A stretch of 64,000 bases of DNA from Actinopolyspora biskrensis. GTDB lineage: Bacteria > Actinomycetota > Actinomycetes > Mycobacteriales > Pseudonocardiaceae. Shown here piece by piece: positions 1 through 64,000 of this stretch. The stretch is from positions 868,001 to 932,000 of the forward strand of contig NZ_JACBYW010000001.1 in assembly GCF_013408175.1 (NCBI RefSeq). The letters run 5' to 3'. How positions within the stretch are numbered: position 1 is the stretch's first letter; each line of letters opens with the position of its first letter. The notes beneath the pieces are model-generated. The model was given only the letters and a program-made list of their open reading frames with translations. It was not told where the DNA came from and searched no databases. Made by a program: the position numbers and the translations under genes.

Positions 1-253
1 CCGTGTACCAGGCGGCGTACTGGTAGCCGGCGTGGGTGCGGACGGCGTCCTGCTGGAACGAGTTGTTGTTGACGATTCCGTCGTAGGAGACGAAGTACAG
101 CGCGGACCGGTCGAGCACCGTGTCCGACAGCAGGGTCGCGTCGGGATCGGCGTTTCCGGGGTTCTGGGCGAAGTCCGGCGGATCGGCCGCGGCGTTGGTG
201 GGCATCACGAGCGCGGCGGTGATCAGCAGGGTCGCGAGTACGGCTCTGCGCAT
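1..253 (-). CDS. Secreted BNR-repeat-like protein, N-terminal part (runs off window)
   Basis: The first 84 residues are visible and the gene continues beyond base 1. The ATG at 253 follows a GGAAAGG ribosome site. The N-terminus is a clear Sec signal peptide (MRRAVLATLL, then a hydrophobic stretch ending in NAAA near residue 23). The mature start contains YFVSYDGIVNNNSFQQ and ends in AAWYT, which resembles BNR_4-type secreted proteins found beside polysaccharide-degrading enzymes. It diverges from the GH5/GH43 genes, and LacI-type palindromes lie between them, so co-regulation by a sugar repressor is likely. The family call rests on a short piece. Confidence 0.6.
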   Translation of the reverse strand, partial: MRRAVLATLLITAALVMPTNAAADPPDFAQNPGNADPDATLLSDTVLDRSALYFVSYDGIVNNNSFQQDAVRTHAGYQYAAWYT

Positions 254-334
254 GTCAGACGGACCTTTCCGGCAGTGCTGAGTGCGGTAACTCGGGTGCG
301 GCTTCCCAGAGCGTGCGCATGCGGCCTCCTGTCT

Positions 335-347
335 TGAAACGTTTTAG
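335..347. promoter_or_regulatory. Imperfect LacI-family operator
   Basis: TGAAACGTTTTAG contains the 8-bp palindrome AAACGTTT, the usual core of LacI-family operators. It lies about 85 bp upstream of the BNR-like gene on the minus strand. A stronger copy is at 483-496. Confidence 0.5.
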
Positions 348-482
348 AATGTGCTGAAGTTAAGTGAGTCACAGCGTCCCGTCAAGAGGTGTTGGCGCCG
401 CGTGGAGATGGCTCCACTGTTCCGACAGGTCGCCGCGTGGGGTTGTTTCGCCGCCCGCGTCGCGTCTCCCGCGACGCTCGCT

Positions 483-496
483 GTAAAACGTTTTAC
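483..496. promoter_or_regulatory. Perfect 14-bp LacI-family operator
   Basis: GTAAAACGTTTTAC is a perfect palindrome with the central CG typical of LacI-family sugar repressor sites. It sits between the divergent BNR-like and GH5 genes. The core TAAAACGTTTTA recurs exactly at 49207-49218, so one repressor may serve both places. No LacI gene is in the window. Confidence 0.65.
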
Positions 497-875
497 CGAT
501 TCGGTTTCGCAGTCGTCGGACCCGCTGGGAGTTCGTGTGCCGCCGTGCTTCCTTCCTCGGTCGCCCGGGTGGTGCGACGGCAGTGTCGTGGCGTCGGAGT
601 GGATCGACTCCGGACGAGCGAGCTGGGGCGGTTTCGTTTCTGATCGATTGTGATCGTTTAGTTGCGATTGTGTTGACTCGGAACTGTGTCACGCGGTGAA
701 GTGACTGTCGTCACTCGGACGCGGAAGGAGTGGAAGGTCCGTCATGGACGAAGCGAGGTGTCCACAGTTTCCGGACTTTTCCCGGTCCGCCGAGCGTTCC
801 TGTGAACCGGCCTCCCGGCAACAGATCACCGGCCTGATCAGCACAGTCCCGGACATCACCGACCTTGGGGAAAAC

Positions 876-2075
876 ATGACTCCGTTACTCGCCAAGCGCT
901 CCCCCGAGCGGGGGCGTTCCACCGGCTCCGCTCGGGAGCGTCGCCGTCGCCGTGTTCTGGCGGCCACGCTCTCCGCGTTTCTCGCCGTGCCGTTCTCCGC
1001 GCTGTCGTACACCTCGGCGACCGCGGCGGAGCGCCCCGCGGAGCAGTCCGCGGGGCAGGCGGTGGGACGGGCCCACTCGGCCGCCGATTTCCAGGGGGTG
1101 AACTGGGCCAGGCCCGAGGACAACTTCGTCGACGGCCCCGTCGTTCCCGAGGGGTTGAACGTCTCCGACGACTACGCGACCGTCAAGGCCAAGGCGAGTG
1201 CCGTCTACGAGGAGTTCCGGGAGACGAGCGGGGCCAACACCGTTCGACTGCCGATCAACACTCATTCCGTTCCCGGCACGGAGTGGGGTGACGCCTACGC
1301 CGGGGCCGTCGACGCCGCGACGGAGAACGGTTTCAAGGTGATCCTGTCCTACTGGGAGGACGGGGCGTCCTCGGACGGCCGGATCGCCGACACGGAGGCC
1401 TTCAACGCGATGTGGGACGCGGTCGCCTCCCGCTGGCGGTTCGACGGCCGGGTCCACTTCGAGCCGATGAACGAACCCCACGGCTACAGCGCCGCCGAGT
1501 GGGCCGACGTCGCCGCCCAGTGGATCGCCGACCGCCCGTGGGTTCCCAGGAAGCGGATCTTCGTCAGCGGGCACGGCTACAACGGTGACGTCACCTCCGT
1601 GTGCCACGACAGCCGTCTCGCCGGGACGTACCTGTCGCTGCACCTGTACGCGTTCCAGTTCGACTCGATGAGCTACGACGAGTGGCGGGAGCTGTTCGAC
1701 TCCCGGATCGGTGAGTGCGGTTCCCGCACCGTGCTGGACGAGTTCGGCGCTCCGATGGACGACGGCAGGAACTACGGAGAGGCCGGCAGCGCGGACAACT
1801 TCGTCCGCTACATCCGCGCGGCCACCGACGCCGTCCGTTCCCACGACATGGGTGCGGTCTACTGGCCGGCCCTCGGCGGCAAGCACACCTACCGGCCCGA
1901 CTACGACTGGTACTCCCTCTACGCCCTGGAGGGCAGCGGCACCGACCTGTCGTTGCGCGTGCGCAACGACAGCATGATCGACCGGCTTCGCCACGCCTGG
2001 GACGGCGCGGGCCACGCGGCTCCCGCGGCTCCCGCGGCAGGCGAGCACCGGTCCTCGGTTCCGGTGGGCCGGTGA
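876..2075 (+). CDS. Secreted GH5-type glycoside hydrolase (cellulase family)
   Basis: Retaining beta-glycanase of the cellulase (GH5) fold, predicted secreted, 399 residues from this start. The ATG follows GGGGAAAAC; an upstream ATG at 744 also has a plausible ribosome site and would add 44 residues. The N-terminus has an arginine-rich stretch (RERRRRR) before a hydrophobic segment, so Sec or Tat export is possible. The acid/base glutamate is in MNEPHG (about E200) and the nucleophile in VLDEFGAP (about E289), spaced as in GH5. The C-terminus is an Ala/Pro-rich tail with no carbohydrate-binding module. The GH43 gene follows 142 bp later on the same strand. The substrate cannot be read from the sequence. 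Confidence 0.82.
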   Translation: MTPLLAKRSPERGRSTGSARERRRRRVLAATLSAFLAVPFSALSYTSATAAERPAEQSAGQAVGRAHSAADFQGVNWARPEDNFVDGPVVPEGLNVSDDYATVKAKASAVYEEFRETSGANTVRLPINTHSVPGTEWGDAYAGAVDAATENGFKVILSYWEDGASSDGRIADTEAFNAMWDAVASRWRFDGRVHFEPMNEPHGYSAAEWADVAAQWIADRPWVPRKRIFVSGHGYNGDVTSVCHDSRLAGTYLSLHLYAFQFDSMSYDEWRELFDSRIGECGSRTVLDEFGAPMDDGRNYGEAGSADNFVRYIRAATDAVRSHDMGAVYWPALGGKHTYRPDYDWYSLYALEGSGTDLSLRVRNDSMIDRLRHAWDGAGHAAPAAPAAGEHRSSVPVGR

Positions 2076-2217
2076 CGAGCTGTCGAGCACGGAGAGCGGG
2101 GCGCCCGACGGAGCCCGTGCCGGGGGCGTTCCGCGCTCCGTCTCGCCGTCTCACCCGGTCCCGCCGAACAGCACTGGTCCGGCGGGGCCACGGAGTTCCA
2201 CAGTGGAAGGAGTGGTC

Positions 2218-3687
2218 ATGTCCCCGGCAGCACGGCGCGGATCACGGAGAAGGGGCGCGCGCGGTCTCTGGTTGCTGGTGGCGGTCGCGTGCCTGAGCCT
2301 CGGCGCCACGGTGCTCGTGGTCCCGCCTGCGCAGGCGGATCCCGTCACCGTCCGGAACGGCACGCAGTTCACCGCTCCGAACGGCGAGCCGGTGCACGCG
2401 CACGGCGGAGGCGTCATCGAGGTCGACGGCTACTACTACTGGTTCGGGGAGAACCGCGCCGCGGACGACTCCTTCCGGCACGTCTCCGCGTACCGCTCGA
2501 CCGATCTGAAGCACTGGCGGTTCCGCAACCACGTGCTGAGCGCCTCCTCCGCGCCGGAGCTGGGCAGCGCCAACATCGAGCGACCGAAGGTGATGTACGA
2601 CGAGTCGACCGGCCGATTCGTAATGTGGATGCACAAGGAGAACGACCAGGACTACAGCCAGGCCCGGGCGGCCGTGGCCGTCTCCGACACCGTCGACGGG
2701 GACTACAGCTGGCAGGGCAGCTCCCGGCCGCTGGGGAACATGTCCCGCGACATCACGGTCTTCGTCGACGACGACGGCACCGGATACATGGCCTCGGCCG
2801 CCAACGAGAACCTGGATCTGCACATCTACCGGCTCACCGAGGACTACACGGCGGTGGAGAGCCTGGTGGCCAACCCGTGGCCCGGGGGTCACCGCGAGGC
2901 CCCGGCCCTCTTCAAGCGCGACGGCGTCTACTTCATGCTCACGTCCGGGGCCACGGGCTGGGATCCCAATCAGCAGCAGTACGCCACCTCGACCAGCCTC
3001 GACGGCGGCTGGAGCGGGATGCGGGACGTGGGCGACTCCACCGCCTACGGGTCCCAGACCGCCTGGGTGCTGCCGATTCAGGGCACCGGGGCCACCTCCT
3101 ACCTCTACCTCGGTGACCGCTGGGCGGGATCCTGGGGCGGGCCGGTCAACGACTCGCGCTACGTGTGGCTGCCGCTGCGGTTCCCCGACGACCGCACCAT
3201 CCGGATGGACTGGGCGCCGGAACTGACCGTCGACACCGCGGCGGGCACCGTCGGAACGAGCGGTGGGCCCTACGAGACCCTGACCGCCCGGCACTCCGGC
3301 AAGTGCGTGGACGTCCCCGCGCGTGCTCAGCTCGCGGGCGAGCAGCTGGCGCAGTACCCCTGCAACGGCGGCGGCAACCAGCGGTTCTGGCTGGAGGACG
3401 TCGGTGGTGACTACGTCCGGCTGGCCACCCGGCACAGTTCGATGTGCCTGGCCGTGGAGGGGGCGTCCACAGGCGACGGTGCGGCCGTGGTCCAGCAGCG
3501 GTGCGGTTCCGGGCAGGAGCAGCAGTGGCGGGTGAGTGACTCCGGTGACGATTCCGTCACCTTCACCGCCCGGCACTCCGGCAAGTGCCTGGACGTGGCC
3601 GACGAGTCCACTGCCGACGGTGCCCGTCTCATCCAGTACACCTGCTCCGGTGCCGCCTGGCAGCGGTTCCGGCGCGCCGCTGTGTGA
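2218..3687 (+). CDS. Secreted GH43-family hydrolase with C-terminal ricin-type lectin domain
   Basis: 489 residues. The ATG at 2218 is preceded at 5-6 bp by GGAAGGAG; the in-frame GTG at 2203 overlaps that site and is rejected. A signal peptide (about residues 1-39, ending AQA) leads into a five-bladed GH43 domain with HAHGGGVI, YYYWFGENRA, IERPKVMYD and EAPALFK. These match the exo-beta-1,3-galactanase-like branch (GH43_24) more than arabinanases. From about residue 350 there is a ricin B / CBM13 domain with repeated ARHSGKCLDV and QRF motifs. Secreted action on galactan or arabinogalactan side chains is likely. The substrate is inferred from the family only. Confidence 0.82.
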   Translation: MSPAARRGSRRRGARGLWLLVAVACLSLGATVLVVPPAQADPVTVRNGTQFTAPNGEPVHAHGGGVIEVDGYYYWFGENRAADDSFRHVSAYRSTDLKHWRFRNHVLSASSAPELGSANIERPKVMYDESTGRFVMWMHKENDQDYSQARAAVAVSDTVDGDYSWQGSSRPLGNMSRDITVFVDDDGTGYMASAANENLDLHIYRLTEDYTAVESLVANPWPGGHREAPALFKRDGVYFMLTSGATGWDPNQQQYATSTSLDGGWSGMRDVGDSTAYGSQTAWVLPIQGTGATSYLYLGDRWAGSWGGPVNDSRYVWLPLRFPDDRTIRMDWAPELTVDTAAGTVGTSGGPYETLTARHSGKCVDVPARAQLAGEQLAQYPCNGGGNQRFWLEDVGGDYVRLATRHSSMCLAVEGASTGDGAAVVQQRCGSGQEQQWRVSDSGDDSVTFTARHSGKCLDVADESTADGARLIQYTCSGAAWQRFRRAAV

Positions 3688-3808
3688 GTGTGGTGCGGTG
3701 CTCCCGGCCGGCGCGGACCGGCTGTCCGGGATCGCACGGCCGGTTCGGTCCCGCGCGTTGCTCGCGCGCCTGCGGGCGCTGTCCGGGAATGAGTGAGGTG
3801 AGGGCTCC

Positions 3809-4594
3809 ATGAGTTGGAAGTTCGCGGTGAGCACGCTCGGAATGCCGGGCACACCGGTGCGGGAGGCCGCGCGGGTCGCTCGTGAGCACGGTTGTCACGG
3901 TGTGGAGCTGCGGGTGCACCCGGACGAGGAGGTTCGGCTGGGGATGACGCCCCGGGAAGTCGGGGACACGCGCAGGCTGATCGAGGGCGAAGGGCTCGAG
4001 GTGGCGTGCCTGGCGGGCTACGTCGAGGTGTGCGCTCCGGGCCCGGACGGACCTCCGATCGCGGAGCTGCGTTCCCTCGTCGAGCTGGCCGGGTTGATCG
4101 GTGCGCCCGCGGTGCGGGTCTTCCCGGGCGGGGAGTCCGGTGCGGACGGTCCCGCTCGGGAGCGGATCGGGGCCGTGCTGCCCGATCTGGAGCAGCGGGG
4201 TGTCACGTTGCTCGTCGAGACCCACGACTCGCACCCCACGGGCGGGCTCGCGCGCCGGTTGGTGGAGCCGTTCGGTGCGCCCGAGGCCGTGGCCGTGCTG
4301 TGGGACGCGCTGCACCCGTGGCGGACGGGCGAGCCCCCGGCGGAGACACGGGAGCTGCTGGGCGACTACCTCGGTTATTTCCAGCTCAAGGACGCGCGGA
4401 GGGCGGATTCCTGGACACCGGTCCCACCGGGCGAGGGGGATGTCCCGCTCGCCGAGTGCGGGCGCTTGTTGCAGTCGTGGGCGGGGTGGATCTCGCTGGA
4501 GTGGGAACGTGCCTGGTATCCGGCCATCGATCCCGTGCCGGTGCCGCTGCGCGCCGCTGCCGACTGGTTCGAGCGGTGGCGGCGCGCGGGGTGA
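3809..4594 (+). CDS. Sugar phosphate isomerase/epimerase (xylose-isomerase-like TIM barrel)
   Basis: 261 residues, the usual length of the AP-endonuclease-2 / xylose-isomerase-like TIM barrel family (myo-inositol or keto-sugar epimerases and isomerases). It opens with WKFAVSTLGMPG and has the family signatures CHGVELRV, LLVETHDSH and YFQLKDARR, which carry predicted metal ligands (E and H in VETHDSH). It lies 121 bp after the GH43 gene on the same strand, so it probably handles a sugar released by those enzymes. The protein is soluble. The exact substrate is not predictable. Confidence 0.75.
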   Translation: MSWKFAVSTLGMPGTPVREAARVAREHGCHGVELRVHPDEEVRLGMTPREVGDTRRLIEGEGLEVACLAGYVEVCAPGPDGPPIAELRSLVELAGLIGAPAVRVFPGGESGADGPARERIGAVLPDLEQRGVTLLVETHDSHPTGGLARRLVEPFGAPEAVAVLWDALHPWRTGEPPAETRELLGDYLGYFQLKDARRADSWTPVPPGEGDVPLAECGRLLQSWAGWISLEWERAWYPAIDPVPVPLRAAADWFERWRRAG

Positions 4595-4704
4595 GTCGTG
4601 CGGGGGAACGCGCGCGGTGTGGCGGCTCGGGGTGCTCGCTCGATGCGCCTCCGAAGGGGTCCGTGTCGTGGTGCGGGCCGAGCGGGGCCTCCCCGTGAGC
4701 TGTA

Positions 4705-4727
4705 TTTATTTCAGTGTTTGAAATAAA
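4705..4727. promoter_or_regulatory. MarR operator, perfect 9-bp inverted repeat
   Basis: Arms TTTATTTCA and TGAAATAAA are exact inverted repeats around a 5-bp spacer (GTGTT). The dyad ends 15 bp before the MarR start codon, so it would cover the core promoter. This is the expected layout for MarR autorepression. A second, weaker dyad precedes the flavin operon at 5421-5449. Confidence 0.7.
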
Positions 4728-4742
4728 GCGTACGCTGTTGGC

Positions 4743-5261
4743 ATGGGGAGTTGGCGGAGTTCGCCGCAGCGGCGAGCCTGGAGGCCGTACATCGAGGCGA
4801 GCCTGCTGTTGGAGACCCGGCTCGACGAGGACCTGCGCGCGGCCGCCGGGCTGAGCTTGCGGGACTACAACGTGCTGCTGGTGCTGTCGGAGGGGCCGGA
4901 GCACCGGCTGCGGATGGGGGACCTGGCAGCGCGCATGGTGTTCTCGCCGAGCCGGCTGACCTATCAGATCAAGGCGATGGAGCGACGCGGTTGGGTGCTG
5001 CGGCAGCCCTCGCGGGAGGACAAGCGGGTCAACTACGCGGTGCTGACCGCGAGCGGCCTCGAAACGCTGCGCGCGGCCTACCGCCACCACGTCGGGACCG
5101 TGCAGCGGTTGTTCACCGATGACCTCGACGAGCACGAGCTGGAAGTGCTCACGAACGTGTTCTCCCGCCTGCGTGCTCGGCTGCACGAGTTCCCCGGGCA
5201 GTCGAGCGACGGAACTCCGCGTCCGGCGCTGACCGAGGCTCCGGGAGAGCAGGGAGGGTGA
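4743..5261 (+). CDS. MarR-family transcriptional regulator
   Basis: 172 residues, typical MarR size. The winged helix-turn-helix is evident: LRDYNVLLVLSEGPEHRLRM, then LAARMVFSPSRLTYQIKAMERRG as recognition region, then the wing SREDKRVNYAVLT. It is a probable dimeric cytoplasmic repressor responding to a small phenolic or oxidant ligand. It is transcribed towards the flavin monooxygenase operon 198 bp away. The perfect dyad at its promoter argues for autoregulation, and the related dyad before the monooxygenase suggests that operon is its target. Confidence 0.85.
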   Translation: MGSWRSSPQRRAWRPYIEASLLLETRLDEDLRAAAGLSLRDYNVLLVLSEGPEHRLRMGDLAARMVFSPSRLTYQIKAMERRGWVLRQPSREDKRVNYAVLTASGLETLRAAYRHHVGTVQRLFTDDLDEHELEVLTNVFSRLRARLHEFPGQSSDGTPRPALTEAPGEQGG

Positions 5262-5420
5262 GGCCGGTGAGTCGCTTCGGCGACCGCCCCGCCCAGCGGG
5301 TCCGGAACCGCGTCCGTCCGGGAGCGCGGCGGTGGTGCTCTTCCCGCTGATTCGACGGTCTGCGTGTCCTGTGTCACCGGGTCGGTCGAAGCGGAATAGC
5401 GTTCTTCCCACTGCGGTTTC

Positions 5421-5449
5421 CCCAATAGTTAAAATTTGAATTAGTTGGG
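5421..5449. promoter_or_regulatory. Imperfect dyad upstream of the flavin operon, candidate MarR site
   Basis: Outer arms CCCAA and TTGGG enclose an AT-rich inner near-palindrome TTAAAATTTGAA; both are centred near 5435. It lies directly before the ribosome site of the LLM gene in otherwise GC-rich DNA. It shares a TTGAA half with the MarR operator at 4705-4727, but the match is only partial. Confidence 0.4.
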
Positions 5450-5458
5450 AGTTCGGCT

Positions 5459-6553
5459 ATGCAGTTCGGGGTTTTCACGGTCGGGGACGTCACGCCGGAT
5501 CCGACGACGGGGCGGACCCCCACCGAGGGGGAGCGGCTCCAGGCGATGGTGACCATCGCCCGCAAGGCCGAGGAGGTGGGCCTGGACGTGTTCGCCACCG
5601 GTGAGCACCACAACCCGCCGTTCGTGCCGTCCTCGCCGACGACGATGCTGGGCTACATCGCGGGGCTGACGGAACGGTTGATCCTGTCGACGGCGACGAC
5701 GCTGATCACCACGAACGATCCGGTCAAGATCGCCGAGGACTTCGCGATGCTGCAGCACATGGCCGATGGCCGGGTCGATCTGATGCTGGGGCGGGGCAAC
5801 CAGGGGCCGGTGTACCCGTGGTTCGGTCAGGACATCCGCCAGGGCATCCCGCTGTCGATCGAGAACTACCACCTGCTGCACCGGCTGTGGCGCGAGGACG
5901 TGGTGGACTGGCAGGGCCGGTTCCGCACGCCGTTGCAGGGGTTCACCTCCACCCCGCGCCCGCTGGACGGGGTGCCCCCGTTCGTGTGGCACGGCTCCAT
6001 CCGCAGCCCCGAGATCGCCGAGCAGGCCGCCTACTACGGCAACGGGTTCTTCCACAACCACATCTTCTGGCCCAAGGAGCACACCCAGCGCATGGTCGAG
6101 CTCTACCGGCAGCGTTTCGAGCACTACGGGCACGGTTCGGCCGACCAGGCCGTCGTCGGGCTCGGGGGGCAGGTGTTCATGCGGCGCAACTCGCAGGACG
6201 CCGTCGCCGAGTTCCGCCCGTACTTCGACGACGCCCCGGTCTACGGGGGAGGGCCGTCACTGGAGCGGTTCATGGCCGACACCCCGTTGACGGTGGGCAG
6301 CCCGCAGCAGGTCATCGACCGCACGCTGTCCTTCCGGGACTACGTCGGTGACTACCAGCGTCAGCTGTTCCTGATCGACCACGCCGGGCTGCCGCTCAAG
6401 ACCGTGCTGGAACAGCTCGACATGCTCGGCGAGGAAGTGGTTCCGGTGCTGCGCGAGGAGTTCGCCGCCCGCAAACCCGACCACGTGCCCGAGGCGCCCA
6501 CCCACGAGTCCCGCCGGGCACAGCAGCAGAACACGGGAGGGAGTGCGGAATGA
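5459..6553 (+). CDS. LLM-class flavin-dependent oxidoreductase (luciferase-like monooxygenase)
   Basis: 364 residues with the bacterial-luciferase TIM-barrel fold. Visible features are MQFGVFTVGD at the start, FATGEHHNPPFVPSSP, the LSTATTLITTNDPVKIAEDFAMLQHMADGRVDLMLGRGN core of LLM enzymes, and FFHNHIFWPKEH. It belongs to the FMN-dependent CE1758-like subgroup that is usually paired with a dedicated NADPH:FMN reductase, as here. GGGAG at 5447-5451 supports this start. The stop overlaps the next start (ATGA), so the two are translationally coupled. The substrate is unknown. Confidence 0.85.
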   Translation: MQFGVFTVGDVTPDPTTGRTPTEGERLQAMVTIARKAEEVGLDVFATGEHHNPPFVPSSPTTMLGYIAGLTERLILSTATTLITTNDPVKIAEDFAMLQHMADGRVDLMLGRGNQGPVYPWFGQDIRQGIPLSIENYHLLHRLWREDVVDWQGRFRTPLQGFTSTPRPLDGVPPFVWHGSIRSPEIAEQAAYYGNGFFHNHIFWPKEHTQRMVELYRQRFEHYGHGSADQAVVGLGGQVFMRRNSQDAVAEFRPYFDDAPVYGGGPSLERFMADTPLTVGSPQQVIDRTLSFRDYVGDYQRQLFLIDHAGLPLKTVLEQLDMLGEEVVPVLREEFAARKPDHVPEAPTHESRRAQQQNTGGSAE

Positions 6554-7149
6554 CCAGCGTTCTCACGATCTCCGCGGGCCTGTCGCAGCCGTCCAGCACC
6601 CGGCTGCTGGCCGACCGGCTGTCCACGGCCGTTCGCGGTGAACAGGGCGAGGAGACCGCGGTCGACGTGGTCGAGCTCCGCGACCACGCCCACGACATCA
6701 CCGACAACCTGCTCACCGGTTTCGCCAACCAGCGCCTGCGGCAGGTGCTCGAGCTGGTCGACGGGGCGGACGGGCTCGTGCTGACGAGTCCGGTGTTCAC
6801 GGCCTCCTACAGCGGACTGTTCAAGTCCTTCGTGGACGTCGTCGATCCGGAGTCGGTGCGGTACAAGCCGGTGCTGCTCGCCGCGACCGGCGGCACCGAG
6901 CGGCACTCGCTGGTCCTCGAGCACGCGCTGCGTCCGCTGCTGTCCTACCTGCGTGCGCAGCCCGTGCCCACCGCCGTCTACGCCGCCAGTGCCGACTGGG
7001 GCAACGACACCGAGCTCAACCAGCGCATCACCCGCGCCGCTGGCGAACTCGCCACGGCGGTGCGGACCGAACCGGAACGTGTTAGGACGGATCCGTTCGA
7101 CGATCCGGTACCGTTCGAGCAGCTCTTCCAGGACACCACGGCGCACTGA
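6550..7149 (+). CDS. NAD(P)H-dependent FMN reductase (CE1759 family)
   Basis: 199-residue flavodoxin-like reductase that would supply reduced FMN to the monooxygenase it overlaps by 4 bp. Sequence signs are the phosphate-binding N-terminus SVLTISAGLSQPSSTRLLADRL, the central GLVLTSPVFTASYSGLFKSFVDVVDP motif and PVLLAATGGTERHS, which are characteristic of the partner reductases of LLM enzymes. It is cytoplasmic, the second gene of the MarR-flanked operon, and is followed 9 bp later by the GNAT gene. Confidence 0.85.
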   Translation: MTSVLTISAGLSQPSSTRLLADRLSTAVRGEQGEETAVDVVELRDHAHDITDNLLTGFANQRLRQVLELVDGADGLVLTSPVFTASYSGLFKSFVDVVDPESVRYKPVLLAATGGTERHSLVLEHALRPLLSYLRAQPVPTAVYAASADWGNDTELNQRITRAAGELATAVRTEPERVRTDPFDDPVPFEQLFQDTTAH

Positions 7150-7158
7150 GGAAAAGCC

Positions 7159-7497
7159 ATGGCTGAGGACTCCCCCGAGGTGGCGGTCTCCCGGGCGACT
7201 GACCGGGACCGCTACGAGATCACCGTCGACGGCAGGAAAGCGGGCCACGTCTCCTACCTCGACCGCGGCGGGCAGCGCGTCTTCTACCACACCGAGATCG
7301 ACGAGGAGTTCGGCGGGCGTGGGCTGGGCAGCAGCCTCATCGGGCGGGCCCTGGCCGACACCGGGGCGGCCGGTCTCCGCATCGTGCCGGTGTGCCCGTT
7401 CGTGGCGAGATACCTCGAGCGCCATCACGAGGTCGACGACCTCGTGGACGCGGTCACCCCGGACGTGATGGCCGCGGTGCGCGAACGGAGCGGGTGA
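7159..7497 (+). CDS. Small GNAT-like N-acetyltransferase (Acetyltransf_CG/YjdJ type)
   Basis: 112 residues, a minimal GNAT of the YjdJ type. It shows YEITVDGRKAGHVSYLD, the acetyl-CoA loop GGRGLGSSLIGRAL, and the diagnostic end CPFVARYLERHHE. The ATG at 7159 follows GAGGAAAAGCC. It is the last gene of the flavin operon (9-bp gap). The acceptor substrate of this family is generally unknown. It converges with the gene ending at 7623. Confidence 0.8.
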   Translation: MAEDSPEVAVSRATDRDRYEITVDGRKAGHVSYLDRGGQRVFYHTEIDEEFGGRGLGSSLIGRALADTGAAGLRIVPVCPFVARYLERHHEVDDLVDAVTPDVMAAVRERSG

Positions 7498-7622
7498 GTC
7501 GGCGTCGGAACGAATCCTCGTCGACGGGCGGAGTCCGTGGGGCGGTTTTCGGGGAGTGCGACACCAGATTCAGCGCGTGCGCGTGGCCGGGGAACGGCGT
7601 CAGCGCTGCTCCGGCCCTGCGC

Positions 7623-8306
7623 TCACCTCGCGCTGCTGGCCAGTGTGACGGCTGCTTTCGCGGTCGGATCGAGGACCTGCTTCGGCACGTTGCCGTCGCG
7701 GGATTCGGTTTCGGCGAGGAAGACGGTGGTGCGTCGGCGCTTCGAATCGTAGTGGTAGCCGCTGAATCGCACCGTCGGCAGAACGGGGCGGATGTCTCCG
7801 CTGCCGTGTTCGTCGATCAGATCGCGAAAGCTTCTGGCGCCGCTGACGGAACGCATCCGGACGCGGGACACGAGAACCGAGATCGTCCCACCGCCGTACT
7901 CCACGGGGAACTGGAAACGTCGTAGATCTCGGCACGACCTGTGGACGAGGAGGTTCCGCACTTGTCCGTAGGTGGCTGTCACGCATTCGAGGGCGTTATC
8001 GGTGACACGACGGCCCAGGCGCAGTCCGAGTCGTTTCCAGGCGCGGCGGGGATTGCCGTGTTTGATGTCCCGACGTGCTTTCGGGAGGTTCTTCCCGATG
8101 CTGCGCACCGTGGCCGCGTCTACGGTGGACATCGATCCCGCAGTGGTTCCCGAACCGCCGAGTGTCACGCCGCCGGTGCCTCCGCCTGCCGCCCACATGG
8201 CCAGTGCCAGCCCTCCTGCGACGATCGCGGTGGTGCCCTTTCCGCCCCCGCTCCCGCGCAGCGGGTACTTCGTGCCGTCCGGTCGGGTGCGAATCGGTGG
8301 TGTCAT
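7623..8306 (-). CDS. Conserved-type hypothetical protein with glycine-rich hydrophobic N-terminal segment
   Basis: 227 residues; function not recognised. The ATG at 8306 sits behind a strong AAAGGAGG site; a GTG just before it at 8309 is too close to that site. Residues about 20-50 form an Ala/Gly-rich hydrophobic stretch (IVAGGLALAMWAAGGG) that could be a membrane anchor. The rest is basic, with a long region from about 95 (NALECVTATYGQVRNLLVHRSC) ending in YHYDSKRRRTTVFLAETES. Two cysteines (LECV and HRSC) might pair outside the cell. It stands alone, convergent with the flavin operon. Confidence 0.55.
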   Translation of the reverse strand: MTPPIRTRPDGTKYPLRGSGGGKGTTAIVAGGLALAMWAAGGGTGGVTLGGSGTTAGSMSTVDAATVRSIGKNLPKARRDIKHGNPRRAWKRLGLRLGRRVTDNALECVTATYGQVRNLLVHRSCRDLRRFQFPVEYGGGTISVLVSRVRMRSVSGARSFRDLIDEHGSGDIRPVLPTVRFSGYHYDSKRRRTTVFLAETESRDGNVPKQVLDPTAKAAVTLASSAR

Positions 8307-8694
8307 CACTTCCTCCTTTTGGTCGGAAAGAGTTTGTGACAGTCACCTGACGTGTTGGGACGGAAAACACCGATTTCACTCGTTTGAGTGAGTGGCTCTC
8401 GATCTCCGATTTCGTCGGTTTCCGCGCGATTCCCCACGGGGCGGGGCGACTGCTGCGGGGACGGTGACGTCCTCGCGGGATCAACCACGTGCCGTCGCCT
8501 TCCGGTCGGGCGGGGCGAAGCAGGCACCACCCGGCGGCGCGTGGTCGTGGGGCGTTCGACGAGCGCTGCGTTCGGGTGCTCGACTCGGCAGGGTGCTGGA
8601 TCGTGCCCTGCGCGGCGGTGGCGAAGCAGCGGCCGCTTGCGGCACGTCCGCGGTACAACCGGCCGGACCGGTCCGCCACGCACCGAACGGTGGA
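8307..8694. other. Intergenic region without recognised gene
   Basis: It holds the ribosome site of the hypothetical gene at 8306, a short dyad CACTC-GTTT-GAGTG near 8378-8391, and a pair of heptamers at 8336 and 8347 that resemble the SARP-type repeats but lack a suitable -10. Nothing else is seen. Confidence 0.4.
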
Positions 8695-9522
8695 TCACCG
8701 GTCCTCGCTCGGTTCCATCGCGTACGGGGGGGCGATCATGCTCAGTCCACCGTCCACCACCAGTGTCTGGCCGGTGATGTATTCGGCGCCGGGTGAGAGC
8801 AGGAACATCACGGTCTCGGCGACTTCCTCCGGGAGACCGAACCGTTCTTTGGGGATACGCCCTTTCAGTGCCTCGTGATCTCCTATTCCTGTCGTGTTCA
8901 GGAAGTGGTTGAGCGAGTCGGTTCGAACGAGTCCGCCGTTCACGGCGTTGACATTGATGCCGTGTGGGGCGAACTCGGATGCCATGTAGCGGACCCACGC
9001 CTCGATGGCTGCTTTCGCCTGACCGAGCACGGCGTAGTTCTGATAAGCTCGCATGCTTCCGTAGCTGGTCATGGCGATGATGCGACCGCTGGTTGCTTCC
9101 GAGAGCAGGGGAAGGGCTCGTTGAGCGGAGAGGACGAAGGAGCGGACGTTCGTCGCGTAGGAGCGCTCGAGGTGGTGGGGTTTCACGTCCACTACTCGTT
9201 GAAAGCTCGAGGCCGCTGCGTTGGCGACGAGGATGTCCAGTCTTCCGCAGCGTCGAGTTACGAAGTCGAAGAGCGAATCGATGTCGGTGGGGACTTCGAG
9301 GTCGGCGGCTACGGCGAAAGCCCGTCCTCCGTTCCGCTCCACATCCTGCACCACTCGTTTGGCCGCGTCTTCGCTGTGCTTGTAAGTGAGCACCACAGTC
9401 GCTCCGGCCGTTCCGAGGGTGAGTGCGATCTCACGTCCTATGCCACGCGAGCCACCCGTGATGAGCGCTACCTTTTCAGTGAAGTTCTCGCGGGTGGCCA
9501 CGGAGTGTTTCCCGAATGTCAT
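8695..9522 (-). CDS. FabL-like enoyl-ACP reductase / short-chain dehydrogenase
   Basis: 275 residues from the ATG at 9522 (GGAAGGGGG site 6 bp upstream); in-frame extensions further upstream would run into the preceding gene. The Rossmann fold has GGSRGIGRE (about 23-31), [11 protein letters not shown], and a Y-x6-K pair (Y163, K170 in [10 protein letters not shown]). The Y-x6-K spacing and the block [36 protein letters not shown] resemble FabL-type enoyl-ACP reductases rather than FabG (Y-x3-K). It probably reduces an enoyl thioester using NADPH. It follows the KAS III gene by 32 bp and would share its promoter. Confidence 0.75.
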
Positions 9523-9554
9523 CGTCAGCCCCCTTCCTCGAAAAAATCCACTTG

Positions 9555-10526
9555 CTACCACGTGACGACCGCGGCACCGGCCGTCATTCCGCCTCCCACG
9601 GAAGCGAGCAGAAACTTCTCGCTCGGCGCGAAACCACGACGTTGCCGATCGGCGCTCATCGTCAAGGGGATGGACGCACTGGCCGTGTTCCCGAACCGGG
9701 GAGCGGTAAGAGCGACATGGCTCCGGTCCACTCCCAATGCTTCCGCGAGCCGCCGTACCATGATCGCGTTTCCCTGATGGAGGAATACCCGGTCGATGTC
9801 CTCGGGGTTCAGCGCCGCTTCCGCGAGAGCCGACTCGACGACCTGCGGCAGATTCGCCAGGCTCCACTCCATCACCGCGCGGCCGTCCATCTCGAAGCGG
9901 GTCTCGGGGGAGCCCTTGCTGCCGTCAGCGGGTTGTCGACAGCCTCCACCCGGTACTTTGACGAGTTCGGACGCGTGCCCATCGGTAATCAGGGAGACAC
10001 CCATGATGCCGTGGTCATCGGGAACACGCGTGAGCAGTACCGCGCTCGCGCCGTCACCGAACAGGGACACCGTTCGCGGATCGCTGGCGTTCATGATCGA
10101 CGAGTACTTGTCGGCGCCTGCCACGACGACCGCTGTCCAGTCATGGTGCGTCGCGAGCAGGGAGCGCCCGAGGTCGAGCGCGTAGAGGAATCCCGAGCAG
10201 ACCGCGTTGACATCGAAGGCGGGGACGGGGCGCCCGAACCCCACCAGCTCCTGGACCATCGCCGCGGTCGCGGGTTGAGGTTGGTCGGGCGTTGACGTTG
10301 CCAGTATGAGCGCGTCGACGGGGCACTCCGTGCGGTCCAGCAGAGGTTTGACCGCGCCTGCCGCGAGAGCGGAGGTGTTTTCGCTCGCCGGAGCGTATCG
10401 CCGCTCGTGAATGCCGGTGCGGTCGACTATCCACTGCTCGTCGACTCCGCTCCAGTGCGCGATCACATCATTGTCGATGATGTTCGAGGGTACGTATCCG
10501 GCGACGTCTCGTATTCCGATGTTCAT
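9555..10526 (-). CDS. Beta-ketoacyl-ACP synthase III family protein (copy 1)
   Basis: 323 residues, thiolase fold, FabH-like. The catalytic triad is complete: Cys110 in [11 protein letters not shown], His250 in [10 protein letters not shown], Asn280 in [12 protein letters not shown]. It would condense an acyl-CoA starter with a malonyl-ACP-type extender, or transfer acyl groups as some secondary-metabolism KAS III enzymes do. It is the first clear gene of a two-gene operon with the FabL-like reductase, driven by a SARP-type promoter at 10776-10818. The pairing with a non-FabG reductase and the distance from other fab genes favour a pathway-specific role. A second KAS III is encoded at 49.8 kb. 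Confidence 0.85.
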
Positions 10527-10723
10527 ACCAGCTCCCTCGTATTCTCTGCCGTCCGCGCTACGAGTTCGGTGGCGTTTCCGAGTGGTCCTGTTCTCCGTCC
10601 GATGGGGCGACTTTCTCCTCTCCTCACTGCTTCACGCCTTACCGCGGCGAAACCGCTCTCGTGCGGGGCGGTGACGTCCGAGACGGTCTTTTCGATGAGA
10701 TTCACCTTCAGGAGGACACCCAA
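10523..10723 (-). CDS. Possible small upstream ORF overlapping the KAS III start
   Basis: A 66-codon frame lies between the SARP-type promoter and KAS III, and its stop overlaps the KAS III start as ATGA, which would allow translational coupling. The predicted peptide (VNLIEKTVSDVTAPHESG, then a basic Arg/Gly-rich middle) matches nothing I recognise. No good ribosome site precedes the TTG or GTG starts. It may be just a long leader. Confidence 0.22.
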   Translation of the reverse strand: MGVLLKVNLIEKTVSDVTAPHESGFAAVRREAVRRGESRPIGRRTGPLGNATELVARTAENTRELV

Positions 10724-10775
10724 CTGGACACGGAAGTCACGTGGCCGCCCAGCTTCTGTCCGGTCGAGTACGGAA

Positions 10776-10818
10776 CCTATACGGTGCGGTTGACATGTCG
10801 CTGACTCAGCGCTGACGC
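10776..10818 (-). promoter_or_regulatory. SARP-type promoter: three heptamers at 11-bp steps, 8 bp before a -10
   Basis: On the minus strand the heptamers are GCGTCAG (10818-10812), GAGTCAG (10807-10801) and ATGTCAA (10796-10790), each exactly 11 bp apart. After the last one come 8 bp and then TATAGG at 10781-10776, a good -10. Direct heptamers in 11-bp register ending 8 bp from the -10 are the known architecture of SARP-activated promoters. Transcription would run into the KAS III/FabL operon after a leader of about 240 nt. Confidence 0.65.
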
Positions 10819-10923
10819 GAGTAGTGCGGCCACGAGCGAAGCCGGTGCCGAAATGCCAGTGGTGAGGGGGCGCCTGCGTCGCCTGCTACTGCCCGCGTGG
10901 GGAAGTGAGCACGTAGGGGTCTC

Positions 10924-11612
10924 TTGTCGCCGGTCTCCCGTCCGAACCGGTCGCGCCCGAAGTCGCCGGGGCACAACGTCAACATCGCCGGTGGTCTGCC
11001 AGGGCTGACCACGGGTTACGGGCCCAGTCACCAGGCCACGGAGGACGTCGCGGTTCTGCGTGCGCTGCCCGGCCTGACCATCGTGGACCCGGGCGGCTCG
11101 GTCGACACCGAGCAGGCAGTTCCGGTCATGGCCGCCGACTCGGGGCCCACGTACTTGCGGCTGCTGCGCGGCAGGCTCCCCCCGGTGCTCGACGAGTACG
11201 ACTACCGGTTCGAGCTGGGCAAGGCCAAGCGGCTGCGCGACGGCGGGGACGCGGTGCTGGTCAGCAGCGGGTTGATGACGATGCGGGCCCTCGAGGCCGC
11301 CGAGGAGCTGAGCGAGCACAACGTGGACGTCGCGGTGGTGCACCGCTCGACGGTCAAACCGCTCGACGAGGCGACGCTGCTGCACGAGGCAGACTCCGAT
11401 CGGCTGCTGGTCACCCTGGAGAACCATTCGCTCGTGGGTGGTCTCGCCGAACCGGTGGCCAGCGCGCTGGTCAGGAACAACGCGGCCAGGGTCTGGTGCC
11501 GATCGGGCTGCCGGACGAGTTCCTCGAAGCCGGTGCGCTGCCGACGCCGCACGAGCACTACGGCTTGTCGACGGATCGGGTGGTTCGCCGTGTGCTCGAC
11601 GGGCTGGGCTAG
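10924..11612 (+). pseudogene. Transketolase C-terminal remnant (truncated and frameshifted)
   Basis: The frame from about 10924 encodes the transketolase pyrimidine-binding and C-terminal domains (HNVNIAGGL, GYGPSHQATEDVAVLRALPGLTIVDPG, YLRLLRGRLP, GDAVLVSSGLMTMRALEAAEEL, LENHSLVGGLAEPVASAL). The N-terminal thiamine-diphosphate domain is absent. Near 11490 the frame shifts by one base; the rest (VPIGLPDEFLEAGALPTPHEHYGLS) continues in another frame to TAG at 11610-11612. Upstream sequence shows no TPP motif. It is a dead fragment of a split or full transketolase gene. Confidence 0.75.
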
Positions 11613-11720
11613 ATCGAAAGGGCGACGTTCGTCCGCTCGACCCGTGGCCGTCCGCCCACGGGCGAGCCGTTCCGGTGGAGCCGGTCGTCGCGGCCCGCGT
11701 GGTGGATGTGCTGAGTGTGC

Positions 11721-13142
11721 TCAACCGACGATGGGACGCTCCTCGGGCAGGTCGTAGCGGCGGCCGCGTTCCCGCAGCGCGAGCGCGGAGGCCATGGTGA
11801 TGGGGCCGATCCTGCCGGTGAACATCAGTGCCACCAGCACCAGGTGCCCCACCGCGGGCAGCTCGCCGGTGATGCCGGTGGACAGTCCCACGGTGCCGAA
11901 CGCGGAGACGGACTCGAACAGCACGGCGTCCAACCCGAACCGGGTCAGCACCAGCAGTACCAGGGTCGCGGTGAACACCATGCCCACGGCCACCAGCACC
12001 ACGGTCAGCGCTTGACGGACGACCTCGGTGGGCAGTCTGCGTCCGGCGATGTGCACCTGGGGCTCGCCCCGGGCTTCGGCGAGGATGACGAAGGCCAGCA
12101 GCGCGAAGGTGGTCACCTTGATGCCGCCTGCTGTGCCGGCGCTGCCGCCGCCGATGAACATGAGCACGTCGGTGACCAGCAGCGTGGCCGGCTGCATCTC
12201 GCCCACGTCGAGGGTGTTGAACCCGGCGGTGCGCGGGGTGAGGCCGTGGAACAGGCCGGTCAGCAACCGCCCGTCGGTGTCCATCGCGCCCAGCGTGGCC
12301 GGATTGTTCCACTCCAGCCCGGTGATGGCCACGACCCCGACCAGTGCGATCAGGCCGTAGCCGGCCAGCGTGATGCGGGCGTGCAGCGACCAGCGGCGCT
12401 GCACGCGCCGCAGGTGCCGGGTGAGTTCGAACAGCACGGGGAACCCGAGCCCGCCGAGCACGAACGCGACCGCGATGGGCAGGCAGATCCACCCGTCGGT
12501 GGCGTAGCGCACCAGGCTGTCCGGGTACAACGCGAACCCGGCGTTGTTGAACGCCGAGACCGCGTGGAACACCCCCAGATACGTGCCGTGCGCCCACGAG
12601 TACCCGTAGGCGTTCACCAGCCGCAGGGACAGGATCGCGGCGGTGACGATCTCCATGATCAGGCTCAGCACGATCACGCCGACGACCACGCGACGCACCT
12701 CACCCAGAACCAGGCTCTTCGTCTCGGTCTGGGCGCTGCGCTGGGTCCGAAGCCGCATTCTGCGGGTGACCACCATCCCCAGCAGTGAGGCCAGGGTCAT
12801 GATCCCGAGGCCTCCGACCTGGATCAGCCCCAGTACCACCAGCTCGCCGAAGGTGGACCAGTACGCGGGCGTGTCCACCACGATCAACCCGGTCACGCAC
12901 ACCGCCGAGGTCGCGGTGAACAACGCCGTCACCCACGAGGTCAGCTGCCCGTTCGCGCTGGCGACCGGCAACATCAACAGCACCGTGCCGATCAGGATGG
13001 TCACGGCGAAACCGGCCACCACCACCCGCGCCGGATGCCGACTGTCCGGCAACATCCGCCGCGCACCCCGGACCAGTCCACCGACGACACCGGTCACCCA
13101 CCCCGGCATCCACGTCCCCACACGGTTCACGCCCCACGACAT
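11721..13142 (-). CDS. TrkH/KtrB-family K+ transporter, membrane subunit
   Basis: 473 residues with the four-repeat pore architecture of the Trk/Ktr superfamily. Pore-like segments include LTSWVTALFTATSAVCVTGL, GVFHAVSAFNNAGFALYPDS, GLTPRTAGFNTLDVG and SAFGTVGLSTGITGELP, each carrying the selectivity glycine of its loop. About 8-10 transmembrane helices are evident. The start is ATG 13142; a TTG lies just before it, and no strong ribosome site is seen for either. The NAD-binding TrkA/KtrA partner is not next to it. With the Mrp operon it fits ion homeostasis in a saline or alkaline habitat. Confidence 0.88.
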   Translation of the reverse strand: MSWGVNRVGTWMPGWVTGVVGGLVRGARRMLPDSRHPARVVVAGFAVTILIGTVLLMLPVASANGQLTSWVTALFTATSAVCVTGLIVVDTPAYWSTFGELVVLGLIQVGGLGIMTLASLLGMVVTRRMRLRTQRSAQTETKSLVLGEVRRVVVGVIVLSLIMEIVTAAILSLRLVNAYGYSWAHGTYLGVFHAVSAFNNAGFALYPDSLVRYATDGWICLPIAVAFVLGGLGFPVLFELTRHLRRVQRRWSLHARITLAGYGLIALVGVVAITGLEWNNPATLGAMDTDGRLLTGLFHGLTPRTAGFNTLDVGEMQPATLLVTDVLMFIGGGSAGTAGGIKVTTFALLAFVILAEARGEPQVHIAGRRLPTEVVRQALTVVLVAVGMVFTATLVLLVLTRFGLDAVLFESVSAFGTVGLSTGITGELPAVGHLVLVALMFTGRIGPITMASALALRERGRRYDLPEERPIVG

Positions 13143-13624
13143 CAACGGCGCAACCTACGCCCCGCGCATCTTCCGGTGCAGCCCCTGGTGATCACGCCCA
13201 CGTCTTGGCCGGAGGGGGGCGGTTCTCCCCGTTCCGCCGGGCCACGATTCCGGTGATCTCGGTGGTGAGGCCGATGCGGCACACGGGCGGCCCGCTGGTG
13301 CGGTCGGATCCGTGTGCCGGGGCGTCTCGGGGCGGGCGTGTGCTCGGGGGAGCATCGCCGTCCGGCGAGTGGGCGAGGTGATCCGCGAAGCCGCCTGCGA
13401 TGGGCGCCGACGTGTTCGCCGGACGACCGACCGGACCGTGCACGCCTGTCAACGCTTCCCGAAGCCGGGGCACTCGCAGCGAGAGTCCGCGGGGGATTCC
13501 GCTCAGTAACCACCCGGTGCAGGCGAGGACGGGAGACACCGGTGAGGTGCCGTGGTGATTCGCGCCGCGGATCTCGGGGTAGCCCCGCAGCGGGGAGACG
13601 AAACCGAAGCAGTCAGGAGTGATG
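13143..13624. other. Intergenic region without recognised gene
   Basis: Open frames here have no protein-like composition. It holds the upstream regions of the divergent TrkH (minus) and AhpD-like (plus) genes, with AGGAG at 13615-13619 before the latter. No clear operator was found. Confidence 0.4.
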
Positions 13625-14173
13625 ATGTCGCGGATTCCCGTGTACTCGGTCGACAACGCGCCGCAGGAAGCGCGTGACCAGCTGGAGGCCCTGCGCGCGC
13701 AGTTCGGCAAGGTCCTCAACATCCACGGAGAGATGGCCCACTCGCCCGTGGTCCTGGCCGCCTACAGCGGGATCCAGGACGCGATCGCCCGGCACGGCAC
13801 CTTCGATCAGGCGACGCAGGAAGCGATCGCGCTGGCCGTCGGCAACACCAACGACTGCGACTACTGCCAGTCCGCGCACACCCAGGGGGCGCTCGCCGCG
13901 GGCTGGTCCGAGCAGGACACCGCGGCTATCCGCGCCGGGGGCATCGACGCGAATCCGAAGCTGACCGTCCTGTTGGACGTGGCCCGCGCCATCGCGCGTG
14001 ACGGGGGAGAGGTCGACGAACGAACGTGGTCCCGTGCCCGCGAGGCCGGGTGGAGCGATGTCGAGCTGACCGAGCTGTTCACGCACGTGATCGTCAACGT
14101 CTTCACGAACTACTTCAACCACTTCGCCCACACCGATCTGGACCTGCCGGCCGCCTCCGGCCTGGGTGGGTGA
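13625..14173 (+). CDS. Carboxymuconolactone decarboxylase / AhpD-like protein
   Basis: 182 residues of the AhpD/CMD superfamily (peroxidase-related proteins). The redox motif is NTNDCDYCQSAHTQGA, that is C-x2-C followed by His, as in AhpD-type thiol peroxidase partners. The C-terminal half repeats the helical fold and ends LFTHVIVNVFTNYFNHFAHTDLDLP, typical of the uncharacterised-peroxidase subfamily. Of the adjacent starts (GTG 13619, ATG 13622, ATG 13625), the last has normal spacing from AGGAG at 13615. It is a cytoplasmic, probably trimeric or hexameric antioxidant, and a single gene ending at a terminator hairpin. Confidence 0.82.
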   Translation: MSRIPVYSVDNAPQEARDQLEALRAQFGKVLNIHGEMAHSPVVLAAYSGIQDAIARHGTFDQATQEAIALAVGNTNDCDYCQSAHTQGALAAGWSEQDTAAIRAGGIDANPKLTVLLDVARAIARDGGEVDERTWSRAREAGWSDVELTELFTHVIVNVFTNYFNHFAHTDLDLPAASGLGG

Positions 14174-14213
14174 GCGTTTCGGTTCGGCGGGAAGGACGTG
14201 GTTCGAACGGGGC

Positions 14214-14248
14214 GGGGTGCTCCCGTCTTCCGACGGCGGGAGCACCCC
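14214..14248. terminator. Bidirectional terminator hairpin
   Basis: A perfect 12-bp stem (GGGGTGCTCCCG with CGGGAGCACCCC) surrounds an 11-nt loop between two convergent genes (ending 14173 plus and 14296 minus). There is no U-tract, as is common in actinobacterial terminators. Confidence 0.8.
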
Positions 14249-14295
14249 CGTTCACGAGCAGGCGGAAAGTTCCGACGACGCGGTGAGGGTGGACA

Positions 14296-15543
14296 TCATC
14301 GACTGGTGCTCTCCTCGGACGGGGGTGTGAACGTGCTCTCGGGGGTCCGGGGCGGGATTCGTCCGGTCGTCGTTGAGCGCGCCGGTGCTGTGTCGACACC
14401 GTGCTCACGACGCCGGTGGACGGCCTTGGCGACGGCGCGGGCTTCCAGCCCAGCGTAGCGCAGATGCCCGCTCGGGTGGTTGGTGAAGCCGATGAAGTAC
14501 AGGTCCGGCGCTTGGGGGCTGGTCCGGGACCCGCGCACGGTGGGCAGCCCGCGTGGGCTGAGCAGGGGCGCGGGCCCCAGCAGTTTCTCGAGGTCGGTGG
14601 CGTAGCCGGTGGCGGCGATGATGCTGTCGGGGCGGATCCTGCTCCGGTCTGTCAGGTGGACCTGCGGGCCGTCGATCGCGGCGACGGTGGTCACCGGCCG
14701 CACCCTGTCCCGCCGGATCTCGTCGACGAGGCCGCGGTCGTGCACCGGGTTGAGCTCGTCGCGCCGGGCCCGGGTGTAGAGCCCTTCGTCGGGGCGGGGA
14801 AGCCCGCGGGAGGTCAGGTCCGGCAGGCAGACGCGTTCGAACGTGGTGGTGAGGAAGTCCGCCGCCGGTGTGGGGAGTTTGTCCACGAGGATTCCCATCC
14901 GCTGCCAGCGGTCGGCCGCGGGCGGAATGATGTTCGGTGGTGTTCGGACGGACCACCAGACGCGGTGCGCGCCGTTGCGGGCCAGGGCGACCGCGATCTC
15001 GGCTCCGCTGTTGCCCGCTCCCACGACGAGGACCGAGTGGCCTTCGTAGGGAGCGGGGTTCTGGTATCGGGCCGAGTGCACCAGGGAGCCGGGGAACGTC
15101 TCCGCGCCCGGCCAGTCGGGCAGGTGCGGGGTGCGGTTGAGTCCGGTGGCGATGACGACCGCGGAGGCGGCCAGGGGCCCCTCGGGGGTGCCCAGCTGCC
15201 AGCCGGAGCCGTTGCGGCGGACGTGCTCGACCGGGGTGTTCAATCGGATGTCGAGTGCGTTGCGGTGCGCGTACTCCTCCAGGTAGCGGACCATGTCGTC
15301 GCGCGCGACCCAGCGCCCGTAGGAGCGGGGGATCGGCATGCCGGGCAGGTTGGACAGTTCGCGCGTGGTGTGCAGCCGTAAGTGGTCGTACTGGTACCGC
15401 CAGCCGGCCGCGAGGTGCGCGGAACTCTCGAGGATCGTGGCGCGCACTCCCCGCCGTCCGAGTTCGGCCGCTGCCGCCAGGCCGCTGGGACCTGCGCCGA
15501 TGATCGCTACGGGGAGCACGGTGTCCGTGCGGTCCTGGTTCAA
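14296..15543 (-). CDS. FAD-dependent NAD(P)H monooxygenase (flavin-containing monooxygenase type)
   Basis: About 415 residues. The FAD dinucleotide site VAIIGAGPSGLAAAAELGRRG is close to the N-terminus and the NADPH site VLVVGAGNSGAEIA lies mid-protein, with ATGYATDLEKLL near the C-terminus, the arrangement of flavin-containing and Baeyer-Villiger-like monooxygenases (the strict BVMO fingerprint is not evident). I chose the TTG at 15543, which has GGAG 6 bp upstream and starts 15 residues before the FAD motif; an upstream in-frame start would add an Arg/Pro-rich stretch without family likeness. Soluble; substrate unknown. It converges with the AhpD-like gene. Confidence 0.8.
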   Translation of the reverse strand: MNQDRTDTVLPVAIIGAGPSGLAAAAELGRRGVRATILESSAHLAAGWRYQYDHLRLHTTRELSNLPGMPIPRSYGRWVARDDMVRYLEEYAHRNALDIRLNTPVEHVRRNGSGWQLGTPEGPLAASAVVIATGLNRTPHLPDWPGAETFPGSLVHSARYQNPAPYEGHSVLVVGAGNSGAEIAVALARNGAHRVWWSVRTPPNIIPPAADRWQRMGILVDKLPTPAADFLTTTFERVCLPDLTSRGLPRPDEGLYTRARRDELNPVHDRGLVDEIRRDRVRPVTTVAAIDGPQVHLTDRSRIRPDSIIAATGYATDLEKLLGPAPLLSPRGLPTVRGSRTSPQAPDLYFIGFTNHPSGHLRYAGLEARAVAKAVHRRREHGVDTAPARSTTTGRIPPRTPESTFTPPSEESTSR

Positions 15544-15724
15544 CCTTGACTCCGGAAGTTGGGGAACGGGGCGTGGTGACCCGCGCGGCGTTTCCGACGC
15601 CGCGCTCGGTGCTCCCGGCGCGCGCTGACACCGCCGTCGTCGAGCGCGACGGCGGGTTCGCGGGCGTATTCCGCGGAACGAGCCCGGCGGGAATACCGCG
15701 AGCGCCGGTTCGCTGGGCCGCATG

Positions 15725-16033
15725 TCACCAGGTGCAGTCAGCGCCGTCTGGCCGGAGGTGCTTGCGGATCACGCCCATCGGCGGTGAACCACCCCTGCTG
15801 CGTCTCGTGCGTTCCTCGCACACGGGGCACCGCACGGTCACGGAGTCTCCCCGCTTCGGTTTGTCGGTGGCCCCGCGTTTGGCCGGTATTCCACTGTTGG
15901 CGCAGAACGGCTGCTCCCACGTGGTCCGAAGCAGCGAAAACGTCCAACGCTTGTGGAAGAGGTTGCCGTGGTGTCGAGGGATCTTGCCGGATTTGGTCGG
16001 TTCGAACTTCAGATCGCAGCCACCGCAGAACAC
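15725..16033 (-). CDS. Small zinc-ribbon hypothetical protein
   Basis: 102 residues starting with GTG behind GGAAAGG (7-bp spacing). Two CxxC-like pairs, FCGGC near the N-terminus and RCPVCEE near residue 68, suggest a zinc ribbon; further C and H residues are scattered (HHGNLFHKRW, DCTW). The protein is basic. It could be a nucleic-acid-binding protein, but no family is recognised. It is a single gene on the minus strand, and the coding call rests on the ribosome site and the paired cysteines. Confidence 0.5.
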   Translation of the reverse strand: MFCGGCDLKFEPTKSGKIPRHHGNLFHKRWTFSLLRTTWEQPFCANSGIPAKRGATDKPKRGDSVTVRCPVCEERTRRSRGGSPPMGVIRKHLRPDGADCTW

Positions 16034-16516
16034 GTGGGCACCTTTCCGTCCGGTCGTGTGCGTCGGGCGCCGTGGCCGATGACGGTGATGTCGAACCCTC
16101 AGGAGAGCACGCGGGTTACCGCGCCGGGTACCGCCGAAAGGGGATCATGGCAACGTCGGTCGTGTTCACCGCGTGATCCGCCGGTTCGCGGGACCGCGGT
16201 GACCGGCGTTCGTGCCCGCGGACCCCGCGGTTGGTGGCGTGCCTCCTGTCGTGCGGCTCCACGGCTGGGGCACCGGACGACCACCGGACACACGAGCCCG
16301 GATTTCGGTGTGCACCTGATCGAACTCCGGATGGCGGACCCGGCCGTGGTGCCGCGGGGGATCGTCGTGGACACGGGTGGGAGAGGTACAGTTGTCTCGG
16401 CCCGCCGGAGAGCACGCGGCGGGACTGAGGCCTGTCGCGAAAGTGCGTGCGGAGGCGGTGTGCGGTAGCACTCCGGGGGAGTCCGAAGACACGCCGTTGC
16501 TCGCTTGGAGTCGTCG
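16034..16516. other. Intergenic region without recognised gene
   Basis: Several overlapping frames are open here but none resembles a known protein or has a good start. The only support is a GGAG site at about 16507 serving the VOC gene. Confidence 0.35.
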
Positions 16517-16864
16517 ATGACCGTTCGCCGCGTCATGCCCATTCTCCGGTCGGACACAGCGCAGGGGAACCGGGAGTTCTACGGCCTGCTGGGCTTCGAG
16601 GAGGTCATGGACCTCGGCTGGATCGTCACACTTGCCTCGCCGTCCACTCCTGCGGCCCAGATCAGCTTCATGACCAGCGACAAGACCGCGCCGATCACGC
16701 CGGACATGAGCGTGGAGGTGGATGACGTGGACGCGACCTACGCGATCGTGCGGGACAGCGGCGCGGAGATCGTGCACCCCCTGCAGGACGAGGAGTGGGG
16801 TGTGCGGCGGTTCTTCGTCCGTGATCCCAACGGCCGAGTGATCAACGTGGTGAGCCACCGCTGA
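16517..16864 (+). CDS. Glyoxalase/VOC-superfamily protein
   Basis: 115 residues, one complete VOC module (two beta-alpha-beta-beta-beta units). It opens MTVRRVMPILRSD and has REFYGLLGFEEVMDLGWIVTLASP, VEVDDVDATYAIVRDSGAEIVHPLQDEEWGVRRFFVRDPNGRVINVVSH, the common form in glyoxalase-like and bleomycin-resistance-like proteins. The C-terminal FVRDPNG and preceding acidic residues are typical metal or ligand positions. GGAG 6 bp before the ATG supports the start. Cytoplasmic; activity cannot be assigned. Confidence 0.82.
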   Translation: MTVRRVMPILRSDTAQGNREFYGLLGFEEVMDLGWIVTLASPSTPAAQISFMTSDKTAPITPDMSVEVDDVDATYAIVRDSGAEIVHPLQDEEWGVRRFFVRDPNGRVINVVSHR

Positions 16865-17438
16865 CATCGGCCCCGCGCCGCTGGTGAGGGTGCCGCTCGT
16901 CGAGGACTGCGACCTGGCACCGCCGCCGCGCAGCGGACGGCGAGTTCGTCGTACGGGACGGGGCTGGCCCGTGGTGCTCGAGGCGACCGATGCCGTACCC
17001 GGCCGCGTGCCGTTTCCTGCGATCGGCCTCGTCGGACCCAGGCGGCCGACCCGGCCTGATGCCCTCCGGCGACGACGGCTTCTGCACCGGCACCCCGTTG
17101 GTCGCCGCCGCACCGGGGCTGCTCGTGCTGGTGGTCCAGGACTACGACGCCGGCACGTGAACCTGGTCGTCCCGCTGATCACGTTCCCGTCCGGACCCCG
17201 GGTTTGGAAACATCACGGCCCGGGTACGGACGGGTCATGGTCGAGGAGGTTGCGCGCACATCGTGTGGAGTGTCCTGCGAGGCGTTTGGCCGGTACGGGG
17301 TCGAGCCGGTGCCTTCCACCGGGCCGGCGCGCCACACGTGCCTCGACGCCGGTGCCGACATCGCCTCGTCGCCGAGGAGTGCGCGCTTAACCGTCCCGCG
17401 GGCCGTTCCGCCGGAGCTTCCGCCCCGAGAGCTCCTCG
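16865..17438. other. Intergenic region without recognised gene
   Basis: About 570 bp before the Mrp operon. A 168-codon frame at 16884-17390 is Arg/Gly-rich and looks like non-coding GC-rich frame. A short frame near 17057 (MPSGDDGFCTGTPL) has protein-like hydrophobicity but is only about 33 codons and could be a gene remnant. No operator is evident. Confidence 0.35.
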
Positions 17439-19751
17439 GTGTCCGCGGCACGCCCGACGGTGTTTCGTGTCGTGCGGGCTGAAGCGCTGCTGCTCGCCGT
17501 TCCGGGTGTGCTGCTGGTGGCGACGCTCGGCGCCGTGCCGCTCGCCCGCCGGTTCGGTGTGGGCGCCGGATATCCGCTGGCCGTGCTCTCCGCGGGTGCC
17601 GGGGTCCTGCTGCTGACTCTGCTCGGGGACGCGCTCGAGGACCCGATCACGGTGGCGGGGGCGTGGATCCCGGCGCTGGGAGCACAGTGGAGCCTGCGGC
17701 TCGACGCGTTGGGCCTCGTCTTCGCCCTGGTGGTCACCTTCGTGGGTGCGGTGGTGCTGGCCTATTCGCCACGGTATCTCCACGGCGGGGAGACCGATCC
17801 GGCGCGCTACTACGGTGCGCTGGCGGGATTCGCGGCGGCGATGACGCTGCTGGTGCTCGCCGGGGACGCGCTCGTGCTGTACGTCGGGTGGGAGATCACG
17901 ACCCTGACCTCCTACTTGCTCATCGCGTCGGTGCGGGCCGGACGCCGCGCCGCGACGCGCGCCCTGCTGATCACGTTCGTCGGTGGGCTGGCGCTGCTGG
18001 CCGCGATCCTGCTGGCCGGGGCCTGGTTGAACACCGTGGCGCTGACCGAGCTCACCGATCCGGCCCGCTGGTCCGGGGAGCCGCTGGTGCCGTTCCTGGT
18101 GCTGCTGGTCGTCGCCGCCGCGGTGAAATCGGTGCAGGTGCCGTTCCACGTGTGGCTGCCGACCGCGATGGTGGCCCCCACCCCGGTCAGCGCCTACCTG
18201 CACGCCGCGGCGATGGTGACGGCGGGGCTCTACCTGCTGCTGCGCTTCGCGGAACCGATCGGTACTCAACCGGCTGTCGGGGCGGCTGTCGCCGCGCTCG
18301 GGGCGGTCACCGCGCTGTTCGCCGCGGCGGCGGCCGTGCGCCGCGGCGACATGAAGGAGCTGCTGGCGTTCTCGACGATCAGTCAGCTCGGTTTCATGAT
18401 GGCGCTGGTCGGCATCGGCACCCGGGACGCGATCACCGGTGCTGTCGTCTACTTCCTGGCGCACGCCACGTACAAGAGCGCGCTGTTCTTGTGCGCCGGG
18501 GCTTACGACCACGCGGTGGGCTCGCGGGCACTGCCCGAACTCGCCGGATCGGATCGTCGGTTGCCGCTGACCACCGGCGCGATGGTGTTGGCGTGCTTGT
18601 CGATGGCCGGTCTGCCGCCGGCGTTGGGCTACGTCGGCAAGGAAGCGGCGCTCAAGGGGGCGCTGCACCCTCCCGACGTGCTGCGCTTCGCGGTGCTGGC
18701 CTGCATCGTGGCGGCGCAGGCGCTCACGGTCGCCTACAGCGTTCGTCTCGCGAGCGCCCCGTTCCGGCGCGGGGCACGCACTCGTCCCGGGGAGCTCCAG
18801 CCGCCCGGCGCGTCGGAGTGGCCGATGGCGTTGTGGCCTGCCGCGTTGGCCGTGGTGACGGTCTGGCTGGGGACGGCCACCACGGTGCTCACGCCGTTGA
18901 CGGACGCCGCCGCCGAGGTCGCGGCGGGAGCACCTCCCGCCACCTCGCCCGCCCTGTGGCACGGGGTCACTCCGGCGTTCCTCGTCTCGCTGGGGATCTT
19001 CGGCGCAGGCGGGGTGCTGTTCGTGCTGTGGCGGGTACGGGGCTGGTGGCGGTTGCTGCCGGACGAGATCGGTTCCCGGGCGCTCGACGCCTTCGGACGT
19101 CTCCTGCGGGCCTGTGGGCGTCCCGTCGAGCGGATCCTCGTGAGCCCGGCACCGGCGACCCACTTGACGATCGTGTTCCTGGTTTCCTCCGTGGTGGTGT
19201 GGGCGGCGCTGCTCGCGTTTCCCGCGACGATCGGTCCCGCGGGGGAGGCGGCACCGCGTTGGGGGGTTTCGGTGCTGATCGCGGTCGCCGCCGTGGCCGT
19301 CGCGGTGACGAAGAACTGGCTGACGGCGTTCGCGACGTTGGCCGCGGTGGGGTTTCTGGTCGCGGCGTGGTACGTCCTGCTCGGCGCGCCGCAACTCGCG
19401 GCCGTGCAGCTCGTCGTCGACGGTCTGACGGTGATACTGGCGTTGTTCGTCCTCCGGCACCTGCCACGCAGGTACGTCGACGTGCAGTGGCCCCGTCGGG
19501 CGTGGGCCGCGGGCGTTGCCCTCGCCGGGGGCGTCACGTTCGCGGGCTTGTCGCTGTTCCAGCGCGACGCGTCCCCGCCACCGGCGTCCGAGTCCTATCT
19601 CGCCGAAGCGCGTTCCTCGAGTACCGGAAACGTGGTCACCGAGATCCTGAGTCACTACCGCGCGCTGGACACGCTCGGCGAGACCGCGGTGATCGCGGTG
19701 GCCGCGATCGGCGTCGTCGCCGTGCTGCGCACGCGGAGGGGGCGGTCATGA
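17439..19751 (+). CDS. mnhA: Mrp/Mnh Na+/H+ antiporter subunit A
   Basis: 770 residues, large membrane subunit homologous to complex I NuoL. The NuoL-like core has LYVGWEITTLTSYLLIASV, KSVQVPFHVWLPTAMVAPTPVSAYLHAAAMVTAGLYLL (proton-channel Lys and His), FSTISQLGFMMALVGIG and YFLAHATYKSALFLCAGAYDH. The C-terminal part after about residue 590 is the MrpA-specific extension with more membrane helices. The GTG at 17439 is taken as start; an internal GTG nearby is also possible and no strong ribosome site is visible. The stop overlaps mnhB by ATGA. It works only as part of the whole seven-subunit complex exchanging cytoplasmic Na+ for H+. Confidence 0.9.
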   Translation: MSAARPTVFRVVRAEALLLAVPGVLLVATLGAVPLARRFGVGAGYPLAVLSAGAGVLLLTLLGDALEDPITVAGAWIPALGAQWSLRLDALGLVFALVVTFVGAVVLAYSPRYLHGGETDPARYYGALAGFAAAMTLLVLAGDALVLYVGWEITTLTSYLLIASVRAGRRAATRALLITFVGGLALLAAILLAGAWLNTVALTELTDPARWSGEPLVPFLVLLVVAAAVKSVQVPFHVWLPTAMVAPTPVSAYLHAAAMVTAGLYLLLRFAEPIGTQPAVGAAVAALGAVTALFAAAAAVRRGDMKELLAFSTISQLGFMMALVGIGTRDAITGAVVYFLAHATYKSALFLCAGAYDHAVGSRALPELAGSDRRLPLTTGAMVLACLSMAGLPPALGYVGKEAALKGALHPPDVLRFAVLACIVAAQALTVAYSVRLASAPFRRGARTRPGELQPPGASEWPMALWPAALAVVTVWLGTATTVLTPLTDAAAEVAAGAPPATSPALWHGVTPAFLVSLGIFGAGGVLFVLWRVRGWWRLLPDEIGSRALDAFGRLLRACGRPVERILVSPAPATHLTIVFLVSSVVVWAALLAFPATIGPAGEAAPRWGVSVLIAVAAVAVAVTKNWLTAFATLAAVGFLVAAWYVLLGAPQLAAVQLVVDGLTVILALFVLRHLPRRYVDVQWPRRAWAAGVALAGGVTFAGLSLFQRDASPPPASESYLAEARSSSTGNVVTEILSHYRALDTLGETAVIAVAAIGVVAVLRTRRGRS

Positions 19752-20164
19752 ACACGCTGATCAGCCGGATCGCCGCCCGCGTGATCACTCCGCTGGCCGT
19801 GGTGCTGGGAGTCCTGCTGTATCTGCGGGGCCATTTCACGCTGGGCGGTGGGTTCCTCGCCGCCGTGGTGATCGGGATCGCCGCCGTGTTCCGCCACATC
19901 ACGATCGGGGCGAAATCCGTCGAACGGCTCCTCGACCGCGGAACCGGTGATGTCGTCGGTGCCGGGATACTGCTGATGATTCTCTACGGTTTCGCGGGAT
20001 ACCTGTGGGGAGGCGGGTTCTTCGCCTCGGCTGAGCTGCATCTGCGACTTCCCGTTCTCGGTGAGGTGGCGGTGCCCTCGACGCTGCTGTTCGAACTGGG
20101 GATCGCGCTGACCGTGTTGGGCATCGTGGTGGCCGTCATTCACGAACTCGGGGGAGAGCGATGA
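19748..20164 (+). CDS. mnhB: Mrp/Mnh antiporter subunit B
   Basis: 138 residues, four membrane helices of the MnhB domain: RVITPLAVVLGVLLYLRGHFTLGGGFLAAVVIGIAAVFRHI is the signature first half, followed by GAGILLMILYGFAGYLWGG and LFELGIALTVLGIVVAVIHEL. It overlaps mnhA and mnhC by 4 bp on each side (ATGA), showing tight coupling in the operon. It is a membrane subunit of the multi-subunit Na+/H+ antiporter. Confidence 0.9.
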   Translation: MNTLISRIAARVITPLAVVLGVLLYLRGHFTLGGGFLAAVVIGIAAVFRHITIGAKSVERLLDRGTGDVVGAGILLMILYGFAGYLWGGGFFASAELHLRLPVLGEVAVPSTLLFELGIALTVLGIVVAVIHELGGER

Positions 20165-20523
20165 GCGCCGCGATCGCGACCGGAGCGCTCGCCGCGGCGG
20201 GGATCTACCTGCTGCTCCACGGAAGTCTCGTCCGCGTGGTGATCGGTTTCCTGCTGCTGCAGCACGCGGTCAACCTCCTGCTGGTCACCGCGCGCTCGCC
20301 CCAGCGGGAGGAGGCGCCGATCCTGCCCGCGACCGTGCCGCAGGACCCGCTCGGGCAGGCGTTCGTGCTCACCGCGATCGTGATCGGTTTCGCATCGGTG
20401 ATATTCCTGCTGGCGCTCACGCTGCGGTACGTGCGGGAGGCCCGCGCGGCCGGACCGGCCGACCGGAACAGCAGCGCGGTCGGCGACACCCCTCGGGAAG
20501 GAGGGGACCACGCATCATGGTGA
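20161..20523 (+). CDS. mnhC: Mrp/Mnh antiporter subunit C (NuoK-like)
   Basis: 120 residues with three predicted helices, homologous to NuoK. LYLLLHGSLVRVVIGFLLLQHAVNLLLVTA carries the family's HG and N motifs, and DPLGQAFVLTAIVIGFASVIFLLALTLRY is the conserved last helix with the DPLxQALVLTAIVI signature. The C-terminal 25 residues are polar and cytoplasmic. It overlaps mnhB by 4 bp and mnhD by 7 bp. Confidence 0.9.
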   Translation: MSAAIATGALAAAGIYLLLHGSLVRVVIGFLLLQHAVNLLLVTARSPQREEAPILPATVPQDPLGQAFVLTAIVIGFASVIFLLALTLRYVREARAAGPADRNSSAVGDTPREGGDHASW

Positions 20524-21968
20524 GTACCCAGCTGCTGCTGTTGAGCCCGCTGATCGCGCCGCTGGCCGCGGCGGCGTTCGCGGCGCTCGGGCGACGCTGG
20601 AACGGCGTCCAGCGTGCGGTCACCATCGCGGCGCTCGTGGTGGTGATCGCCGCGGGGGTGCTGCTCGTCGTCGAGTCGTTGTCCTCGGGGGTCGTGTCCA
20701 CGGTCGTGGGGGGCGAGAGTTCCCTGACCGGCATCGCGTTGACGGCCGATCCGTTCGGAGCGGCGCTCGTGGCGGCCATCGGACTGCTGGCGGCGGTGGT
20801 CACCGCGACGATGGCCATGACCGGTGACGATCACTCGCCCTTCCTGCAGCCGTTGATGTTGGTGCTGATCGGTGGGGCCTCCGGCAGCTTCATCGCCGGT
20901 GACCTGTTCAACCTCTTCGTGTTCTTCGAGGTGGTGCTCATCGGCAGCTACGTGCTGCTGGTCCTGCTCGGCGGACTGCCCCGGTTGCACGCGGCCAGCG
21001 TCTACGTCACGGTCAACTTGATCGGGACGATGCTGCTGCTGACCGGGATCGCCGGTGTTTTCGCCGCGACGGGCACCGTGAACCTGGCGCAGCTGGCCCA
21101 GCAGCCGGTGGTCGAGTCCGGGGCCATGCCGGGGGCAGTGCTGGTGGTGCTGGCCTTCACGCTCAAGGCCGGTCTGCTGCCGTTCTCCGGCTGGCTCGCC
21201 GTTGGTTATCCCGCTGCCCAGCGCACCACGATGGCGTTGTTCGCGGGCACGCTGACCACCGTCGGTGTGGCAGCGCTGTACCGGGTGGTGCTGCTGGCCT
21301 TCGACGGTTCGGCCGTCCTGCGGAGCGGTGTTCTCGTCGTCGCCGTGGCGACCCTGCTGCTCGCGTCGGTGGCGGCCGTGGCGGCGAAACAGCACGGGCG
21401 GGTTCTCGGGTTGCTGATCGTGACTCAGGTCGGGTTCATGGCCGCCGGTTTCGGTCTGGGAACCGTTGCCGCCGTGACCGCGGGGGTGTTCTTCGTCCTG
21501 CAGGACGTGGTCATCAAGGCAGCCGCCATTCTGGCCTATCGTCCGCTCGGTGATTCCCCCGTACCCGCGGGAGGGGTGCGGGCGGTGGCTTTGACCGGTT
21601 TCGCGCTGCTCGCGTCGTCGCTGGTGGGGATTCCGCCACTGGCCGGTTTCGTCGGCAAGGCGTTGCTCGTGGAAGCCGCCTTCGACGCGGGCTCGGTCGT
21701 GGTGGCCGTCGCGGTCCTGGTGGCCTCCGCGGCGACGCTCGCGGCCCTGCTGCCGCTGTGGTGGCATGTGAGCGGGCGGGGGGACACCGAGCCCGGCAGC
21801 GGGACGAGCTCCGCACGGCTGTCGGCGTGCGTCGCTCCCGCCGTGGCGGTCGCCGTGGCCGCCCTGGTGGTCGGGATCGTTCCCGGATGGCTGCTCACGG
21901 TCGCCGAAGGATCGGCGGAGGTGCTCGTCGACCCCGCCGCGTACGCACGGCAGGTGCTCGGGTCATGA
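20517..21968 (+). CDS. mnhD: Mrp/Mnh antiporter subunit D (NuoN/NuoM-like)
   Basis: 483 residues, about 14 membrane helices, complex I antiporter-like. Signatures are GDLFNLFVFFEVVLIGSYVLLVLLGG (conserved Glu of the proton channel), FTLKAGLLPFSGWLAVGYPAAQRTTMALFAGTLTTVGVAALYR (Lys and the LPxSGWL motif) and GIPPLAGFVGKALLVEAAF. The start overlaps the end of mnhC by 7 bp and the stop overlaps mnhE (ATGA). With MnhA it forms the proton-translocating part. Confidence 0.9.
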   Translation: MVSTQLLLLSPLIAPLAAAAFAALGRRWNGVQRAVTIAALVVVIAAGVLLVVESLSSGVVSTVVGGESSLTGIALTADPFGAALVAAIGLLAAVVTATMAMTGDDHSPFLQPLMLVLIGGASGSFIAGDLFNLFVFFEVVLIGSYVLLVLLGGLPRLHAASVYVTVNLIGTMLLLTGIAGVFAATGTVNLAQLAQQPVVESGAMPGAVLVVLAFTLKAGLLPFSGWLAVGYPAAQRTTMALFAGTLTTVGVAALYRVVLLAFDGSAVLRSGVLVVAVATLLLASVAAVAAKQHGRVLGLLIVTQVGFMAAGFGLGTVAAVTAGVFFVLQDVVIKAAAILAYRPLGDSPVPAGGVRAVALTGFALLASSLVGIPPLAGFVGKALLVEAAFDAGSVVVAVAVLVASAATLAALLPLWWHVSGRGDTEPGSGTSSARLSACVAPAVAVAVAALVVGIVPGWLLTVAEGSAEVLVDPAAYARQVLGS

Positions 21969-22294
21969 CTCCGCTGCGACGTGTTCCACGGCTGGCGGCG
22001 CTGGTGCTGACCTTCGCGGGCCAACTCGTACGTGCCAACTTCGAGGTGACCCGCACAGTGGTCACTCCGGGAACGGTCGATGCCGCGGTGCTCGCCCTCG
22101 AGCTGGAAACCGGCAATCCGTGGTTGATCACCACGCTCGCGAACCTGATCTCGCTGACGCCCGGCACGCTCACGCTCGACGTGGCCGAGGATCGGAGCAG
22201 CATGTACGTCCACGTGCTCGCGACCCGCCCGTTGGAGGACCGCCGGGACGATCTCCGCAAGATGCAGCGTCTGCTCCTGGAGGCGGTGGGATGA
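21965..22294 (+). CDS. mnhE: Mrp/Mnh antiporter subunit E
   Basis: 109 residues, shorter than most MnhE (about 150-160), so an N-terminal helix may be lacking or the start may be elsewhere; the in-frame extension upstream overlaps mnhD and is Arg/Gly-rich. Family blocks are present: VRANFEVTRTVVTP, LALELETGNPWLITTLANLISLTPGTLTLDVAEDRSSMYVHVL. A structural membrane subunit needed for complex assembly. It overlaps mnhD and mnhF by 4 bp. Confidence 0.88.
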   Translation: MTPLRRVPRLAALVLTFAGQLVRANFEVTRTVVTPGTVDAAVLALELETGNPWLITTLANLISLTPGTLTLDVAEDRSSMYVHVLATRPLEDRRDDLRKMQRLLLEAVG

Positions 22295-22566
22295 CACCGG
22301 TGGATCTGCCGCTGGCCGTGCTCGCGATCGGGTTCGCGCTCGCGTTGGGGCGTGTCGCGTGGGGACCGTCGCCCGCCGACCGGGTGATCGCCGCCGAGCT
22401 CGCCTTCGTCGTGCTGCTCGCCGGGTTGGGGCTGCTCGCCGTGCGGCTCGAGTCCACGCACGTGCTCACCGTCGCGGTCGTGGTCGCGCTGCTCCAGTTC
22501 GTCACCACGGCCGCGCTGGCCTATCTGATCCAGCGCACCCACACGGGTGAGGAGGATTCGGAATGA
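22291..22566 (+). CDS. mnhF: Mrp/Mnh antiporter subunit F
   Basis: 91 residues with three helices. GRVAWGPSPADRVIAAELAF corresponds to the GPTxxDRVVA motif of MnhF, followed by LLAVRLESTHVLTVAVVVALLQFVTTAALAYLI. It overlaps mnhE and mnhG by 4 bp. A small membrane subunit, implicated in other species in bile-salt or cholate efflux; here only the antiporter role is inferred. Confidence 0.88.
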   Translation: MTPVDLPLAVLAIGFALALGRVAWGPSPADRVIAAELAFVVLLAGLGLLAVRLESTHVLTVAVVVALLQFVTTAALAYLIQRTHTGEEDSE

Positions 22567-22913
22567 TCTGGGCGGGCACGGTCGTCGCGACCCTCGGCGC
22601 GCTGCTGTGCCTGATCGCCGCCGTGGGGTTGGTACGGCTGTCCGACCCGCTCTCCCGGCTGCAGGCGGTGACCAAGGCCAGCACGCTCGGACTCGCGCTC
22701 TCGCTGATCGGGGCGGTGCTCGCCCTGCCCGCTGTGGATATCGCGGTGAAGGCCGTGATCGTCGTGGTCTTCTACTGGCTGGTGGCCCCGGTGTCCGGGC
22801 ATCTCATCGGGCGGGCCGCCTACCGCACCGAGCCCGGAAGGGAGCTGCGGGTCGACGAAGCCGTCGAGCACTTCGAGCCCCCGGGCGGCGAACATTCGGA
22901 CGGACGGGCTTGA
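22563..22913 (+). CDS. mnhG: Mrp/Mnh antiporter subunit G
   Basis: 116 residues, last gene of the operon, with three helices. AVGLVRLSDPLSRLQAVTKASTLGLALSLIGAVL is the PhaG/MnhG signature, and VVVFYWLVAPVSGHLIGRAAYR completes the fold. The C-terminal 30 residues are polar. It overlaps mnhF by 4 bp. No terminator hairpin is obvious after it; an IS110 remnant begins about 210 bp downstream. Confidence 0.9.
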   Translation: MIWAGTVVATLGALLCLIAAVGLVRLSDPLSRLQAVTKASTLGLALSLIGAVLALPAVDIAVKAVIVVVFYWLVAPVSGHLIGRAAYRTEPGRELRVDEAVEHFEPPGGEHSDGRA

Positions 22914-23125
22914 GCGCTTGGCCGGAGGTGTGTCCGCCGCACCGCTCCCGGGAGCACGGTCGTGTGAACCTCTGGGGAGGGACTCGTGACACCTGTCTCG
23001 TTCCGGTGCTGGCGCTCAGCGCGGGGCGTGACCACCGACTCGCCGCTGAACAACGGGTCGAGACGCCGGTTCCGGGGGTCGGCGTCCGCAGCCTGATCCG
23101 TCTCGGGGTGGTGGGGGAGTCTCCG

Positions 23126-23697
23126 GGGACGACAAGTTCTGCGGGGTGGACGTCGGTAAGGGCGAGCATCACGTCATCGGCCTGAGCAGCGAAGGAACAC
23201 GGGTCCACGACGCAGTTCCGCCTAACACCGAGGCCGGTCAGCGTGAGGTCTTCGATCGATTGGCCCAGCGTGGTCAGGTGCTGGTCGTGGTCGATCACCC
23301 CTGACTCGGTCGGGGCGCTACCAGCCGGCGGCCCGTGCTGATGGTAACGAGCAGACCGTCTCCGTAGCGGGCACCCGAACTGCGGAAACAGTGCTACCGG
23401 AAAGCGACCGAGACCCTGAAAATCGTACTGTCCCAACACACGACCACCGCGGGTGAGTTCGATACGTTGCTGAAGGCCCGTCCTCTTTCCGAAGTCCCAA
23501 CGTCGATGCCCGGCATCGGTGATGCCGACCACCGCCCACCTCCTGCTCGAAGTCGGCGACGATTCGGCCTTCACCGTCCCAGGGCATCTGACCGTCTGTG
23601 CCGGACTGGCCCCGAGCACCAGACCGCCCCACTGGTCGCGCGACCTTGAACAGAGCCGAACCTACCTGACGGCCCCGAGCGTCATGGGGGTATCTGG
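23126..23697 (+). pseudogene. IS110-family transposase remnant
   Basis: The first part encodes FCGVDVGKGEHHVIGLSSEG and DRLAQRGQVLVVVDHP, the RuvC-like DEDD N-terminal domain of IS110 transposases, and stops at TGA 23302-23304. After lost or scrambled sequence, LLKARPLSEVPTSMPGIG and, in another frame, LLLEVGDDSAFTVPGHLTVCAGLAPSTR correspond to the C-terminal Transposase_20 domain. At least two frame changes and a missing C-terminus show it is dead. It ends at the stop codon of the ALDH gene. Confidence 0.8.
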
Positions 23698-25122
23698 CTA
23701 GACCAGGTGCATGACGTGTTTGATCCGGGTGTATTCGTCGAGTCCGTAGAGGGAGAGGTCCTTGCCGAAACCGGATTGCTTGAATCCGCCGTGGGGCATT
23801 TCGGCGGGCAGCGGGAGGTGGGTGTTGACCCACACGCAGCCGTAGTCCAATTCGCTGGAGGCGCGCATCGCGGTGCGGTGGACCCGGGTGTGTACGGATG
23901 CGGCCAAGCCGTAGTCCGCCGCGTTGGCCGTGGAGATCACGTCTTGGTCGGCGGAGAACCGTTCGACCGTGACCACCGGGCCGAACAGCTCGTCCCGCAC
24001 GATCGCGTCCTCGTTGGTGACATTGGTGACGATCGTGGGCGGGTGGAAGAAACCGGGACGGTTGAGCGGTTTTCCACCTGTGGTTACCTCGGCGTGGTCG
24101 GGGAGCGCGTCGAGTGCTCGGCCGATCCGATCGATCTGGTTCTGGTTGTTCAGCGGACCGTAGAACGCTGCCACGTCGTCGTCAGGACCGGTGGTGACCA
24201 GGGATGTGGCCTGGTTGGTCAGTTCCGCGATGAAGTCGTCGTGCGCGGTGGAATCGACGAGGATCCGCGTGGCCGCCGTGCAGTCCTGACCGCCGTTGAA
24301 GTACGCGGCGTGTGCGATGTGCCTCGCGGCGCGCGGAACGTCGGCGTCGCCGAAGACGATAGCGGGGGATTTCCCGCCCAGTCCCAGATGCAACCGCTTG
24401 ACACTGGTCAGTGCCGAGGTGGCGATCGCGAGCCCCGAGTCGGTGGCGGCCGTTGCGGAGACGTGCTGAGCCGTCCGGTGGCGGGTGATGTCCGCGGTGG
24501 CGTGTCGATCACCGCAGACCACGTTGACCGTCCCCGGAGGCAGGAGATCGGCGGTGAGGTCGGCGAAAGCCAGCACGCTCAGCGGTGTGTTGCGGGACGG
24601 TTTGAGTACGACAGTGTTACCCGCCGCGAGGGCGGGCGCGAGTTTCCACACCGCCATGAGAAGCGGGTAGTTGAACGGCACCATGTGCGCGCACACGCCG
24701 ATCGGTTCGCGGCGGACGTACGAGGTGTGGTCAGCCATGTACTCACCGGCCGCCGGGGCCAGTGCCGACCGGATCGCGCCCGCGAAGAAGCGGAACACGT
24801 CGACGGCGACCCCGATCTCCTCCACTCGTGTGGTTTCCCGTGGCTTGCCCGTGTTGGCGGACTCGATCCCGGCGAGCCGGCCAGCGTTGCCCTCAACTCT
24901 GTCGGCCACGGCGAGCAGTACGCGCTGACGTTCCCACGGGCTGTACGCCGCCCAAGTCGGAAACGCCGCTGCCGCCGCGGCAAAAGCGCCGTCGATGTCG
25001 GCGCTCCCGGAACGAGCGGCCTCGGCGAACTGGTCACCGGTACACGGATCGATCAACGGGGAGTACGAATCCGTCGCGGTCGGGGACCATCGCCCGTTGA
25101 TGAAGTTCGGGTGGCGATCCAT
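23698..25122 (-). CDS. Aldehyde dehydrogenase family protein lacking the general-base Glu
   Basis: 474 residues of the ALDH superfamily, most like aminobutyraldehyde/betaine-aldehyde dehydrogenases. Present: FNYPLLMAVWKLAPALAAGNTVVLKPS, catalytic Cys281 in FNGGQDCTAATRI, and DELFGPVVTVERF. Abnormal: the usual LELGGKSP reads LGLGGKSP, so the general-base glutamate is Gly247, and the SFTGS cofactor motif reads SATAAT. The fold should form, but NAD-dependent oxidation may be weak or altered. The ATG at 25122 has GAGGAG 8 bp upstream. It is the third gene of the GAD/CoA-transferase operon (11-bp gap). Confidence 0.8.
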   Translation of the reverse strand: MDRHPNFINGRWSPTATDSYSPLIDPCTGDQFAEAARSGSADIDGAFAAAAAAFPTWAAYSPWERQRVLLAVADRVEGNAGRLAGIESANTGKPRETTRVEEIGVAVDVFRFFAGAIRSALAPAAGEYMADHTSYVRREPIGVCAHMVPFNYPLLMAVWKLAPALAAGNTVVLKPSRNTPLSVLAFADLTADLLPPGTVNVVCGDRHATADITRHRTAQHVSATAATDSGLAIATSALTSVKRLHLGLGGKSPAIVFGDADVPRAARHIAHAAYFNGGQDCTAATRILVDSTAHDDFIAELTNQATSLVTTGPDDDVAAFYGPLNNQNQIDRIGRALDALPDHAEVTTGGKPLNRPGFFHPPTIVTNVTNEDAIVRDELFGPVVTVERFSADQDVISTANAADYGLAASVHTRVHRTAMRASSELDYGCVWVNTHLPLPAEMPHGGFKQSGFGKDLSLYGLDEYTRIKHVMHLV

Positions 25123-25133
25123 CGCGCTGCTCC

Positions 25134-25847
25134 TCAAATAACGATGCGGCCGGTTCCGTCGTGGTGCAGGTGCGTCAGCTTCCATGCGTGGTCCCGGGCC
25201 GGTTCGGTGACCGGTTCGCCGCGGTAAATGACCCGGACACCGTCACCGTGGCTGCCGTAGGTACCCGGCGGGTCCCACGCCGGTTGGCCGTCGGAGCGAG
25301 CTGCGGGGACCACGAGCTCCCCTTCGACGAGCTTGGCCAGGCAGGACGCCTGGCGGAGGACGTGGTGGCCGCTGGTGGCCTGATGTGACAGCACTACGGC
25401 CTTGTAGGCCAGCCACAGCCCCCCGGAGGTATCACCGAGGTAATATGGCTGGTACGAGCCGTGCTCCAGCACCGCCCGCGCTTGGGCGACGGCGTCGAAC
25501 GACCGCTCGTCGAACTCGTCCCGCATGGACACCCAAGGCACCCGCAACCGGGCGGCCTCCGTCGCGGGGTCGAGACCCCACCTCTGCCAGGCCGAGCTGC
25601 GGAAGTTGTCGATGACCATGTCGACGTCCCCGGGTGACAGATCGATGACTTCACGGGCGTGCGCGGGACGCAGGTTCTTGTCGTGGTTGATCCAGGACCA
25701 CAATTCGTCGCCGCGGTGCAGTCCTTGGATGGGATCCGGGTGTCCGGCCGGATTGGTCCACTTGGTGACCTCGTAGCCCTGCTCGGCCAAGATCATTCCG
25801 GCGTAGGCGGGCAGGACGTAGGAGCCCAGTTCGAGTACTCGGGTCAT
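25134..25847 (-). CDS. Short class III (CaiB/BaiF-type) CoA-transferase-like protein
   Basis: 237 residues with the N-terminal Rossmann-like part of class III CoA-transferases: MTRVLELGSYVLPAYAGMILAEQGYEVTKW and ELWSWINHDKNLRPAHAREV. SFDAVAQARAVL aligns with the GYDxLAQAxSGL segment that carries the catalytic Asp (here about D118), and YYLGDTSGGLWLAYKAV with the following helix. Family members are usually 380-430 residues, so the C-terminal portion is missing or replaced by a short tail ending near the stop at 25134. The start overlaps the stop of the decarboxylase gene (ATGA) and has GGGAG. It may be a specialised acyl-CoA transferase or a truncated one. Confidence 0.72.
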   Translation of the reverse strand: MTRVLELGSYVLPAYAGMILAEQGYEVTKWTNPAGHPDPIQGLHRGDELWSWINHDKNLRPAHAREVIDLSPGDVDMVIDNFRSSAWQRWGLDPATEAARLRVPWVSMRDEFDERSFDAVAQARAVLEHGSYQPYYLGDTSGGLWLAYKAVVLSHQATSGHHVLRQASCLAKLVEGELVVPAARSDGQPAWDPPGTYGSHGDGVRVIYRGEPVTEPARDHAWKLTHLHHDGTGRIVI

Positions 25848-27103
25848 GACTCTCCCTTCGCGGCGAACGTGTGCGACGCACGTGCGATGTCCGTGGTGAG
25901 CTCGTCGACGAGATCCGAGGACATGTCGGAACGAACGACGATGCGCCCAGTGGTCGGGTGCGTCGGGGTCCGCGACTGGTACACCGGGATGTGCCACCCC
26001 TTGTCAGCCAGTGACGTCGTGAGGTCGGTAACCGCCGCACTGGCCGGTGAACCTGCCGTGAATGTGACGACCGGCAGGTCACTCCCGCCGCTGAGCACTT
26101 CGATGTCCGGTTGCTCCGCGAGCTGCCTTGCCACGCGTTCGGCGATGTCCCGGGAACGCAGGTGCGTGGCACGATAACCGGAGCGGCCTCGGCGGATCAG
26201 CTGCAGGTACTGCTCCACGACCGGCGCCGATGGGCGGGAGAACGACAACGTCGGCTCCGGTGCTCCCGTTCCGATGTAGGGCGCCGCAAGTGCCAGTTCG
26301 TCCATAGTGGACCAACTGGTGCGCCACAGCAGCCACCCCACGCTCGGTCGGGTCAGGCCGTACTTGTGCCCGGATGCGTTGATCGACACGACGCGATCGA
26401 GCCGGAAATCCCATGGGAATTCCGGCTGGAGGAACGGAGCCACGAACCCACCGGAAGCGGCATCGACGTGCAGCGGAATATCCAGTCCCGTGCGCGCGTG
26501 CAGCTCGTCGAGCGCCGTGCTGACCTCGTGGACCGGGTCGTACAGACCGAACTCGGGAGAACCGAGGGTAGCCACCGCGCCGATCGTTCCGGCATCGCAG
26601 CTGCTTGCCACGGCGGCGGGATCACTGATGGGCTCACCCTGCCGTGGCGGAAGAAGGCGCGGCTCGACGTTCCAGAACATGCAGAAGCGCAGCCAGCACG
26701 TGTGCGCGGTGGGGCCGAGCACGAGGTTCGGCTGCTGATCGTGGTTCTGCTTGCGCCATCGGCGAAGCAGCTCGGCCGCGGCGATGACGGCGGCCTCGCT
26801 GGATCCCGTCGTGGCGCACCCGCCGGTGTCAGCGGACCCGTGCCACAAGTGCCGCAGCATGGCCAGGCACCGGTGTTCGAGGATCGTCACGCCGGGATAT
26901 TCGGCGCGGTTGATCAGGTTGTGCCTCGACCAGCGCCGGACCAGTGTGTCGATGTGCGGGTCGCACTCGGGGGACACGAACGTACCGAGGTTCCGGGACG
27001 GTGGGATGTCGCTGCGAGTGACGTCCCTGATCACCTCCTCGGCGGTTTCCTGAGAGCATGGTGCTTCCAGGAAATCGACGTCCACGGGGCCTGTGCCGGG
27101 CAT
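25844..27103 (-). CDS. PLP-dependent glutamate-decarboxylase-like enzyme
   Basis: 419 residues, group II PLP decarboxylase of the GadB type. Features are ATTGSSEAAVIAAAELLRRWR (PLP phosphate loop), LHVDAASGGFVAPF with the pyridine-binding Asp214, and SINASGHKYGLTRPSVGW with the Schiff-base Lys247. GadB is normally about 460 residues; here both the N-terminal and the C-terminal pH-sensing parts are short. It probably decarboxylates glutamate or a related acidic amino acid, releasing GABA or an analogue. First gene of an operon with a CoA-transferase and an ALDH; a SARP-type promoter lies about 100-155 bp upstream. Confidence 0.82.
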   Translation of the reverse strand: MPGTGPVDVDFLEAPCSQETAEEVIRDVTRSDIPPSRNLGTFVSPECDPHIDTLVRRWSRHNLINRAEYPGVTILEHRCLAMLRHLWHGSADTGGCATTGSSEAAVIAAAELLRRWRKQNHDQQPNLVLGPTAHTCWLRFCMFWNVEPRLLPPRQGEPISDPAAVASSCDAGTIGAVATLGSPEFGLYDPVHEVSTALDELHARTGLDIPLHVDAASGGFVAPFLQPEFPWDFRLDRVVSINASGHKYGLTRPSVGWLLWRTSWSTMDELALAAPYIGTGAPEPTLSFSRPSAPVVEQYLQLIRRGRSGYRATHLRSRDIAERVARQLAEQPDIEVLSGGSDLPVVTFTAGSPASAAVTDLTTSLADKGWHIPVYQSRTPTHPTTGRIVVRSDMSSDLVDELTTDIARASHTFAAKGES

Positions 27104-27204
27104 CGTTCTCCGACCTCGTATTTCTGCTCGGCGTCGCGATCAGCGTTCGCTGCGTACCGGCCCGCATCTGCCCTCGATGGGCAAATATCCGCAGCCTCGG
27201 CGTG

Positions 27205-27258
27205 CTGCCAGAAAAACTAGGTGGACGCGCTGACACGGCGCTGACGTCACAGTGACGT
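27205..27258 (-). promoter_or_regulatory. SARP-type promoter: three heptamers at 11-bp steps
   Basis: Minus-strand heptamers are ACGTCAC (27258-27252), ACGTCAG (27247-27241) and GTGTCAG (27236-27230), in exact 11-bp register. About 10 bp further is TAGTTT, a TAnnnT -10. The last heptamer is identical to those at 49395-49423. It precedes the decarboxylase operon by a leader of about 100 nt. Confidence 0.6.
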
Positions 27259-27883
27259 CGAATCAGTCACCAGGAATGGTTGCGGGAATCTCGAGAAGGT
27301 GGCGGCCGTCCGTGGTCGGAAAGGTTCACACTGCGAGTCGCGCTGCCAAGCGTTCGGCCAGTTCGGTGAAGTAGAATTCATCGTGTTCAACGGGAAGGAG
27401 CTTCGTTATCAGCAGGTAGCCACCTTGCGTGGTTCGCTCGCTGCTCTGGGAACGACCAATCAGCATCGTTCGTAGCGTCACTCGGGAACGGGGCGCCTCG
27501 GTCTCGTCACCCTTCCAGGGAGGATCCGAAGGCCGGTCGTGTGATCGAGTCGTGGGTGAACTGGACTCAGCGTAGTGGAATGTTCCGGACAGCAGTGCAC
27601 CGTCCAGGAATCTCAGTGCCGATTCAGCGCGGAAATCGGTGGACGGGCACGAGGAGATCATTCTTGGGGCGGTGGAGGGAAACAGGATGTGACCACCACA
27701 TGGCGGCTACTTTCCCGTTGTCTTCTTTTTACGGTGGGATCGTCCAGTGTCGAGTTCTCCGGGCACTCCCGGTGAGTCACTCGAAGGGCGAATATGCACG
27801 TGACTGCTTTCCCGGGAAGTAAACCTCTGCGCGATCCGCTCATGGTCACGATTTCCGACGTCGGCACCGCGGGGAGAACTCGT
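27259..27883. other. Intergenic region with one doubtful ORF
   Basis: A 111-codon minus-strand frame (27326-27661) ends in YLLITKLLPVEHDEFYFTELAERLAARLAV, which looks protein-like, but the N-terminal half does not and no ribosome site is clear. It may be a gene remnant like its neighbours to the right. Base composition is lower in GC than the flanks. Confidence 0.3.
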
Positions 27884-28670
27884 ATGACTCGTTTTGGCGT
27901 TCTCGGCCCGATCCGGATCGATTCGTGCGACTCCGGCGCCGAAGTGAGGGGGTCCGGCGTCGAACCTTGCTGGCGATGCTGTTGGTCAATGCGGGAAGGG
28001 TGCTCCCCTTCCACGAGCTCTACGCGGAGATCTGGCCGGACGGGCTGCCTGCCGATCCGGCCAACGCGCTGCAAGTCCACCTGGTGCGATTGCGTCGACA
28101 GCTGGAGTCCGGTGAGCCTGGCCGTGAGCTGCGGATCACCACCGCCGGACCTGGCCTGTCGCTGTCCCTGGAGCCTGGCGAACTGGACCTCGAGGTGTTC
28201 TCCACCTGCTGGCAGCAGGCCCGGCACCTCGTTCGGAGCGAGCCGCGGACGGCCGCGGAGAAGCTCCGCGAAGCGCGCGCATTGGAATGGGCCCGCGCTG
28301 GTCGACGTGCGCGACCACAGCCTGCGGCTCAGGGTCCGTGGCCGAGCAGGCCGAAGAGGACCGTCTCGCGGTGATCGAGCAGCTCGTCGACCTCGACATC
28401 ACGCTTGGCCGTCACGACCGGATCATCGGTGAGCTCAGGGCACTCACCGCCGAATTCCCGCTGCGTGAACGTCTCTGCACTCAACTGATCACTGCTCTCG
28501 GCAGGTCGGGGCGGCGCGCCGAAGCGGTTCGTGTCTTCCGCTCCTCCTGGGAGCACGTGGTCTCCGAGGCCGGTATCGAGCCGTCCCGCGATCTCGACGA
28601 CGCGTTCCACGGCGCGCTCGCCGACGATCCGCGAGTGATTCCTCAGTGGCCTCCGTACAGTAGTGAGTAG
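27884..28670 (+). pseudogene. SARP-family regulator gene broken by frameshifts
   Basis: The ATG at 27884 starts MTRFGVLGPIRIDS, the standard SARP beginning. The wHTH and bacterial transcriptional activation domain then continue in other frames: TLLAMLLVNAGRVLPFHELYAEIWPDG and ALQVHLVRLRRQLE in a second frame, a short GPALVDVRDHSLRL piece back in the first, and LGRHDRIIGELRALTAEFPLRERLCTQLITALGRSGRRAEAVRVF to SEAGIEPSRDL in a third. Shifts fall near 27948 (a run of G), 28290 and 28335. Three shifts in 790 bp favour a true pseudogene over sequencing error. The whole SARP length is otherwise represented. Confidence 0.8.
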
Positions 28671-28728
28671 CCGTTGCGGGCAGGGGCTGTGACGTTGGTG
28701 GCGATGATGGGCTGGATGCGCTCGGACC

Positions 28729-28950
28729 TGTCTGCACGAGCAGGGAGTCCTGAGCCACTGAGGTTTTGTTGGTTAGCACCTCTGGTGGTCCGAGGCGGTC
28801 CGCGGCGCGTGGGAGAAACGTGTCGACTGCCGAGAGATCGGTGATGTCGATGCTTTCGCGGTAAAAGCGGTCGGCGAAGGTCTCGTGCAGTTCGGCTGGA
28901 CCGGAGGCGGAGCTTCGGGAGAGCGCGGCTACACGGTGACCGCGCGAAAG
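28729..28950 (-). pseudogene. FabG-type ketoacyl-ACP reductase fragment
   Basis: One minus-strand frame carries GHRVAALSRSS, YRESIDITDLSAVDTFLPRAADRLGPPEVL and AQDSLLVQT, which align with the beta2-alpha4 part of MabA/FabG-like reductases (where CDITD and PVEVLVANAG are normal). The GxxxGxG cofactor motif and the catalytic Ser-Tyr-Lys are absent. A remnant next to the broken SARP gene. Confidence 0.55.
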
Positions 28951-29103
28951 CGGTCGTTCCGCGGTAGGAGTGTTCGGCCGGGCGAGGGGAAATGCCGCCC
29001 TGCCAGCGTGCAACGCGAACGCCGCTCCGGCTTCGGTGGGAAGCGGAGATCCGATTCGCTCTGGTTTTCGGGAAGCACGCTCGTCGATTCGTCGAGCAGG
29101 AGC

Positions 29104-30762
29104 TTAACCCCGGATGCCGCTCTGCGTGCCGCGGAGTTCGCGCAGCAGCGCGGCGACGTGCAGGGACACCCGGGACTCCGCGTCGGCCAGGTCCACGTCG
29201 AGCACGGACTCGATCGTGGCGAGCCGGTTGTACAGCGCCGGTCGGCTGAGGTGGGAGCGTCTGGCCAGTTCCGTCTTGTTGCCGCCGTGACGCAGGAACT
29301 CGCCGAGCAGTTCGGCGAGCTCGGTGCGGTGCTTCGCGTCGTGGGCCAGCAGTGGACCGAGTTCCGCCTCGGCGAACGCCACCAGCCGGGGGTCGTCGCG
29401 GAGCAGCGAGAGCACGCCGCGCAGCCGCACGTCGGCGCTGCGGTGGAAGGAGCGGCTCCCCGGGCCGCGCGGCTGTTGCACGGCCGCGACTTCCGCGGCG
29501 TGCCCGGATTCGTCGATCAGCGGTCCGATGCCCGCGAGCGTGCTCGCGCGGCGTCCGACTCCGATCACCCAGGTTGTTCCGTCACCCTCGGCGGCGATCC
29601 GTTCGTGCACCGCCGGGGCGAGTCGCTCCAGGAGCTGGTGCTCGTTCTCGGAGGTCGGGCCGAGCACGGCTGTGACGGTGCCCGGCCGGGTGGAGGCGAC
29701 CAGCCCAGGTCGGCCCGTGTCGCGCAGCTGGGCGGCGACGATGTCGCGCACCCGGGCGCTCGGGTCGCTGCCCGGCTCGGTCCCGGTCGCGGGGCGGGTC
29801 CCGTCGGGCTGGTCGCGGGTGGGGACCAGCGTGAGCGGGAGGTAGGGGCCGGTGGCGGTGAGCCCGGCGGCGGAGGCGCGGGTGCGCAGATCGGGCCCGT
29901 CGATCGCTCGTCCGGTCAGCAGTTCGGCCAGGAGTCCGGCGTGCGTGCGGTGCTCCTCCCCGCGCCGTTCGCGTTCGACCAGGCGGGCGACGGTGAGAGC
30001 CTGGGCCGCTCGTTCGAGCAGGGTGCGCGCCGCGTCGTCGTCCAGTGTGCCGCCGAGGAGGACGAGCCGGCCCCACGGGGTGCGCCGAGGGCCCACCAGC
30101 GAAGCGATCCAGCGTTCGTTGCCGAGGGGCGTGCTGACCCCGTCGCCTGCGGCGCGGGAGCGTCGCTCCCACTGGTCGAGTACCTGGGCGGCCGAGGCGT
30201 CGCCGAGTTCGTAGGAGATCACGCGGTGCCCGAGGTCCTCCAGCACGAGCGGTGCGCCGGCCAGGAGTTGCCCCTGGTGCAGGATCTCCTCGGCACCGGT
30301 GGTTTCGACGGCGAGCTCCGAGAAGGTCCGGTGCACCCGTTCGGAGAAGCTCAGCCGCTCGACCTGCTCGTCGACGATGCGTGCGTGCACCGCCTCGGTG
30401 AGCGCGACGAACCGCAGCGGGCGGTGCAGCACCACGAGCGGGAGCTCCAGTTCACCCGCGGTCCGCACGAGGGCCCGCGGAGGTTGGTCGAACTGGCGTC
30501 CGAGCTCGATGACCAGCCCCGCGGCCCCGGCGCGGTCGAGGTTGCGCAGGTAGTCGCGTTGCTCCTCGTCGGTGCGGCCGATGCCGATGCCGGTGGTCAG
30601 GATCAGCTCGCCGCCCTTGAGCAGTGCCGATAGGTCTTCCAGTTCGCTGACGTGAACCCAGCGCACGGGGCGGTCGGCGGTGGCGGGCGAGACGAGTTCG
30701 GGGACAGCGTCCTGGACGAGGGGCAGGGCCACGATGTCGCTGACGGTCAGTTGCCGCACCAT
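29104..30762 (-). CDS. PucR-family transcriptional regulator
   Basis: 552 residues with the three-part PucR layout: an N-terminal PucR sensor domain (LTVSDIVALPLVQDAVPELV, WVHVSELEDLSALLKGGELILTTG), a degenerate GGDEF-like middle, and a C-terminal PucR helix-turn-helix (LLGEFLRHGGNKTELARRSHLSRPALYNRLATIESVLDVDL). PucR proteins activate purine, beta-alanine or amino-acid catabolic genes. It is divergent from the semialdehyde dehydrogenase gene with 121 bp between starts, so it very likely controls that operon. ATG GTG at 30762 is the start. Confidence 0.88.
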   Translation of the reverse strand: MVRQLTVSDIVALPLVQDAVPELVSPATADRPVRWVHVSELEDLSALLKGGELILTTGIGIGRTDEEQRDYLRNLDRAGAAGLVIELGRQFDQPPRALVRTAGELELPLVVLHRPLRFVALTEAVHARIVDEQVERLSFSERVHRTFSELAVETTGAEEILHQGQLLAGAPLVLEDLGHRVISYELGDASAAQVLDQWERRSRAAGDGVSTPLGNERWIASLVGPRRTPWGRLVLLGGTLDDDAARTLLERAAQALTVARLVERERRGEEHRTHAGLLAELLTGRAIDGPDLRTRASAAGLTATGPYLPLTLVPTRDQPDGTRPATGTEPGSDPSARVRDIVAAQLRDTGRPGLVASTRPGTVTAVLGPTSENEHQLLERLAPAVHERIAAEGDGTTWVIGVGRRASTLAGIGPLIDESGHAAEVAAVQQPRGPGSRSFHRSADVRLRGVLSLLRDDPRLVAFAEAELGPLLAHDAKHRTELAELLGEFLRHGGNKTELARRSHLSRPALYNRLATIESVLDVDLADAESRVSLHVAALLRELRGTQSGIRG

Positions 30763-30883
30763 GCCCGTGATTCTACTGACGAGTTGTCAAGAAGGAGTGG
30801 AGTTGGCTGACAGGTCGTCAATTGCCGGTGGGGTGCGGTGCGCCCGAGGATGAGGTGAGCACCGTCGACGAGTGAGGAGCCCC

Positions 30884-32395
30884 ATGACTTCCGAGTCCTC
30901 CGTCCCGCACACCTTGCCGCACTGGGTGGGCAACGAGCCGTGGGAGGGATCCGCCGCGCGGACCGGCGAAGTCGTCGACCCGGCGACCGGTCGGTGGCGA
31001 CTGCACGTGCGGCTGGCCGATTCCGCCGATGTGGACGCGGCCGTGGAGGCGGCGCGGGCGGCTTTCCCCGGTTGGCGCGACACCTCCCTGACCCGGCGCA
31101 CGCAGGTCCTCTTCCGCTTCCGCGAGCTGCTCGCCGAGCGCAAGGGCGAGCTGGCCGAGATCATCACCGCCGAGCACGGCAAGGTGCTCGACGACGCGCT
31201 CGGCGAGATCTCCCGCGGGTTGGAGGTGGTGGAGTTCGCCTGCGGGCTGGGGCACCTGCTCAAGGGCGAGATGACCGACAACGCCTCCACCGGGGTGGAC
31301 GTGCACTCGCTGCGCCAGCCGCTGGGGCCGGTGGCCGTGGTCAGCCCGTTCAACTTCCCGGCCATGGTGCCGATGTGGTTCTTCCCGCTGGCGATCGCGG
31401 CGGGCAACACCGTGGTGCTCAAGCCGAGCGAGAAGGATCCGTCCGCGGCGAACTGGTTGGCCGAGCTGTGGGCCGAGGCCGGTCTTCCGCCGGGGGTGTT
31501 CAACGTGCTGCACGGCGAGGGGGACGCGGTCGACGGGCTGCTGAGGCACTCCGACATCAAGGCCGTCTCGTTCGTCGGGTCCACGCCGATCGCACGCCAC
31601 GTCCACGAGACGGCGACCGCGCACGGTAAGCGGGTCCAGGCGCTCGGCGGGGCCAAGAACCACATGCTCGTGCTGCCCGATGCCGATCTCGACCAGGCGG
31701 CCGACGCGGCGGTCAACGCCGGGTTCGGTTCCGCGGGGGAGCGGTGCATGGCCGTCAGCGCTCTCGTGGCGATCGACCCGGTCGCCGACGAGCTCGTGGC
31801 CAAGGTGCGGGAGAAGGTCGGTGGGCTCCGCGTCGGTGACGGCAGGCGGGGCACCGACATGGGGCCGCTGGTCACCGGCGAGCACCGTGACCGGGTCGCC
31901 GACTACGTGCGGTCCGGTGTCGAGGAGGGGGCGGAGCTCGTCGTGGACGGGCGCGAGGTCACCCCGGAGGGCTCCGGCGAGGGGTTCTGGCTCGGGCCCA
32001 CCCTGTTCGACCACGTCACTCCGGAGATGTCGGTCTACACCGACGAGATCTTCGGTCCGGTGCTGTCGGTGCTGCGGGTGCCCTCCTACGACGAGGCGCT
32101 CGAGCTGATCAACGCCAACCCCTACGGCAACGGGGTCGCGCTGTTCACCAACGACGGCCGTACCGCGCGGCACTTCCAGCGCGAGGTGGAGGTCGGCATG
32201 GTCGGTATCAACGTGCCGATCCCCGTGCCCGTGGCCTACTACTCCTTCGGCGGTTGGAAGGCCTCGCTGTTCGGTGACACGCACGCCTACGGCACGGAGG
32301 GGGTGCACTTCTTCACCCGCGGCAAGGCCGTCACCACGCGCTGGCCCGAGCCCGAGCAGCAGCGGGTCGATCTCGGTTTCCCGCAGAACACGTGA
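30884..32395 (+). CDS. mmsA: CoA-acylating methylmalonate/malonate-semialdehyde dehydrogenase
   Basis: 503 residues of the MmsA branch of ALDH enzymes. Signatures are HWVGNEPW near the start, PFNFPAMVPMWFFPLAIAAGNTVVLKPSEKDPS, FVGSTPIARHVHETA, KNHMLVLPDADLDQAADAAVNAGFGSAGERCMA with the catalytic Cys, and the IPVPVAYYSFGGWKAS end of the family. It oxidises (methyl)malonate semialdehyde with CoA to propionyl- or acetyl-CoA. The GAGGAG before ATG 30884 supports the start. It is paired with a class III aminotransferase that would form the semialdehyde from beta-alanine or beta-aminoisobutyrate. Confidence 0.88.
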   Translation: MTSESSVPHTLPHWVGNEPWEGSAARTGEVVDPATGRWRLHVRLADSADVDAAVEAARAAFPGWRDTSLTRRTQVLFRFRELLAERKGELAEIITAEHGKVLDDALGEISRGLEVVEFACGLGHLLKGEMTDNASTGVDVHSLRQPLGPVAVVSPFNFPAMVPMWFFPLAIAAGNTVVLKPSEKDPSAANWLAELWAEAGLPPGVFNVLHGEGDAVDGLLRHSDIKAVSFVGSTPIARHVHETATAHGKRVQALGGAKNHMLVLPDADLDQAADAAVNAGFGSAGERCMAVSALVAIDPVADELVAKVREKVGGLRVGDGRRGTDMGPLVTGEHRDRVADYVRSGVEEGAELVVDGREVTPEGSGEGFWLGPTLFDHVTPEMSVYTDEIFGPVLSVLRVPSYDEALELINANPYGNGVALFTNDGRTARHFQREVEVGMVGINVPIPVPVAYYSFGGWKASLFGDTHAYGTEGVHFFTRGKAVTTRWPEPEQQRVDLGFPQNT

Positions 32396-32695
32396 TTGAG
32401 GTTTGTCGTCCCGTTTTGCGTGGTGGTGCTGGTGGCGGAACCTCAGTCGGCGCCCGGCTGCGGGTGCCCCGACATCGGGTAGCGACCTACACAACGTCGG
32501 GGCTGTCCTCGCCGGGCACTCGACTGAGAACCCGCGGCGGTGCCGACTGCGTGGACGGGTGTTTCGGCGCTGTCCGCGCCGAAAGAAGCCTGGCTCTCAC
32601 CGCAAATCCGCGCGGGAAAAGCCCCGTGAGCCGAGGTTCCCCAGTGAACCCGTCAAGCGGACCAGTTCGCGCACTCTCTTTTGGAAGGTTTCCCC
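32396..32695. other. Intergenic segment with possible structured element
   Basis: 300 bp between mmsA and the aminotransferase gene. TGAGGTT (32397-32403) and AACCTCA (32439-32445) form a stem right after the mmsA stop, and the rest is unusually GT-rich. GGAAGG at 32683 serves the next gene. No ORF is credible. A repetitive or structured intergenic element is possible, but only one copy is in the window. Confidence 0.35.
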
Positions 32696-34048
32696 ATGTC
32701 ACTTGCCTCGTCTTCGTCCGCCGGGACCTACGAGCTCGACAGGGCCCACGTGCTGCACTCGTGGTCGGCCCAGGCCGATGTGGACCCGATGGTCGTCGAG
32801 CGCGCGGAGGGCGTCCACGTCTGGGACGCCGACGGGCGCTGCTACCTCGACTTCACCAGTCAGCTGGTCAACACCAACATCGGCCACCAGCACCCGGCCG
32901 TCGTCCAGGCCGTCCGCGAGCAGGCCGAGCAGCTGTGCACGATCTCGCCTGCCTGCGCCACGGAGCCGCGCAGCCGGGCCGCGCGGTTGATCGCCGAGCG
33001 CACCCCGGAGGGGTTGGACAAGATCTTCTTCACCAACGGGGGAGCGGAAGCCGTCGAGAACGCCGTCCGGATGGCGCGGTCGCACACCGGGCGGCACAAG
33101 GTGCTCTCGCGGTACCGCTCGTACCACGGTGCGACCACGACGGCGATCAACCTCACCGGCGATCCCCGGCGTTGGCCCAACGAGCAGTCGGGAGCGGGCA
33201 CGGTCCACTTCTTCGGACCTCATCCCTACCGCTCGCCGTTCCACTCCCGTGACGAGAGCGAGGAGTGCCGGAGGGCGCTCGAGCACCTCGAGCAGGTGAT
33301 CGAGCTGGAGGGGCCGGAGACCGTCGCCGCGCTCGTGCTCGAGACGGTTCCCGGCACGGCGGGCATCATGCCTCCGCCGCCCGGTTACCTGCGGGGTGTG
33401 CGCGAGTTGTGCGACCGCTACGGCATCGTCTACATCGCCGACGAGGTCATGGCCGGTTTCGGACGCACCGGCGCGTGGTTCGCCGTGGAGCACTACGGCG
33501 TGACCCCGGACCTGATCGCCTTCGCCAAGGGGGTCAACTCCGGCTACGTCCCGCTGGGCGGGGTGGCCGTCAACGAGGCGATCGCGTCCACGTTCGACCA
33601 CCGCGCCTATCCCGGTGGGCTCACCTACTCCGGGCACCCGCTCGCCTGCGCCGCGGCGGTGGCCACCATCACGGCGATGGACGAGGAGGGCATCGTGGAC
33701 AACGCCGCGACCGTCGGCGCGGAGGTGCTCGGTCCGGGGTTGCGGGAGCTCGCCGAGCGGCACCCGAGCATCGGGGACGTGCGTGGTCTCGGGGTGTTCT
33801 GGGCGCTGGAGCTGGTCACCGATCGTGCGACGAAGGAGCCCGCGGCGCCGTACGGCGGGTCCGGTCCGGTGATGAAGCGGCTCGTGGCGGAGTGCGCCGA
33901 GGCCGGGTTGCTGATCCCCACCACGTACCACCGTGTTCACGTCGTGCCGCCCTGCACGATCACCGCCCAGCAGGCCCGCGAGGGGTTGGCCGTTCTCGAC
34001 GGGGCCCTCGACACGGTCGATCGGACCCTGGCCGAACAGCACGGCTAA
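32696..34048 (+). CDS. Class III PLP aminotransferase (beta-alanine/taurine:pyruvate type)
   Basis: 450 residues, omega-aminotransferase fold. Visible: FFTNGGAEAVENAVRMAR (PLP loop), YHGATTTAINLTGDPRRW, the pyridine-binding Asp in IADEVMAGFGRTG, and the Schiff-base Lys in LIAFAKGVNSGYVPLGGVAV. Similar enzymes act on taurine, beta-alanine or GABA with pyruvate. With mmsA and PucR it forms a plausible route from beta-alanine, beta-aminoisobutyrate or a similar omega-amino acid to acetyl- or propionyl-CoA. GGAAGG precedes ATG 32696. Confidence 0.85.
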   Translation: MSLASSSSAGTYELDRAHVLHSWSAQADVDPMVVERAEGVHVWDADGRCYLDFTSQLVNTNIGHQHPAVVQAVREQAEQLCTISPACATEPRSRAARLIAERTPEGLDKIFFTNGGAEAVENAVRMARSHTGRHKVLSRYRSYHGATTTAINLTGDPRRWPNEQSGAGTVHFFGPHPYRSPFHSRDESEECRRALEHLEQVIELEGPETVAALVLETVPGTAGIMPPPPGYLRGVRELCDRYGIVYIADEVMAGFGRTGAWFAVEHYGVTPDLIAFAKGVNSGYVPLGGVAVNEAIASTFDHRAYPGGLTYSGHPLACAAAVATITAMDEEGIVDNAATVGAEVLGPGLRELAERHPSIGDVRGLGVFWALELVTDRATKEPAAPYGGSGPVMKRLVAECAEAGLLIPTTYHRVHVVPPCTITAQQAREGLAVLDGALDTVDRTLAEQHG

Positions 34049-34132
34049 TTAAATACCGAGTCCAACTTCCGGGCCCACTTCAACGGGGGCGGGGCGTGGT
34101 GCTTCGCGTCTGTCCTGCGGGTGTGGAAAACC

Positions 34133-34154
34133 CCCAGTTTTACCTAAAACTGGG
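34133..34154. terminator. Hairpin between convergent genes
   Basis: CCCAGTTTTA and TAAAACTGGG form a perfect 10-bp inverted repeat separated by 2 bp (or a 9-bp stem with a 4-nt loop). It lies between the aminotransferase gene (ends 34048, plus) and the PepSY gene (ends 34178, minus). Its AT-rich inner part is unlike the flanks. Confidence 0.7.
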
Positions 34155-34177
34155 ACAACAGCGGGCAGCCGGACCCC

Positions 34178-35629
34178 TCACTCGCCCGTGCCCGTCGCGG
34201 TGCGTGTGCGCCGGTTCGGCCCGCGCAGGGTGCGGACCAACCGCTCCAGCATGAGGTGGATCAGGAAGGACGCACCGAGCACGGGCAGGGCCATCACGAG
34301 CACGCCGAATCCGAGCAGCAGCGGCAGGGGAGCGGTGCGCAGCAACGGCCCCATTCGGGGCGGCACGCCGAGTCCTCCGGAGGGGCGGCGCAGCCACCAG
34401 GTGCGGTATCCGGCGAGCACGAGCACGATCAGCGCGGCGGCCAGGACGGTCAGCCCGATTCGGTTGACCGCGCCGAACAGCTGGGCCTGGTGGAAGTCGA
34501 TCCCCAGCGTGGTGGCCTTGGCCGGCAGCGGGTAGTCGTCCCAGTCCACCCGGTCGGTGACCTCACCGCTGCCGGGGTCGACGGCCAGGCTGGTGGCGGT
34601 GACGGGCCACCGGTTGTCGTCGACGCCTGCTGTCCACGCCCGGCCGGGTTGTTTCGGGGGTTCGAGCTCGATCACCCCGTGCAGTCCGGCCTCTTCGGCC
34701 GTGGTCGCGACCCGGTCGATGCCGGTGAGCGGATCGGGTGTGCCCGGATGCGGACCGGTCCGCTCGGCCGGGTCTCCTCCGGCCGCCGGTGTGGCCGCCA
34801 GCTGTGTGGACACCGCGGGAGCGTCCGACCGGAACCGGGACTTGGCGAGATCGACCCACGAACCGGCGTACTCGGTCCAGGTCAGCCCGGTGACGACCAG
34901 CAGGGCCAGTCCGGCGGAGGCCACCGCTCCCAGCGTGCCGTGGAGCGAGCGCCAGCGGGTCCGTCCGGGGCGGCGGAACCGGAAGGCACGCCGCAGGGCC
35001 CTTCGGCTGCGCGGCCACCACAGGTACAGCCCGGTCAGCAGCGACACCAGCACCCAGCTGGCCGCGAGCTCGGTGAGCGGTGTGGCCACCGTTCCCAACC
35101 GCCAGCTGGAGTGCAGGTTGCGCAACCACTCGTCGGGACGGTTGGCCTCGACGATCGACCCGGTCACCCTCGCCGAGGCCGGGTCGACGTAGACGGTCGT
35201 GACCCCGCGGGGTTGGTCGAACCTGTCCGGCTCGGTTTCCGGTGGGGTCAGTGTCACTCCGGTGGTCTGCTCCCCGCCCGGGGCTCGCGGGGCAGCCGGG
35301 GTGACCGTCGAGACGGTCCAGTCGGGGTGGGTGGCGGTCGCGGCGGCCACCTGCTGGCTCAACGGCCGGGCCGGGCCGTCGGCGACCGCGGTGAGCGCCT
35401 TGCCGTGCAGGGCCTGCTCGATCTGCGGGTTCCAGGCGAACAGGATTCCGGTGATCGCCAGCGACAGCACGATCGGTGCGGCCAGCACACCGCCGAGGAA
35501 GTGCAGCCGCCACAGCAGTGGCCGCAGCGCCGCTCGCCCCGCGCCCCTCGGCCGTCCCCTCCGAAGTCCGGAGGCCGGGTCCGTGCCTGCTTCCTCCGCG
35601 GCGACTCCGCCGCCGTGCTCGCCTGCCAT
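34178..35629 (-). CDS. PepSY-associated transmembrane protein
   Basis: 483 residues of the PepSY_TM family (related to iron-siderophore reductase-like membrane proteins). The first helix is LHFLGGVLAAPIVLSLAITGILFAW; extracellular PepSY-like segments follow (VYVDPASARVTGSIVEANRPDEWLRNLHSSWRLG); then helices ELAASWVLVSLLTGLYLWWP, HGTLGAVASAGLALLVVTGLTWTEYAGSW and a C-terminal bundle. The ATG at 35629 has GGGAG upstream. Members often sit in iron or heme uptake loci, but no such genes are adjacent here. The function is not established. Confidence 0.8.
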   Translation of the reverse strand: MAGEHGGGVAAEEAGTDPASGLRRGRPRGAGRAALRPLLWRLHFLGGVLAAPIVLSLAITGILFAWNPQIEQALHGKALTAVADGPARPLSQQVAAATATHPDWTVSTVTPAAPRAPGGEQTTGVTLTPPETEPDRFDQPRGVTTVYVDPASARVTGSIVEANRPDEWLRNLHSSWRLGTVATPLTELAASWVLVSLLTGLYLWWPRSRRALRRAFRFRRPGRTRWRSLHGTLGAVASAGLALLVVTGLTWTEYAGSWVDLAKSRFRSDAPAVSTQLAATPAAGGDPAERTGPHPGTPDPLTGIDRVATTAEEAGLHGVIELEPPKQPGRAWTAGVDDNRWPVTATSLAVDPGSGEVTDRVDWDDYPLPAKATTLGIDFHQAQLFGAVNRIGLTVLAAALIVLVLAGYRTWWLRRPSGGLGVPPRMGPLLRTAPLPLLLGFGVLVMALPVLGASFLIHLMLERLVRTLRGPNRRTRTATGTGE

Positions 35630-35876
35630 CGCCCGTCTCCCGCCTGCTGCGGCTCGCCGTGCTGCTCGTTGCTGAGCGAGTCGCTCGCGGGCACGGCCCG
35701 GTTCCCGGGGGGAAGGATCTTGTGCTGCGGATCACCGGCTCGTAGCCCTCGTTCGAACATTGGTGGTGTCCGTGCGTTGATGTGGAGCGCGGGACGGGCG
35801 GTCGCTCGAATCCGCGGGGTGGAGCGCGACAAGTCGTGTGAGCGGCGATGTCGGGAGAGGCCGGTTGTCGTGGTGC

Positions 35877-37115
35877 TCACAACTCCTCCTGGGCCTCCGC
35901 TGTGGCGTTTTGTACGTGTTCTCGGACGGTGTGGGCGAAACGCCGGGCGTGTTCCCTGGTGTAGTGACGGCGTCGGTGGAGCACGTCCAAGCCGATCGTT
36001 CCGTCGGGGGCGTTGCCGATGCCGACTGCTGGGCAGGTCGTGGGGGGTTCCACGGGAAAGCTTGGTTCGGCGGTCGAGAGTTCGTCGGGGAGGGGCAGAG
36101 AGCGGCAGCGGCCGAGGAGGCTGCTGATGAGCAGTGTGGGGCGGTGCTGTTGGTGGCGTTTCCACAGGTCGCTGAAGCCGGCGAGTTCGTAGCGGAACTC
36201 GTTGTTGGCGATGGTGGCGGAGACGCTGTCCCAGAGGCTTTTTCCGAGTTCCGCGGGGGTGTCACGGATGGTCGCGTGTACTTGGGGATAGGTGGTGGCG
36301 ATTGCGGCGCACATGTGGTCGTCGGGGGTGGGTGGTTCGGTGAAGGGGCGCAGATCGATGGGCAGCGGGTAGGTCACCGGAAGCGGCCGGTGGTGGGGAG
36401 TGATGTGGTGGCGCGCTGCTGCGGCGAGGGCACCGAAAAGAAGGGCGTTGGTACCGAGCCCGTGTTTTCGTGCGGTGTTGGTGAGCGTCGCCGCTTCGTT
36501 CGGAGGGATGGTCAGATGATGGTGGTGCAGTCCGTTTTCGGCAGTGTCGGTGTCGGGTGGGATTTCTGTGCCGGGTTGGGGAGAACTGGTGCGGCTGATG
36601 TAGTCGGAAAGGTGCTTCTCGGTGATGTTGGTGGTGAATCGGGGTTCTATCGGGTCCGGCAGTACGTGGTCGGGTTCTGGTGGTGTCCAGGTTTCTCCTG
36701 TGACCAGGTGTGTGTAGATGTTCCACAGGAGACGGTGCAGGGCGAGGACACTGGCGCCGTCACTGACCGCATGGTGCACCGCTAGGTACAGCGTGTGCTG
36801 GGTGGGGCCGTGCGGTTGTAGTGTGGGACGAAAGAGTGGCTCTTCGTCGGTGAAGAGCCGTGTTGCTTGATCGGTGTCGAGGTTGACGTCGAGTGCTGGG
36901 GCGGGGCGGTTCGTGGCCCGCAGCATCGGCCCGCGCGGGGGGTGGCTGATGTGAGCTGTCAGTACCGGATGGTGTCGAGGTAGTAGGCGGACAGCCGTGT
37001 CCAGCAGGTCTCGATCGAGGGGCCCGTTCACGTGGTAGGACACGACGGTGGGGGTGCCGTATCGGGCGTGAGTCTCCTCGGTCCCGGCTAGGGGGCGCTC
37101 GGCGGTATCGGCCAT
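35877..37115 (-). CDS. PapA-like acyltransferase (condensation-domain superfamily)
   Basis: 412 residues of the condensation-domain/acyltransferase superfamily. The HHxxxDG catalytic motif is LAVHHAVSDGASVLALHRLLWNIY, and the later PLPIDLRPFTEPPTPDDHMCAAI corresponds to the structural motif of PapA-type enzymes that esterify polyketide or lipid alcohols from CoA or ACP thioesters. It is shorter than NRPS condensation domains and has no carrier domain. GGAG precedes ATG 37115. It stands alone here. It could act in a lipid or secondary-metabolite pathway; the substrate is unknown. Confidence 0.75.
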   Translation of the reverse strand: MADTAERPLAGTEETHARYGTPTVVSYHVNGPLDRDLLDTAVRLLPRHHPVLTAHISHPPRGPMLRATNRPAPALDVNLDTDQATRLFTDEEPLFRPTLQPHGPTQHTLYLAVHHAVSDGASVLALHRLLWNIYTHLVTGETWTPPEPDHVLPDPIEPRFTTNITEKHLSDYISRTSSPQPGTEIPPDTDTAENGLHHHHLTIPPNEAATLTNTARKHGLGTNALLFGALAAAARHHITPHHRPLPVTYPLPIDLRPFTEPPTPDDHMCAAIATTYPQVHATIRDTPAELGKSLWDSVSATIANNEFRYELAGFSDLWKRHQQHRPTLLISSLLGRCRSLPLPDELSTAEPSFPVEPPTTCPAVGIGNAPDGTIGLDVLHRRRHYTREHARRFAHTVREHVQNATAEAQEEL

Positions 37116-37394
37116 GGGGTCTCCACAGAGCTCACCTTTGGTGTTTTTGAGGGGTGGAGGCTGTCAACTCGTGTGTGATCCGACAACCACTTTTCGTGTA
37201 CTACACCGGTGATGAGCCCTCGTGCTCACCCGATGTGCGGTTGCCTCGCGCACTGAGCGGTCCGTGCCGGTCAGACCCGGGTGCACCGACCGTGTTACTG
37301 CGGAGTAGCTATGTCCGCTCGTTGCGCACGACACTCACGACCAGCATCCCCGGGAACAGCGAGTTGACCTGAGCGGGCCGCGAGCACAGTGACG

Positions 37395-37751
37395 TCACGA
37401 GCGGACCGAGGTCGCGTTCCAGTACTCGGTGAAACGTCCGTCGTGGACACGCAGGATGTCGTTGCCGACGAAGGTCGTCGCACCGTTCGCGGCGTGCCCG
37501 TGTCCGATCCAGCGGCCCGCGACCAGGTTCCCGTCGACCATCGGCCCGACCTCCAGGGTGAACGTGATCGCGGTGAACATCTCGTGGGTCTGCCCGATCA
37601 CCGCGGCCAGCTCCTCCGGACCCCTGACGTCGCGGTCGGGCCAGTGGCCCACGAAGTCCGGCGTGACCAGCTCGTGGGCGCTTCCGGGGGAACCGTTCCA
37701 CAACTCGTCCAGCCAGCGGCGGTAGAGCTCGGACGGTGTCGGCGAGGTCAT
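37395..37751 (-). CDS. SnoaL-like / ester cyclase family protein
   Basis: 118 residues from ATG 37751, NTF2-like alpha+beta barrel. ELYRRWLDELWNGSPGSAHELVTPDFVGHWPDRDVRGPEELAAVIGQTHEMFTAITFTLE and GNLVAGRWIGHGH, DILRVHDGRFTEYWN follow the SnoaL-like polyketide cyclase and ester-cyclase pattern (His and Asp lining the cavity). The ribosome site is weak; a GTG at 37769 would add 6 residues. It is a small cytoplasmic protein, and such proteins are common outside polyketide clusters. The activity is unassigned. Confidence 0.72.
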   Translation of the reverse strand: MTSPTPSELYRRWLDELWNGSPGSAHELVTPDFVGHWPDRDVRGPEELAAVIGQTHEMFTAITFTLEVGPMVDGNLVAGRWIGHGHAANGATTFVGNDILRVHDGRFTEYWNATSVRS

Positions 37752-37847
37752 GTTCCCAGTCCAGCACACGTGGTCACCACGGCACCACGTTCGATCTTGA
37801 TGACGTGGTGGATCCGAGCCCCGGAACGGTCCGGGGACGGGATTCGT

Positions 37848-39059
37848 TCAGTTGTTTCCGCCGCGTCGGATCAACTTCGCCGGGCCGCTGGAGAGGTGGT
37901 GCAGACCCCATTCCAGCGGGCCGCGTCCGAGCAGGAGACGCCACGCCGTGGTGAGCGCGAGTGTCGCGAGGACGAGCAGCACCAGCGGAACGTAGGGGTG
38001 CTGTTCCAGCAGCTGGGTGGGGTGGTCCGGGCCGAGCGCCTTGAGCACGAGGAGGTGGCCGACGTAGGCGGTCAGGGCCAGGGCCCCGACGGAGGCCAGC
38101 GGGGTCAGCGCACCGCGGAGCGGTTCGGCGAGCAGGCACAGTCCGATGACGGCGGTGGCGACTCCGGTGGCGCCGATGACCTCGAACGGTGTTCCGCTGT
38201 GCGCCCCCGCGGTGAGCAGGTAGATCGGGTCCTCGGTGGGCACGACTCCGTAATTCGACCTCAGCACCATCCTGACCAGTTCGGGGGTGAACTGTTCGTG
38301 CAGCGCCAGGATCCGCTCGAAGCCGCCGAACACGTTCAAGGCCAGCCACGAGGTGCCGTAGCCGAGCAGTCCCAGGGCCGCTCCGATGCCCACCAGCCTG
38401 CCGCGCACCGCGCGCAGGTCGAGCCTGCCCAGCGCCATCCCGGCCAGCAGGAACGGGATCCAGGTCAGCACCGGGTAGGCGCCGGTGAGCAGGAGGGCCC
38501 GGAAGGCGTGGGCGAGCCCGTCGAGGGAGGTGAAGTCGGCGAGGCCGGGGGTGTAGCCGATTATCTTCCTCGGGGGCGTGGTGCTGCGGATCAGGAACGA
38601 GGCGATCGGGCCCGCCACGGCGAACACGGCGGCCAGGGTCGCCAGTGCCGTGGTGCGCAGCCGCAGCACCGGGATGGACAGCACGAACAGCACGCCGTAG
38701 AAGGCCAGGATGACCATAGCGGGCACGTTCAGGGTGGTCAGCACCAGCCCGATCACGAACAGCACCGCCGCGCGCACCGCGATCCGCGCGGCGGTGGCGG
38801 TGCGGTTCCTGCCGGTCACCGGCTGGGAACCACCGCTGAGCAGCGCGAGCGACACGCCGGCCAGCACGGCGAACAACGCGGCGGAACGCCCGGACGCGAG
38901 CGTGTACAGCCAGCCGGTGGGGCCCGCGTGCGCGGCGAACATTCCGAGCACGGCGAGGCCGCGGGCGACGTCCAGACCGATCAACCTGCCGGTGTTCGGT
39001 GCGGGAGGTGACGGTGCGGACGGGGGTTTCGTCGTGGAGGCGGCGGGTGCTTCGCTCAT
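37848..39059 (-). CDS. DUF418/heparan-acetyltransferase-like membrane protein
   Basis: 403 residues, about 10 membrane helices. GRLIGLDVARGLAVLGMFAAHAGP is the acyltransferase-3-like N-terminus of the HGSNAT/YeiB group; GVATAVIGLCLLAEPLRGALTPLASVGALALTAYVGHLLVLKAL and the last helix GRGPLEWGLHHLSSG are the DUF418 C-terminal signature. The first about 25 residues are Pro/Ala/Ser-rich and cytoplasmic. Its role is unknown; family members may acetylate cell-surface sugars. It lies downstream of the two-component genes, 204 bp away on the same strand. Confidence 0.78.
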   Translation of the reverse strand: MSEAPAASTTKPPSAPSPPAPNTGRLIGLDVARGLAVLGMFAAHAGPTGWLYTLASGRSAALFAVLAGVSLALLSGGSQPVTGRNRTATAARIAVRAAVLFVIGLVLTTLNVPAMVILAFYGVLFVLSIPVLRLRTTALATLAAVFAVAGPIASFLIRSTTPPRKIIGYTPGLADFTSLDGLAHAFRALLLTGAYPVLTWIPFLLAGMALGRLDLRAVRGRLVGIGAALGLLGYGTSWLALNVFGGFERILALHEQFTPELVRMVLRSNYGVVPTEDPIYLLTAGAHSGTPFEVIGATGVATAVIGLCLLAEPLRGALTPLASVGALALTAYVGHLLVLKALGPDHPTQLLEQHPYVPLVLLVLATLALTTAWRLLLGRGPLEWGLHHLSSGPAKLIRRGGNN

Positions 39060-39263
39060 GCCACGATGCTCCCCCGGCGGCCGCGGGCGGGGATCGACCG
39101 AAAGATCATTCCCGCCTACGACTTTGTGGCAACGTCCGGCCGATTCGGTGTGGTGGCCCCGGGGAGGGGTACTTTTCCGTGTCGCGTCGTGCTCGCGGTT
39201 CGGAAGTTGCCCGGGGGCGGGGAGCGATCGGCCGTGCCTCCTGCCACGACGCGCGTGCGCGGG

Positions 39264-39908
39264 TCAGATCAGTCCGGCGTCGTGGGTGGTGATGGCGACC
39301 TGGGTGCGGTTGGCGGCGTCGAGTTTGGTCATGATCCGGCCGAGGTGGACCTTGACGGTGGACTGGCTCATGTAGAGCTTGCTCGCGATCTCGGCGTTGT
39401 TCAACCCCTGGGCCACGGCCACGGCGACCTCGCGTTCGCGGGCGGTGAGTTCCGCGGTCCGGGCTTGGGCCGCGTGGGCGTTGGAGTTGCCCGCGAAGGT
39501 GGACAGCAGTTTCGTGGTGATCCGGGGGGACAGCATCGCCTCGCCGCCCGCCACGACGTGGACGGCGCTGGCGAGCTCGCGCGGTGGTGTGTCCTTGAGC
39601 AGGAAACCGGCCGCGCCGTCGCGCAGGGCCGCGTGGACGTACTCGTCGAGGTCGAACGTGGTCAGCAGGGCCACGGCCGGGGCGTCGGGCAGGGCGGTGA
39701 GGCGGCGGGTGACTTCCAGGCCGCCGACGACGGGCATCTGGATGTCGGTCAGCACCACGTCCGGGCGGTGCTTGGTCACGAGTTCCGTGGCGTTGGCTCC
39801 GTCGCCGTCCTCGGCTACGACCTCGATGTCGGGATCGGCGTCCAGGATCATCCTGATGCCCCCGCGCACGAGGTCCTCGTCCTCGAGCAGGATCACCTTG
39901 ACACTCAA
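39264..39908 (-). CDS. NarL/FixJ-family response regulator
   Basis: 214 residues. The receiver domain has VKVILLEDEDLVRGGIRMIL, phospho-acceptor Asp in DVVLTDIQMPVVGGLE, Thr in ALLTTFDLDEYV and Lys in GFLLKDTPP. The LuxR-type helix-turn-helix is ELTAREREVAVAVAQGLNNAEIASKLYMSQSTVKVHLGRIMTKL. It overlaps the kinase stop (TTGA), so a TTG start at 39908 is likely and the pair is translationally coupled. A DNA-binding transcriptional regulator; targets are not evident nearby. Confidence 0.9.
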   Translation of the reverse strand: MSVKVILLEDEDLVRGGIRMILDADPDIEVVAEDGDGANATELVTKHRPDVVLTDIQMPVVGGLEVTRRLTALPDAPAVALLTTFDLDEYVHAALRDGAAGFLLKDTPPRELASAVHVVAGGEAMLSPRITTKLLSTFAGNSNAHAAQARTAELTAREREVAVAVAQGLNNAEIASKLYMSQSTVKVHLGRIMTKLDAANRTQVAITTHDAGLI

Positions 39909-41110
39909 GCCGCTGCCACCTCGTCCGTGTGAAGGGGGAAGACCGCCCGTACACGGTACCCGCCGTCCTCGGTCGGGCCGGTGTGCAGTGTGCCACCGGC
40001 CAGGGTGACGCGTTCGCGCATGCCGAGCAGCCCGTAGCCGGATCCGGGGACGGTGTCGGTGCCGGTGCCGCTGTTGCCTCTGCCTCGGTTGAACACGGTC
40101 ACCACGAGCTGCTCGTCGGCGGTGGTGATCTCGACGTGCACCTCGGCGTGCGGGGCGTGCTTGGCCGCGTTGGTCAGCGCTTCCTGCACCACGCGGTAGG
40201 CGGCCCGGCCCACCTCACCGGAGGTTCCCGGCAGCGCTTCGGGCATGTCCAGGTGGATGTTGGCGCCTGTTTCCACGTTCTCGCGGACCAGCGGGGCGAT
40301 GCTGCCCACGGTGGGGTCGGTGCCCAGTTCCGCGCTCGACCGCTCCGTGGTCTCGGAGGTGTCGTCGCGCAGCACCCGCAGCATGCTGCGCAGCTCGTTC
40401 AGCGCCGTGACGCTGGTGCTGCGGATGGTTTCGGCCAGCTCGCCGGTGCGCTCGTCCGGTGCGGCCACCGTGAGCCCGCCCGCCTGCACCGAGATCACGC
40501 TGACCCGGTGGGCGACCACGTCGTGCATCTCGCGGGCGATGCGCCGCCGCTCGGCGGTCACGGCCCGCTCGGCGAGCAGGTCCCGCTCGCGTTCGGCCTG
40601 CTCGGCGCGTTCCCGCAGGGTGACCAGCAGCTGTTTGCGCTGGTAGACCCACAGCCCCAGCAGCGCGGCCACGCCCACTGCCAGCAGCGGTATCGCCAGC
40701 AGGTACGGAGTCCCGATCGGGTAGGCACCGATGTACTGCCCGATTGCGACGACGCCGACGGCGATCCAGGACTGCGTGCCCGGCCCGCGCCACCGGACCA
40801 TCGTGTAGAGCGCCACCAGCGGGGCGAAGCTCTCCGTACCGAGCACGTACAGAGCGACGGATCCGATCAGCGGCGCCCACGGGAATCGGCGGCGCACGAC
40901 GAAGGCCAGGACCGTCGCCGCGGCGAGGACCACGACCGGCACGGTGGCAGGCGCGAGGGTGTTGCGGATCGATCCGGCCACGAGGGCGGCCACCGCGATG
41001 TCGAACAGCAGCGAGCGGAACTTGCCGCCCCACCAGCGCAACCACACTCGCCGCTTCTGGAGCAAACGCACCCGCCCACGATAATTCTCGCCGAGGTCGG
41101 TCCCGCGCAT
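39905..41110 (-). CDS. Two-component sensor histidine kinase (HisKA_3 type)
   Basis: About 401 residues. The N-terminal half has about 5 hydrophobic helices (LLFDIAVAALVAGSI, VPVVVLAAATVLAFVVR, LLAIPLLAVGVAALLGLWVY), then a coiled linker, then the dimerisation/phosphoacceptor segment RRRIAREMHDVVAHRVSVISVQAGG, with N-box VVQEALTNAAKHAPHAEVHVEI and G-box GSGYGLLGMRERV. This is the usual partner of NarL-type regulators. ATG 41110 is chosen; a GTG at 41119 is equally possible since neither has a strong ribosome site. Its signal is unknown. Confidence 0.88.
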   Translation of the reverse strand: MRGTDLGENYRGRVRLLQKRRVWLRWWGGKFRSLLFDIAVAALVAGSIRNTLAPATVPVVVLAAATVLAFVVRRRFPWAPLIGSVALYVLGTESFAPLVALYTMVRWRGPGTQSWIAVGVVAIGQYIGAYPIGTPYLLAIPLLAVGVAALLGLWVYQRKQLLVTLRERAEQAERERDLLAERAVTAERRRIAREMHDVVAHRVSVISVQAGGLTVAAPDERTGELAETIRSTSVTALNELRSMLRVLRDDTSETTERSSAELGTDPTVGSIAPLVRENVETGANIHLDMPEALPGTSGEVGRAAYRVVQEALTNAAKHAPHAEVHVEITTADEQLVVTVFNRGRGNSGTGTDTVPGSGYGLLGMRERVTLAGGTLHTGPTEDGGYRVRAVFPLHTDEVAAA

Positions 41111-41269
41111 CGGGCTCACGTGCCCCGGAGGGCGGCGCCACGGCGGTGCCGAGCGGTGATCAGCTGTTCCCGTCCGGTCACGACGGGGCCGTGGGCCGGC
41201 GCCGCCATCTCGGACAGCGGGGGCGAGGAAGCCGGGGACTTCGTGGGGCGGCCGATGTTGACAATTTAA

Positions 41270-41290
41270 TGGAAACGAATATCGTTTTCA
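41270..41290. promoter_or_regulatory. Fur/Zur-like dyad overlapping the methyltransferase start region
   Basis: TGGAAACGA and TCGTTTTCA are 9-bp arms (8 of 9 inverted matches) around ATA. Such TGxAAA/TTTTCA dyads are typical of Fur-family metal repressors such as Zur. A consensus -35 TTGACA lies at 41258-41263, and the dyad covers the expected -10, directly before ATG 41293. No metal-transport gene is adjacent, so the regulator assignment is tentative. Confidence 0.45.
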
Positions 41291-41292
41291 AT

Positions 41293-42042
41293 ATGTTCGA
41301 ACGCGTGAACGACACAGCACAGGGGCGGGCTCTGCTCGACGCGCTTCCGGAATCGCTGCCCGCCGAACGGATCGTCTCGCTGAACCAGTCCGGGACCGAC
41401 CTGCACAGCCATCGCGAGTACGAGTGGAACGGGCTGCGCTTCGATGCGCCGCCGGGCGTTTTCCTGCCCGGGCACACCAGCCGGATGATCTACGACCGGC
41501 TGCTCGACGGCAGGATCGAGGTGCGCGACCGCAGCTATGTGGCGATGGGAGTCGGGCTCGGTGTCGAGGCCGTCGCGGCCGGACTGGTCGGCGCGCGGGA
41601 GATTCACGCCGTCGACGTGCATTCCGACAGCGTGGCCGCCGCCGCTCGCCACTTCGAGCGGCACGTCGGTGCCGCGGCGCGATCGGCCTTGGTGCCCGTG
41701 GTGGCCGACGTCTTCGAGGGGTTTCCCGAAGGGGCCCGGGGCGATGTCATCACGTTCAATCCGCCGGCGGTGCGCCAGCCCATCAGTGACGACCCCGACG
41801 TCGTGCGCAACGTGTGCGAAGGCACGCCGCTACTGGGGAGGTTCTTCGCCCAACTCGCCGAGCGCGAGATCCTGGCTCCCGGAGGCGAGGTCTTCGTCGT
41901 CGCCTCCACCACCGCCGACCTGCGCGGCATCGTCGGTCACGCCCTCGAACACGGATTCGTCCCGGAGATCCGGGATCTGCACGACTGGCAGGACGGGGTG
42001 GTGACCCATCTCTTCCGGTTCGTTCGGGAAGCCACTTCGTGA
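41293..42042 (+). CDS. Class I SAM-dependent methyltransferase
   Basis: 249 residues. AMGVGLGVEAVAAGLVGAREIHAVDVHSDSVAAAARHFERHVG is the SAM site (motif I and acidic loop), and GDVITFNPPAVRQPI is an NPP(Y/x)-type motif as in PrmA and HemK-like N-methyltransferases. EFGLRF-like strands are absent, so the target is unclear. Start: ATG 41269 lies inside the operator and just 5 bp after TTGACA, so the second ATG at 41293 is preferred, giving a leaderless or nearly leaderless mRNA. The dyad at 41270-41290 implies tight control. It is divergent from the histidine kinase. Confidence 0.72.
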   Translation: MFERVNDTAQGRALLDALPESLPAERIVSLNQSGTDLHSHREYEWNGLRFDAPPGVFLPGHTSRMIYDRLLDGRIEVRDRSYVAMGVGLGVEAVAAGLVGAREIHAVDVHSDSVAAAARHFERHVGAAARSALVPVVADVFEGFPEGARGDVITFNPPAVRQPISDDPDVVRNVCEGTPLLGRFFAQLAEREILAPGGEVFVVASTTADLRGIVGHALEHGFVPEIRDLHDWQDGVVTHLFRFVREATS

Positions 42043-42226
42043 GCGCGGCGGGCACGGCTTCCGGTGCCGTGGTTCCTCGTTCCCGCTTTCCCGGTGACCC
42101 ACGGGCGCGGTGGTTCTCCCGGCCACCCGCCCGGGAAGGACGTGCTCCCGGAGGACGAGCGGATTCGAACCGTTCCCCGCGCCCGTCTCGGCCGCGGACC
42201 GTCCGCGTCACCCGGTTCCGGCGCGG

Positions 42227-44845
<2,619 letters not shown>

Positions 44846-45099
44846 GTGCGCGGCCGGCATCAGGCTGACCACCTGCGTGGTGCTCACCTGCCGCTCGCCA
44901 TGTTGCACGCGGGGGCACTGGAGGTGGCGCAGGGGATCGAGCAGCAGCACGCCGTGAAGGCCGGTGAGCTGCGGTCGAGCATCACCGCGGTCACTGATCA
45001 GCTGCGCGGGAGCACCAGCGTGCTGTCTGCTTCCGGGGCGGGCAGCTGGCCGACAAGGACGTGATCGAGCACTGAACTCATGCTTCGAGGAGGGGCGCT
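44846..45099. other. Short region with probable gene remnant
   Basis: A plus-strand frame reads LEVAQGIEQQHAVKAGELRSSITAVTDQLRGSTSVLSAS, a helical, coiled-coil-like piece, and then shifts frame to RQLADKDVIEH before a TGA. It resembles a broken small gene but is not identifiable. Confidence 0.3.
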
Positions 45100-45537
45100 G
45101 TGGAAGACGGGTATTTCTGTTCGGAGTGTGCAAATCCAGGAAGTACAGCACGGACATCACCCGCTGATGAATCTTTCTCGCTTCTGAGGGGAGTGTTCGA
45201 GGAAGCCTCCCTGGGGCCCGGGGTTGCCAACGAAGACGACGATGACCTGACAGTGAGATTTTTTCTGTGCGACATTCGGAGGGTAGGGCGTGATACGGCA
45301 GAGGTGGTGCTTTATTTTCACAAGACCCCGGAAATCCTCGCCCCCTTCTTGTCTCGGGCGCAACAGCCTCTGGCCGTCCTCTACTCGCTGACTCGTCCTT
45401 ATGGGAAGGCGCACAACCTGGAAATGCCGAGCCTGGAGATACACGAGTTCGTTTCCACGGGAGGAGTGAACGCCGAAACGGTATTGGGCGAAGACGATGA
45501 GGGAAATTTGGTGGTGGATTCCCGGGGAGAGCTCTAG
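45100..45537 (+). CDS. Acidic hypothetical protein (orphan)
   Basis: 145 residues starting with GTG behind GAGGAGGGG. Strongly acidic (ANEDDDDLTVRFFLC, GEDDEGNL). The block AEVVLYFHKTPEILAPFLSRAQQPLAVLYSLTRPYG with following EIHEFVSTGGVNAETVLGEDDEGN suggests an alpha/beta fold. Composition is lower in GC than the neighbours, and it lies between a broken ORF and an IS5 remnant, so horizontal gain is likely. It could be an immunity-type or small enzyme-like protein. No family is recognised. Confidence 0.5.
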   Translation: MEDGYFCSECANPGSTARTSPADESFSLLRGVFEEASLGPGVANEDDDDLTVRFFLCDIRRVGRDTAEVVLYFHKTPEILAPFLSRAQQPLAVLYSLTRPYGKAHNLEMPSLEIHEFVSTGGVNAETVLGEDDEGNLVVDSRGEL

Positions 45538-45576
45538 AAGGGCCTGGCGCATTGGTGATCCCGAGACGGAAGCTTC

Positions 45577-45670
45577 TTGGTGCTGGTTGCGCCGTGGGTT
45601 ATCTCGGACGAGTTGTGCGGAGCGGATCGAGCCGCTGGCCGAGCGGAAGCGCGGGGTGCTGTCACTGGTC
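45577..45670 (+). pseudogene. IS5-family transposase N-terminal fragment
   Basis: LVAPWVISDEL followed in another frame by ERIEPLAERKRG matches the start of IS5-family (IS4-like) transposases, which read VAPWVISDELWxxIEPLLP. About 30 residues and one frame change remain; the DDE domain is gone. Confidence 0.65.
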
Positions 45671-45822
45671 GGGGAGGGGTTGTCGGACGCGAACACCGCG
45701 CCACCTGCCCGCCTCCGCGACAGGTCCCCCGGCTCGGCGGACGGGAGCGGTGTCCCGTCCGCTCGCCGCGAGGGGGCTGCGTGTTCGGTGCCCCGCTGGG
45801 CCTGCTCGGCCGGTGGCGCCCG

Positions 45823-46995
45823 TCAGCCCCAGCCGGCCTGCGCACCGCCGACGCGCTGCTCGGCCAGGTACTGCTGGTGGCCGGACTCGGCGTAGGCGCG
45901 CATCGGTTCGGCGGGCAGCCCGCGCGAGGCGCGCCACTGCGCCAGGGCCGGTCGGACGTCGGTCTGGAAGGCGTCCATCAGCACCTCGTTCGCCCCGAGC
46001 ACGTCGTGCTCGGCCTGCGCCTTCTCGAGGGCCGCCCGGTCGATCAGCAGCGCGCGTGCGGTCATCTCCTGCACGTTGAGCACCGAGCGGATCTGGCCGG
46101 GGATCTTCTCCTCGATGTTGTGGCACTGGTCGAGCATGAAGCGCACCGGGGAGTCCGCGTCGAGCCCACCGTTCGCGATGACCTCGTGCAGGATGCGGAA
46201 CAGCTGGAACGGGTCGGCCGCGCCGACGATCAGGTCGTCGTCGGCGTAGAAGCGCGAGTTGAAGTCGAACGAGCCGAGCTTGCCCAGCCGCATCAGCTGC
46301 ATGACGATGAACTCGATGTTGGTGCCCGGCGCGTGGTGGCCGGTGTCCAGACAGGTCAGCGCCCGGTCGCCGAGTGCGCTGACCTGCGCGTACGAGGTCC
46401 CCCAGTCGGGGACGTCGGTGTGGTAGAAGGCAGGTTCGAAGAACTTGTACTCCAGCACGAGCCGCTGGTGCGCGTCGAGCCGTTCGTAGATCTCGGCCAG
46501 TGATTCGGCGAGCCGGTCCTGGCGCGCCCGCAGGGAGTCCTGGCCGGGGTAGTTCGTCCCGTCGGCCAGCCAGATCTTGAGGTCGGTCGATCCGGTGGCG
46601 TGCATGATGTCGATGCACCGGAAGTGGTGGTCGATGGCCTTGCGCCGGATCGCGGGGGCGGAGTGGGTGAGGCTGCCGAACTTGTAGTCCTCGTCCTGGA
46701 ACGTGTTGGCGTTGATCGTGCCCAGCTCGACTCCGAGACCTTCGGCGTGGGCCTTGAGCTCGGCGAAGTCCCCGACGTCGTCCCACGGGATGTGCAGCGC
46801 CACGGTCGGCGCGAGCCCGGTCATCTCGTGCACCTTGGCGGCGTCGGCGATCTTCTCGTGCGTGGTGCGCGGGGTGCCGGGGGTGCCGAACACCTTGAAG
46901 CGGGTGCCGGAGTTGCCGAGCGCCCAGCTGGGCAGCTCGATGGACTGGCGGGCGAGCGTGTCGGTGATCTCGTCGAAGCGAGGCGGCACGGTCAT
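45823..46995 (-). CDS. rhaI: L-rhamnose isomerase
   Basis: 390 residues, close in length to the RhaI-type xylose-isomerase-like rhamnose isomerases. Signatures are SWALGNSGTRFKVFG, VALHIPWDDVGDF, GTINANTFQDEDYKFGSLTH, KIWLADGTNYPGQDS, LEYKFFEPAFYHTDVPDWG (metal-binding Glu and Asp), LDTGHHAPGTNIE and FDFNSRFYADDDL. It interconverts L-rhamnose and L-rhamnulose in the cytoplasm using a divalent metal. AAGGAG precedes ATG 46995. It overlaps rhaM by 4 bp (ATGA). Confidence 0.9.
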   Translation of the reverse strand: MTVPPRFDEITDTLARQSIELPSWALGNSGTRFKVFGTPGTPRTTHEKIADAAKVHEMTGLAPTVALHIPWDDVGDFAELKAHAEGLGVELGTINANTFQDEDYKFGSLTHSAPAIRRKAIDHHFRCIDIMHATGSTDLKIWLADGTNYPGQDSLRARQDRLAESLAEIYERLDAHQRLVLEYKFFEPAFYHTDVPDWGTSYAQVSALGDRALTCLDTGHHAPGTNIEFIVMQLMRLGKLGSFDFNSRFYADDDLIVGAADPFQLFRILHEVIANGGLDADSPVRFMLDQCHNIEEKIPGQIRSVLNVQEMTARALLIDRAALEKAQAEHDVLGANEVLMDAFQTDVRPALAQWRASRGLPAEPMRAYAESGHQQYLAEQRVGGAQAGWG

Positions 46996-47396
46996 CGTTC
47001 TCCTTCGTTCGGATCGGAGTCGTCGAGCGGCGGTGTGGTGCCGGCGTGCGGATGGTGCTGATCGAGCTCGGCGAGCTGGTCCTCGAGGTGGAAGACCTCT
47101 TCGAGGGTGATCGCGGCCTGGTCGGCGCGTCCGCTCCGGCCGACGAAGAGGTCGGCCATGTACTCCTCCCAGATCGCGGCCACCCGCGATTGCGCGAGGT
47201 GGGCGTCCGAAGCGGTCGCGGAGTCCGTCTCGTAGTAGCCGATCAGCAGCCCGTCCGGGCGCAGGAACAGCGAGTAGTTGCGCCGCCCCGAGGCCTCGAG
47301 TTCGCGCAGCATCTCGGGCCACACGGCCGCGTGGCGGTGCCGGTACTCGTCGAGGCGGTCCGGATCGATCCGCAGCTGGAAGCACACGCGGGTCAT
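46992..47396 (-). CDS. rhaM: L-rhamnose mutarotase
   Basis: 134 residues of the RhaM (DUF718) family. CFQLRIDPDRLDEYRHRHAAVWPEMLRELEASGRRNYSLFLRPDGLLIGYYE is the diagnostic N-terminal block, with catalytic His in HRHAAVWP and the conserved Tyr. It converts alpha- and beta-L-rhamnopyranose. The C-terminal 30 residues (DQHHPHAGTTPPLDD) are an extra polar tail. Overlaps rhaI and the transporter gene by 4 bp. Confidence 0.9.
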   Translation of the reverse strand: MTRVCFQLRIDPDRLDEYRHRHAAVWPEMLRELEASGRRNYSLFLRPDGLLIGYYETDSATASDAHLAQSRVAAIWEEYMADLFVGRSGRADQAAITLEEVFHLEDQLAELDQHHPHAGTTPPLDDSDPNEGER

Positions 47397-48700
47397 GGGG
47401 TCATCACCGGGTCCTCGGCGGTCGGGGTGGTGCTTCCGTAGCGCTCCCGCTCGATCTGCTTCAGGTCCTTGCCCCGAGTGCGGGGTGTCCACAGTGTTCC
47501 GATGAGCAGGGAGGCGGCCAGCAGCCCGAGGATGAGCAGGCCGAGTCCTTTCAGCCCGATCCGTTCCAGCAGCATCGGGAACCAGACGCTGAGCACGCCG
47601 ACGAGCACGCGGGCGGCCAGGAACAGCACGCCCTGCGCGCTGGCGCGGTAGCGCGTCGCGAACAGCTCGCTGGTCCACAGGCCGTAGAACGCCTGCGCAC
47701 CGACGCCCATGGACACGCCCCAGCCGATCGCGAAGAACAGCAGGGTGACCACTCCCGGCGGGGCGTAGATCAGCGCGCTCCAGGCGAGGATGCCGAGCAG
47801 GGCGCCGGAGCAGTACAGCCACCGGCGGCTCATCCTGTCGGCGAGCCGCATGAACCCGAAGTAGGTCGCCGCGCTGGTGCAGCCCCACATGAGCACCTGC
47901 AGCAGGTACTGCTCGGTCACGGACGTGAAGCCCGCCGCGTCGTACACGCGCGGCTGGAAGATCCCGGACTGCCCGGCCACGGTGTTCCACAGGGCGTAGA
48001 CGCCGAACAGGAACAGCAGCGCGGTGAGGTTGGCTTTCCTGGTGAAAAGCCCGCCCAGGCTGCCCAGGAAGGAGGGGCGCTCGTCCGGGGCGTTGTTCCG
48101 GTCGCGCCAGAGCCCGGATTCCGGCAGGCCGCGCCGCACCCACCAGGTGATGGCGGCGACGACGAACAGGTGCGCGAAGATCAGTCGGCTGCCGAGCAGG
48201 CCGAGCGGGGCCACGACGACGGCCAGGAAGTAACCGATCATCGGCCCGATCGACCAGGCCAGCTGGGCGGTGCCCACGTGCGCTGCTCGCTGGTGCGCCG
48301 GTGCCTCCTCGGCGATGTAGGTCCACGAGGCGGTCACCCCGGCGCCGACGGCGATGCCGGTCAGCACGAAGGCGGTCAGCAGCATCCCGTAGGACGTGGC
48401 GAAAACGGCCAACAGCACGCCGAGCATGTACAGCAGCAGGTCGTAGGTGTAGATGAACTTCCTGCCGAACCGGTCGCACAGCGGACCGCCGACGGCCGCT
48501 CCCGCCGCGGCGCCGAACGCGTTGGCGCTCAGTGAGGCGAGGAGTCCGACCGCCAGGTTGTCCAGGTCGAACCGTTCCTGCCACAGGCCGAGGCTGGTGG
48601 CGATAGCGATGATCGACCCGGCCTCGATGTAGTTCGACATGGCCACGGCGATCGTCGCGCGCCACCCCGTCGTGCGCTTGCTACTGGAACGGACCCCCAT
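47393..48700 (-). CDS. MFS sugar transporter, probable rhamnose permease
   Basis: 435 residues with 12 helices, sugar-porter-like MFS. Loop 2-3 motif GGPLCDRFGRKFIYTYD, central GLPESGLWRD, and GFMRLADRMSRRWLYCSGALLG in the second half are MFS signatures. ATG 48700 has GGAGG 4 bp upstream and is preferred over the ATG at 48712. In an operon with rhaM and rhaI (4-bp overlap), so rhamnose is the expected substrate. A perfect dyad lies 63 bp upstream of the start. Confidence 0.82.
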   Translation of the reverse strand: MGVRSSSKRTTGWRATIAVAMSNYIEAGSIIAIATSLGLWQERFDLDNLAVGLLASLSANAFGAAAGAAVGGPLCDRFGRKFIYTYDLLLYMLGVLLAVFATSYGMLLTAFVLTGIAVGAGVTASWTYIAEEAPAHQRAAHVGTAQLAWSIGPMIGYFLAVVVAPLGLLGSRLIFAHLFVVAAITWWVRRGLPESGLWRDRNNAPDERPSFLGSLGGLFTRKANLTALLFLFGVYALWNTVAGQSGIFQPRVYDAAGFTSVTEQYLLQVLMWGCTSAATYFGFMRLADRMSRRWLYCSGALLGILAWSALIYAPPGVVTLLFFAIGWGVSMGVGAQAFYGLWTSELFATRYRASAQGVLFLAARVLVGVLSVWFPMLLERIGLKGLGLLILGLLAASLLIGTLWTPRTRGKDLKQIERERYGSTTPTAEDPVMTP

Positions 48701-48762
48701 TGGCCCTCCCATCCGTCGACCCTGGTGTCTCGTGCTCCGTTCCCGGAGCCGTAGAGGTAAAT

Positions 48763-48779
48763 CGTTTCAAAGTGAAACG
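48763..48779. promoter_or_regulatory. Operator of the rhamnose operon
   Basis: CGTTTCA and TGAAACG are perfect 7-bp inverted repeats around AAG, 63 bp before the MFS gene start. LacI- and DeoR-type rhamnose regulators in actinomycetes use TGAAACG/CGTTTCA-like halves. No regulator gene is adjacent. Confidence 0.6.
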
Positions 48780-49383
48780 CACCATAGCGGCCTTCGCGGT
48801 TGTGAACAAGACCGTGCGCGAGATTCGTGCGGGCGGGTCGGCTCGCGGCCGTGCGTTGGCGAAGCGCGCTCGGGGAGGTTCTCGGTCACGGTCGGGAGCG
48901 CCCGCGGCGCGGACCCGGAGGGTGGCTTCCGTGGCGGGGCCCAGCCGGGGCGTGCCGAGGGGTGCGGCACTGCCGCGGTTTTCCGCTACGGAGGAGAGTT
49001 CCTTGTGTCCAGTCGGTTTTCGGGTGCGGCTTTCGAGCTTCCCGCTGTGGTGCAGGCTGTACCGCTCCTTCGTCCCGTCGGGTAGCGATTGCCGACCGGT
49101 GTGGGGGCGCGTCCGTGCGGGCTCACTTGGCTCGCGCCGAGTTGCGAGCTCGCGCGCGTGCCGAGTCGACCGGGAGGACTCTCCGGGGGTGCTGCGAGCC
49201 AAAGCATAAAACGTTTTATTTCAGTGGGGGTTGATCGAGTGCTCCCGCCCGGTGGGCGGAAAGTCGCACCGGACCTCGCGGTCGTGTTCTCCCGTGGTGC
49301 GGGTCTCGACGGATTCGTGGCGGAGCGCGGCCCCGCTGTCATGCACTTCGGCCTGCGTAGCCCGGAGCCGTCCGGGGCGACGA
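48780..49383. other. Intergenic region without recognised gene
   Basis: Open frames here lack family resemblance or good starts. It includes a perfect LacI-type palindrome at 49206-49219 (annotated separately) with no obvious target gene beside it. Confidence 0.35.
49206..49219. promoter_or_regulatory. Perfect LacI-type palindrome (orphan)
   Basis: ATAAAACGTTTTAT shares the exact core TAAAACGTTTTA with the site at 483-496 in the polysaccharide locus. The nearest genes are the divergent rhamnose operon, 506 bp away, and the KAS III operon, 556 bp downstream. It may control the rhamnose genes from a distance or be what remains of a lost sugar gene. Confidence 0.5.
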
Positions 49384-49437
49384 CCGTCAGCGGGGTGTCA
49401 GGGCTGTGTCAGCGCTGTGTCAGATCAGACGGCTAAA
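49384..49437 (+). promoter_or_regulatory. SARP-type promoter: four heptamers at 11-bp steps
   Basis: CCGTCAG at 49384, then GTGTCAG at 49395, 49406 and 49417: three identical heptamers and one variant in exact 11-bp register. After 8-10 bp comes CTAAAC/TAAACC as a modest -10. Same consensus and spacing as the promoters at 10776-10818 and 27205-27258. The leader to the KAS III start at 49775 would be about 330 nt. Confidence 0.65.
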
Positions 49438-49774
49438 CCGAACCCTGAGCAGTCACAAGTGATCGGGAGGCCGTCGCTGATGCGAGAAAGAGCCGCTCCG
49501 GTCCGGGACGAGACAGACGGACGGGTTCTCGAAGAGCTCTCCCCACCGCACGAACCGGGAGAACCCCGCGTGACGGAGACGGGCCACAACGCGAAGGCGT
49601 CGTTCGACCAGCGGCACCAGCTGACGGTTTCCGGGTGTTTCGCTGCGCTGCTTTCACGGGCGGAGCGGCCCGGCAGGCGAGTGCGGCACCGCCGGTGCGG
49701 GAGGCGGGCACTCCGCCGTGCGCGGTGAGCACGACGCGACGTTGGCACGGCTCGTATGAACCCGAGGAGGTGTG
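49438..49774. other. Leader region of the KAS III operon
   Basis: Between the SARP-type promoter and ATG 49775. A frame of 82 codons (49480-49728, MRERAAPVRDETDG) has GGGAGG 9 bp upstream, but its C-terminal half is Arg-rich and no family is recognised. It may be an untranslated leader. GAGGAGG at 49764 serves KAS III. Confidence 0.3.
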
Positions 49775-50815
49775 ATGACACCGGTCAGTACCGGGATCGT
49801 CGGACTGGGCGCTTATCTGCCGGAAACGGTGCGCAGCAACAGCGAAGTGGCCGCGGGTGCCGGAGTGACTTCCGACTGGATCGAGCAGCGAACCGGGGTG
49901 CTCGAGAGGCGAACGGCCCGACAGGGCCAGGCGGCTTCGGACCTGGCGGCGCAAGCGGCGCTGCGGGCCCTGTCGTCGGCCGGTGTCACGCCGCAGCAGG
50001 TGGCGATGGTGGTTCTGGGGACATCCACCCTGGACGAGCTGGGCCCGGCCACCGCGTGCCGCGTGCAGCACCTGATCAACGCCACCGACGCGGTCGCGTT
50101 CGATGTGAACGCCGCTTGTTCGGGATTCGTGTTCGGCATGCAGACCGCACACGACTGGCTGGCCCAACGCGGTGGCGGGCGGTACGCGCTGGTGATCGGG
50201 GTGGAGCTGTACTCGAAGTTCCTCGATCCCACGGACCGGGGCACGGCGGTGCTGTTCGCCGACGGAGCGGGAGCGGCCGTGGTGGGGGAGGTGCCGCCCG
50301 AACGGGGAGTGCTGCACGTGGCGACCGGCTCGGACGGGAGCCAGGCCGACCAGGTGCTCATCCCGGGAGGGGGCAGTCGTCTTCCGGCCAGCGACGAGTC
50401 GTTGACGAACGGTGCGCACACGATCCACATGAACGGAAGCGCGGTGCGCGACTTCATCACCACCGCATTCCCCCGCGTGCTGGAGGAGTCGTGCCGCGCG
50501 GCGGGAATCGACAGGACCGACCTGGACGTGATCGTGCCGCACCAGCCCAATCCGCTGTTGCTGAGCCGCCTGGCCGAGCAGGCGGGCATCCCGGCGGAGA
50601 AAACGGTGATCACGGGGGACCGGGTGGGCAACGTCGGCGCCGCCTCCATACCGGTGGCCCTGACCCACGCCGTCGCGGAGGGACGGGTCGGAGATGGGGA
50701 CCACGTGCTGCTCCCGACCTTCGGGGCAGGGGTCACCTGGGGCTCCTGCCTGCTGCGCTGGTCCCCGCCGTTCAAGCAGCCGTGCAGCCCGCTCGATGAG
50801 ATTCGCGGAGAGTGA
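49775..50815 (+). CDS. Beta-ketoacyl-ACP synthase III family protein (copy 2)
   Basis: 346 residues, thiolase fold. Complete triad: Cys115 in NAACSGFVFGM, His256 in VPHQPNPLLL, Asn286 in RVGNVGAASIPV. FabH-like proteins with this architecture prime fatty-acid or polyketide chains or make beta-keto thioesters for signal molecules. First gene of a tightly packed operon with an SDR, an AfsA-like protein, an acyl-CoA oxidase and a double-hotdog protein. GAGGAGG precedes the ATG; the stop overlaps the SDR start (GTGA). Controlled by the SARP-type box at 49384. Confidence 0.87.
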   Translation: MTPVSTGIVGLGAYLPETVRSNSEVAAGAGVTSDWIEQRTGVLERRTARQGQAASDLAAQAALRALSSAGVTPQQVAMVVLGTSTLDELGPATACRVQHLINATDAVAFDVNAACSGFVFGMQTAHDWLAQRGGGRYALVIGVELYSKFLDPTDRGTAVLFADGAGAAVVGEVPPERGVLHVATGSDGSQADQVLIPGGGSRLPASDESLTNGAHTIHMNGSAVRDFITTAFPRVLEESCRAAGIDRTDLDVIVPHQPNPLLLSRLAEQAGIPAEKTVITGDRVGNVGAASIPVALTHAVAEGRVGDGDHVLLPTFGAGVTWGSCLLRWSPPFKQPCSPLDEIRGE

Positions 50816-51624
50816 TCGAAGTGTACGGGCAAGCCTTGTTCGACCTCACCGGGCGGCGAGTGCTGATCACCGGGGCTTCCCGGGGGATCGGCGCGCAACT
50901 CGCGCGAGGTTTCGCCGCGGCGGGAGCACGTGTCGCGCTCACCGCCCGTTCGCGGAACGCGCTGCGGCGGCTGGCCGCCGACATCGAGGAGGAGGGAGGA
51001 GAGGCGGTGGCGATACCGGGGGACCTGTCCACCGCCGAAGGGTGCACCACCGCGGTGGAGGACGCCGTCGCCGCCCTGGGCGGGCTGGACGTGCTGCTGC
51101 ACAACGCGGGTGGGCCGGTGGTCGACGAGCACGGGGTGGTGCAGCTGCGCCCCGTGCTGGGGGCTTCCGACGAGGAGTGGGCCGGAGTCCTGGACGTGAA
51201 CCTGATGGGCGCGGTGCGGCTGCTGCGGGGTGCGCACCCGTTCCTCTCCGTCTCGCCGGACCCGAGCGTGACGATCATGTCCTCGGTGGCCGGATTCGTC
51301 GGTATGGGCGGAGCGGAGTCGTACGGAGCGGCCAAGGCCGCCCAGATGTCGCTGGTGCGCTCCTTGGGCACCGCGTGGGGAAGGGCCGGTATCCGGGTGA
51401 ACGCGCTGTGCCCCGGCTGGGTGCGTACCGACATGACTTCGTCGATACACGAGGACGAAACCACCTCCGAGTCGGTGTTGGCGGAGGTTCCACAGCGCCG
51501 GTGGGCCGATCCGAGCGAGGTGGTGGGCCCCGCGGTGTTCCTGGCGTCCCCGGCCGCGTCGTTCATGACGGGCCAAACACTGGTGATCGACGGGGGACTC
51601 GTGGCTCACCCCGCTATCGGCTGA
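50812..51624 (+). CDS. FabG-like short-chain dehydrogenase/reductase
   Basis: 270 residues. Cofactor motif GASRGIGAQ, NAGG motif in LLHNAGGPVV, catalytic Ser in IMSSVAGF and Y-x3-K in ESYGAAKAAQ, so a classical SDR of the ketoreductase type, NADPH expected from the Arg after the first strand (TARSRN). CPGWVRTDM and the C-terminal GQTLVIDGG are FabG-typical. It starts with GTG overlapping the KAS III stop. Likely reduces the beta-keto product of KAS III, or a later keto group as the butyrolactone ketoreductases do. Confidence 0.82.
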   Translation: MIEVYGQALFDLTGRRVLITGASRGIGAQLARGFAAAGARVALTARSRNALRRLAADIEEEGGEAVAIPGDLSTAEGCTTAVEDAVAALGGLDVLLHNAGGPVVDEHGVVQLRPVLGASDEEWAGVLDVNLMGAVRLLRGAHPFLSVSPDPSVTIMSSVAGFVGMGGAESYGAAKAAQMSLVRSLGTAWGRAGIRVNALCPGWVRTDMTSSIHEDETTSESVLAEVPQRRWADPSEVVGPAVFLASPAASFMTGQTLVIDGGLVAHPAIG

Positions 51625-51656
51625 CCACGCAACACGACCGACGGGAGGTAGGACCG

Positions 51657-52412
51657 ATGGGCGAGACGCACGTGTGGGTCGTCGGCGATTGCTTCGCGCG
51701 GTTCACCGGCAACGAGAACGTGATGACCACGGCCGAGGTGTCGCGGTGGGTGCGATCCCGCACCACCGAGTCGGATGCCCGGGGAATGGTGCTGCACCCG
51801 GCGCTCGGAGTGGACCGTGCGATGTGGCGCGAACTCGCCCGAACCGTCTCACGAGCGGGGCTGGAGCAGGTGGTGCTGCCGCAGGGTGCCCCGCCCGAAC
51901 CGGTCGGGCGGCACACCGTGCTGAAACAGCAGCAGGACAACGTCCTCGTCGGGGATCCGCACGTCTCGGGAAATGAGGTCACGGGAGCGCTGCTGGTTCC
52001 CAACGACACCGAGATGCTGCGGGATCACACCGCCGATCAGCAGCACATCCCGGGCATGCTGCTGATCGAGGCGGTCACCCAGCTGATCACCTGGGCCGTG
52101 GGGGAGACGGTGCCCCCGACCGCCGACGGCACACCGCGCTACGCGGTGATGCACCGGCTGCGGACCGAGTTCCACCGCTTCGTGTTTCCGCTGCCCGTCG
52201 TGCTGCGTGCCCGGCTCACCCGGGATGGCGAGGCCACCGACGAGCGAGTGCCGCTGACGGCACAGGTCGACATCGAGCAGGCCGAGCGGGTGACCACCGC
52301 GTGCGAGATCGCGTTGAACGCCTTCGACCCGGACGCGGTGTTCACCGTCGAAGCCGGACAAGCATCCAAAACCGTGCTGCGCACGGCACCGGTACCGGGG
52401 GAAGCGGCATGA
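51657..52412 (+). CDS. AfsA-like hotdog protein (A-factor biosynthesis family)
   Basis: 251 residues. HTVLKQQQDNVLVGDP and MLRDHTADQQHIPGMLLIEAVTQLI match the AfsA hotdog domain (PF03756), in which DHxxxxHxPGMLLxEAxRQ is typical. Relative to FabZ, the putative catalytic pair His124 and Glu138 is kept at the same 14-residue spacing. The second hotdog half follows (MHRLRTEFHRFVFPLPVVL). An extra N-terminal region of about 85 residues precedes the domain. AfsA joins a beta-keto acyl group to dihydroxyacetone phosphate; the adjacent KAS III and SDR could supply that acyl chain. No butyrolactone receptor gene is in the window. GGGAGG precedes the ATG. Confidence 0.7.
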   Translation: MGETHVWVVGDCFARFTGNENVMTTAEVSRWVRSRTTESDARGMVLHPALGVDRAMWRELARTVSRAGLEQVVLPQGAPPEPVGRHTVLKQQQDNVLVGDPHVSGNEVTGALLVPNDTEMLRDHTADQQHIPGMLLIEAVTQLITWAVGETVPPTADGTPRYAVMHRLRTEFHRFVFPLPVVLRARLTRDGEATDERVPLTAQVDIEQAERVTTACEIALNAFDPDAVFTVEAGQASKTVLRTAPVPGEAA

Positions 52413-54256
52413 GCGGTGACGTGCGGGACGGGAGAAGTGAGTTCGACTCCGACATGCGGGGCGTGTTCGGTGGTGGGCTGTTCGCACCGCGCGACGACCA
52501 GGCACCGTCCGGGCGGCACCGGCGCACGTATCAGCAGCTGCGCCACATCACCCACGGCCTGGACCTGCCGCGGAACTCCCGACGGGACCCGCGGTTCCTG
52601 TTCGCCGCGTTGGAGTGGGCCGCCGTGGTCAATCCCGCGTTGTTCCTGACCGGCACGGTGCACTACGGAGTGTGCGTGTCCGGGATCGACGGGATGGCCC
52701 AGCCCGACTCGGACCTGTCCGAGCTCCGTGGCGAACTGGATGCCGCCAGAACCGTCGGCACCATCCTGATCACCGAGGTCGGGCACGGCACCAGCCACGT
52801 GGCGCTGCGCACCCGCGCCGACTACCACCCGGGAACCGGACGTTTCGAGTTGTCCACTCCCGACGAGACGGCGTGCAAGTTCATGGCCCACGCCGGGCTG
52901 GAGGGAACTCCCAAGGTGGGCGTGGTCTACGCCCAGCTGCACGTGGGCGGCGAGTGCCACGGGGTGTTCCCCTTCCTGGTGCGGCTGCGTGACGAGCACC
53001 GCACGGGTGAGGGAGTGCGCGTCGGACGCGCGGTTCGTTCCGACGCGGTGGACCTGGACTACACGCTGGTGCGGTTCGACGGCGCGGTCGTGCCGTACGA
53101 GCGGTGGCTCTCCGACGGGGCGCGCATCGACCACGAGGGTGTTGTCCACGACCCGGCGGCTTCCCCGCGACAGCGCCTGGTGCGCTCGCTTCAGGTGTCC
53201 CGAAACGCCTCCACCGCCGGTGCGGTGGGGCTGGCCGCCGTGGCACGGGCCACTGGTGCGTTGACCACTCGTTACGTGCACCATCGCACCACCTCCGGCG
53301 CACTCGCACCGGGAGCGACACTGGCCGGGCACGCGCGGGTGCGGCGTACCCTCTTTCCCGCGCTGGCCGCTGCCATGGCCGCCACAGCGCAGGTCAACCG
53401 TGCGCTGCGCATCACCCTCGACGGTGGTGATCCGCAGCGCGCCGCCGGAACCGACTGGTCTCCGTGGGCCTCGGTGCATTCCGAGCTCGCCCTGTCCAAG
53501 GTGATCGCCACCTGGGCCGCGGAGCGGGTGACCGGTGACTGTCGAAAGCTGCTCGGGGCGCACGGTGTGCTGAACGCGAACCGCATCCGCGCCTACGAGG
53601 GACTGGCGGCGATCTACCACTCCGCGGGCGGGGACAACACCCTGACCACGATGGATCTGGCTCGTTCCCTGGCCGATGATCCCCGCGCGGTGCCCGTGCC
53701 CTCCGGGACCGGGCGGATGGACCAGGTGGACACGCTGGTGGTGCTCGCCCGCGCGCGGGAGAACCTGCTGCGCACCCGGCTGTGCGCCCGCCTGGGGGCC
53801 GACCGCTGCCTGCCCGAGGCGGATCGCTGGGACCGGCACGCTCAGCTGGCCGACGAACTGGTGGGCGCTCACGCCCACCGGATCGTGCTGGAGCAGTTCC
53901 TGACCTGGGCCGACTCGTTCCCTCCGGGGCAGCGACGAGACACCCTGCACCGGTTGTGCCTGCTGAACGGACTCGACCACGCACGGTGGCACGGGGACGA
54001 GCTGCACCGCGCCGGCTGGTTGTCGCGTGAGCAGCACCAGCGGGTGGACGCGGTGTTCACCGAGCAGTGCGACGTGCTCGCCGAGCACGGAGCCGAGCTG
54101 GTGGACATCCTCGGGCTCACCACCGAAGGCACCGGAGCACCACTGGCCGCGGACGACCACGTGGCCGCCATGACCGGTCTGGCGGGGATCGGCGAGCGAG
54201 ACGTCGGGGACCGGATGCGTGAGCCCTCCTCCGCGGGGAATTCGGGAGAACCCTGA
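52409..54256 (+). CDS. Acyl-CoA oxidase family protein
   Basis: 615 residues, the size of acyl-CoA oxidases. EVGHGTSHVALRTRADYHPGTGRFELSTP is the ACOX FAD/substrate block (TELGHGTxxxxLxTxATYDxxTxEFVLxTP), and YEGLAAIYHSAGGDNTLTTMDLARSL lies where the C-terminal FAD-binding YxG..GGDN signature is found. It introduces a trans-2 double bond into an acyl thioester, giving H2O2. Acyl-CoA oxidases and dehydrogenases are known partners of butenolide or butyrolactone biosynthesis (avenolide Aco, ScbC). It overlaps the AfsA-like gene (ATGA). Confidence 0.78.
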   Translation: MSGDVRDGRSEFDSDMRGVFGGGLFAPRDDQAPSGRHRRTYQQLRHITHGLDLPRNSRRDPRFLFAALEWAAVVNPALFLTGTVHYGVCVSGIDGMAQPDSDLSELRGELDAARTVGTILITEVGHGTSHVALRTRADYHPGTGRFELSTPDETACKFMAHAGLEGTPKVGVVYAQLHVGGECHGVFPFLVRLRDEHRTGEGVRVGRAVRSDAVDLDYTLVRFDGAVVPYERWLSDGARIDHEGVVHDPAASPRQRLVRSLQVSRNASTAGAVGLAAVARATGALTTRYVHHRTTSGALAPGATLAGHARVRRTLFPALAAAMAATAQVNRALRITLDGGDPQRAAGTDWSPWASVHSELALSKVIATWAAERVTGDCRKLLGAHGVLNANRIRAYEGLAAIYHSAGGDNTLTTMDLARSLADDPRAVPVPSGTGRMDQVDTLVVLARARENLLRTRLCARLGADRCLPEADRWDRHAQLADELVGAHAHRIVLEQFLTWADSFPPGQRRDTLHRLCLLNGLDHARWHGDELHRAGWLSREQHQRVDAVFTEQCDVLAEHGAELVDILGLTTEGTGAPLAADDHVAAMTGLAGIGERDVGDRMREPSSAGNSGEP

Positions 54257-54369
54257 TCCGCTCGCCGGTTCGGTGGAGTTCCGATGTCGCGGGGAGGTTC
54301 GCTCGTCGGTTCCGGGGGTGAACGTGCGAATGATCAGTACCGAACGTCGAAAGGTGAGGTGTTCTTGCT

Positions 54370-55194
54370 GTGAATCTGCACCAGCGGATCGGAGTGCAGC
54401 CGCCCTACCGGGCGCTGTCCGATGTGGTTGTCGCATGTCCTGGCAGTGTCCGGTCGAGCATACCCGTGCAGGTGCCGACCGGCGGAGCTCCGATCACCAT
54501 GCACGAGGCGCTGCGCCACGGGGCGATTCTGGGGATATACTCGGTGGCCTCGCTGATGGGGGATCAAGAGAAACGTTACTACCTCGCACGGGGTGGTTAT
54601 GCCTCCTGGGAGATTTCTCCTCCGGAGCGCGAGCGGGCGTCCACTCCGCTGACTGCCTGTGCTGACGGCGCTCCGCGGGGAGACAACCGCGAGGGGTCGG
54701 CGAGCATGACGATGTACGCTGCGGACGAATCGGTCGTGATGCGTGCTTGGACGTGGTATTCGATCGTCGCCGAATCAGACATGGATCGATTCTTCCCGGG
54801 CCTGTACCGTCCCAACGTCGCCGGTCCGGAGAACAATCCGTACGTCGACGCTCTCGAGCTCAACGCGACCAGTGCTGACGCTTCTTCGGCATCCGCCTGG
54901 GTCACGGCTCCTCCTGAGCGCTGCGCCGGACATTTTCCGGGTTATCCGGCCGCCCCGGTGGCGATGCTGATCCGGTCGGCCCTGGACACCTGTGAGTCGA
55001 TCGCACCGGCCGCGCGGTGGGCGTTGGCCGACTGCCGGCTGCACGACATGCGTACGCTGCCTCCGGCGGACGCACCCGTTCAGCTGCGGGCCGAGTTGGT
55101 CCATGCGACGCCGCACACGAGGGTGGTGCTGACGACGATACGAATGAACGACACCGCCATCGGCGAGGTGTCGTTCCGCTACGTACCGGCGTGA
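54370..55194 (+). CDS. Double-hotdog protein, FabZ/AfsA-related
   Basis: 274 residues. MHEALRHGAILGIYSVASLMG in the first half and CAGHFPGYPAAPVAMLIRSALDTC in the second look like two hotdog units. The second unit keeps the FabZ His188 in HFPGYP, but the FabZ catalytic Glu position reads Arg202 (LIRSA instead of xVEAM), so normal dehydratase chemistry is doubtful. It may be a thioester-binding or thioesterase-like partner. The GTG at 54370 has only a distant GAGG. It is separated by 113 bp from the acyl-CoA oxidase gene and could have its own promoter. Confidence 0.55.
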   Translation: MNLHQRIGVQPPYRALSDVVVACPGSVRSSIPVQVPTGGAPITMHEALRHGAILGIYSVASLMGDQEKRYYLARGGYASWEISPPERERASTPLTACADGAPRGDNREGSASMTMYAADESVVMRAWTWYSIVAESDMDRFFPGLYRPNVAGPENNPYVDALELNATSADASSASAWVTAPPERCAGHFPGYPAAPVAMLIRSALDTCESIAPAARWALADCRLHDMRTLPPADAPVQLRAELVHATPHTRVVLTTIRMNDTAIGEVSFRYVPA

Positions 55195-55195
55195 T

Positions 55196-55430
55196 CCCGT
55201 CCACGAGGTTCGTCTCGTCCAGCGACTCCGGCAGTCGGATGCACCACTGCTTCAACAGCTCGGCGCGCCCGATCACCACGGCGCGACCATCGACAGCTCT
55301 TCGCGCACCGAGTCCTTCGACGTTGATGAAGCCCTCGACGTCGGGCAGCTCACCGACGCGTTCGCGGGTTTCGGCGGTGAACGCTCGTGCTGGGACTTGT
55401 GGGAGGACTCGTTCTTCCCGAACTGAGCGG
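55196..55430 (-). pseudogene. P-type ATPase fragment
   Basis: AETRERVGELPDVEGFINVEGLGARRAVDGRAVVIGRAELLKQWCIRLPESLDE is the N-domain of metal or cation P-type ATPases (EHPxA...FxNxxGxGVxGxVDGxxVxVGxxRLL). Immediately upstream in another frame, ESSHKSQ looks like a degraded ESxSEHPLA. The ATPase DKTG and membrane parts are absent. A remnant next to the His-rich membrane protein gene. Confidence 0.6.
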
Positions 55431-55942
55431 GTCGGTGCTTCCGTGAACCGGACCGGTCGATCCGGAGGGGCTGCGGGGTTGCGGTGCGCACACCTTCGCG
55501 TGCGCGGTCCGACGCGACCGCCGTGACGGTCGTTCCACGTGGTTGCCGGAACGTCCTCCCCGATGCGTGCGGACCGCTGTTCGGAGGCGTTCCGGCCTGG
55601 TGGCGAGGGAGCGGTGATTCGCGCGGTGATATCGATGAGAAAGGATACTGTCGTCGCGACGCGCTCGGGTGTTACGTCCTGCGGGGCACGTCGGCTGTGC
55701 CCGGTTTCGCCCCTGGCGTCGCGAGTTCGACAGAGCCCGGAGTCGGTTCGTGCGTGAACCACGGACTTCGCTCCACGTCCGGTACGGCAGCGTAGTTCCC
55801 GCTGATCGGGTTGGTCGTCGTGCTGGAGCTGTGGTCGCGGGGGCACCACGGAACCGTGGTCGAGCTGGACGACGGGTCGAGCTGCTCGTGGTGCCATTGC
55901 CGTGCTCCGTAGCCGCTGTGTTCGGTCCTCCGGGACGTACCG
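55431..55942. other. Region between P-type ATPase remnant and His-rich protein gene
   Basis: A minus-strand open frame over 55672-56109 runs into this region; its C-terminal part (QWHHEQLDPSSSSTTVPWCP) is hydrophilic and unassigned. Nothing else is recognised. Confidence 0.3.
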
Positions 55943-56617
55943 TCAACCGTGCTGATGGGAGTGGCCGTCCTCGTGCTCCGCCGGAGGTGCCGGGGCTGTC
56001 GACGGCGAGTCGGTGGAAGTGGCGGGCGGTGCGGTACCATCCGTCCCGTGCCCTGACGTTTCGTTCTCGGAATCCTGGTGGTGCCCGGTTTCCGTGCTGT
56101 GGTGACCACCTGTCTCGTGGTGACCCCCCGATCCGTGGTGGCCGCCGCTCAACGTGGTCAGCACCGCGACCGAGGTCGCCGCGATCACGGCGAAGCCTCC
56201 GGCACCCACGCCGCCGAGGTAGCGGCCACGGGATCCCGGAGCCCCGCGCGTTCCCGCCAACGTGCCGAGAAGGCCCACGACGGCGACGATCTCGAGCAGT
56301 ACAGTGAGGGTGCCGGGGAGACCCACCGGCTCCGCCGCACCGGCTGCCGGGCCGATCGGTTGGCCGAACGTACGCGTGACCGCCCACGCGGCCACGAGGA
56401 CGGCTTGCAGTGCCACACCGCTCCCCACAAGGGCGCGATTGTCGCGCAGCGCAGCGGTGATCCCCCAGCCGAGTTGCGCGATCGCTGCGAGGACGAACTG
56501 CAGACCGTACCCCCACCACACGATCCAGTGATCGACGGCAACAGCGGCGTGTACCGTAGCGGCTCCGATGCTGGCCAGAGCGGCGATCACCTGGGCGGCC
56601 GGTACTCGAGTGCGCAT
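55943..56617 (-). CDS. Membrane protein with His-rich C-terminal tail
   Basis: 224 residues. About five hydrophobic segments (VIAALASIGAATVHAAVAVDHWIVW, LQFVLAAIAQLGWGITAAL, GSGVALQAVLVAAWAVTR, TVLLEIVAVVGLLGTLAG, AVIAATSVAVLTTLS) precede a tail of about 75 residues rich in His (GGHHGSGGHHETGGHH, EDGHSHQHG), a typical metal-binding tail. AGGAG precedes the ATG at 56617. It is adjacent to a P-type ATPase remnant, so a role in copper or zinc handling is plausible. The downstream 270 bp (55.7-55.9 kb) have an open frame without a recognised family. Confidence 0.65.
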   Translation of the reverse strand: MRTRVPAAQVIAALASIGAATVHAAVAVDHWIVWWGYGLQFVLAAIAQLGWGITAALRDNRALVGSGVALQAVLVAAWAVTRTFGQPIGPAAGAAEPVGLPGTLTVLLEIVAVVGLLGTLAGTRGAPGSRGRYLGGVGAGGFAVIAATSVAVLTTLSGGHHGSGGHHETGGHHSTETGHHQDSENETSGHGTDGTAPPATSTDSPSTAPAPPAEHEDGHSHQHG

Positions 56618-56969
56618 GCTTCTCCTGGTTGCTCCGAACGGGTGAAGAGCACGTGATTCTGTCGAGAGACGGGAACCGAGTCAACAGGTGGTCGAGCACG
56701 GCCTTCGGTGGTGGGCCGCCAGAGGTGACGGAGCTGAGACCGACCGACGAGTGTGAGAGGGGGCGAAAGTTGGCCGATCACGAATGACAGTGGTTCCCGG
56801 CTGGTCGTCGTGCCGAATAGTAGCGATCAACACGGCTTTGCCCGCTTTTCTCGTCTGCCCCGGCTGACGCCGGCGTTTCCGAAAGCCCTGTCGGGAACAC
56901 TTGGGAACACGGAAGGACAGGTGCACGGCGCGAAACTCTTCCTGGGACTCACGGTTGCCGCCGCGAGCG
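56618..56969. other. Intergenic region without recognised gene
   Basis: About 350 bp between the His-rich protein gene and the IS110 remnant. No credible ORF or operator was seen. Confidence 0.35.
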
Positions 56970-57297
56970 CTCATGGCTCCGAGGGGGTGATCCGTGATCT
57001 CTCCTGGGGTTCCGACAGCGTAAGGGGTACCGCTATGGGGTGCGGCAAGGATGGTGGGTGGTGGTAGAGGGTGCCGGTTTTGAGCATGGTGTGGAGGATG
57101 TCGCAGCGGCGTCGTGCGAGGCGGAACAGGGCTTGGTTGTGGCGTTTTCCCCGGTCGGTTTTCTTGCGGTAGTAGGCGCGTGAGGGTGGGTGGTTCAGGG
57201 AGGCGAAGGCGGCGAGGAAGAAGGCGCGTGTGAGTTGTTTGTTGCCTCTTTTGCCTGGGTGCTCGCCGCGGATGCTGCTGTCCGAGTTGCGGGTTGC
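56970..57297 (-). pseudogene. IS110-family transposase C-terminal remnant
   Basis: Minus-strand frame: RNSDSSIRGEHPGKRGNKQLTRAFFLAAFASLNHPPSRAYYRKKTDRGKRHNQALFRLARRRCDILHTML, the C-terminal Transposase_20 part of IS110 transposases. The N-terminal part would continue across 57298, where the IS630 element begins, so insertion probably split it. No start remains. Confidence 0.75.
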
Positions 57298-57302
57298 TGG
57301 TG

Positions 57303-58397
57303 CTAGTGTGCTGAGTCGTTAGTTCGGTGTTTGTTTGTGTGATGGGACGTTGAGGGGCGTGTCTGCGGGGTGTCTCTCGTCGATGCCGAGCGTCGGATGG
57401 TGGGAGGCTGGGCGTGTCGGGGTTCCATGGCACAGGCGATGGCACTGCGGGCGCGGATTGTGTTGGCGTGCGTCGATGGTGTGTCCAATATGGATGTGTC
57501 GTGGCAGCTATGGGCCTCGCGGCCGACGGTGACCAAGTGGCGACGCCGTTTCCTCGAAGATGGTCTGGGGGCCTGTCCGATGAACCGTGGCCGGGTGCTC
57601 CTCGTGCGATCACCGATGAGCATGTCGAGCAGCTGATCATCAAGACGCTGGTGGAGGCGTCACCGCGCGACGACACGTACTGGTCGACTCGGTCGATGGC
57701 CGAGGTGATGGGTATGTCGCAAACCGCGATCTCGTGCATGTGGCGGGCCTTCGGACTCAAACCACACGTGGTGGATACGTGGAAATTGAGCACCGACCCG
57801 CAATTCATCGACAAGGTCGGCGACGTCGTCGGGCTCTATATGGATCCGTCCGAGAATGTGCTGGTGCTGTGCGTGGACGAGAAGAGCTAGATGCAGGCCC
57901 TGGATCGCCCCGGCAGGCCCATGACTACGTCCGCCACGGTACGACCAGCCTGTTCGCCGCCCTGGATGTAGCCGGCGGCGGAGTCATTACCGCCCACCAG
58001 CGACGGCATCGGCACCAGGAATTCTTGAAGTTCCTGACAACGATCGACACAAATACTCCTGTCGAGCTGGACCTGGACCTGGTCTGCGATAGCTACGCCA
58101 CCCACACAACGCCGGCCATCACAAAGTGGCTCCTGCAGCACCCGCGTTTCCACGTGCCTTTCACGCCGACCAGCGTCTCCTGGCTCAACCTCGTCGAACG
58201 CTGGTTTGGTGAACTCACCACGCGCAAACTCCGCCGGTCTGCCCACCGTAGCGTCACCGAACTCGAAGCCGACGTCGCAGCATGGATCCAGCAATGCAAC
58301 ACCGACTCCAAACCCTTCGTGTGGACCAAGACCGCCGACAGACATCCTCGGCACCCTCGCCGCAAACTGCCAACGCATTAACAACTCAACACACTAG
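57303..58397. mobile_element. IS630-family insertion sequence with terminal inverted repeats
   Basis: Terminal repeats are CTAGTGTGCTGAGTCGTTA at the left and, as reverse complement of the right end, CTAGTGTGTTGAGTTGTTA, with 17 of 19 matches. Both ends are CTAG, consistent with the TA target duplication of IS630. Length about 1.09 kb. It lies in an IS110 remnant on the left, and the right end is 3 bp from the stop of the HD gene. The transposase gene inside is frameshifted. Confidence 0.82.
57370..58381 (+). pseudogene. IS630-family transposase, frameshifted
   Basis: Three frames together give a full IS630 transposase: helix-turn-helix MALRARIVLACVDGVSNMDVSWQLWASRPTVTKWRRRFLEDG (first), [23 protein letters not shown] to [13 protein letters not shown] (second, first catalytic Asp in VDEKS, then a TAG stop), and [54 protein letters not shown] (third, second Asp and Glu). 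Shifts occur near 57570 and 57890. It is not expected to be active. Confidence 0.82.
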
Positions 58398-58400
58398 GTT

Positions 58401-59405
58401 TTACTCTCGGTCGGCAGGAACGATCGTGCATCGCCACGGCAGGAGTTTCAGCAACTGCCGTGCGCTGCGCGGTGGGTCAATCGGCGTGCCGTCCACACAT
58501 GGCATGTCCAAGTATAGTCGGCGGACCTCGTACGGGTAACCATTGAGGTCTTCCCGGTGGCCGGTAATCAGTTCCCAGGCCAGCGGATCGCGGAGTAACC
58601 GCTGTGCGTGTTCGGCTGTGGCGAGGTCGTTGGCCAAGACGTTCCACAGTTCGCTGTCGGTCATGTGCGGAATCTGCTGTATAAGAGCCTGGGAGCTCCC
58701 TCCCCGGTCACGTAGCAAGCGGGTCACCAAGCCACGGACGACGCCGTTGGTCACGCATCCCTCCCACGAGCACAGATATCCCGCCTCGCCAGCCGCGAGC
58801 TCGGCCAGGTACGTGGCCGTGGCGGGGTCCGTGTTCACAACGCCGTCCACGATACGCAGCCGTTCCAGGGTGGTGCTCGGCCTCTCGACCAGGCGACCAT
58901 GCGCCTGTCCACTTCGAACGAAAGACTCCACATGGTCTAGCTTGAGCGCTCCCGGAGACGAATGAAGCACCGAAGGGCGTTCACCGCTCGCTGCGGCAAG
59001 CACTTCGTCCGCGTCCATATCATGCTCGCAGAGCAGCGGTGCTAGCCCGCGGATGCGTTCCTCCCCGAGTGCGTGATGGTTCAGCCCCGCCACGCCCTCG
59101 AAGGTATGACTAAACGGCAGATGCCCTACGTCGTGGAGGAGCGCAGTAACCCTCGCGACCACGTCCTTGGGCGCGAAGTGAGCCGTCAACGCGAACAGCC
59201 CAAGGGAGTGCTCCAGTCGCGAGTACGTCTGGTGGGTGGCCAACGCGGCGGCTCCAGCGTGGGCCACGAATTGCAAACGACGTACCTCCCAGGTGCGCAG
59301 CAGCCTTTGCTCCAGCCGGGTCAACCCGACCTCGACTTTCCACATCGGATCGCGGTATGTTCCCCCGCGACCCAGGATTCCACCGACGGCCGACGTATGT
59401 GACAC
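58401..59405 (-). CDS. HD-domain phosphohydrolase
   Basis: 334 residues of the HD superfamily, dGTPase/SAMHD1-like. Metal ligands: TYSRLEHSLG (H), LLHDVGHLPFSHTFE (HD) and the later ALKLDHVESFVRSG (D). The N-terminal part TRLEQRLLRTWEVRRLQFVAHAGAAALATHQTYSRLEHSLGLF is typical of HD proteins that cleave nucleotides or nucleoside phosphates. GTG 59405 has AGGAG upstream. It is downstream of the phosphohexomutase gene on the same strand (80-bp gap), and its stop is 3 bp from the IS630 end. Confidence 0.8.
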   Translation of the reverse strand: MSHTSAVGGILGRGGTYRDPMWKVEVGLTRLEQRLLRTWEVRRLQFVAHAGAAALATHQTYSRLEHSLGLFALTAHFAPKDVVARVTALLHDVGHLPFSHTFEGVAGLNHHALGEERIRGLAPLLCEHDMDADEVLAAASGERPSVLHSSPGALKLDHVESFVRSGQAHGRLVERPSTTLERLRIVDGVVNTDPATATYLAELAAGEAGYLCSWEGCVTNGVVRGLVTRLLRDRGGSSQALIQQIPHMTDSELWNVLANDLATAEHAQRLLRDPLAWELITGHREDLNGYPYEVRRLYLDMPCVDGTPIDPPRSARQLLKLLPWRCTIVPADRE

Positions 59406-59485
59406 TCAACTCCTCTCGCGGACATACGGAGTAGACGGTTGACTCGAGCATCAGTGCGATTGTTACCGGCTACGCACAAACCGAA

Positions 59486-61174
59486 TCATGGGTAATCGCT
59501 CAAGAGAGTACGCACATGCTCGCGCACGGTTGTGAGCCGACTCCTGGCCTGTGCGCGCGCTTCCGCGAGTCCAACGTCCTCAAGCACTGGTTCCACGACC
59601 TCCAGATAAGTCTTCAGCTTCGATTCGGTACCCGACGGACGGAGCAGAACCCTGATGCCTCGGCCTTCCAGCGCCAAGAGGTCTACCTGAGGGAGGTAGT
59701 CTACCGGGTCGACGACGTGGTCGGCGATCTTCGCCGGAGGATCCGCCCGGACCTTCTCCATCATGGTGGCAATCCGGCTGACGTCCCCGACGCGTACCGA
59801 GACCTGATCGGTCTGATGCACACCATGCTGAATTTGCAGCTCGTCCAAAAGGTCGAACAGAGTTCGTCCCTCACTCTTAAGTGATTGGGCTAGGTCTGCC
59901 GCGAGAACCGCCGCTGAGATCCCGTCCTTGTCTCGGACGACCCCCGGCAGCACCGCCTGACCGAGGGCCTCCTCGTAAGCGAAGACAAGCTCATGATTTG
60001 TCGCACTGCCAGCACGTGCCAGCCACTTAAACCCGACCTGCGTTTCTTCGAACCGCACGCAATGCTGCTCAGCGACCGCTTGCAGCATGCTCGACGATAC
60101 CATCGTCGTTGCGACGACCGGACGGGGAATCTCGGTCCTGTCGAGCTCGGCGATGATGTGTGTTCCGAGCAGCACACCGATCTCGTTTCCATCTAGCATC
60201 CGCCACGCGCCATCGTGTTGGCGAGCTCCGATAGCACATCGGTCCGCATCAGGGTCGAGCGCGATGGCGAGATCTACACCGCGCTCGTGAGCCAACCCTA
60301 GAAGAGCGTCGGCCGTGCCTGGTTCTTCCGGGTTGGGATACTCGACCGTCGAGAAGTCCGGATCGGGATCGGACTGCTCAGCCACGACGTGGACATCGCT
60401 GAAACCGCTGGCGTTCAACGCCTCGACCAGGGTGCTCTTACCGACACCGTGCAACGGGGTCGCCGCGATGCGAAGGTCGCGCGGCATGCGGCTCGCCGGT
60501 CGGGCTACCCGTGTGATGTAGCGTCGTACCGGCTCGTCGTCCAGCACGCTCCACCATGGTTGTCTGGGAATCGACGACGGTGCAGGGGCCGAAGCGATCG
60601 ACTCTTCGATCTCGCTGTCTGCTGGGGGAATCACCTGACTGCCGCCGGCGAGGTAAACTTTGCAGCCGCTGTCGTCCGCGTGATTGTGCGACGCGGTGAT
60701 CTGTACTCCCGCGGCAGCATTCCATTCCTGCACACTGAACGCGAGTACGGGAGTCGGCAGTGGGCGCGGGAGAACGAGAACCTCGAAACCGGCGCCTGCG
60801 AGGACTCCGGCGACATCTTCGCAGTGCTCTTCCGCACTGTGCCGGGCGTCCCGGCCGATCATCACCCTCTTGCCCCGGTCCCCCCGGTCCAACAGCCATC
60901 GGGCCAGTCCGGCCGCCGTACGGGTCAGCACCGAACGGTTGATCCCGTTCGGACCTGCCCTTCTCGGCCCACGCATTCCACCCGTACCGAACCGCAACGA
61001 TCCGTTCATACGGTCCCGCAGGTCCGCGATAGACGCTACGTTCCCCGCTTGAGCAGCACGAAGGACCTCACGGAGTTCCGCCTGCGAAGCGGGATCGATA
61101 TCCGAGTCGATCCACCGTTTCGCCGCGTCTCGAAGCTCAGGGTCAATCTCCACTTTATCCGACGTTGTCGTCAC
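59486..61174 (-). CDS. Phosphoglucomutase/phosphomannomutase-type alpha-D-phosphohexomutase
   Basis: 562 residues, the longer PGM2/PMM-like form that also includes phosphopentomutases. FGTGGMRG near residue 62, phosphoserine loop TASHNHADDSGCKVY (normally TASHNPxxxNGxKVY), metal loop DPDADRCAIG, substrate loop with YEEALGQAV, and C-terminal RPSGTESKLKTY. The HNHADDSG variant at the active loop is unusual. GTG 61174 with GGAG. It interconverts sugar-1- and sugar-6 (or 5)-phosphates. Divergent from the dioxygenase gene across a 670-bp, lower-GC gap. Confidence 0.85.
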   Translation of the reverse strand: MTTTSDKVEIDPELRDAAKRWIDSDIDPASQAELREVLRAAQAGNVASIADLRDRMNGSLRFGTGGMRGPRRAGPNGINRSVLTRTAAGLARWLLDRGDRGKRVMIGRDARHSAEEHCEDVAGVLAGAGFEVLVLPRPLPTPVLAFSVQEWNAAAGVQITASHNHADDSGCKVYLAGGSQVIPPADSEIEESIASAPAPSSIPRQPWWSVLDDEPVRRYITRVARPASRMPRDLRIAATPLHGVGKSTLVEALNASGFSDVHVVAEQSDPDPDFSTVEYPNPEEPGTADALLGLAHERGVDLAIALDPDADRCAIGARQHDGAWRMLDGNEIGVLLGTHIIAELDRTEIPRPVVATTMVSSSMLQAVAEQHCVRFEETQVGFKWLARAGSATNHELVFAYEEALGQAVLPGVVRDKDGISAAVLAADLAQSLKSEGRTLFDLLDELQIQHGVHQTDQVSVRVGDVSRIATMMEKVRADPPAKIADHVVDPVDYLPQVDLLALEGRGIRVLLRPSGTESKLKTYLEVVEPVLEDVGLAEARAQARSRLTTVREHVRTLLSDYP

Positions 61175-61845
61175 TGTTGCTCCGTATTTAGATCAGCTTC
61201 CGACGTCGTAACAATATATCTCGGAAGTGCCCAGATCACGACATAATCCACGCACATGCGACCACGTCGCCCGATAACCGCGAGTGTTCCACGACCTCGA
61301 CGCATCCGCAACACTTCATTGTTTCTCCCGAGAACACCGCTCGAGCTCGATTATCATGAATCACAACCAAAAGACAACCTTCTTGTCTTGTTTTGGTCAA
61401 CGATTTGACTATTTCCTCAATCACAGCCGAATGTACCAAAGAAAGCCCTGTGCAGGAACTATTCGCAACCACCCGATGGCGAGCGGCAACCTGAGCGCTG
61501 TGTCCTGTGTCAGCAGCATTGACGATCTTCTCGGGGGTCGGTAACTTAAAATGTGCATCAGCGCTGGCAAATGAGCAGTGGGGGTGAACAGCTGGGACTG
61601 GGGTAAAACGCCGGGTAGCATCTCCGGGGATGAACGGATCTTCTGATCGCGCCAGCAATCGCATTGGCCGTGCGCGCAAGAATTCTATATCCCTGCATCC
61701 GACGTTAGCGGCAGCTGCACTCTGGTCGCCAATGTAGATACGTGTTCAACACAGCTGTTGTCCGATTCGTGAGAGAACCTTCGCGTCAAATCATGCTGCA
61801 GGAACCCGCGCGTGTAGGCCACTATACGAGGAGGTGCATCCAGCG
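61175..61845. other. Lower-GC divergent intergenic region
   Basis: 670 bp clearly richer in A+T than the rest of the window. A minus-strand frame (61236-61679, 147 codons) reads SCTGLSLVHSAVIEEIVKSLTKTRQEGCLLVVIHDNRARAVF and is protein-like in the middle, but it is unassigned and without a clear ribosome site. Promoters for both flanking genes must lie here. GAGGAGG at 61828-61834 serves the dioxygenase gene. Confidence 0.35.
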
Positions 61846-62754
61846 ATGAAAAGAACCATTCCTACGATCGATGCCGGGATCACGAGCGACAAAGCACGGC
61901 GTGCGGCCTCGATTGCCGCGTCCACGCGACGGCAGAACGTCAGCCCTGGCAGCACCCTGGAGGGTCTGCCGCTCTTCTCCGAACTGAAGGAGCGTGTCGT
62001 TGCGCAGCTCTCGTCGGACATGCCGATCTGCGTGCTGCGCGGTACCGGTTACCTCGATGTCGGGGGAGAGGACCGGAAGCCCTACCTGGCCGAACTGGCG
62101 GCGCTGCTCGGATATGTTTCGGACAGTAATGTCGTCGACGAGCGGAGCGGCACGTTCGTCGACGAAGTGCGTCCATCAGACCCCGGCAGCAAGGATGTCA
62201 CCTTTCAACTGGGCGCGTGCGAGGCTCACGCCGACGAAAGCTCGAAGTTGGTCCCTGAAGATGTCGTCGGGCTCTGGTGCGCACGCCCTGCAGCCGAGGG
62301 GGGGAGCAACTTGGTTTGGCTCACCGGAGACCTCGTCGAGAACATCGCGGCGCAGCCCAACGGCCCTGAACTGGTCGAAACCCTCCGACAGCCAGACTTC
62401 ATGTTCGGGGGCAAGCTGCGGCAGCCCCCGAAGGTGGTTCGGGCCCCGATCTTCTTCGGCCAGGACGGCGTACGGTTTCGCCTCGGCTCCCTGCAGGACG
62501 CGATCGAGGTCACCGAGCGGCCGCTGAGCGAGAAGCAGGAGGCCGCGCTAAAAGCGCTAATCTCAGCGACCCAGACCGCGACTCCCCTCGAGTACAACCT
62601 CGACGCCGGCGAGGCGCTGGTGTGGATGAACCGCAAAGCCCTGCACTCTAGGACCGATTTCGACGACCGCAGTCGGCTCCTATACCGTACGCGCTGTTTC
62701 AACGACGCCCTAAGCAACACGCGCGACGACCGGTCCGAGTGGTTGACGTTGTGA
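61846..62754 (+). CDS. TauD/TfdA-family Fe(II)/2-oxoglutarate dioxygenase
   Basis: 302 residues. Metal triad: H and D in CEAHADESSK (HxD) and distal His in NRKALHSRTDF; the 2-oxoglutarate Arg follows in DDRSRLLYRTRCF. VVGLWCARPAAEGGSNLVW is the strand after HxD typical for TauD-like enzymes. Start ATG 61846 with GAGGAGG 11 bp upstream; a GTG at 61834 overlaps the ribosome site. It hydroxylates or oxidatively cleaves an unknown substrate. Next genes are a nucleoside phosphorylase and a phosphatase, so a nucleoside or nucleotide substrate is a reasonable guess. Confidence 0.82.
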   Translation: MKRTIPTIDAGITSDKARRAASIAASTRRQNVSPGSTLEGLPLFSELKERVVAQLSSDMPICVLRGTGYLDVGGEDRKPYLAELAALLGYVSDSNVVDERSGTFVDEVRPSDPGSKDVTFQLGACEAHADESSKLVPEDVVGLWCARPAAEGGSNLVWLTGDLVENIAAQPNGPELVETLRQPDFMFGGKLRQPPKVVRAPIFFGQDGVRFRLGSLQDAIEVTERPLSEKQEAALKALISATQTATPLEYNLDAGEALVWMNRKALHSRTDFDDRSRLLYRTRCFNDALSNTRDDRSEWLTL

Positions 62755-62887
62755 CGTGATCCGAATCAAGAGTAGCCGAACCTCACGTCATCGGTCCCGC
62801 CGGAAACGCGGGACACGGTGCCCGGCAACCTCGGTATGCCGGGCACTCCCGCAAGCACGAATTCACTCTCGCGACGAAAAGGTGCCC

Positions 62888-63688
62888 ATGTCGACCACAC
62901 CTATCGCCATCATCGGAGGTACCGGGTTCTACCGGTTCCTGGACGAGGGCGAGGACCACCACATTGATACCCCTTACGGCAGCCCAAGCGCTCCTATCCG
63001 TATCGGCGAGGTCGCCGGTCAGCGCGTGGCCTTCCTCCCTCGGCACGGCCGGAACCACGACTTCCTGCCATCAGAGGTTCCCTTCAAGGCCAACCTGTGG
63101 GCACTCCGGGAAGCCGGCGTGCGGCAGGTCATCGCTTTCAACTCCGTCGGGAGCCTTCAGTCAGAATACCGCAAAGGAGAGTTCGTTCTGGTCGACCAGT
63201 TTGTCGACCGCACCCACGGCCGAGACGCCAGTTACTTCACCGGGTCCGATATCGCCCACGTCAGTGCGGCGGAACCGTACTGTGAGCGGATGCGAAACCT
63301 TGCCGAAGAGGCGCTTCAGGACGCCGATATCCGCATCCACCGCACAGGCACCGTCGTCGTGATCCAAGGTCCCAGGTTCTCGACGACCGCGGAGAGCCGG
63401 TGGTTCAGCCAGCAGGGTTGGCACCTCGTCAACATGACCCAGTACCCCGAGGTGATTCTCGCCAGGGAACTGGAGATGTGCTACGCGAACCTCTCCTACA
63501 TCACCGATTACGACGTGGCCGCCAAGGAAGTGGTCGGAGATGCCGAGGAAGCGGTATCACACGCCGCTGTGATAAAGGCGTTCAGCTCCGACTCCGAACT
63601 CATTTATGGTGCCATCCAGCGTCTAGTCAAAGCATTGCCCGATGAGGACTGCCAGTGCCGAAGCGCTCTGGCAAACGCACGCGGATAA
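62888..63688 (+). CDS. S-methyl-5'-thioadenosine phosphorylase-like nucleoside phosphorylase
   Basis: 266 residues, hexameric/trimeric PNP-MTAP fold. IAIIGGTGFYRFLDEG, RVAFLPRHGRNHDFLPSEVPFKANLWALREAGV, VVIQGPRFSTTAESRWF and NMTQYPEVILARELEMCYANLSYITDYD are MTAP signatures, with the catalytic Asp in TDYD. It splits a 5'-modified adenosine (or guanosine) with phosphate to base and sugar-1-phosphate. AAAGG lies 6 bp before ATG 62888; 133 bp after the dioxygenase gene and 67 bp before a histidine phosphatase gene. Confidence 0.85.
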   Translation: MSTTPIAIIGGTGFYRFLDEGEDHHIDTPYGSPSAPIRIGEVAGQRVAFLPRHGRNHDFLPSEVPFKANLWALREAGVRQVIAFNSVGSLQSEYRKGEFVLVDQFVDRTHGRDASYFTGSDIAHVSAAEPYCERMRNLAEEALQDADIRIHRTGTVVVIQGPRFSTTAESRWFSQQGWHLVNMTQYPEVILARELEMCYANLSYITDYDVAAKEVVGDAEEAVSHAAVIKAFSSDSELIYGAIQRLVKALPDEDCQCRSALANARG

Positions 63689-63755
63689 GCAGCGTTTCGC
63701 ATGACCGACCAAGCACCCCCTACGACCGACGACCACACATACCCGGGCGGATAAC

Positions 63756-64000
63756 GTGAGCGAACACTCGGAACTGGCCAGCAAACTGATCCTGATCCGG
63801 CACGGCCAGACACCGTGCGTCGTGATCAATCGCTTCTGCGGCGATCATGAGGCCGAGCTGACCCCCGAGGGCCGACTAATGGCCGAGTACGTAAGGGGGA
63901 ACCCGGCGCTCGACGACGTCGAGCTGATGCTCAGCAGCCCGAAGAAGCGCGCCATCGACACGGCGGAGACGATCGCAAAACACCATAGTATGGGAGTGAC
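63756..64000 (+). CDS. Histidine phosphatase family protein, N-terminal part (runs off window)
   Basis: 81 residues are visible. LILIRHGQTPCVVINRFCGDHEAELTPEGRLMAEYV carries the RHGQT catalytic His loop of the phosphoglycerate-mutase-like phosphatases, and LMLSSPKKRAIDTAETIAKHH is the SSPxxRAxxTA motif. GTG 63756 has GGGCGG before it. With the phosphorylase and mutase it could dephosphorylate a sugar phosphate. It continues past base 64000. Confidence 0.8.
   Translation, partial: MSEHSELASKLILIRHGQTPCVVINRFCGDHEAELTPEGRLMAEYVRGNPALDDVELMLSSPKKRAIDTAETIAKHHSMGV

Follow-up and report, generated by a model that had tools for sequence, protein, structure and literature searches.

The window, that is, the whole stretch of 64,000 nucleotides that was analysed, comes from Actinopolyspora biskrensis (contig NZ_JACBYW010000001.1) and contains three operons preceded by arrays of short direct repeats, here called sites 1, 2, and 3. 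The site-1 operon on the minus strand comprises a KAS III-like gene (9555..10526; Pfam/NCBIfam), whose product has the Cys-His-Asn triad by alignment, and an SDR gene (8695..9522), for which FabL was the nearest model, under its cut-off (239.1 of 328 bits). The site-2 operon, also on the minus strand, encodes a glutamate-decarboxylase-like protein (25844..27085; 354.6 of 380.4 bits) with the PLP lysine in SGHK, a short CoA-transferase-like protein of 237 aa (25134..25847) whose Pfam match is confined to positions 5-109 of a 366-position model, and an aldehyde dehydrogenase (23698..25122) with aminobutyraldehyde dehydrogenase as its nearest model (586.6 of 615 bits). On the plus strand, the site-3 operon encodes a KAS III-like protein with the Cys-His-Asn triad (49775..50815), an SDR (50812..51624), an AfsA-type hotdog protein with one AfsA domain (51657..52412), and an acyl-CoA-oxidase-like protein (52409..54256). 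The hotdog protein scored 37.3 bits against the ScbA/BarX equivalog (cut-off 200) and covered model positions 147-286 only; being far under the cut-off and not full-length, the match led to the rejection of a gamma-butyrolactone synthase operon. Beside site 2 lies a broken small SARP gene (27884..28628, plus strand) in four pieces (frames 1, 3, 1, 2; three frame changes).

Site 1 (10790..10818, minus strand) consists of three 11-bp SARP-type direct repeats, GCGTCAG, GAGTCAG, and ATGTCAA, with the NNGTCAG units at 10818-10812, 10807-10801, and 10796-10790. Site 2 (27230..27258, minus strand) has the repeats ACGTCAC, ACGTCAG, and GTGTCAG at 27258-27252, 27247-27241, and 27236-27230, and site 3 (49384..49423, plus strand) has four, CCGTCAG followed by three copies of GTGTCAG, with units starting at 49384, 49395, 49406, and 49417. 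The sequence-only reading had placed heptamer arrays upstream of the three operons in an exact 11-bp register and in the orientation of each downstream operon, and both the coordinates and the strands were reproduced. GTCAG was intact in eight of the ten units, the exceptions being GTCAC at site 2 and GTCAA at site 1. The two G/C bases of the PapR2/RedD-type heptamer GTCAGSS did not follow every unit (AT after the last unit of site 3).

SARP promoters are described as having repeats 11 bp apart, with 8 bp between the 3' repeat and the -10 element (excerpts of PMC10936776). Three, three, and four units were found here, where at least two direct repeats at an 11-bp (or 22-bp) period define such a promoter, and the 8-bp distance to the -10 was found at all three sites. 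The in-register -10 elements are TAGGTT at site 1 (10774..10779, minus strand), TAGTTT at site 2 (27214..27219, minus strand), and TAAACC at site 3 (49434..49439, plus strand), each starting 10 nt after the GTCAG position, which equals 8 bp after GTCAGSS. TAGGTT overlaps the TATAGG (10776-10781) that had been proposed as the site-1 -10, and the latter does lie exactly 8 bp past the last unit.

The arrays were scored with a matrix built from 25 arrays, all outside the window, with near-duplicates kept; relatives of site 3 (L136, L141, L142, L143) were included in the training set and none of sites 1 and 2. Scores were 39.4 for site 3, 33.5 for site 2, and 33.0 for site 1, and the best of 60 simulated windows reached 17.9. 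The sole further window match above a score of 8 was a second register of site 3, and the held-out matrix picked out only the three sites. When the units alone were used in the window, the 11-bp period gave four matches above 18, and periods of 8, 9, 10, 12, 13, and 14 bp gave none. Genome-wide, triples with at most one mismatch gave 12 matches (10 separate arrays), compared with one for the reversed pattern. For GTCAG-N(1-18)-TGTCAG, 12 of the 22 matches (nine places) had the 11-bp spacing, and the other 10 were spread across 17 other spacings. Loose patterns were of no use for discrimination: pairs with one mismatch were not enriched in the window (9 observed, 6.9 expected), nor were triples with up to three mismatches (123, with 110 in the control).

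For the -10 count, a different set of 25 arrays was used. From 49 arrays in the fetched loci, 11 two-unit arrays were dropped, then five near-duplicates, and then eight that were inside called genes or had no gene start within 450 bp. TA was found 10 nt past the last GTCAG in 13 of these 25 arrays and in at most two of the 25 at any of 44 other offsets. The set includes the three window sites as well as arrays related to one another across genomes, and its members are not fully independent.

Nine credible and two weaker arrays were found in this genome. Downstream of the arrays lie an enediyne-type cassette, an A-T-reductase NRPS, a HisF-like operon, decarboxylases, amine/aldehyde enzymes, and an SDR. 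TA was absent at the -10 position of the enediyne, amine-oxidase/HisF, IclR, and NRPS arrays. Some exact matches in this genome and in G004, G007, G008, and G009 fall within genes or lie a long way from any gene start. Among the candidates that were dropped or doubted, C1:638674 was a pair only (no matrix match in L041), and C8:94043 had two units and adjoins the array at C8:94240.

An intact small SARP of 256 aa is encoded at C1:248914-249681. Its gene adjoins aspS (identified by NCBIfam as aspartate--tRNA ligase) and is separated from site 1 by about 0.63 Mb. The protein matched Trans_reg_C (34.7 bits, cut-off 26.2) and BTAD (116.2 bits, cut-off 22.1) and no other Pfam model, which is the small-SARP layout of an N-terminal winged helix plus BTAD with nothing further. 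The genome yielded no more than two intact BTAD proteins, and this was the sole intact small SARP found. It is not a cluster-situated SARP, as its gene lies outside the putative targets (the broken window SARP does adjoin site 2), and no array was found before its own gene in this genome. The protein matched the AfsR structures 8hvr, 8k60, and 8jke (E down to 5.7e-24). The recognition helix of the broken window SARP reads NALQVHLVRLRR, and the signature NAL[QE]AHxxRLR is common to the 12 SARPs of the small-SARP group. The aspS-linked SARP is the likeliest activator of the three promoters.

Five genomes have kept the site-3 array ahead of the same operon. Of the 18 columns that are invariant among them upstream of the -10, 16 fall within the three units; the operon and array are present in four relatives (G002, G004, G006, G007). 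The genus search returned no close copy of the site-1 KAS III (best 36% identity) and, for the site-2 decarboxylase, nothing closer than a paralogue at 43-45% in G000, G001, G005, and G006. A. righensis and A. alba, in the stretches that were retrieved, have the counterpart of window positions 1-4.6 kb beside the site-3 operon and lack the segment carrying sites 1 and 2 at that place. The small-SARP group was found in seven of the ten genus genomes, all of which have exact GTCAG-N5-TGTCAG (2-12 each), and the three genomes without it have none, the ten genomes being of one genus and not independent. In G009, a small SARP is present, yet its two exact matches equal its control count. In another genus, three of four genomes have a triple array (at most one mismatch) some 50 bp upstream of a related SARP gene, as measured to its called start, and the fourth has a lower-scoring array at that place.

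In the wider family, triples with at most one mismatch occurred in 121 of 150 genomes, so a single array alone proves little, and array counts were too noisy for correlation. The use of this set was therefore limited to the surroundings of arrays and SARP genes. At most 17 SARP candidates were scored per genome, so SARP absences among the 150 are not firm.

In most descriptions, a small SARP switches the cluster in which its gene sits. PapR2 and RedD of Streptomyces are similar in the GTCAGSS motif (PapR2, red promoters too), in heptamers with 4-bp spacers, and in being small SARPs (excerpts of PMC7040171). Their genes lie within the clusters they control, whereas the likeliest activator here is far from all targets found. 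The large, global SARP AfsR is similar in its 11-bp direct repeats, 8 bp to the -10, and several targets, and differs in its additional NOD and TPR domains and in its repeat, reported as CGTT(T/C)ATCGNN (excerpts of PMC10936776 and PMC10972967); the aspS-linked candidate has 256 aa, belongs to the small SARPs, and carries a different recognition helix. According to excerpts of PMC6627628 and PMC8062868, CcaR, ActII-ORF4, and CpkO/CpkN each act on more than one gene cluster. The two clusters of CcaR are adjacent, and the binding sites of CpkO are given as not known in the excerpted PMC8062868, whereas here similar boxes precede operons at scattered loci.

The three arrays are best read, with a probability of about 0.7, as activator boxes of SARP-dependent promoters in a dispersed regulon, with the aspS-linked SARP as the likeliest activator. 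By analogy with the AfsR structures, SARP subunits would sit next to one another on the 11-bp repeats, roughly at the position of a -35 element, and the bound SARP would hold RNA polymerase on a weak -10 located 10 nt past the last GTCAG. The three promoters would be members of one regulon together with the other arrays of the genome, served by the intact SARP, the window copy being broken. As judged from the DNA, SARP-type promoters with a shared activator are well supported; the aspS-linked SARP would be the protein that binds them, and the operons would be co-expressed.

The idea that the arrays match by mere chance, the DNA being G+C-rich, draws on the unenriched loose patterns and on two further doubted arrays, C3:584063, which scores only 15.2 despite having at most one mismatch, and C1:1058100, a two-unit match within a gene. 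It is contradicted by the held-out scores, far above simulation, and by the conservation of site 3; with the fixed -10 offset, the genome-wide control, and the period control added, it was rejected as having practically no chance of being right. The reader of the boxes could instead be the AfsR-like protein, whose gene is on contig 4, or a different regulator that recognises direct repeats of the TCA type, since AfsR too binds direct repeats at 11-bp intervals (excerpts of PMC10936776). However, a putatively orthologous BTAD protein with an open frame of 966-1003 aa occurs in 10 of 10 genus genomes, including the three without exact arrays, its recognition helix differs (TIIHGYVSRLRK), and the AfsR repeat reported in excerpts of PMC10972967 is another one. 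This reading was ranked low, at a very small probability.

The broken window SARP may once have activated sites 1 and 2 specifically, having been brought in together with them, leaving relics or low-level promoters and the aspS-linked SARP serving site 3 only. Its gene adjoins site 2 and carries the same helix signature, the stretch with both sites is missing at this place in two relatives, and the CoA-transferase-like gene is short. Against this, the boxes of sites 1 and 2 are kept as well as those elsewhere, the KAS III and decarboxylase frames are open with catalytic residues, and an intact SARP with the same signature exists; such a history was considered unlikely. The sequence-only reading had one activator tie the three loci into a single undescribed pathway. 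The shared activator finds support in the sequence, while the single pathway does not: although the same box type precedes three operons within 40 kb and acyl enzymes occur in two of them, the site-3 operon is found in four relatives without a close site-1 KAS III or site-2 decarboxylase, and boxes of this type also stand before enediyne, NRPS, and further genes. One product from all three operons was accordingly ranked low, as highly improbable.

Searches of open-licence PMC papers turned up no SARP regulon in Actinopolyspora. Tentatively, and at somewhat less than even odds, the aspS-side small SARP may act as a master switch for specialised metabolism throughout the genus Actinopolyspora, with modules each recruited by gaining an array: the enediyne-type cassette, the A-T-R NRPS/HisF-like pathway, the GABA-type module, and the KAS III/hotdog/acyl-CoA-oxidase operon. 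The boldest form, in which several scattered acyl and amine modules make one product from chromosome-wide pieces, is improbable. The NALQ recognition-helix signature would offer a testable link from SARP sequence to box sequence, and the GTCAG box with a fixed -10 would mark operons that do not belong to an obvious cluster, the KAS III/hotdog/acyl-CoA-oxidase operon among them. If the reading is true, a chromosomally fixed small SARP would be one handle to wake many silent Actinopolyspora pathways, the enediyne-type cassette included.

The genome of Actinopolyspora biskrensis (G000; 4.95 Mb, 15 contigs) was analyzed together with nine other genomes of the genus (G001-G009), the window lying at C1:868001-932000. 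The sequence-only reading had described three SARP-type arrays, in 11-bp register and strand-matched to their operons, and both the observation and its coordinates were confirmed. Units of NNGTCAG in exact 11-bp steps were found on the strand of the operon downstream at window positions 10790..10818 (-, site 1), 27230..27258 (-, site 2), and 49384..49423 (+, site 3). By the gene calls, the start of the last GTCAG was 268, 149, and 356 bp from the next gene start, respectively.

The arrays were scored with a position matrix trained on 25 arrays located outside the window, covering 75 units and the hexamer at the -10 position; the training set included relatives of site 3 and none of sites 1 and 2. 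Sites 3, 2, and 1 scored 39.4, 33.5, and 33.0, and the top score in 60 simulated windows built from the window's dinucleotides was 17.9. A units-only scan of the window gave matches at the 11-bp period only. Genome-wide, 12 triples (10 arrays) carried no more than one mismatch, compared with one for the reversed pattern, and 12 of the 22 matches to GTCAG-N(1-18)-TGTCAG had the 11-bp spacing; no enrichment was found with looser patterns.

For the promoter, arrays were chosen by GTCAG units alone and aligned on the last unit. TA was present 10 nt after GTCAG in 13/25 arrays, while 44 other offsets summed to 13 occurrences, with at most two per offset; A was at the next position in 20/25. Recounted from the heptamer GTCAGSS, given as the PapR2-type motif in PMC7040171, this puts a TANNNT-like -10 at a distance of 8 bp. 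SARP promoters are described with this arrangement in PMC10936776, with 11 bp between repeats and the -10 at 8 bp from the 3' repeat. The TATAGG proposed at 8 bp for site 1 is literally present, but TAGGTT, which starts two bases later, is the element in register. Five genomes (G000, G002, G004, G006, and G007) carry the site-3 array ahead of the same operon, and 26 of 107 alignment columns were invariant; 16 of the 18 invariant columns upstream of the -10 fell within the three units.

The site-1 operon encodes a KAS III whose triad is present and an SDR resembling FabL. That of site 2 encodes a glutamate-decarboxylase-like enzyme retaining its lysine, a short CoA-transferase-like protein, and an aldehyde dehydrogenase that most resembles aminobutyraldehyde dehydrogenase; GABA could be the product of both site-2 enzymes. 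Close copies of the site-1 KAS III and site-2 decarboxylase were found in G000 only among the ten genus genomes. The site-3 operon encodes a KAS III, an SDR, an AfsA-type hotdog protein of one domain, and an acyl-CoA-oxidase-like protein. Their steps would be condensation, ketoreduction, a hotdog step, and acyl oxidation, a set that would be compatible with a dedicated acyl module. The hotdog protein is 89% identical to those of A. righensis and A. alba, with relatives of at least 61% identity in five of the ten genomes, own included (sixth match, 26%). Window 1-4.6 kb adjoins the site-3 operon in A. righensis and A. alba, so window ~4.6-49.4 kb was either inserted here or deleted there.

Outside the window, the matrix was run over 278 kb of the genome around pattern matches (score > 20; four of these places were also in the training set). 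The array at C1:1096564 precedes genes for SIS, triosephosphate-isomerase-like, and ABC1-kinase proteins that continue into an enediyne-type cassette (C1:1096564-1111397; L035:10565-20000 and L036:1-5398), with UnbV-type and RnfD-like proteins, a KS-AT-KR-DH synthase, an MFS transporter, and a thioesterase matching 5vpj (6.3e-49), DynE7 (1.6e-45), and CalE7 (1e-42); the GTCAG array stands before its first gene. At C1:1131568, an array precedes an IclR-type gene absent from the gene calls, 53% identical to a G006 IclR protein that also follows an array. The array at C1:1133963 precedes an operon for a 223-aa protein (no Pfam match), an amine oxidase, a HisF-like protein, and an alcohol dehydrogenase, found behind arrays in G006 (81%) and G002. 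A weaker divergent pair (C1:1142510 and 1142626) precedes an amine-oxidase/A-T-reductase NRPS pair and a PLP decarboxylase; the NRPS follows arrays in G002 and G006 (75-76% identity). The 223-aa-protein operon faces the NRPS pair (L037:8132-16357), and like sets with arrays occur in G002 and G006. The array at C1:1206544 precedes an incomplete Orn/Lys/Arg-type decarboxylase (C1:1206599-1207519; L038:10600-11520), whose longer array-preceded relatives in G002, G004, and G009 share 61-63% identity (the G004 and G009 arrays have just two units). The array at C6:66122 precedes an SDR, behind arrays also in G002, G006, and G008 (63-67% identity); that at C8:94238 precedes a methyltransferase and a class-V aminotransferase. 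With the window sites, the total is nine arrays carrying one mismatch or none, plus the weaker pair; a tenth (C3:584063) scores 15.2 and is outside the nine. Amine and aldehyde chemistry recurs among the array-preceded genes, an observation and not a pathway.

Three BTAD proteins were found in the genome: an AfsR-like protein (C4), a 256-aa small SARP (C1:248914-249681), and a broken SARP beside site 2 (window 27884-28628). All ten genus genomes encode a BTAD protein of 966-1003 aa. The broken gene is a full-length small SARP gene with three frame changes (frames 1, 3, 1, 2) and cannot be made as a single protein unless the assembly is wrong; its recognition helix reads NALQVHLVRLRR. All 12 small-group SARPs have NAL[QE]AHxxRLR in this helix, from which the AfsR-like protein and three other genus SARPs differ. 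The intact small SARP lies near the aspartate--tRNA ligase gene (aspS; model-checked in G000, G002, and G006, by N-terminal sequence in the others), and relatives (51-70% identity) occupy the same place in G002, G004, G006, G007, G008, and G009, paired in four. G006 carries a second small SARP in a cluster, adjoined by two divergent arrays and a HisF-like gene. Exact GTCAG-N5-TGTCAG matches numbered 12, 9, 4, 12, 5, 4, and 2 in G000, G002, G004, G006, G007, G008, and G009 (controls 1, 1, 1, 2, 3, 2, and 2), and 0 in each of G001, G003, and G005, which lack such a SARP (controls 0, 3, and 0). With one mismatch allowed, G003 had one triple and G005 none (sample without G001). Two results count against the aspS-linked SARP as activator: no array precedes its own gene in G000, and G009 has the SARP with exact matches not above control (2 vs 2).

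Related SARPs also occur near arrays in other genera. In G090, G117, and G168 (one genus), a related SARP gene has a triple array ~50 bp upstream of its called start (88-93 bp upstream of the first matched residue), and a lower-scoring array has the same place in G056 of that genus; all four SARPs carry NALQAL. An AfsA homologue and TetR-type genes are near the array-preceded SARP in the G090/G117/G168 genus. In a genus other than Actinopolyspora, L176:6018-12671 closely groups a SARP behind an array with another SARP-like gene, TetR-type regulators, and an AfsA homologue, a layout resembling a gamma-butyrolactone/SARP cascade. G081, from another genus, has a related SARP (NALQAH) ~3-6 kb from two arrays.

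Of the earlier proposal that one activator joins the three operons into a single pathway, shared SARP-type control was supported and the single pathway was not; a dispersed regulon is the better description. As judged from sequence, its regulator is probably a small SARP with a fixed place on the chromosome. The kind is not new: small SARPs, GTCAGSS boxes, and the 8-bp rule have all been described before. PMC6627628 and PMC8062868 describe CcaR as controlling two adjacent clusters and report effects of ActII-ORF4 and CpkO/CpkN on other pathways. The literature search found no small SARP that lies far from the genes it controls while similar boxes are scattered over several loci. The arrangement in A. 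biskrensis is a variant of the known kind, in which a candidate small SARP lies far from its predicted targets and similar boxes stand at scattered loci.
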